DNA of 64,000 bases from Pisolithus tinctorius. Its lineage: Eukaryota > Basidiomycota > Agaricomycetes > Boletales > Pisolithaceae. Shown piece after piece: positions 1 to 64,000 of this stretch (the first letter of the stretch is position 1; every line of letters begins with the position of its first letter). The notes under the pieces are model-generated. The model was not told the DNA's origin. It saw only the letters and a list, made by a program, of their open reading frames with translations, and made no database searches. A program made the position numbers and the translations under genes. The stretch is from the NCBI GenBank assembly GCA_024663395.1, contig JANFAH010000018.1, positions 310,001 through 374,000 on the forward strand, read 5' to 3'.

Positions 1-159
1 AGCTATTTGGCACATGTTTGATAACATTCTTTGACACTTTGAGGCTGTGGTTGATGTTGAAAGAAAGGACATGAGGCACAAAAAATTGTGCAAGGACATT
101 GATAACAACAAGACACAATTGACGGCAGTAGACATGTGGGATGATAGACATTCTGCAAC

Positions 160-2298
160 CTAAGCACAGGCTCCTGACCTCACAGCATTCCAATCCTCCT
201 CTGCATACTGCATAATCAGAATAGCTGTCCCAACCTCAATCCCAAGCCACACCTGCAAGTCTTGGAGCTTGACAAATGTGGGAGTTAGCTGTGATATACA
301 AACAAAACCCTTCTTCACCAGCATGTGCCCAAATGGTGCAAAAGTCACACCATCAGCATTCTGTTGCTCATTGAGATCAAGAGATGAAAACCACAAAATG
401 ATGTCAGTGGGTGGGAGTGGGGGTGAAGATGATGTACTGGGAGATGATGTCAGTGTTGGATCATGAGGGTGGGTCTGAGAGGGCTGATTGGGATTGTAGT
501 ACTGTCCAAAATTACTGATTGGGTTCTCGAGGGGCTGGTTAGGTGGGTAGCATCCAAAATTACCCATTGGATAGCCCAAATTTGGTTGCATGTAAGGAGG
601 GAGGAAGCCATATGGCCCACCAGGAAACCCTGCCAGTAGATGTCCCATTTGCGGCACTGTCGTAGCTGTGCAGCTACATGGCTTTGTGTCACCAGTCTGG
701 ACCCCAATAGGTTTCTCATCCACAGTCACTTTCCCTTCCATCTGATATCATTACAAACCATAAGTGTATTGTAGGGCTGAATGAAAAAATGAAACATACA
801 ATTTCAGCAGCCCAGTATAACAAATTAGAGTGAGTCAGATGATAGCAAACACTGCTCCCACTTGGAGAATAGCAGTATTGTGGGGACTCGGGGCCTTTTG
901 AGTGCATTCCACATTTCCAGTGGTCCTGGAGTTTAGCAGTTCTTCACAATGACTGTTTCCCTCTAACTGGCCAGTGGCTGCTGGAGCAAGCTTATTTCTT
1001 CTAGAGGATATTGTACGTGAGTCCGTTTTACCCTAAAAATAATGTAAGGGACTTTGAATATGTGTGAAAGCAACTCATACATACTGGCACATTATTGACA
1101 TTACCAGGATTTCCAGCACCTCCATCTTCGAAGCACACAACAACACTCTTCCATGGTTGGGTGGATAGCTTTCCATTGGTGAGACATTGTGGGAGGATGA
1201 GCTCCCCCATCCTTTTCTTGAAAATATCAAGTTCCTCACCTGTATTTATTGAAGTTACTCCAGCTTTGGCCTTATCAGAATCTAATTGATATTGTAGTAA
1301 AATATGCACAGGAAAACATTCTAATTTTTCAGCAACAGTGTGACAAAGATCGTTGAGCAAGATATTGGATGACACCTCAAAGGGTGAATTTGATCCATCG
1401 GGTCAGTGAACGACACACTGGATCATGAAGGCTAGGGTGAAGTCAGTGAGTTATACAATAGGTTTAGAAAATAATAACATACAGTGTGTTTTGGGCTCCT
1501 CAGTGGTGACTGCTTCAGCCACTGCCATCTTTGAGCTGCCCTTGGGTCTTCCAGGCTGCCATTTGCCAGGGGCATGTCCAACTGTTGGTTTAGAACACTG
1601 GCAGAGATATTGTGTGATGCACCTGTCAAGGTCTTCTGAACCTGAGGTCAAATTTCCCCCATCATTGGAGTCATCAGTACTGTTCATCGAGACATCCATG
1701 TTGATCTCTTCAACACTTCCACTTTCATATGTCTCCATCCCAATATCTGAGTTGTAGCCAGTGATACCACTGATGAACTCAGTTGTGGTAGGTACATCTA
1801 ATTGAAAAAAGTCAGTGCCAGGGTTGTATGTGTCCTCAAGTTCAGGGATGGGATTCGATGAAGGGATGTTGCATGTTGGTGCGATGCTGGCCTTGTTTTT
1901 TTGCACTGTTGACTCTAGCTGGCATTGGTGTCTGGCCCAGCTATCAGTTGGACCCATGGTGGTGGGTTGTGGAGTGGCACTATTGGGTTTTTCATGTCCT
2001 TGGCCCTTGCTTGCCCTGCTGGTCCCTTGAGCATCCATGGGTGGAGTGGTGTTGCTATGAGTCCAAGTTTGACTTTCCTGAGGAATACACTCAGATCCAC
2101 TCTTTGTGCATGCAGAGCATGCAGCAGCTCCAGAAGACATGTTACAATGTATCTTGTGCTTTTGACAGTTAGAGCATGCCCCAGGTTTTAGTCCAGTGGA
2201 TTCTGTAGCATAGGTGTGAGTGAGTGAGACACTGTGATGCAAGTCAGAAATGCACCTATCATGGGCTGAGCATTCTTGCTATGCTTTTTTGGAGGCAT
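160..2298 (-). CDS. Six-cysteine (Zn2Cys6-like) multi-exon protein, function unknown
   Basis: An ATG at 2298 opens a peptide beginning MPPKKHSKNAQ. After a short intron near 2215-2240 the reading continues to a compact cysteine block (CSNCQKHKIHC, then CSAC and a last Cys), which resembles a fungal Zn2Cys6 cluster. The middle of that exon is low-complexity Ser/Thr/Pro/Gly and acidic. A second exon (about 1097-1375) encodes a globular piece (SSNILLNDLCHTV to VVVCFEDGG) and ends at a clean GTATGT donor. A further exon follows near 855-1027. The last exon (about 160-775) has a Gly/Pro/Tyr-rich linker and then a conserved C-terminal domain with LGIEVGTAILIMQYAEEDW before a TAG stop. I recall proteins of this composition as lineage-expanded in mushroom-forming fungi, without a known role. 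A transcription-regulator role is only suggested by the cysteines. The exact first exon boundary is uncertain. Confidence 0.55.
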
Positions 2299-2300
2299 GG

Positions 2301-2321
2301 ATGTTCAATGTTCAATGTTCA
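2301..2321. repeat. Short tandem repeat, ATGTTCA x3
   Basis: Three perfect tandem copies of the heptamer ATGTTCA lie just upstream of the Cys6 gene start and downstream of the Tc1-like relic. The rest of 2322-2485 shows no feature I can support. Confidence 0.8.
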
Positions 2322-2485
2322 AATCCAATGTTTGACTGGTAGCATGGATGCAGTAAGAGAGTTTATGTATTTGTATGGTCTCCAAAGCCTCATGTTGCCT
2401 AGCACTTTACATGATCTCACAGGCTACCGGTCACAACTACAACATTCTCATTCACTACAGGAAGGACAAGATGCAAATATGTCTA

Positions 2486-3690
2486 TCAAATGTAACCACA
2501 ATGTGAGTACCAACCAAATGAATCCTCCAGAGTAATGACACACAAAGCCTTGAGTAGGGTGGTATAGATTTCTTTGTCTGACAGCTCTGTCATGGCCATT
2601 CGAATGAAATCTCCATTGCAGCAGAGGTGATACTTCATAGCCAAAAAGGCAAGTTCAATTGGGTTGAGATCAGGAGAGTATGGTGGCAAGTATTCACATC
2701 ACATTCCACTGTTCAACAATCAGCTTGTAAAATATATGAAATGACAATGACTAGAAATTACCTAGCTTCAATCAAGTTCTGAATGTCTGCATGCTTGTGG
2801 ATCTGGCAGTTGGCCATCACAATCACTGAATTTGGTGCTGGATAGGGTTGCATGTTGTTGAGTAATCCTTTGATGAAGCACATGAATGTCTCTGTACAAA
2901 AAGATCCCTCGACAATGTCACAGTGCAGAATACCATCAACAAGTGAAAGTGCTGGGAGAACAGAAAAGCTTCAATGCACTCAGCAGGAACCACAACAACT
3001 CAGGATAAGGACTTACCATTGCCCATGCACAAAATCGCCTTGCACTGAGCTTTTGTTCCTCTGATTGACCATGCTCTCCCATGATAGGTTGTGCAGCGGT
3101 CAACAGAACTCTTGTTGACAAATACCAATTGTTCCAGTTCATATTTCCCTATCCTAGCAATATACTCAAGGCACTTTTGCACAGAATGTTCTGCTGCAAC
3201 ACATGTAATCTGTAGAAGTGAGCACACAATGGTATAGACATGAAAACAACTCAACTTGTACCTTTTTCATCATAAATCCTGATCTATGAAGGGTTCACCA
3301 AACAGTCGAATGTGAAACTTCAACACCACAGAATACTGCCAGCATTTCCTGGAGTTCATCAAGGTAGAGATCAGGTGATTTCCAAATAGTGCCAAGCAGA
3401 AACTACAATGATATCAGTATGACATATGTAGCATGCCAAGTGGTCATGAAAATTATAGCACATACCTCAACATCAACATCCCAGAGATGCTGATTATTCT
3501 TCTGTTCAGTTTGAGCTGACTTCTCCTCTGAGTTTGGGATGGTCCCATGAACATGAAAATGAGAAATTATGCATCAGACAGAGCAGGTGGAGAGGTCAAG
3601 GCACATAGCAATTTCTTCATTTTTGAGCTGCCTGGACAATCGTACGATGGCCCATTGTATCTCGGGGGCAATTTTCTGCCCTTGTCACAT
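2486..3690 (-). pseudogene. Tc1/mariner-family transposase relic
   Basis: Read on the minus strand, fragments of a Tc1-like transposase appear in the right order. First is an N-terminal helix-turn-helix (PEIQWAIVRLSRQLKNEE, about 3600-3670). A second winged-helix-like segment (SPDLYLDELQEMLAV, SHSTVWRTLHRSGF, about 3270-3400) follows. Next come the first catalytic region (LVFVNKSSVDR, about 3095-3125), the second (VIVMANCQIHKH, about 2785-2825) and the C-terminus with PPYSPDLNPIE, ending in TGA at 2486-2488. It is dead: there is an in-frame TGA at 3574-3576, another directly after the ATG at 3688-3690, and the usual acidic residues are replaced (FVDES to FVNKS, VMDN to VMAN, compared with the family pattern). 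I found no terminal inverted repeats. Family assignment rests on the PPYSPDLNPIE block and the order of segments. Confidence 0.85.
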
Positions 3691-4645
3691 GCCTTCAACA
3701 CACTGGCAGTCAGTAACTTCCCAAGTATGAAGTACCGAGGCAGCCCAAAACACCGATTTGAAAAAAGTCACCTGTAAGTAATCAGTCAACCCTAGTTGCA
3801 ATCTCTGATTTTTTCCGAGTCGAATGGCGTTGTTTTTACTGATTTCCGAGTGGTTGATGGGGAGATATGGTCGACGGAAGTTGGGTGCTTTTTTTCTTAC
3901 ATAAAAAGTCACGTGGCCAACTTGCCTGAAATAGACAGTTATCCAAACAACCGTCCTGACCATCACAAACAATTGTTGACTTGTTGTTTCTCTTGATCAC
4001 TACGTACGGTTTTGTGCACAACTTCGTGTCCGTTCCAAAGTTCTTGTCGATATGAAAGTCGACTACTGATACCATGGAGACGTGATACGATTTTGGCACT
4101 ACCGTCTTCAGGTTGCCTTGGATATTGTTCTTTTCTTTTCTTTCTTTTTTGGATATGGTTATGTTAGCTGCTGGCCAGCGTTGACTGCCTTCGACGCCAC
4201 GTCTCTACGTGTGGTTGCGGGCAGAGCAACGGTGGTCTCCTAGTCTCCAGCTAGGGGTGGCTGGTCCAGGGAGAGGCTTTTTGTTGTGCATTCTTCACTA
4301 TCAGGCGCGCGGTCCGCTATCACGATAAGCGATTCGCAATGGATCACCGCTCGTTCGTTGTTGTGGGGAATCACGCGCACGGGCAAGGAGTTTTGCTGAA
4401 TTACTGTGTGTCAACGTTCTCTCCTTTCACTGCGTGCGTGGATCAGACCGCTATATTTTGTACTTGACCGTGCCTCGCTCTTTGCAGCCAGTGCCCTAAA
4501 CCCCAATTCACCCCTTTTTCGTGGTTGCTCGTGGGCTCCTGTGTGATCGATCTGCGGCGCTGCATGGAGTTCATAGCTTCTCTACAGCATGTAGTCTGAT
4601 TACGTGCCTCATGTCTGACCTTGTGCGGACCTTAATCTTCTGGGG
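3691..4645. other. Intergenic region upstream of gene A, no gene seen
   Basis: Short open frames exist on both strands but none has a recognisable domain, a splice pattern or a start context. There is a pyrimidine-rich tract near 4130-4152. The last 150 bp are homologous to the region upstream of gene C (shared GGCGCTGCATGGAGTT near 4556 and GATTACGTGCCTCATGTCT near 4596), so this part is probably promoter. Confidence 0.6.
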
Positions 4646-4654
4646 TATTTAAAT
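4646..4654 (+). promoter_or_regulatory. Probable TATA-type box of gene A (TATTTAAAT)
   Basis: TATTTAAAT lies 50 bp before the chosen ATG at 4704. The same nonamer stands about 55 bp before the ATG of inverted paralogue C (34619-34627), within a block that is otherwise only partly conserved. Conservation in two copies is the evidence; the transcription start is not known. Confidence 0.5.
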
Positions 4655-4703
4655 AGGGTAGAACGAGTCATGACAAGGTTTCAACCCCACTCTTTGCGCA
4701 GCC

Positions 4704-7700
4704 ATGGATTCTGGTCCACCCAAGGACGCCTTTCATGACAGTGACAGCGAAGAAATACATGTGTATACCCCTCGAGACAAAGGAAAGCGAAGGGCGGATG
4801 GTGTGTAAATGTCAGACTGACCAGCGACCTCGTCATTGCTCACTGTTTCTTCCGTAGACTCTTTCTACAACAACGTGTCTGCTGGGAAACCTGGCAGTTC
4901 TGGTTCTGCAACCGATATGGGCGGTCACAACCGCCCTTCTCATACCTTCTCTATGGATCTGGATGCTCCAAGTGTGGATGAGAATGACTCCGAGTCGACC
5001 ATATCGATGGCCATCTCCGAGTCGTCCGCGTACAAGCGCCTCATGGCCGATGCCTCATCAAGTGATGAAGAATCGCTGTATGAGAGCTTGTACGAGTCAG
5101 CAGTTGATCAAGATGAAAAGTCGAAAGCAGCGACGGATGACGACGTGAGTAGATTCCCTTTATCCACCAGGCGACTATCAATAAGTTGATACGTAGATGG
5201 ACGTCGATGTTCCTCTTCATACACTTGACCACCTCGATCTGGCCTCCTCTGTCAAAGGATTGTACAGGATCCTTGATCTGATTACCGAACAAGGCAGCGG
5301 CGGGCTGGGTAATGATTTTGCTCCTGATAACCGACCCGGGCGCTTATGCTTCCCTCAGTCGACAAGATCATTATCTCTCAAAATTCATTGAAAGCTTTCA
5401 TCAATACTGTTTGTCCTGGCGCGTATGCGTCCCTGACGAAGGTTAATTTCAAGGCATTGGATCGGTATATTGTAAAACCCGTCGGCGTGTATGGAAGCAA
5501 AGAAGAGATCGTCCGATTCCTTTCAGAGCTTCAGGTTGTTGATGACGCTTTGTATGTTGTTTGCCCAATGCCAACTGCTGACCGTTCTTGACGATGCTTC
5601 TACCTTTGTTAGGGCTGCACAACTACTTGCAGACCCGAGTATTGCTGGACCAACGAAGCCCACCCTTCGATCAGGTCTCTACCTTCTTCGACCAACGGAA
5701 CCGTATGGTCAAACGGAACAAATCTTCGTCGTATACTGGCCTCAGGAAAACACTTGGGATGATTCTGCACCCTCCCAAGTCCGCCGAAATCGTGTGACCT
5801 TCATGAGGTTCGTTCACGTCGCACAAATGTTTCTTCGTATGCATGCTTATGATTCACAGGTACCTCACCAAGATGTGTGACCAAGTCGTTTCATTAATTT
5901 CTTCCGCGCACGCGCAGACTATTGTCTGGAATGACGGGGATGAGGACGATGACGAAGCCAGGGACGAAGATGATGAAGGAGATAGAATCATCAACTGCGT
6001 TGTGGACAGAACGACCGAGCAGGAAGAATCAGTGCAAGTACGAGAAGGCTTTAAGGTATGGGTTCTCATGCTCCTTTACGCCCCGAGGCTAAAAGGTTTG
6101 TCGCAAAGGTTCCATCTGGGTACATCACCTACGCGGACTCAGCCTCAGAAGCATCCGCGGAGCAATGCCCAACGAAACCATTTTTGCTCTTCGGGGAGAC
6201 TGCTCAAGGTTTCATGACCATACAGCACCAGCCGGCTAAACGCGTATCCGATTCTTTCAAGGCGCGATCCTTCACAACTCTTCAACTAGAAAATCAGCTG
6301 TAAGTCTCTGTTCGACTGTGTAATGGTGGCCTTGACGTCAACATCAATCGTCTTCAGCATGTCCGATCGTCTTAGCCTCAGTGAATCCCTGGATGATCAA
6401 GCATTAAGTATCCTTGTACGCAGCGGCCTGAAGAAACGTTTTCATGACGAATGTAACAAGTGGACACACGAATCCACTGCTGTTGGAGCCCGATGCAAGA
6501 GAATACAAACGGATGAATTGGAGAAAATGAGGGCTACTCTCAACAAAGAAGAAGAAAACTTAACTTTAGCAATCCACGAGGCCGTCGTGAACACAGCTTT
6601 GGACTTATATCCGTAAGTCATTCAAATCTGGTGCATTACTATATCTATTTATCGCCGGCTTACTGCAGCTTCCTCGAACGAGAATCATTTCCTTGTCCCG
6701 GAGCGCATCAAGCAGACACGCCAGGTGAGGGCCAGCACGGACAAGCATAAGAAGTATTATCTTATTATATCTCAGTGTCCTTCCGGGAAATCATTGAGCT
6801 TTATCCCAAAGCGCATGAAGTTTTTCAGCAGAACATCAAACCGGTCAGAAAGATCAGTAACCACAAGTTCAGAGACATTAAGGATCGACTATGCCTTTTT
6901 GTTGAGTTTACTTCTCGTGCTGGCGAAATCAATAAAAATAAGCGTCACGAGATTGCGAAAGCTGCTGCGAAGGAAGGGTTTACAGCCGCCAAAAGTGCCC
7001 TGCGGGATGCTTTCAGAACCTCACGCGTCGTCCGGCTCTATGATCACTATGTTGCGCCGGCTTTGTCTGGTGCAAAAGAAGACCCGAAGGCCGCTTTCGC
7101 CGAACGTATTCTCTGGGAAGCTCGCGACAAAGCGAACGATATCTCGGACAGCCGGTTCTTGAAGGATATTGTCAAAGCAGAAGTTATCCAGGAGGATTCG
7201 GAGTTGACAGCCCTGGTCCACGAAGCAAATAACAAGGTACAACCGTACTTGGGCGCTACGATACCCCATGTCGTGAAGAAACTTGTCGGGTTGATCAGAA
7301 ACACTCAGGAGGACACAATAAGAGAAGGGATCAAAGCCGCTACTGAAAGCCGAGAGGAACAAGAGAAGCGCCAGCTCAGATTGCAATTAATTCGTCATGT
7401 TAATGATTCAACGAGCCAAACCCAGCAACCGTAGGTCCTGAAGCTTTCGAGTGGCCACTCGTTGACCATCCACCAGACACACCCTCATCATCCAATCGGT
7501 TGAAGAGAATAAATCGTACTACTCGTATTATACTTCCCCATCACAATGCAAAGTCTCGGGTGCGCGAGAGACCCAAGAGGATCCCATGACGTGTTTTACT
7601 ATTCATACCATGAGCCTCACGGAGCAGGACAAACATGACGTACAGCTGGACGCATCCATCATTCCTTCTCCCCGTTTTCGTTTCGAGCATAAATTCCGGT

Positions 7701-10700
7701 TAACTCAGGGGTACACAGTTTTGTACGTATCCTTCCAACTCCTCAAAGTGCTATGTAGGACTTACCCATTGCTAGGCGTGCGCAGTTGCTTGAAGGAGAG
7801 AAGTTACTGCTGATTGTCACAGACCGTGTTGGCAATTTGACGGTTTATCTCGATCACCTAACCGCTATCGATGCAGCGATTGCACGAGGGCGCGGAAAAA
7901 TTTTGAACCGCGAGAAGATCGGTCAGGATTTCGTCCTTGCGTTCGATGAGTCCAAGCGGATGTTGAGCATCGTCTCTTCTGACAAGGTGTGTAGGCTGTG
8001 GATTTCGGGTTCTACGGTATGTCTCACAACGCGATCGTTGACCTGTAGCTATTACTACACATCTTTGTGTACGACGACACGCGAGGCTTCCAAGCCTTAG
8101 GAAGTTCTATTAACTTGAACACATGGTACAATGAAGGGACATCCATCCGTCATGCGTGCTTTGTCAGTGGCAGTGAAGAGCTCCTGCTCGTAGATTCTCA
8201 GGCCCTGGCTAGGATATACTCCCTAGTTACGATGCAGTTTCGGTCAGTTGAATACGGTACTCTGCGAACCGGCGCTCATTAATCTGACAGACCCGCGACA
8301 CTGAACCTCCACCACATCCCGTCGAGCATCCATTCCGCTCCAGACGGGTCGTGTGTACTAGTTTCTCATGAGCATGGAACTGGCCACACGTTGACTGCGT
8401 ATCACTGGGATTCCTTTGGATCGACAGAGGGCATCGAGCTTAACGTGCCCAGCCTTCCAGTTGGCGAGCCGTTCGTGGTCACATCACTAGTCTCCAAGTC
8501 GGCCGTTCACCTTTTGTGGCTTGACTTTTCTGCTCGGCGATGTCAATCTTATGCGTTGGACATCACCCGTCGGGTGACCGAGTTCATGTTCCGAGAGAAG
8601 ATTGGTCGCAATGGGTCTAAACGAACGGAAAATACGACAGCGCATAATTGCCTGGTAGACTGTCACTCGGAAGTCTGGATTCGTTTCCCAGTCCTCGCTG
8701 CGGTGCAACGGGAGACTATATCCTCTGCCAGTCTTCGGAGCCAGAGAAGTCTGGTCTTCGTTACTGACCGTGACTTCCAAATGTTTCCACAACATTTTTC
8801 CAATATGATCTACAATTTCGAGCGCACGAGTAAGAAGCCTGCTGGTGATGTCCTCAAATCTGTCAAGGTGTCAGCTGCCGCCTTTTCCGTCTTCGTGCAA
8901 GAGTTATGTGGCACCACTCCGTGGAACGTCTCGCAATATAGGGCAGGCGAATGGATTGTCGATTTCCTGTGTTTGATCCCAATTCACATCGCGTTGACAA
9001 AAGAAAATCGCTTTATCCCCCTCAAAGATGGTGTATATTCCCCGGAGTTGGAAAGATCACTTTTAGGTGCCGAGGTGAATCGCATCGTAGACAGTATCTC
9101 CTTCGGGTGGTACGAGTCTCTCTTTCAGTCCTATATGGCAACCAAGGTAATGCTTATTTGATGTTCCCGGATCTTGCTTATGACCTGACAGCCCGTTCGA
9201 GTGGTGTCGTCCATGGGAGAACAATCTGTTGGGAAGAGTTATGCTCTTAATCATCTCGTGGACACATCATTTGCGGGATCTGCGATGCGTACGACTGAGG
9301 GTGTCTGGATGTCTGTCACGCCAACAGAGAAGGAGCTCATTGTAGCTCTAGATTTTGAAGGTTCGTCAACCGTCGTTCGTTCGTTGTATTTTTTTCAGTA
9401 CCCATCCCTTTTTTCAGGTGTCCACAGTATCGAACGGTCGGCTCAAGAAGATACACTACTCGTCCTTTTTAACACTGCAATCTCAAATCTAGTAAGCTTG
9501 TTCCTATAGCGAAGAAAACATAGACGAGAATGACCTGTCTCTAGGTCCTTTTCCGCAATAACTTCGCACTCAGTCGTGATATCGCAGGGTTATTCCAGTC
9601 CTTCCAGTCTAGTGCTACTGTTCTGGATCCTGCAGCAAATCCGTCACTATTCCAATCGACTCTGGTTATCATTATCAAGGTGCGCCGCGCTTGCGACAAT
9701 TGGACTTTAATATCTGATAACCAATTCCAGGATGTTGTTGAGGCGGATAGGTCGGAGATAGCTAGAGAGTTGGTTCATATTATAGCTGTGGGGATTCCCT
9801 CAACTAACGAGCTGCCAGATTCACTCTGAAGTTCCAACGAATTGTGCAAGACGAACAAGAAGCAAACTTCATCACTCGACTTCATGCAGGAAAATTGGCG
9901 ATCATTCCTTGGTGCGCATTGCAAGTGGAGTTGTAGGAGATGTAGTCTAATTCCTTACAGGCCCGTCATTGAATCTAAGGAATTCTACAAACTATTCCCA
10001 ACGCTAAAGCGGCGCTTGGATCAGCAAGTCGTAACGCACCATGCCGCTGGCGAATTCCTTCACAAGGTGAAAACGTTGATGGCGAAGCTCAAGGTTAGTA
10101 TAACTACTTGCAGGATGACTGCTTTTAACATTACTGCATCAGGCCAATGATTGGGGGGCAATGTCGCGTGCGTTTGTATGTACTGGTGACTTAGTACCAC
10201 TCACTTTTTTCCAGAGACTATGGCATCTCATCGGGCGCAGCTCCTGTCATCGTTACTTGCGAATGCATTAGCTTTTGGCTTCCAGGAAGTCCATCCTGAG
10301 CGAGAGCCGCTGAAGGTAGCTCCTATCCACCTCTGTCTTGAAAGTTCTAATTGTCCTTAGAACCTTGACACTGATATGCCTGTGGAGCTGCCTGACACTG
10401 AATCATATTTATTCCTCGCAGTTGGAATGGCCCCGCAGTCAGAAGTTCGTGAGCAAGCACTAACCACGCTTCAGAGTTCCTGGGAACGTTATCACGGCCG
10501 TCAACACACTCCTGATTCAGAGTGGGTGGAGGCCCTGTCCCAATACCTCGAGGGCATCGTTAATCTACGAATCGACCATGTACAAGAATGGCTTTCACAG
10601 AATTTGGTGCGTTTCCAGACGGGCCACGCAAGCATCGAGGAACTTCGACGGAACTTCGACGGTGCCACTGTCGATCTGAAGAGCAATGTACAGCTCTGCA

Positions 10701-13653
10701 AGTTACAATGCGCGAATTGCCAATTGTTGTGCATTCAGAGTCGCCTCCATGACGGCCCTCATTCTTGTCAAACCAATCACCTTTGCATTCACCAATGCGA
10801 TTTTTGTCTAGAGACTAATGGCGAGCTCCGAGAGTGTGGCATGGCCGCTGGTCATGCAGGGAAACATATGTAAGCATTTACTCCTACCTAATTATCGCAG
10901 TTTCGCATATCCAGTGCGTACACAGATGTGTCGTCACAGCTCACCTGTGTGGCAAACCCTGCAAGTTCGAAGGCAGGTCCGGATGTCTTCACGAGTGCAT
11001 TAAAGTAGGGTATTCTCGTCATACCACTTGTAGCTTTCAGTTCAGATATCGTAGGTTTTTGATCATGACGACGAACATTTGTGCGCTGCCTCAGTGCACG
11101 CTTGCGGAAAGGCGAGTCCCTTGCTTTGGTGACATGAACATGTATTGATTTCCCTTGTAACAGCCGTGTAGTTTATCTGGTCTTAAACTTGCTGACGGAT
11201 CGGATTATTCGTGCCCCGGTTTTTGTCGAATCCCAAGGTGAGTCTACCAGGGTCCCTGGATTCCGGAGGCTGATAGATCATCAGTGACATTGATCATTTT
11301 CGTCACGAATGTGAAGCTCGTCTCTGCTCGGTCACTTGTCAGCTCTGCAAGCGGCTATGTTTTGATCAAGATCACATGCATGGTTTAGAAGATGGTGCAG
11401 TTCATCTTTGCGGGTGGGTTGATACAATTACATCTGTCAACGATCGGCACAAGGCTAATATTACCCTGCCGTTGAACAGGCAAGAGCATCTCTGTACAGC
11501 TATGTGTTCTGCCCAGGGCATATGTGAGATTGAAACGGCACCGCATTCGATCGAAGCAACTTTTACGGGTAAGCACGAAACTTTTCAATATACGAAGGTA
11601 GGCAACTTAACACGTTTGAGCCGATGCTTTTCTAATACGCCCACGACCTACCTATACCAGTACTCCCAAGGTGAGCTGCATAGTGGTGCCGAAATAAACT
11701 CAGCTTACGTGGTGTAGTGGCAAAGCGACTGAAATGTGTCAAACTAGTTCCACCTGGTGCAACGCAACACAGGGGTTCCCATAATCACAGTCTCGATAAG
11801 AAAATAATTCACTTTTGCGAAGCCAGGTAAGTCGTGATGCTCATCCTATCGCCCCTATCTCCAGTCATTCAACCCGGTCCAATCTGACAGGTGCGAAAAT
11901 TGCGGGTATTTCTGTACATTACCGCTTGGTATGATCAGTTTACATTTTCCTTCTTTGCCACGCCCTGATAGGCAATGTTTAGGCCACCCTCAACAAGAGC
12001 ATGAAACACGTCACGGCTCTATGTCCCGCACACGATGGACTGTAGATGGACCTGATGATGCAGCAGTACTCGAAATTGAAGGGAGGAGATTCTCTACAAA
12101 TGACGAGGGGGCTCCAATGATGTGCAATCTTGTGTGCCAGGCAATGGGTCGTCACGCGCATATTGACTACTGTCGCTCTGACGAGGAAGCAGCCTGCATT
12201 GGCAATGATGAGATTCAGCACATCATGAAGCGCCTGCGACCTAACCCTGACCGCCCGAAGGACTACGTTACCCATAACTTGATCTGGAAAAGGAGTGGTG
12301 AGCATGTACATTGGACGCGCACTGCATGTGTTGATGCAATGCTTTCAAGGTTTCAAAGATCCGTACTCGAAAGAAGAGCAAGCAGTATTTGCAAAATGGT
12401 AGGTTGCTCAGGTAGTCGAGTAACACCGAATGTTGATTTTCTGCAGTGATGCTATGTGCAGTGGTAAGCTAAGTGGTTTCAATCTTAAGATTACTCTCGT
12501 GACCCAGGATACAGGCCCAGAACACGCCGGCGATGCTGGGAATCTTGCTCAACCCTCCTATTGCACGCTACCGATGTTCCATCCACCAGCGGATGTGAAT
12601 GCAGGTGCACCAGCTGTGGGATACATATCCAACGATGGTCATCATTTTGCTTGTCGTAACCCTGTCGTTATGCAGCAGGCGTTCCACGTGTAGGTATTTA
12701 CATAGTTTTCGCGTGACCCAAGCTGACCCCCTCGCCAGGATATTTGTTGCGGACCGGTGAAAATGATACTCCCGACTTAACATGACCCTCACGCTGACTC
12801 CCTTTTCAGGTCTGGCTCCATGTCGTACGATGATCGACGACCATTGCAAAATACTCCTGCTTCAGCCAGAATTTGTGCTCGTTCAAACAACAGAATTGGC
12901 GCGGTTCTCTCCTCATTGTTTAGTTTCTGGTCTGCCCGTGCAGCAGCCATCGGATCAAGTGCCAATGCGGCTCGCAGAGACGCCTATAGTGTTATACTGT
13001 TCCATCATGAGACAGTTACTGTCATTGAAAACGACTTGACAAGCAATCCAGACCAACTGCTAGATATGCTCTTGCCTCATCAGGCGGATGGTGGGACCAA
13101 CTACACAGCAGCAGTTATTGCTGCTCAAGGTGTCATGGAGCGAAATTGGAGCACTGAGAGGTAATAGAACAGTCTTCGGCCCAGCTCCAACTAACCTATG
13201 AACTTGTCGCTTCTCAGGTCTCCTGTCATTATCTTCCTTTCGGATGGAGAGTGCAGCATTACAGACCAAACTATGCAAGATTTATGCCGGTCATCCGTTC
13301 GGCTTGGGTACGCGCCCACATTTTCCAAGCACTTTCTTCTTATCGTTTCTGATTACACCTTGCAGAAAGGCCGTGTCCTTCCATGCAGTATCATTTGGCC
13401 CAGATGCGTCCTCGACATACCTACGCAGAATGGCAGAAATCGCACTAGACGCCCAGAACAACGCTCCGAGGGATCCACTCGCGCCGGCTGCTGCAACAGT
13501 CAATTCGTCATACAATCAAGCCCTGGATTCGGTAGATAGTTTCGTGTTTGCGGAGTACTTTTTGCTGACGACCCTTACTAGGTTCAACTTGCAGAGACCT
13601 TCCTTGGAATTGCGGAGTCGCTGAGGAAGCCCAGAGGGGCATTAATGCATTAA
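4704..13653 (+). CDS. Gene A: giant GB1/VLIG-like GTPase with Cys/His-rich region and C-terminal vWA domain
   Basis: The ATG at 4704 (MDSGPPKDAF) is aligned by paralogue C, and the TAA is at 13651-13653. I estimate about 2,100-2,300 residues over several dozen exons with short GT-AG introns. Order: acidic Ser-rich N-terminus with SDEESLYES (4704-5142); conserved N-terminal domain (5190-5870); helical, charged region (6355-7434); beta-propeller-like region (7590-8700); GTPase domain (9190-9800) with P-loop GEQSVGKS at 9216-9239, G3-like DFEG and a possible G4 VIIIKD; helical part with NDWGAMS (9835-10620); Cys/His-rich NFX1-like region (CQLLCIQSR, HLCGKPCKF, HLC near 11409; 10680-11480) and CENCGYFC near 11890; vWA domain (12735-13640) with MIDAS ADRSGSM, GGTN and FLSDGE. 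All junctions I checked keep frame, so I take it as functional. The G domain resembles guanylate-binding/RHD3-type GTPases, which hydrolyse GTP and oligomerise on membranes; the in vivo role is unknown. Confidence 0.85.
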
Positions 13654-14538
13654 GATATTCCGCGGCCCACAGCCCTGCGGGCGTCCGCGACGGTTCCTAT
13701 TCTCCGCGTTGTATTTTATAGAAGAGAATGAGGTTAGTGTAATGAAGGTGTTTGCACGGAACCCAAAGGAGTGTGTTCCGAAAAGAAGGCACGCGGAGTG
13801 CGCTGAGCGCTAAGTTGCGAGGAGGCCTCCACTGCGGTCGTCGCGGAGTCTCGAGTGAATTTTGGACAGTTCGACGGGCACTACAAACGATTCCCACGCG
13901 TAAACAACGACCCCAGCCTACTTTACAACTTTCGACTGTTAAATCCTTTTATCTTGTTTCTCTCAGTCCCTATGACCCAGCAACACAGATTGGTTTCACA
14001 ACTTTGACCGTGTCTCTGTGATGGAGTGAGTATTTGATGTGGCAAAGGAGCCTTCACCCGAATCTTGATACTTGCGGCGTGATACGGCATGCCTCCAAGT
14101 GCAAAGTTCCGTCGGACATGCTGGTGCGTTGATTCGGTCTTCCTCATTCAACGGAGTTGGTCTTGTCTCATGTGATGTTCGATAGCGGAAGGTCCGGAAT
14201 CCAGATACGCACTGTAGTTCAACATTTCGATGCACAAATAAGCATCAAAGAGTTGCGTCCTGCATCCTCAGAGATCTGGACTCTGAGCATCTTCCCTCGC
14301 TTTCAGCTCTCTCAGTTTCTCGTTTTCTCTTTGGCTCTGGAGCTGTGCTTCCCTGCGAGTTTACGGGACTCCGCCCAATGGATCTGCGTCACTGAATTAG
14401 GTTATATTCTTCACTGCGTGTTTGATTTCCGCCTCGTGTATAACCCGCACGGACCCTATCCTTATCTTCCCCTACCGCTTTTAACTGAGGGAACCTTGGA
14501 CTTTCACCCTTCGGTTCTCCCTCTACCTTTCCTCCACT
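13654..14538. other. Intergenic region between A and B, promoter of B
   Basis: No gene is recognisable. From about 14107 onward it is homologous to the region upstream of D (shared TTCCGTCGGACA at 14107 and 41196, and GACTCTG.GCATCTTCCC near 14279 and 41349). Homology to another start-proximal region, with no open frame conserved between the two, supports a promoter and 5' leader. Confidence 0.6.
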
Positions 14539-17500
14539 ATGGACGATTCTTCATTCAGGCCAACAAATCTATTTAGTAACACTGACGACGGACAATCTCC
14601 CGATCAAGCACTTCTGGACGAAGAAAATGGAAGAGCTGATGGTATTTTGACCTTGATCGAGGGGCCCTCCGTCGCTGATCTGCCACCTGTAGACATCGAA
14701 TTGGACGGAGACTGGTCTGATTCCAGCACAGAAACCGATGCATCGCCGCTCGAGCACCATATCCAGATACCTTCTAGTTCTCAGTTGCAAACGCAGACGC
14801 CTACAGCAGCGAGTAACAGTCAGAGTAATCCGAGTGTCCCGGACGATGTGGATGATGCTGCTAGTGAAGAGAGTTTGTACGAGTCAGTGCACTCGGATAC
14901 TCCTAACTTAGCGAAGGATCATGAGGTGTGTCAACTTTCGCTGTTGTCGTATTGCCATTGAGGTGTTCACCAGATGAGTACTGATGAACCCTCTGTCGAC
15001 CCATTCGATAATAAAGATCTGGCACAATCCATTCCAGGATTATATAGGATCCTTGATCTAGTTACCGAACAGGGAAGCGGTGGGCTCGGTATGGTCTTTC
15101 CCGCCATGACGGGGCTTACGCTTACGCTTTCTCAAGTGGATAAGATCATTATATCTCAAAACTCGCTTAAAACATTCATCAATACTATTAGTCCAGGCGC
15201 CTACCTGTCTATGACGAAGGTCAATTTCAAAATGTTGGACCAATCCACCATCAAACCTGTAGGCATTTACGGCAGTAAGGAAGAGATAGTCCGTTTCCTC
15301 TTGAGGCTTCATGCCGTCGATGATACTATGTAAGTTGTACCTGATCTTGGTTGTGCCAGCGGCATTTCATGACAGATTCCACTTTGTAGAGCTACTCACC
15401 TACTATCTGAATCGAGTACTACCGAAGCCCATCCGACACTTCGCTCGGGGTTGTACATCCTTCGTTCAAGTGCTGCTGAGCCTAACAGATCCGACCAAAT
15501 GTATGTCATCTACTGGCCAGAGCAAAATACGTGGAACGACTCAGCACTATCGCAAGTTCGCCGCAATCGGGTGGCATTTATGAGGTAGTCATACGTTGTT
15601 TACGTACCCTCAAGTACTTGACATTTTGTGCAGGTACCTCACACGAATGTGTGATCAGATTGTCGCATTGGTGTCGTCAGAACACGCTCGAAGAATGGTG
15701 TGGAGCGAGATCGGTGACAATGGCGATGACGATGACGATTGTGTCGACGAGGATGACGAAAATGACCGAATCATCAGGTGTGTCGTGCAAAGGACAACCG
15801 AGCAGGAAGAGTCGGTGCAAGTTCGTGAAGGATTCAAGGTGAATTTCGCGTTTTGAGTCAAGCCCACTCGAGTTAAGTTTTATAGATAACTTCGGAACAT
15901 ATATCCCAGACAGAGCCACCCGAGTGTGGAGAGCAGTGCTCCGTAAAACCCTTTCTGCTTTTGGGAGAGGCGGCGCAGGGCTTTGTGACTGTGCAACATC
16001 ATCCCCCTAAACGTGTTATCGAAACGCTCAAGGGTCGCTCCTTCAATGCCATTCAATTGGAAGACTACTTGTACGTGTATTTACCATACCTCAGCATCTC
16101 ACCACATCTACTTGTCCGCCATGCAGAATATCCGATAGCTTAGATATCAGTGAAACCCTCGATGACAAAGGGCTTCGGATACTGGTTGATGTTGGCCTTC
16201 GAAAGCGCTGTCCTCAGGAATGTGTGAACTGGGAACACCAGTCTACAGCAATTCAGGAACGTTATAAGAAGATCTTCGATGATAGGTTCCGGAAAGCTAA
16301 AGACGAGTTGGTTAAAGTAACCGAAAGCCTGAATAGCGCTGCCTACAATGCTGTTATTGATGATGTGGTGGCATTATACCCGTAAGTAATGACGTTTGTC
16401 TTAGGGCGGCATTATGGTTCATTCTTACGTTGTTAAGGTTCATCGACAAGCAAGCATTCCAGTATACAGGCTTCGGTACTGAGGATCCACCAGGTATGGT
16501 TCATTGGTATACATTCCATATTTCAGAAAATGTTCATTATGTGTTTGTAGTGGTTTCATTTTCGCAAATCACCGATACCTATCCGGATGCAAGCAGGGAT
16601 TTTCAGCGCAACATTCAAGATTGCCATGTAATTTCGGATCGCGAGTTCCGGGCTACGAAGGATCGGTTGTGCCTTCTTGTAGAGTTGGCATCCCGAACAA
16701 AAGGTCTAGACAGTGGCGTGCGGGACCCAATCTTGCGTGCAACCTTCATTGGTGGATTTCGAGAGGCAGAGAAAGTGGCTAAATCTTTGTCTATCGGTTC
16801 AGCAAGCAAACTCAAGATGATCCTTGACTACTGTGACAAGTTGATGAACAGCGGTTTGGCCCCGCAGACCAACACTCATTCTATAGATAGTGTCCTCAAA
16901 GAAGCCCACGAGGCGGCGCTAAAGGTCACAGATAGTGAGTTCTTTCGGATCGTCGCGAAGAAAAAGAAAGTCCAGGAGAGGGAACAGTTAGCGGAACTTG
17001 TTGAAAAAGCAAGACAGAAAGCGAAGTCATACTTTGAATACACCATCCCCCGTGTCGTCATGAAAATTGTTTCGTCAATCAAAGCGATCCAGGAGGTAGG
17101 CTGCCATGCGAAAATCAAGGCCGAGTGCTCTAGCCAAGAGGATCAAGAGCGATACAAGCATAGATTACAATTGATCCAGCACGTCAATAACTCGTCCGCT
17201 CAAGTACAGTGCAGGTGAGGCCTGAATTTTAATCCATTCTTTGACATCGTCAAACTCTTATAGGCACACTTTGCGAATTGATTCCGTTGAAGAAGAAAAG
17301 AAGGCTTGGGCGATTCCTAAAACATACAAGCTCTGGGGCCTGCGAGAATCCCAGGAAGATCCAGTGACGTGTTACACGGTCCATCCCATGAATGTGACGG
17401 AGGAGGACAAACACAACCTGCAATTAGATCCCTCCAGTATTCCTTCACCTCGCTTCAGGTTTCAGCATCCATTCGAGTTACCTCTTGGGCATACAATCTT

Positions 17501-20500
17501 GTAGGCCCTACGCTTTGGATTTTCTGCTCTTCCTGATCTGATGCATGGTCTGTAGACGTGCGCAACTTCTTGAAAGAGAGAGGCTGCTCTTAATTGTCGC
17601 GGACCGGGTTGGGAACATATTTGTGTATCTTGAAACTCTCACCGCCATGCACGGTGCCATACAGCGTGGGCACTGTAAGGCCCTGAAACGGGAAAAGATT
17701 GGCCAGGATTTCCATATCGCCTTCGACGAGTCAAAGCGGATGTTGGCTGTTGTTTCGTCAGACAAGGTTTGCAGTTCTCATTCCATTCACAATGCCGAAA
17801 CAAGGATGATCGATGAAACCATGTATCGCAGCTTCTATTGCATGTATTTGTATACGATGACGTGCGAGGATTTCAAGCCCAGGGGAGCGCCATTAACTTG
17901 GGTCCTTGGTATGGCGAAGGAGTGCGCATCCGTCACGCCTGCTTTATATGTGGTAGCGAAGAAATACTACTGGTGGACTCTCAAGCCCAGGCTAGAGTGT
18001 TCTCATTGGTAACCATGCAATTCCGGTGAGTCAAGCCTCATACCCGTTGAGTTTTATCCTGCATACCAAATGTCAATAGACCTGCAGTTCTTAGCCTACC
18101 TCAAGTCCCAACCGGCGTGCATTGCACACCCGATGGGTCCTGCGTATTGGTTCTTCAACCCCATGAGTCTGAGCTAGCAGTAACTGCTTACCACTGGAGT
18201 TCTTTCGGTTCCACGGAGGGCATATCACTCAACATTCCCGATCTTCCTGTTGGCGAACCCCTCGTAGTCACCTCGCTTATCAAACGCACAGCGGTTCATT
18301 TGCTGAAGCTCGATTTATCCACTTGCTGCTGCCAGTCGTATGCACTCGACATTACTCGACGGCATACCGAATTCATGTTCCGTGAGCGGGTCAACCGCAA
18401 TTCTACATCAGCGAGAGCGCACGAAACCGCTCATAACTGCCTCATCGACTGTCACTCAGAGGTGTGGACTCGCTTTCCTGTATGCGCAGCAGTGCCACGA
18501 GAGACTATATCCTCTGCCAGTCTCAGAGGCCAGAAAAGCCTCGTGTTTGTCACGGATCGTAGCTTTGACATGTTCGCTCCTCATTTCTCTCAGATGATTC
18601 ACTCTTTCGAACGCACGGCAAGGAAACCTACTGGAAATGCCCTCAAATCGGTGAAGGTGTCCGCTGCCTCATTCGACGTCTTTGCACAGGAGTTATGCGA
18701 TGGTGCTACATGGAACGTCTCACAGTATCGGGCGGGCGAATGGATCGTTGATTTCTTGTGCTTGATTCCGATCCACATTGCGGTGACCAAGGACAATCGC
18801 TTCATCCCTCTAAAAGACGGTGTATATTCACCAAGCTTGGAGAGGGAATTACTAGGAGCAGGCATTAACCGCATCGTAGACAATATTTCTTTCGGATGGT
18901 ACGAGTCGCTTTTTCAGTCTTACATGGCAACGAAGGTAGCTTCCTTGTCTCATACAACGTTTCTAACTAACAAAGACTAGCCTGTCAGAGTGGTGTCGTC
19001 CATGGGAGAACAATCTGTTGGTAAGAGTTATGCTCTGAACCACCTCGTGGATACTTCATTTGCTGGCTCCGCAATGCGTACGACGGAGGGCGTTTGGATG
19101 TCTGTCACCCCGACAGAGAAAGAGCTAATCGTAGCTCTGGACTTCGAAGGTTTGTCAATTCAAATCACGTCCGCTCGCAATTGTGCAGATTGTTTTCGTT
19201 TAGGTGTTCATAGTATCGAACGGTCAACGCAAGAAGACACGCTACTTGTATTATTCAACACTGCTATCTCAAATTTAGTGAGCGTATTGCTACGAAAATG
19301 GGAAGATAGCTAACACCTCTGCAGGTCTTGTTTCGTAACAACTTTGCACTCAGTCGCGATATTACAGGATTGTTCCAATCCTTCCAGTCTAGCGCTACTG
19401 TTCTAGATCCGGCAGAAAACCCTTCGTTATTCCAGTCAACTTTAGTAATCATCATCAAGGTATGCGGTCCGGTCAAGTGGACATGTCAAAAACTGAAATT
19501 CATTCTTAGGATGTCGTTGAGGCGGACAAAGTAGAAATAGGCAGAGAGTAAGTCAGCTCTATGCAAGCCTTCCCTTGATTGGTTCATCTATTGAATGAAA
19601 AGGTTCTCTCTGAAGTTCGAGAAGATTGTTCAGGACGAACAAGAGGCGAACTTCATCACTCGTCTGCATGCAGGTCGATTAAACATCATTCCTTGGTGCG
19701 CCTGTACTGGGACCATGTGGCTGGCGCATACTCATATCTCGGCAGGCCTGTCATTGAATCTAAAGAATTCTATAAGCTATTCACTAAGTTGAAAAGATGT
19801 CTGGATCAACAACCAGTTACGCACCCCGCGGCAGGCGAATTCCTCCACAAGATGAAAACGCTGATGGCGAAACTCAAGGTACGCATTCAGATACCAGTCT
19901 TCATTTCGTTGTTAAAATGGTATTAGGCCAATGATTGGGGAGCGATGTCTCGTATGTCCTGCCCTTGGTGCCCGTGTGAAACTCTCATAAGCTCTTCACA
20001 GAAACCATGGCATCCCATCGAGCCCAGCTTTTGCTGTCATTGCTTCCGAATGCATTGATATATGGTCTGCAAGAGGTCGCTCCTGAGCCAGAGCCTCTGA
20101 AGGTAACTAATCTATATGCGACACCTGGAGCGTCTAATTAAGCAGCCATTACAGATCATCGACGCTGATACTCCTATCCAATTTCCGGATACACAGTCGA
20201 GACTGTTCCTTGCAGTCAGAGGGTTTTCACAATCAGAGACTCGTGAGCAAGTACTTACGGTCTTGCGCAATTCCTGGGATCGGAACGAAATGCGTCAGCA
20301 CCTTTCGGATCCTGAATGGGCAGATGGTCTTTCCCAATATCTTGAACAGATCGTCAACTTGCGTATCGACCATGTGCGTGAATGGCTGACACAAAACCTG
20401 TCCCGTTTCCAGACGGGACATGCTAGCATCGAGGAGTTACGAAGAACATTTGAGAATGCTTCAGTTGATCTGAGGAGCAACGTTCAACTTTGCAGATTGC

Positions 20501-23500
20501 AATGTGCGAGTTGCCAATTGCTGTGCATTCAGAGTCGCTTGCACGATGGCCCACACAACTGCCGAACCGATCACGCCTGCATCCACCAGTGTGATTTCTG
20601 CAAGGAAGGCACTGGCGAGAACAGAGCATGCTCTATGATGTGAGTTGTTCATGGCAAACTGACTTCATGCTTACCGTTTTTACCGGTGGTAGCGGTGGTC
20701 ACGCAGGAAAGCATATGTAAGATGACATTAACCTTTGTCCGCGGTTGGTATCTTACCATCAACACATAGTTGCGTCGTGAATGCTCACCTGTGTGGGAAA
20801 CCTTGCAAGTTCGCGGGCAAATTTGGTTGTCTCCATCAGTGCACCAAAGTAAGTACCCTTTACTGCAATTCAATCCCTCATTCATCTCCTGCAGGTCACC
20901 GATCACCCGGACGAACATTTATGTGCTGCTCTAGTCCATGGATGTGGAGAGGTGAACGCTTTGCTGCCGTCTATTATTCCCGTTGCTCAGTTTGGACATG
21001 TCACTTAGCCTTGTGATTTGTCTGGGATCAAGCTCATTGACGGGTCGACATATGCATGCCCTGGGATCTGTCGCATACCAAGGTAAGGCAACTTGAGGGA
21101 CGAATGCGGAGGCTTATGCCCTTCTAGCGACATCGCTCATGCTCGTCATCGTTGTGAAGCTCGTCTCTGCTCTATTACGTGTCAACTGTGTAAGCGGCTT
21201 TGTTCTCATCACGATCATATGCATGGGTTGGAGGAAGGAGCAATTCACCTCTGCGGGTGGGTCGGCCGAAGTCCTGTATTAAGCCACTCTAATCATGATA
21301 CAGCGAGGAACACCTTTGCTCTGTCGATTGCTCTGTCCCTGGGATATGTGAGATCGAGACTGCACCATATTCCATCGAAGCTACTTTCACAGGCAGACAT
21401 GAAACCTTTCAATATACGAAGGTAACTGTTATTATCTATTTCGCGTATGGAGGGACTAGCGCTGATGGGCCGGTCCTCTAGTACTCTCAAGGTTCATTCG
21501 GTTTCTTTGCGCAATATTGTATTGTTCTGACATGCGACAGTTGCTAAACGGCTCAAATGTGCCAAGTCAATCCCGCCTGGGCAAATAAAGCACGTCGGTG
21601 CACACAATCACAGTCTTGACAAGAAAGTTGTTCATTTCTGCCAAAATAAGTCAGTTGCTTTTGTTTCTGAAAAGAAGTGTCGATGACCCGAACGGCTCCC
21701 CAGGTGCGACAATTGTGGTTACTTCTGCATACTACCGCTTGGTATGAGTGTCCATGTTGACTTGCGGATTCAATAACTAAATTGGATGGAAAGGCCATCC
21801 TCAACAAGAACATGAGACACGCCACGGTTCTATGTCTAGCACGCGGTGGATTGTGGATGAATCTGATGATGCTGCTGCTCTCGAAGTCGAAGGCCGAAAA
21901 TTCTCCACTAATGACGAGGGTGCTCCTATGATGTGCAATCTTGTGTGTCAGGCGATGGGTCGCCACGTGCATATCGATTACTGTCGCGCTGATGACCCAG
22001 CTGCTTGCACCGGACGCGACGAGATTCAGCACATTGCGAAGCGTCTACTACCCGATCCTGACCGTCCCAAGGACTACATCACTCACAGTCTATTCTGGAA
22101 AAAGAGCGGTGCGTATAACCCCTGTAAGTAATCGAAGAAAAATGGTTAACCTGAGATCTTTTACCAGGTTTCAAAGACCCTTATTCTAAGGAAGAGCAAG
22201 CCAATTTCGCTAAATGGTAGGTTCCCTTTGTTGTATTGCATATGTCAAGTATCGTGACACGCAATTTCGACAGTGATGCTATGTGCAGTGGTGTGTCCCA
22301 TCGATTTTCACGCTCTGGGCATATCTGGTGACCATGAAGCAGGCCCGGAACACGCTGGCGACGCTGGGACGCTTCCTCAACCATCGTACTGTACACTGGC
22401 AATGTTCCATCAACCCTCGGATCCGCACGGAGCTGCACCTGCTATCGGACATGTATCCAATGACGGTCACCACTTTACTTGTCGAAATCCTGTTGTAATG
22501 CAACATGCATACCATGTGTACGCCAATGATTCTGTTTCTCTGGTTGGGCCAACTAACTAGCTTCTCATTCCTCAGCATATTCATTGCGGACCGGTGAGAG
22601 ATACGGTTTAGTGATCTGTCGCAGTACGGTTAATCCCGTCCAGGTCTGGCTCTATGTCCTCCCAGGATAAAAAGCCATTGCCGAACACCCCAGCATCTGG
22701 AAAAATTTCTGCTCGTTCAAACAACAGATTCGGTGCGGTGCTATCCTCGCTCTATGGCTTCTGGTCTGCTCGTGCGGCTGCAATTGGATCAAGTGCTAGC
22801 GCAGCTCGCAGAGACGCGTATAGCGTCATTCTGTTCAATAGCCATGTCATGCCTATTATCGAAAACGACTTCACGAGTGATGCCAATCAGTTGCTTGATG
22901 TCGTCTTACCTCATGCGGCGAACGGTGGGACCAACTTTACTGCAGCGATAACTAGTGCTGCAAGTGTCATGGAGAGACACTGGAGCACAGAGAGGTGAAT
23001 GTGTAATCTCGGGGTATTTGTAGACTCGCTTATGGATTGTGACTTTTCAGATCTCCCGTCATCATCTTTCTTTCAGACGGCGAGTGCCAGATTGCAGACC
23101 AGACTATGCAAGACTTGTGTCGCACTTCTGTTCGTCTTGGGTACTGAACTATACTTTGTTGTCTGGTTTCGTTATTTTGACGGACATTTTGCAGGAAAGC
23201 TGTCTCTTTTCATGCCGTTTCGTTTGGCCGAGATAGCCAAAGTGGAGGTTCAAGTAGGGTGAACCGTCGACAAATCACGTCGTCGACTTCTTTGCATAGA
23301 ATGGTGCAAATTGCCCAAGACACTCAGAACAATGCACCCAGGGATCCACTCGCGCCTGCCTCTGTGACAGTAATGTCCTCGTACACAGACGCGCTAGATA
23401 CCGTACGCTATTCGCTCATATTGCTGATGTTTACGTCTTATTGATCCATCCTAACCATACACTAGGTACAGCTCGCTGAGACATTCCTCGGGATTGCGGA

Positions 23501-23555
23501 GTCATTGCGGAAGCCGAGAGGGTCGTTGATGCAACTGAATAATCGCCGTACTTGA
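14539..23555 (+). CDS. Gene B: second-subtype giant GB1/VLIG-like GTPase / Cys-His / vWA protein
   Basis: Start ATG at 14539 (MDDSSFRPTNLF); TGA at 23553-23555 after RKPRGSLMQLNNRRT. It is collinear with A but clearly diverged, with a different acidic N-terminus (SEESLYES retained near 14860-14885) and no A-type TATTTAAAT box. Landmarks: N-terminal domain 14974-15840; helical region 16165-17218; propeller-like region 17345-18500; P-loop GEQSVGKS 19006-19029 followed by TEGVWMS and DFEG; possible G4 VIIIK/D split by an intron; helical NDWGAMS region near 19927; Cys/His-rich region 20480-21340 (CQLLCIQSR, HLCGKPCKF, HLCAAL, CQLCKRLC); second zinc-like block near 21705; vWA domain 22575-23550 with ADR/SGSM, GGTN and FLSDGE. 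The introns I checked restore frame, so the gene looks intact. The predicted biochemical role is the same as for A; the subtype split suggests non-identical roles. Confidence 0.83.
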
Positions 23556-23630
23556 TGGTGTTTGTTTTCATAGCATGCAGGATGTAGTCACTTGCCAGCT
23601 GTACTTAAATGCAGTGGCCCAATACAGGAG

Positions 23631-23657
23631 TTAGTCTGGTGACCAGACCGGTACTAC
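23631..23657. repeat. Dispersed repeat with palindromic core TCTGGTGACCAGA
   Basis: TTAGTCTGGTGACCAGACCGG lies about 75 bp downstream of the stop of B. Related sequences occur at 34911-34977, 50679-50733 and 62647-62659. The core is a perfect 13-bp palindrome around GGTGACC. The copy behind D probably arose with the duplication; the other two are not explained by it. Confidence 0.6.
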
Positions 23658-23719
23658 TGGGGACAGGCATAGCAGAGAATGGATGCGCATAGGGCGAGCT
23701 ATCAGCTGGCATCACGTGA

Positions 23720-24028
23720 CGTCCACGTCCACAAGTGCGTGCACACCGTCGTATTATGTAAGGCGCAATTCAGTAGCCCGAATTGGCACCAACAGCTTCA
23801 GCAGATTCCACCGCCTGCTCGTGCTCGTCTTCCAGGAGTCGCACCCACTAGATTGTGGCTGCCAATGCGCCTCTACTCTACCCTTCACCGAGCAGGTTGT
23901 TCATATCCAGCGTACTTCATGAATGCTGCATCTATTAAGGCTTCGATCTCCACACGAGGTCGAAACTGAAATGCACGACTTCCTGGGAAGTCGAGCCGAA
24001 CTGCTTACAACCTCTTTACAATAATCCC
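23720..24028 (+). other. Duplicated upstream region of a VIT-vWA gene
   Basis: This stretch is homologous to the region upstream of the intact VIT-vWA gene (about 50870-51200): shared GGCGCAATT, GTCTTCCAGGAGT.GCAC, GGCTGCCAATGCGCCTCTA and TTTCCACACGAGG-like blocks in the same order. No coding capacity is recognised. It shows that the duplication included the promoter of the VIT-vWA gene. Confidence 0.6.
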
Positions 24029-25075
24029 TAACTCAAGTATTCCGGAATGAATCAGATAGGCCTACGCTAGAGCCAAGTACGTGTTCCCACTTCATGAGCG
24101 ACTGGCCGTCTGTGCTTTCGAACTTGAACATGCCGATGGATGCGTGATCGTTGACGTGGTGAAAGAAAGCGAAGCTGTGGCACGGACCCTCGAAGCCGTA
24201 GCTGCAGCAGGGAAAACTCTTGCTCTAGTCGAGCGGGTAACAGACGATAGTCAGTCGGTATATTACTCATCGGCATCTTACTCTCAACCGCTTTCTGTAG
24301 TCCTCGCTGTATCGGTGGTTCCATTCCTGCAAAGGAACACGCAACTACTTGCATCACGGTATGTTTCTCATCACCTCTGGGTTTTCGAGCTCCTCTCTGA
24401 ACCACTTCTCGCGTTCTTGAAGTTTATCATGCATCTTCTCACTGGAAGCGTGCGAGACTCCCCTGCGTCTCCAACTTCAAGCGGTATGGCCCTCCCCCTG
24501 ACTCGATGGACTCTGCCTCTGCGACAAGTGACACTCGCATCGATATCAAGCTGACATTCAGCCAAGTGACATTATACATGCGATACGCAGTTTCATTCAA
24601 CCCATCAAGGTGTTACGGTACAAGACGTGCAGTGGGCGCAAGTCTGCGTCTTGGGCATCATCAACTTTGAGAAGCGAGATTTCATGCTTACCGAGTATGC
24701 CGACGGACATAACAACCCAGGATGCTTTGTAGGAATGGATACGGAACGATCGGCATGCAGCTCGCCCTCGTTCTATCGTCCAAGGCGCCCCGTAATTCAT
24801 CACAAGAATACCTATCTGTTACCGGCCCATCGGGAGTATGAATGGCGCAGGAATCGAAACTGGAATGCATAAATTGTTGATGCTATTTCTTCCACGCACC
24901 CCAACTATTTTCAACGTCTTCCGTTTTGATTCCGACCTGTGATCCCTATGGAATGCGCCTCGTGGTTTCAATCAAGACCCAATGAATGGAACTGTGGGGT
25001 AGTAGTTCACAGCACATCTTTGAATGCCAGCTGAAGAGTTGCTCAATGTAGGCAGAGGACTGTTGCTCGGCTGGA
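24029..25075 (+). pseudogene. Broken VIT-vWA gene (vit')
   Basis: This is a decayed paralogue of the gene at 51229-54286. The first exon, with the start MSLTHAGIV, is missing: sequence jumps from the promoter-like region through TTTACAATAA straight to CTAACTCAAGTATTCC. The VIT-like segment is recognisable (VVKESEAVARTLEAV, LVERVTDD) but a small deletion near 24070 breaks frame. The GMRD-equivalent segment is disrupted near 24450. The vWA metal site is lost: where the intact copy has VIDISGSM this one reads VTGPSGV and then a stop near 24840. Similarity fades after about 25075. Sequence from there to 25683 holds nothing I recognise. Confidence 0.75.
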
Positions 25076-25683
25076 AGTCTTACTCTCAAAGTTGTCTGCT
25101 GAAAAGAGTATGGCTATAGGAAATGTAAGACAGAAAGTTCCCTTCTGCGACGAAAACACATACAACTCTTCCAGGAGTTTGCCACGATTCCTTGTGGATA
25201 TTTGCGGTATTCACGAGGTGGATACTAAAGACACAGAAAGGTGTCACTTCATTTGGTGGTTCCACAGTGATAACATTTAACATTCATCTACCCCTGTTTC
25301 CTAAAGACTGGTCCGTCAACTTCCTTGCGAAGAGGCGAAGAGGCCTTCAAGCTGTACAAGACTTGGGATGAAAGTCTGCCAGAACATTAAGTAAATCCAC
25401 AGTGACCTTCGATGGTGGATGGTAAATGATGTACGCCATCGCGTTTGAGATGATAGAGCAGTTTGATGGGAATACATACAACTTCAAGTATTTTACATAA
25501 CAGCTGGTTCTGAATTTTTTTTGGCGAAATGCTGTCCATACATCCAACCTTTCTCTTCGACGTGTCTTCTCTTCTATACATACATGCCTTTTGATCATCA
25601 CACCCAGCCTCACTTCTGCCCCTCCATGAAGTCATAGAGAACAGAAACTTCATTGCGAAGGGGTCCGTCGGCCGTGGAATAAC

Positions 25684-28600
25684 TCAATGCATTAACGCCC
25701 CTCTGGGCTTCCTCAGCGACTCCGCAATTCCGAGGAAGGTCTCTGCAAGTTGAACCTAATAGGATTCGTCAGCGTAAAGCACCTAGCAATGATGAAACCA
25801 TATACCGAGTCCAGAGCTTGGTTGTACGACGACATGACTGTAGCAGCGGCTGGTGCGAGTGGGTCTTTCGGAGCCTTGTTCTGAACGTCTATTGCTATTT
25901 CCGCCATTCTGCGTAGGTGTTTCGAGGATCTATCTGGTCCAAATGATACGGCATGGAAGGACACGGCTTTGCTGCAAGGTGTCATTAGGAATGACGGGAA
26001 GAAAATAGCTTGAGCTCGTACCCAAGCCGAACGGATGACCGGCACAAATCTTGCATAGTCTGGTCTGCGATGCGACTCTCTCCATCCGAAAGAAAGATAA
26101 TGACAGGAGACCTGAGAAGCGACACATCCGTAGGTTAGTTGGAGTCGGACCGAGCACTGCTCCTTTACCTCTCAGTACTCCAATTTCGCTCCATGATACC
26201 TTGAGCAGCGATAACCGCTGCCGTGAAGTTGGTTCCCACTTTTGCCTGATAAGGCAACAACTTATCGAGAAGTTGGTCTGGATTCCTTGTCAAATCGTTT
26301 TCGATGACAGTCAGGGCACCATTGTCGAATAGGATAATACTATAGGCGTCTCTGCGAGCTGCACTGTCATTTGATCTGATGGCGGCTGCGCGTGCTGACC
26401 AGAAACTATACAACGAGGAGAGAACTGCGCCAAATCTGTTGGCTGAACGAGCACAGATTCTGGCTGAGGCAGGAGTGTTTGGCAATGGCCGTCGATCATT
26501 GCGCGACATAGAACTAGACCTGAAACAAGAGTTAGAGTGAGGGTGAAGTTGAGCCGCAAGTACCACTCCCACCGGTCCGCAACAAATATCCTTGTAAGCC
26601 AGTCAGTTCGGGTCATGCAAGAACGACGTAGGTACTTACACGTGAAATGCTTGCTGCATAACGGCAGGGTTACGACAAGCAAAATGATGCCCATCATTGG
26701 ATATGTATCCCGCAGCCGGTGCTACAGCATTCAGATCTGTTAGTGGATGGAACATCGGCAATGTGCAATAGGAAGGTTGAGCAAGATTCCCAGCATCGCC
26801 TACGTGTTCTGGGCCTGTTTCGCGGCCATGAGAGGGATCCTAAGCTTCATACCGCTTAGCTTACCGCTACACATAGCATCACTGCAGAAATCAGCATTCG
26901 ATGCTACTCGGCTACTTGAACACCCTACCATTTTGCAAATACTGCTTGTTCTTCTTTCGAGTACGGATCCTTGAATCCTTGAAAGCATTGGCATCAACAT
27001 TCGTAACGCGGCTTCAGTACGCGTACTTACCACTTCTTTTCCAGAACAAATTGTGGGTAACGTAGTCCTTTGGCCGTGCAGGGTGAGGTCGCAGGTGTTT
27101 TGTGATGTGCTGAATCTCGTCGTTGCCATGGCAAGCTGCTTCCTCATCAGAGCGACAATAGTCAATATGCACGTGACGACCTATTGCTTGGCACACAAGG
27201 TTGCACATCATCGGAGCGCCCTCGTCGTCGGTGGAGAACCTTCTCCCTTCAATTTCCAGAACTGCAGCATCGTCAGGTCCGTCTATGGACCACCGTGTGC
27301 GGGACATAGAGCCGTGGCGTGTTTCATGCTCTTGCTGAGGATGGCCTGTACACCACCTGTTAGGGAGCGGCAGCGAGACGGGTGTAAACTGATCATACCA
27401 AGCGGTAACGTACAGAAATACCCGCAATTTTCACATCTGCCAAATTGAACAAGAATAATTGGAACAAGAATTCGTAGAGCGACCATCACAAGACCGACCT
27501 GGCCTCGCAAAAGTGAATGACTTTTTGATCAAGACTGTGATTATGAGAGCCCTCGTGTTCAGTTTCACCGGGAGGGATTAGCTTGGCACACTTCAGACGC
27601 TTTGCCACTGTACCATGTGAGTTCGGTGTATTTCGGTACGACTACACAACTGACCTTGCGAGTACTGACATAAGTAGGTCGTTGGTGAGTTAGCAAAGCT
27701 TCAACTCCACTTGTTAAATTGCCTACCTTCGTATATTGGAAAGATTCGTGCCTACCCGTAAAAGTTGCTTCGATCGAATGTGGTGCAGTTTCGATCTCAC
27801 ATATGCCCTGCGCAGAACACATAACTGTGCAGAGATGCTCTTGTCTGTTCGGAGATGGGGTTGCGTCAGCCCTGTGTCAATCATTGAAAGATGTCACTGT
27901 CAACCCACCCGCAAAGGTGAACCGCCCCATCTTGCAAACCATGCATATGATCATGATCAGAACATAGCCGCTTGCAGAGCTGACAGGTGACCGGGCAGAG
28001 ACGAGCTTCGCATTCATGTTGAAGATGATCAACATCGCTGTTGGTCTGTTAATTTCAGGAATCCAAGGGCCCTGAGCGGACCCACCTTGGAATGCGGCAA
28101 AAACCGGGGCACGAATAACCAGATCCATCAGCAAGTTTAAGATCAGACAAGCTACATGGCTGTGAGACGCGAAATCAACATATGCACAACGACCAAAGCG
28201 AGAGTTTCACCTTTCCGCAAGCGTGCACTAAGGCAGCGCACAGATGTTCATCATCGTGACCGATAACCTACGATATCTGAGCTGCAAGTTACAGTGGCAT
28301 GACGAGAGCACCCTACTTTAATACAATCGTGAAGGCATCCGAAATTGCCGTCGAACTTGCACGATTTGCCACACAGGTGAGCATTGACAACACATCTGTG
28401 TACGGACTGGATATGCACCACTGAGATAATTACGTGAAAGTAAATGCTTACATATGGTTCCCTGCGTGTCCAGCAGCCATGCCACACTCTCGGAGCTTAC
28501 CACCAGTCTCTCGACAAAATCGCATTCGTGAATGCACAGGTGATCGGTTTGACAAGCATGGGGGCCATCATGGAAGCGGCTCTGGATGCACAACAGTTGA

Positions 28601-31600
28601 CATTGTACGCATTGCAACTTGCAAAGCTGTACATTGCTTTTCAGATCGACAGCGGCGCCTTCAAAATTGCGCCGAAGATCCTCCATGCTTGCGTGGCCTG
28701 TCTGGAAACGTCCGAAATTCTGCGAAAGCCATCCTTGCACATGATTGGTTCGTAGATTGACGATACCCTCGAGGTATTGGGACAGGGCCTCCACCCACTC
28801 TGAATCAGAAATGTGTTGACGATCGCCATAACGTTCCCAGGAACCCTGGAGGTTCGCTAATGCTTGCTCACGAGCCTCTGACTGCGGTGCCATTCCAACT
28901 GTGAGGAATAAATGTGATTCAGTGTCAGGTAGCTCCACAGGCATATCAGTGTCAAGGTTCTAAGGGAAATTAGATCTTGCAAGATAGAGGTGGGTAGGGG
29001 CTACCTTCAGTGGCTCTGGCTCAGGATGGACTTCCTGGAAGCCAAAAGCCAATGCGTTCGGAAGCAACGATGTCAAGAGTTGCGCTCGATGAGATGCCAT
29101 AGTCTCTGGAAGAAAGTTAGTGGTACCAAGTCGACCAGTACGTACAAGAACGCACGCGACATTGCCCCCCAATCATTGGCCTAATGCAGTCTTGATTAAA
29201 CCAAGACACACTGCAAGTAGTTGTACGAACCTTGAGCTTCGCCATCAACACTTTCATCTTGTGAAGAAATTCGCCTGCGGCATGATGCGTTACGACTTGC
29301 TCGTCCAAACTCCGCTTTAGCGTTGGAAATAGTTTGTAGAATTCCTTCGATTCGATGACAGGCCTGCGAGGAATAAGACTGCGTCCCAAAAAGTCCGTTT
29401 GTAACGCGCACCAGGGAATGATTGTCAGTTTTCCTGCATGAAGTCGAGTGATGAAGTTTGCTTCTTGTTCGTCTTGCACGATTCGTTGGAACTTCAGAGT
29501 GAATCTGGTGATTTGTGAGTCGCGGTAACTCCATAACTACGAAGTGAACTGACTCTCTAGCTATTTCCGACCTATCCGCCTCAACGACGTCCTAAGACCG
29601 ATGATCAGGTATTGAAGCGCAGGTGTTGCCAGCGTGCTGTACCTTAATAATGATGACTAAAGTCGATTGGAATAGCGAGGGGTTGGCTGCAGGGTCCAGA
29701 ACAGTAGCACTAGACTGGAAGGACTGGAACAACCCTGCAATATCACGACTGAGTGCAAAGTTGTTGCGGAAAAGGACCTAGAGAGATGTCATTCTTGTTG
29801 TTATTTCATTTCTGCGGGATCACGCTTACAAGATTCGAGATTGCAGTGTTAAAAAGAACGAGTAGCGTGTCTTCTTGAGCCGACCGTTCGATACTGTGAA
29901 CGCCTGAAAAGGGATGGGTACCGAGAAAAGTACAACGAATGAATGTCAGTCGACAAACCCTCGAAATCTAGGGCTACAATGAGCTCCTTCTCGGTTGGTG
30001 TGACAGACATCCAGACACCCTCAGTCGTACGCATTGCCGATCCCGCAAAAGAGGTGTCCACGAAATGATTGAGAGCATAACTCTTTCCAACGGATTGCTC
30101 TCCCATGGAAGACACCACTCGAACGGGCTGTCAGGTTGTAAGCAGGATCGGGGCGTTGTCAAATAAGCATTACCTTGGTTGCCATGTAAGACTGAAAGAG
30201 CGACTCGTACCACCCAAAGGAGATACTGTCTACGATGCGATTCACCTCAGCACCCAGGAGCGATCTTTCCAACTCCGTGGAATATACGCCATCTTGGAGT
30301 GGGATAAAGCGATTTTCTTTTGTCAACGCAATGTGAATTGGAATCAAACACAGGAAATCGACAATCCATTCGCCTGCCCTATATTGCGAAACGTTCCACG
30401 GAGCGGTGCCGCATAACTCTTGCACAAAGACAGAAAAGGCGGCGGCCGACACCTTAATAGATTTGAGGACATCACCAGTAGGTTTCTTACTCGTGCGCTC
30501 AAAAGTGTAGATCATGTCAGAGAAATGTTGTGCAAACATTTGGAAGTCACGGTCAGTAACGAAGACCAGACTTCTCTGGCTCCTAAGACTGGCAGAGGAT
30601 ACAGTTTCCCGCTGTACCGCAGCGAGGACTGGGAAACGAATCCAGACTTCCGAGTGACAATCTAACAGGCAATTGTGTGCTGTTGTATTTTCTGCTCGTT
30701 TGGACTCGCTCCGACCAACCTTCTCTCGGAACATGAACTCGGTAACCCGACGAGTAATGTCCAGAGCATAGGATTGGCATCGACGAGTGGAAAAGTCGAG
30801 CCACAAAAGCTGAGCGGCAGTCCTGGTGATCAGTGATGTGACCACAAACGGTTCGCCAACTGGGAGGCCAGGCATGTTAAGCTCGATGCCCTTTGTTGAT
30901 CCAAAAGAATCCCAGTGATACGCAGTTAGTGCATGACCACCTCCATGCTCATGGGAAACCAGTAGACACGATCCGTCTGGTGTAGAATGTACATTCGAAG
31001 GGACGTGGTGGAGGTTAAGAGTAGCAGGTCTGTAAAAAGCAATTAGCGTCTGCTCGCAGAGGACCACCTTCCACTGACCGAAACTGCATCGTAACTAGAG
31101 AGTATATCCTAGCCTGGGCTAGAGAGTCTACTAGCAGGAGCTCTTCACTGCCACTGACAAAGCATGAGTGACGGATGGATGTCCCTTTGTTGTACCATGA
31201 ATTCAAGTCGATAGAACTTCCTACCGCCTGGAAACCTCGGGTGTCGTCGTACACGAAGATGTGAAGCAATAGCTAGAGGTAAATGATCGGGTATGAGACA
31301 TACTGTCAAACTCGAAGTAGACGACCTACGTACCTTGTCGGAAGAGACGATGCTCAACATCCGCTTGGACTCGTCGAACGCAAGGACGAAATCTTGTCCA
31401 ATCTTCTCGCGGTTCAAACTCTTTCCGCGGCCTTGGCTGATGATTGCATCGATGGCGGTTAGGCGATCAAGATAAACCATCAAATTCCCAACACGGTCCA
31501 AGACAATGAGCAGCAACTTCTCTCCCTCGAGTAACTGCGCACGCCTAACAATGGGTAAATCTTACAGCACTTTGAAGAGACGGAAGGATGCGTACAAAAT

Positions 31601-34564
31601 GGTATAACCCTGGGCTAACCTAAATTCATACTTGAAGCGAAAGTGAGGAGAAGGAACGATGGATGCGTCCAGCTGTAAGCTGTGTTTGTCCTGTTCCGTG
31701 AGGCTCATGGTATGAACTGTAAAATAGGTCATGGGTTCCTCTCGAGTCTCTCGAACACCCGAGACTTTGTATTGTGACGAGTAATACGATTTACTCTCGA
31801 CCGATTCAATAGAGAAGGTGTGTCTGATGGACGGTCATCCAAGTAGACACTGGAAAGCCTTAGAACTTACCGCTGTTGGATTTGGCGCGTCACATCATTG
31901 ACATGACGGATTAACTGCAATCTAAGCTCGCGCTTCGCTTGTTCCTCTCGGCTCTCAGTATGGACTTTGATGCTTTCCTTCATCGTCTCCTCCTGGACCT
32001 GTCTGACTAACCCGACGAGTTTCTTCACAACACGAGGTATCGTAGCTGCCAAGGATGGCTGCACCTGCAGGGTTGCTTCTTCGACCAAGCGTTTCAACTC
32101 CGGTTCCTCCTGAATCACTTCTGCGTTGACAATCTCCTTTAAGAACTGGCTGTCCGAGATATTGTTTGCTTTTCCAAGAGCTTCCCGAAGAACACGGTCT
32201 GCGATGGCAGTTTTGTCTTCCCTTGGATTAGAGAAGACTGAGGTAACGTAGCTAACCGCACGTCCCATGAGGGGAAGCACGTCTTCCGTTGGATTATAGA
32301 TGAGCAGTGCAGAGTGGTTATCGGAGAGCTGCGTGGTATAGGCGGTACTTGAGTTTTTAAAGGCGTCTCTCATGGCATATTGGGCTGCTCTATATCCCTC
32401 TTTCGTAGCCGCTTTCGCAATCGCATGACGATGAGTTTTACTGATTTCACCCACACGCGAAATAAATTCAACTAATAGACACAATCGATCCTTGATTTCT
32501 CCGAACTTGGAGCTTGAGATTGTTTCCACCGGTCTGATGTTTAGCTGAAAAACTTCACCCACTTTGGGATAAAGCGCAGCAATTTCTTGGAAGGAGACTG
32601 AAAGATATGGTAAGATAATACTTATCACGTTTACGAGTGTTGAACTCACTTGGTGTGGTTGTTTGATGCACTCTGGGATGGGGGAATGATGCTCGTTCGA
32701 GGAAGCTACATCAAGCCGGTAGTGAATGAATGCAGTAATAGTCGAGATTAGGAAAGCTTACGGATACAAGTTCAAGACTATATCCATGACGGCGTCGTAG
32801 ATTGCCAAGGTTAAATTTTCTTCTTCTTTGTCGAAAGAAGCCCTGATTTTTCCAAATTCGTCCGTTCTCATTTTCTTGCAATGGGCTCCAACGGCGTCCA
32901 ACTCTTGTGTCCATTTGGTACACTCGTCAGGAAAACGTTTCTTCAGGCCGCCGCGGACAAGGATACCCAATGCTTGATCATCCAGGGATTCACTGAGGCA
33001 AAGACTATCGGACATGCTGAAGACGATCGATGTTGATGTCAAGGCCGCTGTTGGCATAGTCAAACGGAGACTTACAGGTAACCTTCTAATTGTAGAGGCG
33101 TGAGGGACCGCGCCTTGAAAGGGTCGGCTACACGCCTAGCCGCCTGGTGCTGTGCGGTCATGAGGCCTTGAGCAGTCTCTCCAAAGAGCAAAAATGGCTT
33201 CAGTTGGCCCTGCTCCGCGGATGCCTCTGATACCGAACCCGCATAGGTGATGAGCCCAGATGCAACCTTTGCCACAAGCCCTTGAGTACCAGACTGTGAA
33301 GATACATGACAAAAAGTACCTTAAAGCCTTCTCGTACTTGCACAGATTCTTCCTGTTCTGTCGTTCTGTCCACGACACATTTAATGATCCTATTCCCTTC
33401 GCAATCTTCGTCCCTGGCACCGTTGACATCCTTATCTCCGTCATTCCAGACAATAGTCTGTGCGTGCACGGAGGAAATTAGCGCAACCACCTGGTCACAC
33501 ATCTTTGTGAGGTATCTATGAATCGTGAGCATACGGACGAAGAGTCGCTTCCGTGATGTAAACGAACCTCATGAAGGTCACACGGTTTCGGCGGAATTGG
33601 GAGGGTGCAGAGTCATCCCACGTGTTTTCCTGAGGCCAGTATACGACAAAGATTTGTTCCGTTTGACCATATGGTTCTGTTGGTCGAAGAACGTATAGAC
33701 CTGATCGAAGTGTGGGCTTCGTAGGTCCAAAAGTGTTTGGGTCCGCGAGTAGCTGTGCAGCCCTAAAACGAAGGCAGAGTCAAAAAGGGTGCATAGTCTG
33801 CATTGGGAAAACAACATACAAAGCGTCATCAACCACCCGAAGCTCTGAAAAAAATCGCACGATCTCTTCTTTGCTTCCATACACGCCGACGGGTTTTACG
33901 ATATAATGATCCAAGGCTTTGAAATTAACCTTTGTCATAGACACATATGCGCCGGGAGAAACGAGATTGATGAAAGTTTCCAACGAGTTTTGAGAGATAA
34001 TGATCTTGTCGACTGAGGGAAGTATAAGCGCTGGGGAGGGTGATAAGAAGCAAAAAATGTTACCTAGCCCACCGCTGCCTTGTTCAGTAATCAGATCAAG
34101 GATCCTGTACAATCCTTTGACAGAGGAGGCCAGATCAAAATGGTCAGGTGTATGGAGAGGAGTGTCGACGCCCATCTACGTATCAACTTATTGATAGCCG
34201 CCGGTAGATAAAGGGAATCCACTCACGTCGTCATTCATCGCTGCTCTCGAATTTGCATCCTGATCAACTGCTGACTCGTACAAGCTCTCCTCCGATGAAT
34301 CGTCGTCACTCGAAGGGGGGCCGGCCATAATGCGCTTGTATGCGGCCGGAGTGGTCATCGATACGGTCGACACAGAATCACTCTCGAGACTAGAGTCCCT
34401 AGATTCCCCAGTAGGCGTGTTGTCGTAAAGAGATTCTATAGAAGCAGCAGTGAGCAATGACGCGGTCGTTTGAGTCAGTCTGGGTATGGCATTTACACAC
34501 CATCCGCCTTTGTCTTTCCTTCGTCTCGAAGTCTATACACGTGTATTTCTTCACTGCCATCCAT
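25684..34564 (-). CDS. Gene C: inverted A-type giant GTPase / Cys-His / vWA gene, probably frameshifted
   Basis: The ATG at 34564 gives MDGSEEIHVYRLRD, matching the end of exon 1 of A; the stop TGA is at 25684-25686 after RKPRGALMH. All A-type domains are present in order on the minus strand: SSEESLYES (about 34280), N-terminal domain (33500-34175), helical region (31870-33060), propeller-like region (30680-31690), P-loop GEQSVGKS at 30080-30103, DFEG, Cys/His-rich region (27800-28640) and vWA domain (25690-26610; ADR/SSSM keeps DxSxS). A stretch of about 105 bp that I compared by eye differs from A at about nine positions. One clear defect: at 28516-28519 a T run (coding strand) has four bases where A has five, throwing CIHQCDFC-type sequence out of frame (ECDFVERLVV). 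Unless this is a base-calling error, the product would end inside the zinc region and lack the vWA domain. Confidence 0.75.
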
Positions 34565-34618
34565 GGTGCTGTGCAAAAAAGTGGGGTTGAAACCTTGATT
34601 CATCCCCCACTCAACCCC

Positions 34619-34627
34619 ATTTAAATA
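34619..34627 (-). promoter_or_regulatory. Probable TATA-type box of gene C (TATTTAAAT)
   Basis: The reverse complement reads TATTTAAAT about 55 bp before the ATG at 34564, as in gene A. Flanking conserved words (TTTCAACCCCACT next to the ATG side, GATTACGTGCCTCATGTCT upstream) are shared with A. Confidence 0.5.
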
Positions 34628-34910
34628 TCCTAGAAGATAAGGACGCGCCCAAGGTTAGACATGAGGCACGTAATCAGAATTACATGCTGTAGGAAAGCTA
34701 ACTCCATGCAGCGCCAAAAACTATCTCACAGAGGCCCACCGACCATGAAAAAAGTGTGATGGGGACCTACGCACGCGAAAGTAGGGAGAGGCCGGCGTAC
34801 AGAAAATCCGCAACAATCTCTGCTTGTAATTTCGTTGTTGAACGAGCGGAATTCGATGAGGGTGGTCCAGCGCCCGATAGTGAGAAGTACACAACATCTT
34901 ACCACGCGGC

Positions 34911-34977
34911 TTAGTCTGGTGACCAGCCCATAACTGATGAGGCAAAGCCGTCTCATAGACGTCTGGTCACCAAACTA
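34911..34977. repeat. Small inverted-repeat element, 67 bp (MITE-like)
   Basis: The left end TTAGTCTGGTGACCAG and the right end CTGGTCACCAAACTA are imperfect inverted repeats (the right end reversed reads TAGTTTGGTGACCAG) around a 36-bp centre containing GATGAGGCAAAGCCG. The same end sequence occurs singly at 23631, 50679 and 62647. Too small to encode anything; it could be a miniature element or a protein-binding palindrome. Confidence 0.5.
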
Positions 34978-35003
34978 CAGGCGAGTAGGGCGAGGCCACC
35001 ATT

Positions 35004-35008
35004 GCTCC
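35004..35008. repeat. Target-site duplication, left copy (GCTCC)
   Basis: GCTCC directly precedes the left LTR and is repeated directly after the right LTR at 40655-40659. Five bases is the usual duplication size for Ty3/Gypsy integration. Confidence 0.9.
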
Positions 35009-35323
35009 TGGAACTCACCACTGGGGGTGAGCACACTCAGTACGGATCACAACGACAACAGAACGTGGACAGGCGTGTGGATTTAGACAATCAAGCGTAT
35101 ACGCTGATACAGGATGATCGAGAGAGAGAGAGAAAAAGAGGAGAAAGAAGGAACATGACTCCGCATACAGGCAGCACCAGTATATATACCCCAGAGTCCA
35201 AACAGCACAACACAGGAGGGATCCGCATGGGACGGTCCAGACGGTGCGATAGGAGGTGTGATAGTGTGACGCGATAGTGTGGGCGGGCGTGAGTGGTGTG
35301 TGAGTAGTAAGCGTATGCTTACA
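35009..35323 (-). repeat. 3' LTR of the chromovirus (left copy)
   Basis: 315 bp, beginning TGGAACTCACC and ending AGCGTATGCTTACA on the plus strand. It matches 40340-40654 with one difference that I can see (GTGTGTGAG here, GTGCGTGAG there). It contains a GA microsatellite-like run (about 35119-35135), a TATATATA box-like stretch near 35181 and a hairpin end (GTAAGCATACGCTTAC). Confidence 0.95.
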
Positions 35324-35335
35324 CCCTCCCAACCC
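35324..35335 (-). other. Putative polypurine tract
   Basis: On the coding strand GGGTTGGGAGGG lies immediately upstream of the 3' LTR, where plus-strand DNA synthesis of LTR elements is primed. Position and composition are the only evidence. Confidence 0.55.
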
Positions 35336-35470
35336 ATAAAAAAGGGCAACGGGGCGAGGGTGAGCGAGATCAGTGTGTGAGTACTCGTCTTCATCAACCA
35401 GTCTTCCACCTTCAACTTCTATCCGACCAGCCTTCTCAACTTCTCTTTGTCCTCATCAACCTCCACCGAC

Positions 35471-38400
35471 CTATGGTGGGTGTTCCCTTTCCCAAACATC
35501 CAGCGCTTCACAGTCCTCCAAGTCTTTCTTCGTCAACCACTCGTCATCCTCTGGCCCATATCCTAACCACCGCACCAAGTACTTCTTCGTCCGTCCAGCT
35601 CGCTTCTCATCCAAAATCCGTTCAATTAAATTCTCCAGCTGCCCGTTGGCCGTGACTACAGGCCCAGGGCGAGGCAGCTCACGGGAGGGGAAGAGTGTCG
35701 TGTCATTGGGCACGAAGGCGCGCAACTGGCTGACGTGAAACGTAGTGCACGCGTTGGCCGTGCGAGGTACGTCTAAGACGTAGGAGGACGTTTCTGGTGA
35801 AGCCGACAAGATAGTGTACGGACCATCATATCTTGGCATAAATTTCGCTACACGATTTGTTCCATTAGCAATGTACTCGTGACGGCGATGTTTAGTAGAC
35901 AGCCAAACCTTGTCCCCGACCGAGAACCTCGGGTCGGGGACACGGCGACGATTCGCCACATGAGCTTGAGCTGCCTTGGCAGCGAGAAGGTTGTCGCGTG
36001 CCTCGAGAACGTCCATCTCCAGACGCGCTAGGAAGGTAGCAGCGTCAGTTTGGTCAGACGGGTTCTCCGCGTTCTCCACGTCCGCAGTGGAGATGGGTGG
36101 CAAGAGACGTGGGGATCGACCAAGGTGTAGTTGGAAGGGCGAAAACCCTGTGCTGTTGTTAATGGTGTTCATGATGTGGAAACGCACCCGGGGAAGGGCC
36201 TTGACCCAGCCTTTTTGATTACGCTCAACGTGGTAGCGAACGCACTGGTTGACCGTCTTGTTAGTGCGTTCGCTTGCTCCATCCGTTTGGGGGTGATATG
36301 ACGATGACATTTTGAGCTTGACACCTGTCAACTTGTGGAGTGACCGCCAAAAACGGGACACGAAAAGCTTATCACGGTCAGAAACAACCTCCATGGGAAG
36401 GCCATTCTCGCAATACCAGTGATCAAAAAAGAGAGTGGCAAACTCAGACACTGTGATAGAGCTGCGACAAGGTACAAGACGCATGTCCGCACCAAGACGG
36501 TCTGTCATGGTAACAATCATATTAAACCCATGGTCCTCCGGCAGGGGACCAATGAAATCGATGGCCACCGAGTCACCCCGCGCATCGGGGACAGGTAAGG
36601 GGTGTAGTGGGCCAGCGGGAGCCGTAGTTGGAGACTTATTGCGCATACAGTGGGTGCAAGCGGGGATGTATGCGGTCGCCAGGTCACGACGCATGTTAGG
36701 CCAGTAGAAGGAGTTGCGAAGAGCCGCGTATGTTTTGTCCGTGCCGAAGTGACCCAGGGCATCATGCGCAAGGTGGAAGAAGCGTTCGCGAAGAGAGTGG
36801 ACACGGGGGATCACCAAACGGCCAGCAAGGTACAACAGACCGTCACGTTCTTGTAGACCAGGGAGCGAATCGAGGAGGGAAAAAAGCCTTTTGCAGAAAG
36901 GATCTTCCATGTATCCCTTCAGAATCTCGACGGTGAGTGATTTGTCAACCTCCACAGTTGACACCGCGGCCACCGGAGGAGCATCGTCCGAGCGACGAGA
37001 CAGTGCATCCGCACCTACATTACGCTCGCCCTGAACATAACGAATAGTAAGGTCAAACTGAGACATATACTCCTGCCAACGGGCCTGTCTCCGAGAGAGA
37101 TCACGCTGTAAGGCAAAACTCTGAAGGGTCCGGTGATCTGTGTATACAAACACCGGGGCGCCAAGCAGCTCGACCCTCCACTTCTTCAGGGCATGAATGA
37201 TGGCGAGGAGCTCCTTCTCGTGCACGGGGTAATTGAGCTCGGCACCACGGAGAGGAGTGGAGTCGAAGGCAACCGGCCGGGCAGTCTCCCAGGTAGGTCC
37301 CCAAGAGAGGATGGCGCCGGTACGGAAGTCAGAGGCGTCACATGTAAGAAAAATGTGGTTATCCCCCGGGTTGTCATGATCAATAGTTGTCAGACAATGG
37401 GGACTGACCACAAGATCCTTAATGGCCTGGAAGGCCCGCTGATGCTCTTCGGTCCAAGCAGGGAACTTGAGCTCCGCACTCTTGGTCGTTAACGCGTTCA
37501 GAATGCGTGTGTGTTCCGCGAGATTGGGGAGGTGATCTGCGACATAACGGACGAGGCCAAGGAAGGCACGTACATCCGTAACCGATCGAGGGACCGGCCA
37601 GTCAAGGATCCGTGCAATCTTGGAAGGATCCGGTTCGATCCCTCGGGCAGAGATGCGATGGCCAAGGAAAAGCACTTCCGTGCAGAACAGCTGGGTCTTT
37701 TTAAGAGAGCAGAACAACTTAGCATCACGAAGGGCTTGGAGAACCGCACGAACGTTACGTTCGTGTTCCTCGAGTGTCTGTGACCAAATGATAATATCAT
37801 CGAGGTAAACATGACAGATCCGACCGATCAGATGGCGAAGGGCAGCAGACATGCGGCGCTGATGGACCGCAGGGGCATTCCTTACCCCCATTGGCATGAC
37901 AGTCCACTCGTACAGGCCCCAGGGGGTATGTACGGCCAGCCACTTGACGTCGTCCGGGTGAACCTTGGTTTGGAAAAACGCATTGGTCATATCTAGCTTC
38001 GCGAAATACCTGCCTTTAGCGCAATCACGGAGTATCTCGTCGATACGAGGTAGTGGGTGATTATCGGGCACCGTATTCAAATTAAGCTGGCGGAAATCGT
38101 TTACCCAGCGCGGTAATGCAGTAGGATCCGCCTTCGGGATGATGAACGCAGGGGAGGAATGTGTGCTATTGGAGGGTCGCAAGCGCCCTGCGTCGAGATG
38201 TTGTTGAAGCAGCGTCTTCCAAGCCTCGCGGTACTTTTTAGGACAATCATATGACCGAAGTTGAATGACCTTGTTCGCATCTTTGGGCTGTACGCGGAAG
38301 AGGACGTCGTCCGGTAGGGCTTCCGTGGGTGGAATGTCGGCAGGGAAGCGATCAGCAAACTCAACCTTGAGCTGCGCGTCTCGCTTCGACAGTTCCTCAG

Positions 38401-40315
38401 CAGCAGCGAGCACCTCGATGCGGTTCTGAACGGCACCAATGATGTCCACCCCACAGACAGAAGTGGATGCCACCTCTGCTATCTCACGATACGCTGGTAA
38501 AACGCTCCGCAACTCCGTAAGAACATTGCCTTTAAGTTTCTTAACAGCCTGAACAGAGGGAGTCACCGGCTGGGGAGGAGAACGAACAGGAGCCGGGGAA
38601 TTCATTAAGTCATAGCCAGTATCTTTATTAATACAAGTACGGAGAGCGTGGTCGACAACGAGCTGATTATGAGAGAGAAACGGAAGTCCCAACAAGAGCG
38701 GGGTACACAACCCAGGTGCAATGATGGCGCGAACAGAGCGCGAACGAAAACGTGCATCAGGAGAAAGACAGGACAGGACAACATAACTTTCTAACGACCT
38801 AACCTCCCGATCACCAGAAGAAAGGGCGACTGAGACATGGAGCGACTTGTGCAACGGTCGGCGTCGAAGTCCCAGCTTGGCAACGAGTGTCTCATCAATC
38901 AGAACTAGATGAGAACCACTGTCAATAAGCGCTTTCACAGGAAGAGGGAAGGTCAAGTTAGGTCCTTCTAGAAGACAGGGCCATCGAAGATGAGGAACAG
39001 AAAGAGGGGCAACGTACTCTTCACCTGAGTCCGTGCCATCCCCAAGAACGGCAGAGGGCATGACGACGGCGACAGCATCTGTATCATCTTCCTCAGTGAT
39101 ACGGGATCGCTTCGAAGCGGGTTCGTCCTCGATGACTGCTGTGACGGGTTTAGCACGTTTCTTTCGAGCAGCTTCAACATCAGCAGCGGTCACGGCCTTG
39201 TAGTTTTTAGCGTCTGGGAAATCATTTGGACAATTGTGCGTGGTGTGATTCTGGAAGAGGCGACGACACTTGAAACACCCTGAGTTATCTCGGAGAAGCT
39301 GACGCTCCTCAATGGTGAGAGCCGGAGGTCGGGTGCGCACACGGCCATCGGGTGCCTTCGGGTTCGATGTGGTAGCGTTAGCTGTGCGGCTAGGCTGGAA
39401 GGGCTTCTTGCGAATAGCCGCATCGATCTTTGCAGCATCATGAATGCGTTTCTCGTCGAGGAGGCGGACCAAGTCGAGCCAAGCGCGGAACCGCTTCTCA
39501 CGACGAGCGGCTGTCAGACGGTACTCCGCAGTAAGATCGGGATGCATGTGAGATTCTAAGTGGAAGCGGAGGTGGTCCTCCGTAAGATGAAATTCACTTC
39601 CTCGCAACAGGACGTTCAGGCTTTCCACCTCAACAGCCCACAAATGGAAGGCCTTGTTTCCCTGCGTCGACGACAACATTTTTTGCTGAATAGCCTCCGC
39701 CCAATCACTGGGGAGCCAATACGTACGAACCTCGTCCATAAACTCCGAGAAGGAGAGAGCAGTCAGCCGGTCACCATTGTTACTAATCCAGTCTTGTACA
39801 CGCGGATCGAGAAGGTGGCCAACGACCTTGGCGACCTGAACATCTTCTGCTACGCTTTTCAACCGAAAGTAGTTCTCACAACCCAGTTCCCAGCTTCGCA
39901 ATCCTTCCGGGGTGATGTCACCCGCTGTCAGGAAGGGGGGGGTTTTACCGGGAGTGGTGTTCTCGCATCGCGCTGTCTGAGACTGTGTCGAGGACATCGC
40001 AACGACAGGGAAGATCACAGTAAAGCTGTCGGACGACGAGGAGCTATCTGTGGAAGTAGGAGACGGTGGAGAGGACGCTGGTAGGGGAATATGCGAGGGG
40101 GAGACAGGCGGAGAAGGAGTGGCACTAAGTCGGGCCACAGGCGGGAGAGGCGAGTCTGTAGGTAGCAGAGACAGCGAAGACGAGGACGAAGACAGCGGTG
40201 ATGACAGCGGTGTCGCGGGCGGAGGGTTATTCCCCCGACTACGGGTAGTCAAGGGCACGGGGACGGAAGGGACGCGACGGGACGGCAGTTTGACACCTCT
40301 ACCAGGTGTCGACAC
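35471..40315 (-). CDS. Chromovirus Gag-Pol polyprotein with chromodomain
   Basis: An uninterrupted frame of 1614 codons ends with TAG at 35471-35473. The frame opens at a GTG (40315) just after an upstream stop; the first ATG is at 39997, giving about 1508 residues, and is my preferred start. Order: Gag with an atypical zinc knuckle CFKCRR...H....C (about 39230-39275); aspartic protease LIDSGSH (about 38920); reverse transcriptase with FAKLDMTNAFF and YLDD (about 37790); RNase H with TCDASDF, KELLAI and YTDHRTL (37100-37350); integrase zinc-binding HALGH...C..C (about 36650-36760) and catalytic D, D, E in DFIGPL, VVSDRDK and DGASERT (about 36560, 36380, 36270); C-terminal chromodomain YLVRWLGYGPEDDEW (about 35510-35590), which in this group directs integration to marked chromatin. 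All catalytic signatures are intact, so it may be active. Confidence 0.95.
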   Translation of the reverse strand: MSTPGRGVKLPSRRVPSVPVPLTTRSRGNNPPPATPLSSPLSSSSSSLSLLPTDSPLPPVARLSATPSPPVSPSHIPLPASSPPSPTSTDSSSSSDSFTVIFPVVAMSSTQSQTARCENTTPGKTPPFLTAGDITPEGLRSWELGCENYFRLKSVAEDVQVAKVVGHLLDPRVQDWISNNGDRLTALSFSEFMDEVRTYWLPSDWAEAIQQKMLSSTQGNKAFHLWAVEVESLNVLLRGSEFHLTEDHLRFHLESHMHPDLTAEYRLTAARREKRFRAWLDLVRLLDEKRIHDAAKIDAAIRKKPFQPSRTANATTSNPKAPDGRVRTRPPALTIEERQLLRDNSGCFKCRRLFQNHTTHNCPNDFPDAKNYKAVTAADVEAARKKRAKPVTAVIEDEPASKRSRITEEDDTDAVAVVMPSAVLGDGTDSGEEYVAPLSVPHLRWPCLLEGPNLTFPLPVKALIDSGSHLVLIDETLVAKLGLRRRPLHKSLHVSVALSSGDREVRSLESYVVLSCLSPDARFRSRSVRAIIAPGLCTPLLLGLPFLSHNQLVVDHALRTCINKDTGYDLMNSPAPVRSPPQPVTPSVQAVKKLKGNVLTELRSVLPAYREIAEVASTSVCGVDIIGAVQNRIEVLAAAEELSKRDAQLKVEFADRFPADIPPTEALPDDVLFRVQPKDANKVIQLRSYDCPKKYREAWKTLLQQHLDAGRLRPSNSTHSSPAFIIPKADPTALPRWVNDFRQLNLNTVPDNHPLPRIDEILRDCAKGRYFAKLDMTNAFFQTKVHPDDVKWLAVHTPWGLYEWTVMPMGVRNAPAVHQRRMSAALRHLIGRICHVYLDDIIIWSQTLEEHERNVRAVLQALRDAKLFCSLKKTQLFCTEVLFLGHRISARGIEPDPSKIARILDWPVPRSVTDVRAFLGLVRYVADHLPNLAEHTRILNALTTKSAELKFPAWTEEHQRAFQAIKDLVVSPHCLTTIDHDNPGDNHIFLTCDASDFRTGAILSWGPTWETARPVAFDSTPLRGAELNYPVHEKELLAIIHALKKWRVELLGAPVFVYTDHRTLQSFALQRDLSRRQARWQEYMSQFDLTIRYVQGERNVGADALSRRSDDAPPVAAVSTVEVDKSLTVEILKGYMEDPFCKRLFSLLDSLPGLQERDGLLYLAGRLVIPRVHSLRERFFHLAHDALGHFGTDKTYAALRNSFYWPNMRRDLATAYIPACTHCMRNKSPTTAPAGPLHPLPVPDARGDSVAIDFIGPLPEDHGFNMIVTMTDRLGADMRLVPCRSSITVSEFATLFFDHWYCENGLPMEVVSDRDKLFVSRFWRSLHKLTGVKLKMSSSYHPQTDGASERTNKTVNQCVRYHVERNQKGWVKALPRVRFHIMNTINNSTGFSPFQLHLGRSPRLLPPISTADVENAENPSDQTDAATFLARLEMDVLEARDNLLAAKAAQAHVANRRRVPDPRFSVGDKVWLSTKHRRHEYIANGTNRVAKFMPRYDGPYTILSASPETSSYVLDVPRTANACTTFHVSQLRAFVPNDTTLFPSRELPRPGPVVTANGQLENLIERILDEKRAGRTKKYLVRWLGYGPEDDEWLTKKDLEDCEALDVWEREHPP

Positions 40316-40339
40316 GCGCTATGGCACGTTCAAAAAAAG

Positions 40340-40654
40340 TGGAACTCACCACTGGGGGTGAGCACACTCAGTACGGATCACAACGACAACAGAACGTGGA
40401 CAGGCGTGTGGATTTAGACAATCAAGCGTATACGCTGATACAGGATGATCGAGAGAGAGAGAGAAAAAGAGGAGAAAGAAGGAACATGACTCCGCATACA
40501 GGCAGCACCAGTATATATACCCCAGAGTCCAAACAGCACAACACAGGAGGGATCCGCATGGGACGGTCCAGACGGTGCGATAGGAGGTGTGATAGTGTGA
40601 CGCGATAGTGTGGGCGGGCGTGAGTGGTGCGTGAGTAGTAAGCGTATGCTTACA
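40340..40654 (-). repeat. 5' LTR of the chromovirus (right copy)
   Basis: 315 bp, TG...CA in coding orientation (begins TGTAAGCATACG read on the minus strand), nearly identical to the left LTR. It is followed on the plus strand by the GCTCC target duplication. Confidence 0.95.
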
Positions 40655-40659
40655 GCTCC
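40655..40659. repeat. Target-site duplication, right copy (GCTCC)
   Basis: Identical to 35004-35008 and adjacent to the LTR end. The empty site would read ...ACCATTGCTCCGCCTACAA... across the join. Confidence 0.9.
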
Positions 40660-41625
40660 GCCTACAACCACACGCAAAGACGTGGTGTCGAAAGCAGCCA
40701 ATGTTGGCAACTAAATTAATCGACCACTTCCGAAAACAAGAACATCCGAAGTAACTTGTAGATCGCCCAGGAATGATATAGTGGAGGTTGGGTAACGATC
40801 GTAGAAAAAAATTGTATCGTCTCCTTGTTATACAAGTAGCAATCGACCCCGGGGGCTCCATTCTGGCACTACTTCACTTTGGCTGCAGTTCCGCGGAGAC
40901 GGCTGGGCCAGTGAGCACAAGTGGGTCGGGTCAGTGCGAAGAAACTAACCTAAAGCGTCCCCTTCGAGGGCGAGGTGGTCATGTACTTTCTCACGCGTAG
41001 ACCACTCACGTGCCCCGCGATACGCCCTGTTCCTCGGCTGACTTTGTTTCCGTATCCTGCTTCCCTGTGACTCACCGCAACAACATGGGTTATTTTTGCA
41101 GCTGAGGCCGTGTCCCCGCGTGAGGTGAGTGGTTAATAGGATAAAGAAGATCTGACATCGCGGCATGATATCCCTTCAAATGCACTGTTATATTAGTTCC
41201 GTCGGACACGCCAGTGCGTTGACTCGGTTTTCCTCATCGAGCAAGGCTGGACTTCTTCTCGTCCGACGTTCGATAACGAAATTCCAGATATCATTGTTGG
41301 TTTCCCAACATGGATCACAAAAGTGTTACGTGCCGTGTCCTAACTTGGACTCTGCGCATCTTCCCCACTCCTGGCTCCCGCAGTATGTGCATATCTTGTT
41401 TAACCTCGTTTCCAGGTTCTGAAGCTGTGCTTCCCTGCGAGTTCACGAGACTTCAGGCAATAGGTCTGCGTCGCTGAATTAGGTTTTATTCTCTTATCTC
41501 TACTGCATATTGTTTGATCATGTGCCGTTTCATCGCCCAACCTGTATGAACCTTATCTTCCCCACCTGCTTTAAGCTGAGGGCACCTCCGTGGACTTTCA
41601 CACGTCCTCCCCACCTTTCTTCCAC
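40660..41625. other. Upstream region of D, no gene seen
   Basis: From about 41196 to the ATG at 41626 this is homologous to the leader of B (TTCCGTCGGACA...CAGTGCGTTGA.TCGGT, later CTGTGCTTCCCTGCGAGTT and TGAATTAGGTT). No conserved frame. The part 40660-41190 holds nothing I recognise. Confidence 0.55.
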
Positions 41626-44600
41626 TATGGACGGTTCATTCATGCCACCAGAACTATTTAGCAATGTTGGCGCCGAACGAATTTCGGTTCAAGGAACTGC
41701 AGACACGTACAAAGGAAAGGGAAGAGTTGATGGTATTATTAAACTTGGTCCAGGGTTTGCAGGTCGCTGACTTCCCTCTAGAAATCGAATCGGATGGAGA
41801 CTGGTCTGATTCCAGCATGGAAATCGATAAATCTCCGCTCAACCACATACCTTCTGCTGAACTGGATAACAAGGCCCCTCGCTTTTCAGGTGATTGTGGC
41901 CCTCAATGGCAAGCACCAGCACCTACAGCAGTGGGTGCGAATAAGAGTATCCCGGGCGATGCGGAAGGTGTCCCTAGTCGAGAATGTTTGTACCAGTCGT
42001 TGCACCCGGATAGTCCAACTACTTCAGCGAGGGATCATGAGGTGTGTTAACCGTCTCTCTTACCGTATAGTCCACCAGATGGGTAACGACGACTAGTCTG
42101 TCGACCAATTTGACAATCGAGATTTGGCGCGATCCATTGCAGGTTTGTATAGGATCCTCGATATAGTAAATGAACAGGGCAGCGGTGGGCTTGGTATGAT
42201 TTCGTCCGCAATGACGAGGCTTGCGCTCATGCCTTCTGAAGTGGATAAGATCATTATTTCTCAAAACTCACTAAAAACATTCATCAATACTATTAGTCCA
42301 GGTGCCTATGCATCTATGACGAAGGTCAATTTCAAAATGTTGGACCAATCCACCATCAAACCTGTAGGCATTTACGGCAGTAAGGAGGAGATAGTCCGTT
42401 TCCTCTTGAGACTCCGCGTTGTCGATGATACTATGCAAGTTGTACTTGATCTTGGTTGTGCCGGTGGCACCTCACGACAGATTCCATTTTGTAGAGCTGC
42501 TCTCTTGTTGTCTGAACCGAGTACTACGGAAGCCCATCCGACGCTTCGCTCGGGGTTGTATATTCTTCGTTCAAGCACTGCAAAGCCTAACGAATGCGAG
42601 CAAATATATGTCATCTACTGGCCTGAGCAAAATACATGGGACGACTCAGTACAAGTTCGCCGCAATAGGGTAGCGTTTATGAGGTCGCCACACGTCCTTC
42701 TGTATCCCATGGCCCCTGACATTTTTGCAGGTACCTCACGCGAATGTGTGATCAGATTGTCGCATTGGTGTCTTCAGAACACGCTCGAAAAATGGTGTGG
42801 AATGATGTCGGTGGAGATCACCAGGATGAGGACGGTGGAATCGATGGAGATGACGGAGGTGACCGAATCATCAGGTGTGTCGTGCAAAAGACAACGGAGC
42901 AGGAAGAGTCGGTGCAAATTCGTGAGGGATTCAAGGTGATTGTCATGTTTTTTCAGTTAAGCCACACTGCGTTAAAGTTTCTTAGGTAACTTCGGAATAT
43001 ATATCTCAAGCGGAGCCATCCGAATGTGGAGAGCAGTGCTCTGTAAAGCCCTCTCTACTTTTGGGAGAGACAGCGCAGGGTACTCTGACTGTGCAACATC
43101 GTCCGTCTAAACTCGTCACTGAACTTTTCAGGCCTCGTTCCATCAGTGACATGCAATTAAAGAGCTACTTGTACGTGTATTTACTATACCTAAGCATCTC
43201 ACCTTACGTGCTTGTCTGCCCCGCAGGACGTCTGACAGCTTAGCCATCAGTGAATCCCTCGATGACCAAGGGCTTGAGATACTGGTTCATGTTGGCCTTG
43301 GAAAACACTTTCCTCAGGAATGTGCCAACTGGAAACACCAGTCTGCAGCCATCCAAGAGCGCTATAAGGAGATCCTTGATAACAGAATCCGGAACGCTGA
43401 AGACGAGTTGGCTAAAGCAGCTGAGAGCGTGACCAACGCCATACGCAATGCTGTTATTGACGATGTGGTGGCGTTGTACCCGTGAGTAATGGTGTTTATC
43501 TTAGAGCAGCAGCAGCATTTATTCTTGCTTTGTTAAGCTTCATTGACAAGCAAACATTCCAGTATACAGGCTCGGGTAATGAGGGTCCACCAGGTATGGT
43601 TCATATGTGTACGTTTCCACATTTTGGAAAATGTTCATTATTCGTGTGTAGCAGTCTCGTTCTCGCAAATCGTAGACATTTATCCAAAGCAGGCGAGGTT
43701 TTTCGGCTCAACACTCAGGCTTGCCACGTGATTTCGGATCCCAAGTTCAGGGATATAAAGGACCGATTGTGCCTTCTTGTGGGGTTTATGTCCCGAAAAA
43801 AGATGTAGAGACAGCATGCTCAAACCGATCGAGGATGCAATCGTCGCTGGTGGTTTTCAGGAGGCAGAGAGAATGACTAAAGCTTCGTCCGACAGCGCCC
43901 GAGGCATGCTCGCCTTCTGTCGTGACGTCTGGGAAAGAGTCAAGAATAGCGTTACTACCCCCACGAACCGACACTCGCTCCATAGATAGTGTCCTCAAAG
44001 AAGCGCACGAGGCAGCTTTGAAGATTACAGATAGCAAGTTCTTTCGAATCGCCGCGAAGAAAAAGCAATTCCAGGACAGACAACAGTTAGCGGAACTCGT
44101 TGAAAATGCAAGACAGAAGCGAAGTCGTACTTGGAACACACCGTCCCTGGTGTCATCACGAAAGTTATTTTGTCAATCAAAGAGATTCAGGAAGAAGACT
44201 GCCATGCGAAAATCACGGCCGAGTGCTCTTACCAAGAAGGCCAGGAGCGAGACGAGTATAAATTACAGTTGATTCAACACATCAACAACTCGTCCACTCA
44301 AGTACATCGCAGGTAAGGCCAGAATTGCAATCCAACCTCAGTCGCCATTAATCTCTTATAGATACACTCTCCGAATTGACTCCGTTGAAGAAGAAAAGAA
44401 GAGTTGGGGAGGTCCAGGACATTCAAGCTCTGGGGTCTGCGAGAATCCGAGGAAGATCCAGTGACGTGCTACACGGTTCATCCCATGAACGTGACGGAGG
44501 AAGATAAACACAACCTGCAATTGGACCCCTCCAGTATCCCTTCGCCTCGCTTTCAGTTTCAACACCAGTTCGAGTTACCTCCAGGGCATACTATCTTGTA

Positions 44601-47600
44601 GGCCGCACGCCCTGGATTTCCTGTTCTGTCAGGACTGATGCATAATCTGTAGACGTGCACAACTTCTTGAAGGAGAGAGGACTGCTCTTAGTTGTTGCGG
44701 ACCGGGTTGGAGCATATTCGTGTATCTCGAGACTCTCGATGCCATATTCGGTGTCATACAACGCAAGGGCCGTAAACTCCTCCTGAAGCGGGAGAAGATT
44801 GGCCAAGATGTCCACCTCGCCTTCGACGAGTCAAGGCGGATGCTGGGCGTTGTTTCGTCAGACAAGGTTTGTGGTTTTCGTTCCATTCACAGTGTACAAG
44901 CAAGGATGATCGACGAAACCATGTATCACAGCGTCTATTGCATGTATTTGTATACGATGACGTGCGAGGATTTCAAGCCCAAGGAAGCGCGATTAAATTG
45001 AGGCAATGGTATACGAAGGAGTACGCATTCGTCATGCCTGTTTTATATGTGGCAGTGAGGAAATACTGCTGGTGGATTCTCAAGCCAGGCCAGAGTATTC
45101 TCATTGGTAACCATGCAATTCAGGTGAGCAAAACCTCATAACCGAGTTTTGTCATCCGTACTGAATTTCAACAGACCTGCTGTTCTTCACCTACCTCAAG
45201 TCCCAACCGGCGTGCATTGCACACCCGATGGGTCCTGCGTATTGGTTATTCAACCCCATGAGTCTGGGCTAGCAATAACTGCTTACCATTTGAGTTCTTT
45301 CGGTTCAACGGAGGGCATACCACTCAACATCCCTGATCTTCCTGTTGGTGAACCCTCGTAGTCACTTCGCTTGTCAAACGCACAGCGGTTCATTTACTAA
45401 AGCTCGATTTATCCTCTCGCTGCTGCCAGTCGTATGCGCTCGACATTACTCGACGGCATACCGAATTCGTGTTCCGTGATCAGGTCAACCGCAATTCCAT
45501 CAGAGAAAGCACACGAAACCGCTCGTAACTGCCTCATAGGCTGTCACTCGGAGGTGTGGACTCGCTTTCCCGTATGTGCAGCAGTGCAGCGAGAGACTAT
45601 ATCCTCGGCCAGTCTCAGAAGCCAGAAAAGTCTCATGTTTGTCACTGATCGTGACTTCGACATGTTTGCTCCCTATTTCTCTCAGATGATTCACTCTTTC
45701 GAACGCACGGCAAGGAAACCTACTGGAAATGCCCTCAAATCGGTGAAGGTGTCAGCTGCCTCATTCGACGTCTTTGCACAGGAGTTATGCGATGGAGCCA
45801 CATGGAACGTCTCAGTATCGGGCGGGCGAATGGATCGTTGATTTCTTGTGTTGATTCCGATCCACATTGCCGTGACCAAGGACAACGCTTCATCCCTCTA
45901 AAAGACGGTGTATATTCGCCAAGGTGGAGAGAGATTTACTGGGAGCGGACATTAACCGCATCGTAGACAACATTTCTTTCGGATGGTACGAATCGCTCTT
46001 CAGTCTTATATGGCAACGAAGGTAGCGTCCTTGTCTCCTACAATGTTTCTAACTAACAAAGACCAGCCTGTCAGAGTGGTGTCGTCCATGGGAGAACAAT
46101 CTGTTGGAAAGTTATGCTCTGAACCACCTCGTGGATACTTCATTTGCTGGCTCCGCATGCGGACGACGGAAGGCGTTTGGATGTCAGTCACCCCGACAGA
46201 GAAAGAGCTAATCGTAGCTCTGGACTTCGAAGGTTTGTCGAATTATGTCCGCCTCCAATTGCAGATTTCGTTTAGGTGTTCATAGTATCGAACGGTCAGC
46301 GCAAGAAGACACGCTACTTGTGTTGTTCAACACTGCTATCTCAAATTTAGTGAGCATATCTGCGAAAATGGGAAATAAACACTCTGCAGGTCTTGTTCGT
46401 AACAATTTTGCACTCAGTCGCGATATTACGGGGTTGTTCCAATCCTTCCAGTCTAGCGCTACCGTTCTAGATCCAGCAGAAAACCCTTCGCTGTTTCAGT
46501 CAACTTTGGTAATCATCATCAAGGTATGCATTTGGTCAAGTGGACATGACAGAAGTTTAAATTCATTCTTAGGATGTCGTTGAAGCTGACAAGGCAGAAA
46601 TAGGCAGAGAGTAAGTCAGTCTATGCAAGCCTTCTATCGATTGATTGATTTATTGAATGAAAAGGTTCTCTCTGAGGTTCGGCAAGATTGTCCAGGAAGA
46701 ACAAGATGCGAACTTCATCAGTCGTCTGCATGCAGGTAGACTGACAATCATTCCTTGGTGCGCACAATCCGGAATATATAGCGGGCGCATGCTCATGTTC
46801 CGGCAGGCCTGTCATCGAATCCAACGAATTCTACAAGCTATTCACTAAGTTAAAGATGTTTGAATCAGCAACCAGTCACGCATCCCGCCGCAGCGAATTC
46901 CTACACAAGATGAAAGCGTTGATGGCGAAACTCAAGGTATGCATTCATATGCAGGTCGTCGTTTCTTTATTGAAATGGAATTAGGCCAATGATTGGGGAG
47001 CTATGTCTCGTATGTCCTGCCATTGATACTCGTGCGATACTCTCATAACCTCTCCACAGAAACCATGGCATCCCATCGAGCCCAGCTTTTGCTGTCAATG
47101 CTTCCGAATGCATTGATGTATGGCATGCAAGAAATCGATCTCGACCGGAACCTCTCAAGGTAACTAATCTGTTTGACGCTCTTCTGATTAAGTATTTCAT
47201 AGAATATTGACACTGATACTCCTATCAATTTCCCGATACTCAGTTACTCCTTGCTGCCGGAGGGTTTTCGCAACAGAACTCGCGAGCAAGTGCTTACGTC
47301 TTAGGCAATTCTGGGATCGAAATGCGCAGCACCTTTCGGACCTGAGTGGGCAGATGGTCTTTCCCATCTTGAACGGATCGTCGCTTGCGTATTGATCATG
47401 TGCGTGAATGGCTGACACAAAACCTGTCCCGTTTCCAGCCGGGACATGCTAGCATCGAGGAGCTACGAAGAACATTTGAGGATGCCACGGTTGATCTGAG
47501 GAGCAACGTCCAACTTTGTAAATTGCAATGCACCAATTGCCAACTACTGTGTGTCCAGAGTCGTTTCCACGATGGTCCACACAACTGCCGAACCGGTCAC

Positions 47601-50560
47601 GCCTGTATCCACCAATGTGATTTCTGCAAGGATGGCCCTGGTGAGAACAGAGCATGCTCTATGATGTGAGTGCTTCAAGGCAGATTGACTTCATGCTTAG
47701 CGTTTTCGCCGGCGGTAGCGGTGGCCACGCAGGAAAAGCACATGTAAGATGAGATTAACCTTTGTCCGTGGTTGGTGTCTTACCGTTCCCATATAGTTGC
47801 GTCGTGAATGCCCACCTGTGTGGAAGCCTTGCAAGTCCAACGGGCAAATTTGGTTGTCTCAACCAGTGGCACCAAAGTGGGTGCCCCTTACTGCAATTCA
47901 AGTCGATATTGATCTCCAGCAGGTCGCCGATCACCCGGACGAACACTTATGTGCTGCTCTAGTTCATGGATGTGGAGAGGTGAACGCTTCTTCTTCAGCC
48001 ATCTATTATTCCCGTTTCTCAGTCTGGACATATCACTTAGCCTTGTGGATTTGTCTGGGATTAAGCTCATTGACGGATCGACATATGCATGCCCTGGAAC
48101 CTGTCGCGTACCAAGGTAAGACAGCTTGAGGGACGAATGCGTAAGTTTATGCCCTTCCAGCGACGTCGATCATACGCGTCATCGTTGTGAAGCTCGCCTC
48201 TGCTCTATTACTTGTCAGCTATGCAAGCGGCTCTGTTCTCATCAAGATCATATGCACGGATTGGAGGAGGGAGCAACTCACCTCTGCGGGTTGGTCAACC
48301 GAAGTCCTGTATAAACTCACTCTGATCATAGTACAGCGAAGAGCATTTTTGCACTGACGAGTGCTCTGTCCCCGGGATATGTGAAAATCGAGACGGCTCC
48401 ATATTCCATCGAAGCTACTTTCACAGGCAGACATGAAGCCTTTCAATATACGAAGGTGACTGTATTATCTATTTCGCGTATGGAGGGACTAGCGCTGATG
48501 GACCGGTCCTCTAGTACTCTCAAGGTTCATTTGGTTTCTTTGCGAAATATTGTTACTCAGACATGCTACAGTTGCCAAAACGGCTCAAATGCGTCAAGTC
48601 AATCCCACCTGGGCAATTAAAGCATGCGGTCAACACAATCATAGTCTTGATAAGAAAGTTGTTCATTTCTGCCAAAATAAGTCGGTCACATTTTTTCGAA
48701 AAGTGTTGTAGATGACATGAGCGAGTCTCCAGGTGCGAGAACTGCGGTTACTTCTGCACACTACCGCTTGGTACGAGCGTCCATGTTGACATGCAGATCC
48801 ATTAACTAAACTGGATGACAAGGTCATCCTCAACAAGAACATGAGACACGCCACGGTTCCATGTCCAGAACGCGGTGGGTTGTTGATGAATCTGATGACG
48901 CTGCCGCCCTCGAAGTCGAAGGCCGAAAATTTTCCACTAATGACGAAGGTGCTCCCATGATGTGCAATCTTGTGTGTCAGGCGATAGGTCGCCACGTGCA
49001 TATCGATTACTGCCGCGCTGATGATCCAGCTGCCTGCGCTGGACGCGACCGAGATTCAGCACATTGCGAAGCGTCTACTACCCGATCCTGACCGTCCCAA
49101 GGATTACATGACTCACAGTCTATTCTGGAAAAAGAGCGGTATGTATAGACCCTTTAGTAATCGGGACGATGCACATCCCGAGCCTTTCGCCAGGTTTCAA
49201 AGATCCCTATTCGAAGGAAGAGCAAGCCAATTTCGCGAAATGGTAGGCTCCCTACGTTGTATTACATATATCAAGTCCAGTGACACAACTTGAACAGTGA
49301 TGCTATGTGTAGTGGTGTGTCTTTATCGGTTTTGACGCTTTGGGACATCCTTGTTGACCGTGAAACAGGCCGGGAACATGCCGGTGACGCTGGGACGCTT
49401 CCTCAACCGTCGTACTGTACGCTGGCAATGTTCCATCAACCCTCAGATGCGCGCGGGGCTGCACCTGCTATTGGATACATATCCAAAGATGGCCATCACT
49501 TTACTTGTCAAAATCCTGTTATAATGCAGCATGCATACCATGTGTACGCCCGAGATTCTGCTTAGCGTGCTGGGCTCAACTAATTGGCTTCTCAGCATAT
49601 TCGTTGCAGATCGGTAAGAGATAGCCACCAGTGTTTTGCCACCTATGCTAAATCCGCACAGGTCTAGCTCAATGTCCTTCAAAGATAAAAAGCCGTTGCC
49701 GAACACCCCAGCATCCGGAAGAATCTCTGCTTACTCAGACAACAGATTGGGGGCCGTGCTATCCTCCCTCTATGGCTTCTGGTCTGCTCGTGCAGCCGCG
49801 GTCGGATCTGGTGCTAGCGCTGCTCGCAGAGACGCATATAGCGTTTATTTTGTTCAATAGCAGAGTCGTCCCTGTGATTGAAAACGACTTCACGAGCGAT
49901 CCCGATCAGTTGCTTGATGCTATTTTGCCTTATGAGGCGGAAGGTGGAACCGACTTCACAGCAGCAATTACTAGTGCTGCGAGTGTCATGAAGAGAAACT
50001 GGAGCACAGAGAGGTGAATGCGCAACTTCGAGGTGTTTGTCGACTCGCTTATGGATTGTGACTTTTCAGATCTCCCGTCATCATCTTTCTTTCGGGACGG
50101 CGAGTGTCAGATTGCAGACCAGGCCATGCAAGACTTGTGCCGTACTTCTATCCGGCTTGGGTACTGGAATATGCTTCGTTGTCTGGTTTCGTCATTTTTG
50201 ATGGACACTTTACAGAAAAGCTGTCTCCTTTCATGCCGTTTCGTTCGGTCGAGATTCACAAAATGCCCTGAATTACCTATTCCTTGACCGACTGAATGTG
50301 TCCTGGAGTTCCCTGCGTAGATGGTGGAAGTTGCACGAGAAGCTCAGAGCAATGCACCCGGAGATCCACTCACGCCCGCCGCTGTTATAATCAACTCTTC
50401 GTACTCCAATGCGGAAGATACTGTACGCCATTTGCTTGTGGCTGATGTTCACATCTTATTAATCTACCTCAACCATAAATTAGGTCCACTTGCCGAGACA
50501 TTCCTTGGGATTGCGGAGTCATTGCGGAAGCCGAGAGGGTCACTGATGCAAACTAGATAA
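41626..50560 (+). pseudogene. Gene D: B-type giant GTPase / Cys-His / vWA gene with many frameshifts
   Basis: It is collinear with B from ATG 41626 (MDGSFMPPELFSN) to TAA 50558-50560 (RKPRGSLMQTR), but broken repeatedly relative to B: +1 near 41745; frame loss near 43800; -1 near 44117 (CAGAAAGCG to CAGAAGCG); -1 near 44700; -1 near 45354 (GAACCCCTC to GAACCCTC); -2 near 45815; -1 near 45850 and 45886; -2 near 46112, right after Gly-Lys of the P-loop; -1 near 46157; and many small losses at 47210-47400. Most are one- or two-base deletions. Domain remnants: N-terminal domain 42124-42939, propeller-like 44404-45480, GTPase 46070-46620, Cys/His 47495-48440, vWA 49600-50560 (ADR/SSSM, GGTD, FLSGRRV-type break near 50095). 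Splice sites are mostly kept, with a GC donor near 42435. Either a young pseudogene or a poorly polished part of the assembly. Confidence 0.8.
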
Positions 50561-50678
50561 TCGCCGTACTTGACGTTGTTTCAAAACCATGACTTTTAAA
50601 GTTCACGTTGTTTTCAAAGTGTGCAGTATGTAGTTACGTACCTGCCAGATGTACTTGTAACACTTGAAGATGCTGAGG

Positions 50679-50733
50679 TTGGTCTGGTCACCAGGCCGGT
50701 ACCACTTAGTAACGAGGCAAGCCAGTAGTTTGG
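50679..50733. repeat. Dispersed repeat with CTGGTCACCAG core behind D
   Basis: TTGGTCTGGTCACCAGGCCGG, then GAGGCAAGCCAGTAGTTTGG, lies about 120 bp after the stop of D. It shares its first part with 23631-23657 and the GAGGCAA.GCC word with the 34911-34977 element. Otherwise 50561-51228 has no gene; its latter part is the upstream region of the VIT-vWA gene. Confidence 0.5.
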
Positions 50734-51228
50734 ACAACAGTAACACCAGGTGCAACGCTTACCCAACATAGATAGAGGACGGACACGCATGTACACATGC
50801 AGAGACCACGACTAGCAACGAAGAGGCGGCGGGCGCACTGTTTCGGTGACCGTCACGTGTAGGCGCAATTGACCCGATTTGGACACCAACAATTTTACAT
50901 AATTTTATGTAATCATTACCAACGCCACTCACAGGCCAGCGTTGACGATAACATGGAAGTCAAGTTGCGATGAGTCTGGCCCTCAGCTCGTGCTTGTCTT
51001 CCAGGAGTTGCACACACTGAAGCGTGGCTGCCAATGCGCCTCTACTCTACGCACTTCTCCGAGGAGGTTGTTCATCTCCAGCTTTACTTCCTGAACGCAT
51101 CTGCGTGTGGTTGTACCTATTAAGGCTCTGATTTCCACACGAGGCTGATATGCAGCTTCCTGGGCGGCTGAGCCGCACTGCTTATAATCTATCGTAGCTT
51201 CAAGGCCTTCCGCATCGTCCTATCTATC

Positions 51229-54200
51229 ATGTCTCTCACCCACGCTGGTATAGTTCATCAGCCTCCAGGACAATCGACTTTAGCGTACCTCCCCCTTGAA
51301 AAAGTTGCAATCAACGCGTGGATGGTGGACGGTACATCTCGCTCCGTTCACCTTTACAATAACCCCTCAACTGATGCGCGGTGGCGACAGTTTCTGCGCG
51401 ATTAGTGCTAACTCAGGTATTCCAGAACGAATCAGATAGGCCTACCGCCAGAGCCAAATACGTCTTCCCTCTCCCTGAACGATCGGCCGTCTGTGGATTC
51501 GAACTTGAACATGCAGATGGACGCGTCATCGTTGGAGTGGTGAAAGAAAGCGAAGATGCGGCGCGGACCTTTGAAGTCGCAGTTGCAGCAGGGCAAACTG
51601 CTGCACTAGTCGAGCGGGTAACAGACGATAGTCAGTCAGTATCCTATTCACAGGCATATCATTCTCAACCCCTTCCTGTAGTCTTTACCATATCGGTGGG
51701 TTCCATTCCTGCAAGGAAACACGTAACCACCCGTATCATGGTAAGTTTCCCGTTATCTCTGAATTTGTGGGTTCTCCCTGAGCCAGTTTCCGCATCTTTG
51801 AAGTTTATCATGGATCTTCTCACTGAGGGCATGCGGGATCACGTGCGTCTCCAACTTCCTTTGGCTATCTTCGAGCGATATGGTCCTACCCCCGACTCGA
51901 TGATTGACGCTGCCTCTGCGACAATCCTCTACTCGCATCGATATCAGAGTCGACGTCCAAACAAGTAACACTATACGATCCATACGCAGTCCCACTCACC
52001 TCATCAAGGTGTCACGGTATAAGACACGCAATGGGCGCAAGTCCCAGCGTCGCATGTCTGCATCTTGGGCGTCACCAACCTTTGAGAAGCGAGATTTTGT
52101 GCTTACCGTATACGCCGACGGACTTGACAAACCAAGATGCTTCGCCGAAATAGATACGGAGGCCGGCACTGGAACGATCGGCATGCAGCTCACTCTTGTT
52201 CCGTCGTTCGAGGTGCCCCGTAATCCATCGCAAGAATACCTATTCGTTATCGACATATCGGGGAGCATGCAAGGCGACCGTGTCGAAACTGCGAAGTGTA
52301 CATTGTTGATGCTACTACGTCTCCTTCCATGCTCACAAACCACCTTCAACGTCTTTCGTTTTGGTTCCGAAGTGTACTCGCTATGGGCGGCGTCTTGTGA
52401 TTACAATCAAGACTCCGTGGATAAAGCTGTGGGATAGCAGTTTATCACACATCTTCGGATATCAGCTGAAGAATTGCTTTAGACTACTCACGTAAAGTCA
52501 CTCAAAGCTGATGGCGGAGGCACAGAGATCGCCAAAGCTTTAAGGGCTGCGATAAACAGTCGACGGAACGATCGGCCTACTGCAATATTTCTTTTGACAG
52601 ATGGTCAGGTACATGTGGGTACATCCCACGATCTTGCCTTGACATAGATTGAGCCAATGCTACGGGTCCAGGACTCCGGTAACACTACGAATATCGTAGC
52701 TGAGGCCGTTCGCAGAACCAGCCCCCAAGCACCGCTGCGTGTATTTGTCCTTGGCATCGCAGACGCGACGTCTAGCATGTGCGAAGGCATTGCCCGCGCT
52801 GGTAATGGAGAGTGTCTTTTCGCGGTTTCCCACGAGCAAATACTAGGAAAATGTGCTCGTCTATTGAATGCAGGGCGTACAAAGAAAATCGAGAGCATCG
52901 AGGTGGATTGGGGCTCCCTACCTACGTCCACAGCGACCCACTCAACACACGCGGTTTCATCACGTCTTGGTAACTTCGGGGGATGCTTGAACTGGAACCT
53001 CCACCAGCTTTGCAGCAGATTCCACACAGCCTGACCAAGATCTTCGCCGGGTTGCGTTTCACTGTCTTTGCAATCATCTCTCCAGGGAGGGTCCCATCTT
53101 CGATCAAGCTCCTCACGAAGTTTGACGGGGTGGATGAACCGATGGAATGGGACGTCCCAGTTACAGAAGTCAAGCCGTTCAAAGATGCGGAATGCGAGAT
53201 ACCCCTCATACATACACTTGCAGTGCGCAAGTTGATTACAGAGTTCAGCGAGGGAAGAACACCACTACCAGCCGTAGTTGGCTCTGTAGTCGCATCCGAA
53301 GACGAGATCAAGAAAGCAGCGATCGTGAGGCTCGGACTTGGTTACCAGCTCGCCAGTCAGTATACGTCGTTTGTGGCAGTAGATGTTGGAGACGAGCAAC
53401 TGAGAGGTGCTAGAAGAGGTCAAAAGCAGGCCTGACACGGGGTGGATTAGAACGAGGCGACAATTGCGCTCGCGGAGATCAATGCAACAGACCGAACAAA
53501 ACGAGGGTGTTAATGAAGAAGAGAACGATGGCCTTTTAGACACTGTATTCAACGGTTTCACTTCAGCGATTTCGTGGGTCCTCGGGATGTTCAGTGGCTC
53601 TGCATCTGGCCCGAATCCGGGATTGGAGGGACCCCAGAACCTTCCTGGATCGTACACGGACTCTGAATTAAGTCCGGACACAGGCGATGGAGATTTACGC
53701 GGTCGCACCACCAGGCCCAGGGAACAGGATATCCCTCGTCGCTACAGCACAGACACGTTTCGACACTGAGTTCGCTCGAAGAATCATACTCTTCTTGCTG
53801 GACGTCCTCACGCTCACCGAGTCCTAATGATCCGATAGAGCGTGCTCCTTCCCCGAATTCGTCCGTGACGTAGGGTCCCCGCCCGTAACCCGTGCAACTG
53901 TTCCACAGGTTTCCATTCCATCTAGAGTGACTTCTACAACCCCACCGACCATCTCCAAGGAGGCATATGAAGTTTTCCAACTTATCGAACCCGACGGTTC
54001 GTTTCCCCCCTCTCCTCAATTGGGTCAGATCATCGGCCCTGGAATATCAGAGAAAGCAGCTGAGCTCGGTGTGGACGGGAAACTATGGGCTACCATGGTT
54101 GCAGTGGCATATTTGAAGAAATGCCTAGAGAATGAACCAAATTTACTCGATGCATTGGTTGCGAAAGCGGAAGACTTCATCAGGGAAGCGCAGGCGAACG

Positions 54201-54286
54201 GACAGGGTACGTCGCAGCGTAGCTTTGAGGATATGATTAGATGTGCATCGGAGTGGCTTGAGACAGGACAAAGAACTAGTACTTAG
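51229..54286 (+). CDS. VIT-vWA domain protein
   Basis: Start ATG at 51229 (MSLTHAGIVHQPPG); TAG at 54284-54286. The N-terminal half is a VIT domain (VSARLVLTQVFQNESDR, KYVFPLPERSAVCGFELEH, LVERVTDD, GMRDHVRLQLP). The vWA domain follows with MIDAS VIDISGSM (about 52245-52270), GGGTEIAKAL (Thr) and LLTDGQ (Asp). Then come a region like that C-terminal to the vWA in ITIH/PARP4-like proteins, a low-complexity acidic linker (53480-53860) and a C-terminal helical domain (LWATMVAVAYLKKCL, about 54085-54125). Introns I could place keep frame, including 52426-52484 and the 42-bp one at 52970-53012. One join near 53740-53770 is unclear. VIT-vWA proteins bind metal and protein partners; the fungal ones are uncharacterised. 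It sits directly behind D, as vit' sits behind B. Confidence 0.8.
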
Positions 54287-55635
54287 TAAATCGTGTATCT
54301 TTGGATACCCGCATTTCTCATGGAAAGGAACTGAGGTCATCGGGATTGCTATTCGATGTGTCCGCTCATGTTACAGTAGAACCCCGGAGGCCTTGGATTC
54401 TAGGCTCGCAATGCAAGTTATCGCGATTGATGGGCCAACTACTCGACAGGTTCAAATGCAGATGCACCAGCCCGTTTCCCACCCGTTAATGCTTCCGTTG
54501 TTGTCTGAACGCTGGGCACCAGTGCACCACCGTCAGCGTTAGGGACATCTAGATTGGTAGGTAACGGTAATGCCGCAAGTAACTTGTAACGGCGTATTTA
54601 ACAGCGCGCGTTCCACAAAAGTAAGGGAACCGCGAATATGTCGGAGCCTCTGCCAATCGCAAGTTCGTGTTTCGAACTATGGAATATATGGTAAGGCGAA
54701 AATCACATCAATTACGCATGTAACACGGTGATAGGCGTAGCTTGAAACCGTTCGTCTGTTGATCGGCCTTTCCAAGCGTAAGGCTATCAGGGTCCCGAGA
54801 GATAATGGCTAGCTGTTGTGTAGGCAGTACTGATTGGTGTGTCTAGAAGTATCATCATAACAGTACTTGCGGGGTTCCACGGAAACCCTGATGGATGACC
54901 AGAGTCAATCATAGGCCTGGAAAATTGCGGCAATTAATGGGTATCAGTTTCATCCGCCACGAGGGCGGTGCCTCGAGGGCGCTCCCTGCCCTCCGGTTCG
55001 AATCCCCGGTTTCATCGCCCCGTTGTTTGGCGACAACACGCATTAGTAATACTGGATTCTTTCTGAATTCCCTTGACGTAAAAATACTAGTCTCCAGCAA
55101 GGCGCACTCTCGCGACAGCTGATCAGCCAGCCAAGCCTAGTTTCCACTGTGTAAATACTGGCGGTCATATAATTGATGCTTACCTTTCGGCTTATTCGTG
55201 CGTCATTAAATATCCAGCTCCATCATCTCCACCAATTGGAAGATGCTACCTTTTTACCTCGTTGGAACGATCATCTGCAAGTGAAGGCATTGGCGTGTTA
55301 TTATCCCGGTGCGTGGCAGTCACGAGGACAGTGGGAGTAACCATATTTGGCAGAAGATCAAAAGTGGCACTGCAGCAGTAAGTTTTGCAATTTTCTCTAT
55401 GTAGTCAAAAGCTTTCTAATTCTAGCACTCCAGCCGCGACAGGACTCGTAGCTCGCATAAATAACGACCTTGAAATTCTCAGTGTAGGTCGTTACACAAG
55501 CTACATAAGTCCTATGGACTATAAATATTAAGGTATGTGCCGGTGTATAACTCCGGAGGATATTATAGTAGCGGGTTCCCAATGCTAAACCAGCAGGATA
55601 TCTACCCGCATTAAGAGTCACGTATCAATGCTCCA
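54287..55635. other. Intergenic region, nothing recognised
   Basis: Only short frames without domains. A GGTTCGAATCCCCGG string near 54995-55010 resembles a tRNA T-loop but does not fold as one. No repeat structure seen. Confidence 0.5.
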
Positions 55636-56679
55636 TCAATCACGGGGAGAGAGGATAGCAGGGTTTATTTCAGTGGCCGCAGGCCCACCGGGTACTGCCC
55701 CAGGGAACCACCTGGCCAAATTGGCGGCACGTCGCTCATTGGTTGGTGGTTTCAGGGGAATCGTTGCATCTGCGTCATAGTACGCGATGGCGAATGCAAT
55801 TCTAGTGTTTTCTGTCGTGTTGGATGCCGCAGCATGGTATGTCCAGCACGAGTGGCTGTGAAATTTGTGCTAAGCCTGATTTCCGACAGCTGTGTGGGAG
55901 ACACTTACAATGTTGCATCTCCTGCGTTCATGTGTTGTGCGGGGGCCACGGAAAGGTTTTCCTTCTCGACCAAATTCCTGATATATTCATCGCTCTCATC
56001 AGAAATAGGCAGATGCTCAGCATCTTTATTGAGGTGTGAACCCGACACAAAGGACATAGGACCCATGTCTGTCGGGCAATCGATAAGCGGAACCCAAAGG
56101 GTTATGCACTTTTCCGTGTCAAGGGGCCTGTCATCACAGGCACAGCTCAGTTCACGTTTAGGGGCTAGAAGTTAGAAAGAGGTCACTCACCAGTAGTGCC
56201 CATCCTGGTGCCACGGTGTCGGCTTGCCCTTACCAAGACCCTCCTTGAAGAAGGTGAGGTCGTGGTAAATCCGCACGTCACGGCAGCCTAACATCTTCGC
56301 AGCGATTCCTTATTTTTCAAGGTGAGCGTAAGATTGATGCCCGATCGTCACGAACGCACCTGCGTAACGCTTGGACAAGACGTGCGCGCGCACGACATCG
56401 TTAATTTCCCATAGATTTTGGGTGATGCGGAACGCCTTCTGGAAGTCCTCCTCTTCGGCTTTGAGAGCCTCGTGCGCTCGCAAGACGGCAGTGCGCAATT
56501 CAGTGATCTCCGACTCAGGAATAACGTTTCTGAGCAGGATGTGGCCCTGGTGGATTTCCGTCAGCAAAGACAGTCCCGTTCAGCGCAAGTACGCAACAAA
56601 CATTGTTCTGGTACTCGTCAATCTGAGACTGGGAGAGGTCATAGTCCTCAGCGAGAGCGACGCGGGTGTGGAAGACCAT
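55636..56679 (-). CDS. Phytanoyl-CoA dioxygenase (PhyH) family 2-oxoglutarate/Fe(II) oxygenase
   Basis: ATG at 56679 (MVFHTRVALAEDYDLSQSQ), stop TGA at 55636-55638 (NPAILSPRD). Spliced minus-strand reading gives QNNGHILLRNVIPESEI, then KRYAGIAAKMLGCRDVRIYHDL, then the iron-binding HxD in PWHQDGHYW (about 56186-56210), then LWVPLIDCPTDMGPMSFV, and a last exon with the probable distal His in CWTYHAAASNTTENTRIAF (Arg for 2-oxoglutarate). Introns: about 70 bp after QNN, 51 bp after RYA, one after HYW and one after GDATL. The predicted length near 280-300 residues fits the family. These enzymes hydroxylate small organic substrates; PhyH members also act in fungal alkaloid and terpenoid pathways. 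The substrate cannot be told from sequence. Next gene upstream is a transporter in the same orientation. Confidence 0.88.
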
Positions 56680-57423
56680 TGTGGATATTTAGAAGGGTGT
56701 AGGTTTTGTGACTCGAAGAGCTGGGTGGGATTTGGTTTCTGATTCTCCTCGACCATCTCTCGAGCCTTTTAAATCTTCAGAGGGGTGCGATTGGGCTATG
56801 CCCTTTACTACAACTTTGTACCCGACTCACAGCAAACCAGGGGGTAACAAAGACCAGATTCGCGGTGCGACAGCCTCGGTGGTAACGGTTTCACCATAAA
56901 CCAAGCATACGATGTGTCACGGATGATTGGATACTAGTGCGGTTCTCCCACATGTCCGTCCGGGCGATGCGCCAACTGAGATAGCCGAACCACGCCCATC
57001 AATCTGCAGGCTGTTCGAAGCTTTCATTGCATTTGGCCTGTTGTAAAACAAGTAGGCTCAGGGAAGCGAGCGAAACTGTATTATGATCCGATGGAAGGGG
57101 TAAATTGTGGCGCAATCGCGTGGTCCACATGTCCACCGCCACAGGTACTGCATTCCCCGGTACAAACCCCTTTCCGTTCAACTTGAAACAGGAGCTCGAA
57201 AGGCCAACCCCGGACACTGAATACATATGTGTTAATATTATAAAGAACATCTAACCATGCACGGGGCATTGCTAGGATACATTAGACAAGTACCAACTGT
57301 AAAAATCAGGGAGCGAGACTAGTGCTGTGATACACAATAAAAACATCCTACAACTCAGTGTCCTTTCCCATTAGTAACATCAGCGGCCCCCTCGGAGGTT
57401 TTTCGAACCACAAAGAACGTTGT
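56680..57423. other. Intergenic region between dioxygenase and transporter
   Basis: No gene recognised. It should contain the promoter of the PhyH gene and the 3' end of the transporter gene; no clear TATA box found. Confidence 0.5.
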
Positions 57424-59385
57424 TTAGAATTTCCCAACCCATTTTCCCAGAGCCAAGTATCGGGTAGCAGCCAAGAGTGCGCATCCAGCGAGGATAACTC
57501 CACCAGAGTACAATCCAACATCATCAAATCCGCCAGACTTGGTGCGTATTACACCCGCAAGTGGCGGACCTCCAGCCGCACCGAAAGCCTAAGAAACACA
57601 GCCAACATAAGCAAACTAGAAAGTCCCTGAATTCGGGGCAGTATACTCACCATACACGTGATCGCCATGCCAATCCTGACCGAGGCGATGAGAAGAATGA
57701 TCAACATGACATGGGAAACTTAAATTCGTACCTGCTGCCCGCATCGCTCATCCCGCCAAGCCGTGCCGGTGCACTGGGAATCAAGCTTACAAATGCCCCT
57801 GTGGCGCAACCATATATTACCGATACAACGACCATGGAGGCAATGCTAGAAGTCGAAAATGGCCAGGCGAAAGACACGACTGCCCCTATTAAGGTGAACG
57901 GGATTAGGGTGTTGAGTGCTCCAAATTTGTCGGCGAGGACTCCTGAGGAAAGCCGACCAATCAATGAGGCCAAGTTGGCGATAGAAATCAGGTAAAAAGT
58001 AAAGTTTGGGGAATATCCAGCTGCTTGACCAGACAAATCGAGGTAAATCAGAGGAACATAAAGGCCCAGCAATGTCACGTTGTAAGCGAGGACTATTGTC
58101 AGGGTTAGACAAGCTGATAAAACGACAAAACAGGTTTTCCTTACCACAGCAAGTAAATGCAGGGTTCTTGAAGGCTTTCCAATTAAACAGGCTTCCCTTG
58201 GCGTTGGAGGGAGGGAGACGAGGGCGAAGCAGCTATCCAACGCCTAAACAGACTAGCATTTTGAAAAAGTGAAGGACACGAACCAAGTTGGCGACGATGA
58301 CAGCAAAGGTGATAATAAATGCTACGGCGCGAACGCTCCATTTGAAGCCGACTTTCCCGAATAGTTGCTGCGTAGCTATTGGAAGCACGGTACCTCCGAT
58401 ACTCGATCCCATTGCAAGGACGCCGAAAGCTTGAGAGCGTTTCCTCAAGACTAAAGGAATGTCAGAGGGTTGCAATAAGTAGAAAAGCACCACATACACC
58501 AGTGGGATACAATTGCAGGAGTACTGCCGAAGAGCATGCCAGCAAAGAACTGTATGATAAAGTTAGCCACTTCGTCGAGCTGTCTCTGATAACAAGCTCT
58601 GACCCCGGTTGCTACTCCCTGACACAAGATGACTTGTAAGAAAGTCTTGCATTCGGCGACAAGAAACTATGACATGATGTGAGAACAGCGACATCTATAG
58701 CTAACTTCGTGCTTACCAGTGCAGCAATGTAGAAAGCGCTGCTAATCGCGAGGGGAATATTGTAATGCCCGAGGTCGAGTAAACGGCCAGTCAACAGTGC
58801 CTTGGGTGAACCGTGAGTCGTTGGTTACGTAATACAACATTGAATTACATACCGGGATGAAGATGAGACCATACTGGATGGATCCAATCCACGCAATGTT
58901 AGAGGCAGATTGTTCTTTGAAAGTATACTCTTCGTAGTATGTCTGGAATACCTGAACTCGATGTAAGTTGCGTTTTCAATATTACCCCAAGTTGGCTTAC
59001 ACCGAAGGAGTTGATCCAACCAAAACTGTAAACAGAAGGTGTCAGCCAATCATGTGAAGATCTCCGTAAAGATGCTACTCACGTTCCAAAAGACATGAAA
59101 AGAGCCTGCACGGAGGTAGATGAGACAAGGGGATCAACTAGAGGGGAGAAGTCAACCTACCCCAATCACAACAGACCATGCCCGTATACCGCCATCTGGG
59201 AAATCGGGTATCTCGCGAGTAAGAGGTTTCTCTGGTTCAAAAGATACGGCGAGTGGGGGCGAAGCCCATGGCAGATACGGGAGCTCTTCGACTGAAAGAC
59301 TTGCCTCCAGGGCATCCTCGTTTGGTCTGCGAGGCTCATCGAGAGTGAACACAGCAGTCGAATTTTTGAAGGTCACTTTACTCAT
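57424..59385 (-). CDS. MFS transporter, monocarboxylate-transporter-like
   Basis: ATG at 59385 (MSKVTFKNSTAVF), stop TAA at 57424-57426 (LALGKWVGKF). The cytosolic N-terminus is followed by FPDGGIRAWSVVIG, a typical entry to TM1 in fungal MCT-like (SLC16-like) proteins. Successive exons give LFMSFGT, FGWINSFGV, FQTYYEEYTFKEQSASNIAWIGSIQYGLIFI, ALLTGRLLDLGHYNIPLAI, then LRKRSQAFGVLAMGSSIGGTV (after TM4), the long central loop, and in the second half LIGRLSSGVLADKFG followed by hydrophobic segments to GAAGGPPLAG. About nine introns; twelve membrane segments expected. The family moves monocarboxylates and similar small acids across the plasma membrane with protons; the actual substrate is unknown. 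It is divergent from the methyltransferase gene at 59979. Confidence 0.9.
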
Positions 59386-59978
59386 GGTCCAGAAGTATTA
59401 GGGACCGAAAGGACGGAAATGGGGGATATGTCTAGGAGAGAGAAAGGGAATGGGAAGGCAGAGGTTATGGGTTTCACTTGTAATAATGGTGCATGGGAAA
59501 AACGATAACCCGGGCCCCGTTAGCATGTGCATCGTCGAGCACAGGGCTGACCACGACGGACTGACTGTTCAAACGTTCATACCCGGGTAACGTAATTTCG
59601 CGAAGCCCATCAGCGGTGCAAGCGGATGGTCGATGTGATTGGCGCCGACACACCGGATCATATGCGCAGGAAATAATTTTCCTCCGAGATTCCACAGGAT
59701 TCCACTCAGACCCTTTGGAAGGGAATCCTCGGGTCAACGCCATGAACCCCAGAGGTCTCCAACAATGGACCGATGGCGGACACATGCCAGTCTGGTAAGT
59801 ACTGATTCCACCTTCACAACATCCGCACCACGAATGAAACCTTCCGCAGTGGTTCCATTCATCATGTCCATCAAGCCACTTGCGCGCTAAAGTGTCGCTG
59901 TCCAGGTTATAAAGCATCCTCGATGTCTGTTCTACCCGCAAGCTGCCTTAGATAGGTTGCTACTTCCTCACTGCTAGT
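59386..59978. promoter_or_regulatory. Shared divergent promoter region (transporter / methyltransferase)
   Basis: 593 bp separate the ATG of the minus-strand transporter from the ATG of the plus-strand methyltransferase. No gene fits between; open frames here lack domains. Divergent spacing this short allows shared regulation, but no specific site is identified. Confidence 0.45.
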
Positions 59979-61221
59979 ATGCTCAGTCCTGTCCCCTCAC
60001 CCTCACCCGTGCCAGAACCCCAAGCCTCCAGACCTGGCGCCTCACCAGCCTTTGAATCAACCATTCCAATCATTGATATACGATCCACCGCTCGCTCCGT
60101 CACAGTCGCAGCTCTGGAAGAGGGCATTCGCAATGGTGTGCTTGCTGGTTTGTCTAGGCCATATAATGAGAAAGAGCTCCCAAACTTGTTGCTGTACAAC
60201 GAAGAGGGCCTGCGTCTGTTCGAACAGATAACCTACCAGCCAGACTACTACCTCACCGGGTTAGAAATCGATATCTTATCTCGCCACGCACATCAAATCG
60301 CCGATTCCGTCCCGGACGGTGCAATCCTCCTCGAACTTGGCGCTGGGTTAGTCCGTCGACGATTTGATAGACTTTTTCTTACCACTCACGTCCCATAGCG
60401 CCCTCCGCAAAACAGCCCTAATTCTAGATGCCTTGGAGGCTCAAGGTAAAGCTGTGACGTACTTCGCGCTTGACTTGGACAAGCCAGAGCTGCTCCGAAC
60501 TCTTGCGGAATTGAAAGGTCGTTACACCCATGTCAGCCTTGCCGGCTTGTGGGGTACCTACGATGACGGTTGTACTTGGCTAAAGCAAATCAAAGAGCGT
60601 CCAAGGATTATCCTATGGCTAGGCTCTTCTGTCGGCAATATGACACGGAGTATTCTTTCCATACCCTTTCCGTATGCACTCTTCAACTGAAGCAAATTTG
60701 CAGAGGAAGCTGGCCAGTTCATTCGCACCTTTGGGGATGTTCTGGCCCCTAGGGATCGCTTTATTATCGCCATTGATAGTAGATACCACAAGCTCGACGA
60801 CATCCGTGCTGCGTATAACGACAGGGCAGGCGTCACTCGCCGCTTCGCTCTCAACGCACTGGGTAACATTAACGACTTGTTCAATGCTAACGTCGTAGAT
60901 GTCTCGTGCTTTGATTACAACCCCTATTACAACGAGGTATATCCTGCAGGTTAAGCTGAGGCACTGTGCTAACCGTGTGCCTCACAGATACAGGGCCGGA
61001 ACGAGGCCTATTTCCGCTGTCTGAAAGAGACGCAATTCAAGATCCCATCAGAAACACCTATTCTTGTCCACGAAGGGGAATACATCCATTTCGCGTTTTC
61101 CCACAAATATGACCGCGTCGAACGACAGATGTTGTGGACCGCTGCCGGGGCACATCCTGTTCAGGAGTGGGCGTCCCGAGACGGTGATTACGCGTTGACG
61201 ATGCTCTCATGGGCATCGTGA
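59979..61221 (+). CDS. SAM-dependent methyltransferase, EasF/EgtD-type (histidine-specific methyltransferase fold)
   Basis: Four exons: 59979-60346, 60399-60649, 60704-60936 and 60988-61221 (TGA 61219-61221), all GT-AG and frame-consistent, about 360 residues. Conserved features: IIDIRS near residue 29, LPNLLLYNEEGLRLFEQIT, YYLTGLEIDIL, the SAM-binding ELGAG at the first splice junction, YFALDLDK, LWLGSSVGNM, DSRYHKLDDI-type substrate region and a C-terminal half with EGEYIHFAFSHKY and TMLSW. This matches the stand-alone EasF-like family (as in 4-dimethylallyltryptophan N-methyltransferase) and the EgtD domain of ergothioneine enzymes; it lacks the sulfatase-modifying-factor domain fused in fungal Egt1. 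An N-methylation of an amino-acid-like substrate is likely; which one is open. Confidence 0.88.
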
Positions 61222-63440
61222 GATCCTGTACAGAAATTGCATAGTCGACTCATCACAATAAGAATGAAATGATGTACACTGTAGGCAAGCAACAGCCGAG
61301 ACCTGCTCTTGCGATTATGAAAATGTGGTTCATTTTGACTCATGTGTGATTTGGTGGTCTCCACTGGGCGGCTTTGGAAGTGGAGCGTAGAGTCGAAGGT
61401 TTGAGGAAATGTCACTCCGGCTTCACCCAAAACGTCTGGTCGAGACTAGTGATTTGGGGCGGTGTGAGAGCAGGGGAAGAGCGATGCTGAGGCCTCGAGG
61501 AATCAAACCGGCAAATTGTTAGGTCACCGACTCTACAGGGATGCGTCATTTTGGCTGCTTCCGGTGAAAACCAGACATAAGTTGGGTCCACGATGTTGAG
61601 TACTCACATAGCACTCGACAGCGAGATCCGAACCGGGTCAACGGCGTAAGATTCCCAAGTGTGTTTGGACTGTGTCATTCACATACAAAGAATCCCCCAG
61701 TGTCAATGTAGCCTAGACACCCACGGGAGCGTTCTCACTGTATGGTACAATTGTGGCGAACTAACCACAGCATTTTGGCTGTTCCACTTGACAAAACAGG
61801 CGTAGTGCACGATCGGCCGTTGTCACCTACTATGAAATGATGAGAATGGTTATTCTTGGTCGAGCGACAGGTATACATACATAAACATCAGTTGCATTCC
61901 CCGTATATCGCTTTCCGGTGGTATGAAAGTACTTACTACGACGAATCCAGAACGCGAGACACTGCGTTTCTGTCCAGAGATTTTCGGTTGGATTTTCGGT
62001 AGTGAGCGATGCAGTGCGCACTGGTGCGGCGATAATAGTGGTTACGTTGTGAAAACTTGCAATTGGCGTATCTCTACCTCGTCGGCACAGCAGTTGTCTG
62101 GTTTGTAAGTTACAACACGCACCATAGTGTTGCCTCTATGTCAACTCCGAGGAGGACATTTGAATCAAAAACCGGCGCTGTTTACATGATGAAACACAAC
62201 GATCGCTTCGAGGGAGTGGACGTTGAATTTGAAACGTTTACAGACCAGTGCACCAGAACTCGGGAAGTTGGGATCGGTACTGGTTTGTGTGATAGGCTAG
62301 GTTCCCGATCTCAGCTGATCCGGGGTTTCGTTTTTCACACTCTCAGAATGGTAGTGCCAAACTTGGGAAATAAATATTTGCAGCTCACTGTGCCTGCCAA
62401 TTTAGGGCAATACGTCGTGTGAAAATCGCTCTACAGCGTGGTTATCAGTTGTTCAAGCCGATGTCGAGGCGAGGTCTAAGCTGAAGCGGGCAACAACAAG
62501 GCTACAACCCAAAAACGAGTTAACAGCTAACTGTCTGGATGTAAGGAATCAGCACGACGTGGAGGGGCCTCTGTTTAGGCGGTGAAAGGAAACCAGACAA
62601 CGGCTTGCGTCATTGACATAATCGACGGCAGCCTCATAATAGGCGGTTTGGTCACCAGATTATAGCGTGCCTGTTCTCTATCATGTAAAAAAGCCTACAG
62701 TATAGGGACGTTTTTCTTTGCTACCTCGAAGAATACAGACCGTATTATTTGGCATCGTCACTACACTGGATCAGCGTGATTCGCTGGCAAAGCAAATCCC
62801 GAGGCCGAGGCCTGAGGGCTGTTTTACCCGAACTGAAGCAGTGGAGCACGGGATTTCCTAGCATCCGAACGCTCATTGACGACATCGAGAAACTCGTGAC
62901 AAAGGGGAAAATCAAAACTACCGTCTTGACGAAGGATCGAATAATTATGCTACGATCAGGATCAAATGCGCAGTTCCATGTTAACGGAAGCTGACTAGAT
63001 GATGAGAGGTTGAGAATTACGAGTCTCCAACTGACTCACACACAGACTGATGTTCCCAGCTTTAAATCCACTTTCGCTCCATTGGCGTCGGTGGACGCCA
63101 GCTTGGCGTATTACGGCCACCCCAAAGAGTATGGGAACCACAAGGCTTTGAGTCTCCATCCCGCTAAGCACGGCCGGTCAACGTTTACATAGCCATCCGG
63201 TATTAGTCCGGTGAATATGCCTCATCGCGATAAAACGATTTGGCGGCACTGAAGGCACTTGAGCAGTTTTGAGCGTGTTGTTTCAGTCAAAAACGAGATT
63301 TGGGTTCACGTTCATCATTGATCGCTAATTAGATGTAAACCGAAGATACCCGATCAAAACAACCCAACTCTACGAAATAAAAGGCTCCACGTCGGGTACA
63401 CTTACCACCCACCGCCACCACTACTGACAAGTACATCATT
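61222..63440. other. 2.2-kb stretch without a recognised gene
   Basis: Open frames at 62057-62422 (+) and 62749-62994 (+) have no domain I recognise and no supporting splice pattern. A single TTTGGTCACCAGA, related to the dispersed repeats in the giant-gene cluster, lies at 62647-62659. The last 150 bp are presumably the promoter of tryptophan synthase; no defined TATA box. Confidence 0.45.
62647..62659. repeat. Solo copy of the GGTCACCAG repeat end
   Basis: TTTGGTCACCAGA matches the right end of the 34911-34977 element (CTGGTCACCAAA read reversed). Short enough to be chance; listed because of the other copies. Confidence 0.3.
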
Positions 63441-64000
63441 ATGGACGCTATCAAAGCAGTGTTTGACGCGAAGAAAGCAGAGGTTCGCGATATCTGAATC
63501 GCTAGGTGTCACTCATCGACTCGACGTGCGATAGGGAAGCCATGCTCTAGTCACTTTTGTCACCGCAGGTTATCCCGACAAGGATGACACCGTTCCCATC
63601 CTATTGGCGATGCAGGCTGGAGGCGCTGATATAATTGAAGTTGGTGTTCCATTCTCAGATCCTATCGCAGACGGTCCTGCTATTCAAGAAACTAACCTCG
63701 TGAGTCCGTTCATTCCAAATTTTGATCATGCTCTAAGTGGAATACATCAGGTCGCTCTTCAAAATGGAGTTGACTATGCATTGATCCTCAGACAAATCAA
63801 AGAGGCTCGAAGCAAAGGCCTTACCGCCCCAGTGCTTCTAATGGGTGAGTCTAATATGCGACCTCGCGAGCCCGTTCGTGCTCATTTGTTCGTGCAGGTT
63901 ATTACAATCCTATTCTTGCATACGGGGAAGACAAAGCCGTACAGGACGCTCGCGATGCTGGCGCAAACGGATATATCATGGTAGACCTCCCACCCGAAGA
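63441..64000 (+). CDS. Tryptophan synthase, alpha-domain N-terminus (partial, runs off window)
   Basis: ATG at 63441 ([14 protein letters not shown]). Exons 63441-63482, 63535-63699, 63751-63844 and 63898 to beyond 64000, all GT-AG and in frame. The protein reads [20 protein letters not shown], then [21 protein letters not shown], which holds the catalytic Glu and Asp of the TrpA alpha subunit, then [15 protein letters not shown] and [19 protein letters not shown]. The alpha subunit cleaves indole-3-glycerol phosphate to indole. In fungi alpha and beta are normally fused in one polypeptide, so the beta domain is expected past the window end. This conserved housekeeping gene marks a border of the accessory region. 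Confidence 0.95.

Follow-up and report, generated by a model that had tools for sequence, protein, structure and literature searches.

The GBP/VLIG-type giant GTPases are animal immune effectors, and the G4 motif of the GBPs is RD. VLIGs are not known to carry vWA or Cys/His regions, nor atlastin or Sey1 a vWA or zinc region. Endobacteria are present in many arbuscular mycorrhizal fungi. In human cells, Burkholderia is reported to be coated by GVIN1 (PMC11974893).

The window analyzed here is a stretch of 64,000 nucleotides from Pisolithus tinctorius. Self-BLAST revealed four homologous genes of about 9 kb each, named A to D, which occupy 4.7-50.6 kb and encode products of about 2,200-2,300 aa. 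The first-pass annotation had described four collinear copies packed with short introns across most of 46 kb. Their number, size and intron content were borne out by self-BLAST and by gene models with 34-45 predicted introns per gene (41, 42, 42 and 45 in one model set and 38, 34, 37 and 35 in the other, for A to D), the conserved introns having a mean length of 53 bases. However, the copies are not collinear, since C (about 34603-25684) is inverted, with A, B and D on the plus strand. The closest pairs are A with C and B with D. From the N to the C terminus, the products contain a conserved N-terminal half, a GB1/RHD3-class G domain, a Cys/His region and a vWA domain with a complete MIDAS. 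As had been reported, copies A, B and C have the motifs GEQSVGKS, TEGVWMS and DFEG, and their vWA carries DRS[GS]S, T and SDG. Searches of the window with ARAGORN, and with Rfam at gathering cut-offs, gave no matches. The features are:

4704..13653, plus strand: copy A, full gene, 38-41 predicted introns, 2,246-2,289 aa (comparative gene models; allele A2 on contig C25)
5257..7660, plus strand: copy A, N-terminal conserved module (GLYRILDL...) and faster-evolving part, where the haplotypes differ most
9192..9736, plus strand: copy A, G domain core, from G1 (GEQSVGKS) to G4 (IIIKDV)
10697..12663, plus strand: copy A, Cys/His (putative zinc) region, without Pfam match
12749..13638, plus strand: copy A, vWA domain (MIDAS DRSGS ... 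SDG)
14539..23555, plus strand: copy B, full gene (gene models; near NCBI record P0014, 2,301 aa)
18981..19515, plus strand: copy B, G domain core
20491..22491, plus strand: copy B, Cys/His region
22583..23522, plus strand: copy B, vWA domain (Pfam VWA_2 on near relative P0014)
25684..34603, minus strand: copy C, full gene in inverted orientation, with a single-base deletion in an exon relative to allele C2 (gene models; near NCBI record P0001)
25699..26580, minus strand: copy C, vWA domain (Pfam VWA_2 on near relative P0001)
26666..28623, minus strand: copy C, Cys/His region
29586..30127, minus strand: copy C, G domain core
41664..50572, plus strand: copy D, frame broken here by many single-base indels, allele D2 on contig C25 open (3' end approximate, aligned to B)
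46067..46578, plus strand: copy D, G domain core, disturbed by indels
47517..49517, plus strand: copy D, Cys/His region

The assignment of the G domain to the GB1/RHD3 class was upheld by Pfam GBP (25.5 bits against a cut-off of 21.1) and by structure comparison. All five mushroom proteins exceeded this cut-off (22.9-27.7 bits), as did two of the four full-length non-mushroom fungal members rescanned. The first-pass annotation would have given up its reading had the G domain matched no dynamin-superfamily model, and such a model was matched. In mushroom members the RHD3 model reached E values between about 1e-8 and 1e-7, and it stayed under its cut-off in all rescanned proteins. Bit scores for URGCP (PF25683) were 18-21 among the five mushroom proteins, 29-41 among another four full-length fungal members and at most 43 for shorter pieces. 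No rescanned protein reached its curated cut-off of 55, and an outright VLIG label was therefore dropped. PF25683.2 appears among the search service's precomputed labels for many relatives, and UniRef labels two of them (P0147 and P0289) 'VLIG-type G domain'. A first AlphaFold2 model (P0121) was set aside, with a mean pLDDT of 46. The modelled G domain has a large-GTPase fold and matches GBP1/2, atlastin and RNF112; its top Foldseek matches are RNF112, atlastin and Sey1. These model-based matches speak of fold, not of action.

The Cys/His region has 70 strongly conserved C/H positions. The NFX1 label given to it earlier is not supported: the zf-NF-X1 profile found nothing in five complete proteins at E <= 1 and nothing at E <= 10 on the isolated regions of two relatives (P0347 and P0252). 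A search of NCBIfam gave a single weak, irrelevant match. The N-terminal half is conserved and has no Pfam match. The vWA domain with its complete MIDAS is confirmed by Pfam VWA_2 (38-40 bits against a cut-off of 27 in five proteins) and by conservation of DxSxS...T...D. In the family alignment the DxSxS positions are kept in 67/67, 68/68 and 68/68 rows, SDG in 64-65 of 65, and the MIDAS T (T1034) in at least 90%. For this domain too, the matches to modelled structures indicate a fold and not an action.

Copy D had been taken for a decaying gene. Over the 8.0 kb aligned in the 43-51 kb bins, the two haplotypes differ by 56 single-base indels (7.0/kb). The rest of the aligned window, 37.2 kb, has 21 (0.6/kb), so that the D tract is about 12 times denser. 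An identical base adjoins 43 of the 56. Substitutions are not raised (13/kb in 43-51 kb against 22/kb elsewhere, or 18/kb once the two divergent copy A bins are set aside). Longer indels are likewise denser in these bins (17 vs 11). On contig C25, D2 has an open reading frame and none of the single-base indels of D. The D2 protein model is wrong in part of the Cys/His region, where the D2 DNA has no indel relative to B. Because the single-base indels are clustered, substitutions are not in excess and the allele is free of these indels, the broken frame of D is most likely, on sequence grounds, an assembly-consensus artefact and not biological decay. A genuine pseudogene, eroded by drift next to a recently inserted retrotransposon, would account for the 48 frame-shifting indel events relative to D2 within predicted exons and for the 5.6 kb LTR retrotransposon that lies between C and D in this haplotype and is missing from the other. 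However, the low substitution rate in the tract and the identical neighbouring bases make this improbable.

Further copies were found about 270 kb off on the same contig (E) and on contig C1 (F). No allele of F turned up; one of its flanks has a second match on C1, and the other is repetitive. Among relatives taken from the best 120 of 659, 811 and 629 matches, Glomeromycotina, Endogone, Basidiobolus, a chytrid and many Agaricomycetes share the domain architecture of A to D, often with several copies each. Arbuscular mycorrhizal fungi have many entries among the matches listed. The earlier description of a local family thus stands for the clustering of several copies, which are not single-copy genes, but not for local restriction, given E, F and the full-length relatives in distant fungal groups. 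The family appears, by its sequence distribution, to be old and widespread in fungi and not a local invention. A recent local burst was rejected, given the one-to-one pairing of D2, E2 and F with P. orientalis proteins and dS values of 0.49 (A–C) and 0.39 (B–D). Literature searches on the family and related topics listed no description of it, in agreement with the earlier claim, and the family is apparently undescribed.

We propose, with about an even chance of being right, that A to D belong as paralogues to an old and widespread fungal family of giant GTPases (about 2,200-2,500 aa), which assemble themselves into a scaffold, driven by GTP, in the manner of GBP/VLIG. The model builds on architecture, motif conservation, copy number and purifying selection, and on the G and vWA folds of the modelled structures, in which the helical extension behind the G domain resembles that of GBP. 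On GTP binding, the G domains would pair as in GBPs and atlastins, and a large scaffold or coat would then assemble. The Cys/His region, if it binds zinc as we infer, would stiffen this scaffold, the vWA would use its metal site to hold a partner protein, and the target, possibly an intracellular invader or membrane, may be chosen by the variable N-terminal part.

Selection and allele comparisons bear on what such a scaffold might serve. The dN/dS ratio is 0-0.44, below 1 in every region tested and highest in the N-terminal part, and the G domain is under strong purifying selection. Together with the wide spread, these sequence-based values would fit a conserved cellular role equally well as defence. 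A housekeeping GTPase that shapes membranes or forms scaffolds (atlastin/Sey1-like), its copies retained for dosage, is a possible reading that we hold tentatively. It agrees with one architecture from chytrid to mushrooms, with the constraint on the G domain and with the top Foldseek ranks of RNF112, atlastin and Sey1, but copies per species vary among the matches listed, and vWA and zinc regions are not known from atlastin and Sey1.

The alleles of copy A diverge most in the N-terminal region (dS 0.16, up to 0.30 in 600-column bins), with dS of 0.05-0.07 in other regions and up to 0.17 in single bins, as balancing selection could produce. Conversion from a sampled copy was rejected as the source, since in this block A and A2 are closer to each other than to C2, E2 or F. 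A and E also show mosaic tracts that suggest gene conversion, matched in 0 of 2,000 shuffles that assume even rates along the gene. Both observations would suit cell-autonomous defence or non-self recognition, where a fungal counterpart of animal GBP/VLIG/GVIN would assemble on bacteria or viruses inside the cell or on incompatible cytoplasm, its faster N-terminal part giving specificity. The G-domain class and giant size shared with VLIG/GVIN, the GVIN1 coat cited above and the clustered copies here and in Rhizophagus clarus, Diversispora and Geosiphon (judged by locus tags and contig sizes, among the matches listed) point the same way. This analogy is nevertheless somewhat doubtful: dN/dS never exceeds 1, the B and C alleles lack an N-terminal peak like that of A, and the peak of the E alleles (columns 7700-8300, 86-87% identity) is explained by conversion, because the E allele is A-like there. 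Turnover also seems slow, as the one-to-one pairs with P. orientalis imply. A broader version is unlikely: an ancient fungal surveillance by giant GTP-driven coat formers that would share ancestry with animal GBP/VLIG, have expanded in several lineages, arbuscular mycorrhizal fungi among them, select targets by the variable N-terminal part and use as regulators truncated paralogues that lack the vWA and have a changed G3 motif.

Should the scaffold proteins be confirmed as working GTPases, a very large, well-conserved protein family found in mushrooms and mycorrhizal fungi would gain a testable role, and it could be told whether the animal immune GBP/VLIG-type giant GTPases have a counterpart across fungi. 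Like GBP1/GBP2 (PF02263), the family has G1, G2, G3 and an [RK]D-type G4, its G domain and the helices behind it, as modelled, superpose on theirs, and Pfam GBP is above cut-off in five mushroom proteins. In contrast, it is about four times longer, with an extra Cys/His region and a vWA, about 15% identity, and KD instead of RD in G4. With VLIG/GVIN/URGCP (PF25683) it shares giant size, a single GB1-type G domain, several copies and an alignment to the URGCP model, although the fungal proteins fall below the family cut-off in all rescanned and have vWA and Cys/His regions. The atlastin/Sey1/RHD3/RNF112 group provides the best Foldseek matches for the G domain and the sub-threshold RHD3 scores, whereas the fungal family is far larger and has an added vWA. 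Finally, the vWA gives a generic fold match, at about 13% identity, to vWA proteins from TFIIH and from the proteasome (p44, Rpn10).

The window comes from contig C18 (310001–374000) of a 92.5 Mb assembly. Contig C25 carries the same locus (97.6% identical across stretches of 31.1 kb and 13.8 kb) and is read as the second haplotype of a dikaryon. Genes of the family are designated A to F, and their alleles on the other haplotype carry the suffix 2.

Features of the locus and further copies of the family (window positions unless a contig is named)
1451-2278, (-): ORF with a Zn(2)-Cys(6) cluster domain (Zn_clus)
4704..13653, (+): copy A
14539..23555, (+): copy B
25684..34603, (-): copy C
35009–40654: young LTR retrotransposon, Ty3/gypsy-type, with RT, RNase H, integrase and chromodomain
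41664..50572, (+): copy D
51375-53432: VIT/vWA-type gene adjoining D (by eye from translation)
within 57700-64000, (-): MFS transporter (by eye)
within 57700-64000, (+): EgtD-like methyltransferase (by eye)
within 57700-64000, (+): tryptophan synthase alpha (by eye)
contig C18, ~50 kb (loci L014/L015, ~45-54 kb): copy E; its allele lies on C25, and contig C77 has a 99.97% duplicate
contig C1: copy F

The first-pass annotation described the four copies as collinear, but self-BLAST places A, B and D on the forward strand and C on the reverse. Over aligned columns, identity is 81% for A–C, 82% for B–D and 62% for A–B. At synonymous sites, A–C (0.49) and B–D (0.39) have diverged to a similar degree, and A–B divergence approaches saturation. 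In the simplest history, an A–B pair would have been duplicated and C inverted afterwards. A partial copy related to the VIT/vWA gene follows B (24028-25043; 76% identical to the 51.4–52.5 kb stretch), and this gene seems to have been duplicated together with the B/D unit. A 20 kb stretch of C25 recurs on C77 (L018/L019) with 99.97% identity, probably through assembly redundancy.

Intron positions come from dynamic programming that weighed codon usage, splice signals and splice-site conservation across 11 sequences; 34 positions are common to at least 8 of the 11, with a mean length of 53 bases. The models of A–C predict products of 2,221–2,309 aa, and the NCBI records P0014 and P0001 are close to the B and C models, respectively; precise 5'/3' ends and individual exons are uncertain. 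In Pfam scans of C2, the vWA domain noticed earlier was confirmed by VWA_2 (38.7 bits, cut-off 27), and a vWA fold accompanies a GBP/atlastin-type fold in the predicted structure of the relative P0347 (68-row alignment, mean pLDDT 76; residues ~480–920 barely tested). The proposed GB1/RHD3 likeness stood for GBP (25.5 bits, cut-off 21.1) but not for RHD3 (32.4 bits, below 42.4), and URGCP was also below its cut-off (19.3 bits, 55). Solved structures matched by the G-domain profile include GBP2, GBP1, GBP5 and Sey1 (best E 3.6e-05). The Cys/His motifs had been called NFX1-like, a label which the same scan of C2 does not bear out, zf-NF-X1 giving no match. The 68 rows, hand-picked from 355 retrieved proteins, hold 72 Cys/His positions conserved at 90% or more, 70 of them from residue 482 onward.

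Against the other haplotype, D shows 56 single-base indels at 43.6–50.6 kb (7.0 per kb), compared with 0.6 per kb in the remaining 37 kb aligned, whereas substitutions number 13 per kb in this tract and 22 per kb elsewhere (rates hand-summed from tabulated counts). An identical base adjoins 43 of the 56. Relative to B, columns 4700–10900 contain 37 frame-changing events in D and one in D2, the latter near an intron of other models. The LTR element (LTRs differing at 1/315, target duplication GCTCC of 5 bases) is found in the window haplotype only, C25 having the empty site; its insertion is a polymorphism separate from the D indels. Relative to C2, a single base is deleted in an exon of copy C, and copy F has a 2-base exonic gap, where F may be damaged or may use an intron. 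The copy E model stops directly before the vWA domain in both haplotypes (L014/L015, L016/L017), with NFEG replacing DFEG. The P. orientalis protein P0067 has the same end point, with NFDG. Copy E may have been kept as a vWA-less form, or constraint on it may have relaxed.

At window 6–8 kb, 96–97 substitutions per kb (~10%) separate A from A2; the haplotypes differ by 1–39 per kb, 4% at the most, in the other full 1-kb bins. Each A allele is at least as close to its counterpart in this block as to C2, E2 or F, a pattern compatible with long-standing allele classes or with a donor outside the sample; balancing selection on the block (6000-8000) is possible. The B alleles differ by just 8 substitutions across the 5 kb at 14–19 kb, and we read 14000-19000 as recent shared ancestry. 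E and E2 are also divergent at columns 7700–8300, where the E allele is A-like. Tracts poor in third-position differences were compared with 2,000 shuffles, a test in which such tracts could be inflated if constraint varies from one part of the gene to another. Tracts with fewer differences than in any shuffle were found for A–E2 and A2–E2 (columns 4792–5764), A–E (7652–8344) and A–F (10269–10745). Shuffle counts were 9/2,000 for C2–E2, 55/2,000 for B–D2 and 84/2,000 for B2–D2, and the pairs A–C2 (265), A2–C2 (555) and C2–F (738) have no such tract.

A 60-row tree (quick search, LG+G4, SH-aLRT support; the tool warned of long branches among outgroups) groups B and D with P. thermaeus, P. marmoratus and P. 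orientalis proteins, and places A, C, E and F in a clade of 19 rows that are all from Pisolithus (support 100). D2, E2 and F are older than the split from P. orientalis, since each is paired with one protein of that species (support 100). Nei–Gojobori estimates of dN/dS for the G region, among A, B, C, D2 and F, run from 0.02 to 0.14. The N-terminal part of close paralogues gives 0.27–0.35, the regions of the E alleles give 0.19–0.44, and the Cys region of C and C2 gives 0.38, from 12 changes. None of the comparisons or regions tested exceeds 1.

The family had 659, 811 and 629 matches in three protein searches. Among the best 120 listed for each are many Agaricomycetes, Tilletiopsis, Glomeromycotina, Endogone, Jimgerdemannia, Basidiobolus and two chytrids, the group names beyond species labels being added as background. 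Eight members were read, from Rhizophagus, Chytriomyces, Basidiobolus, Phlyctochytrium, Endogone and Geosiphon; the GTPase–vWA order is present in the four of them scanned. P0327 (Chytriomyces), as annotated, stops ahead of the Cys/vWA part. With strict patterns, G1, DFEG, G4 and the vWA metal site (MIDAS) all occur in 96 of the 226 retrieved proteins longer than 1,200 aa; a further 73 miss the MIDAS pattern alone, some records being partial. Two Ceratobasidium proteins (P0146, P0155) are named 'Vacuolar protein sorting-associated protein 13A', yet match this G domain; they are probably misnamed.

Searches of an open-access library, part of them on adjacent subjects, turned up no article about a fungal VLIG/GBP–vWA family. 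A self-assembling scaffold is the likeliest mechanism, which may serve defence or housekeeping. The genes resemble those of animal GBP/VLIG/GVIN proteins in G-domain class, size and clusters. According to PMC11974893, GVIN1 forms an antimicrobial coat around Burkholderia; the fungal proteins may act in a comparable way.
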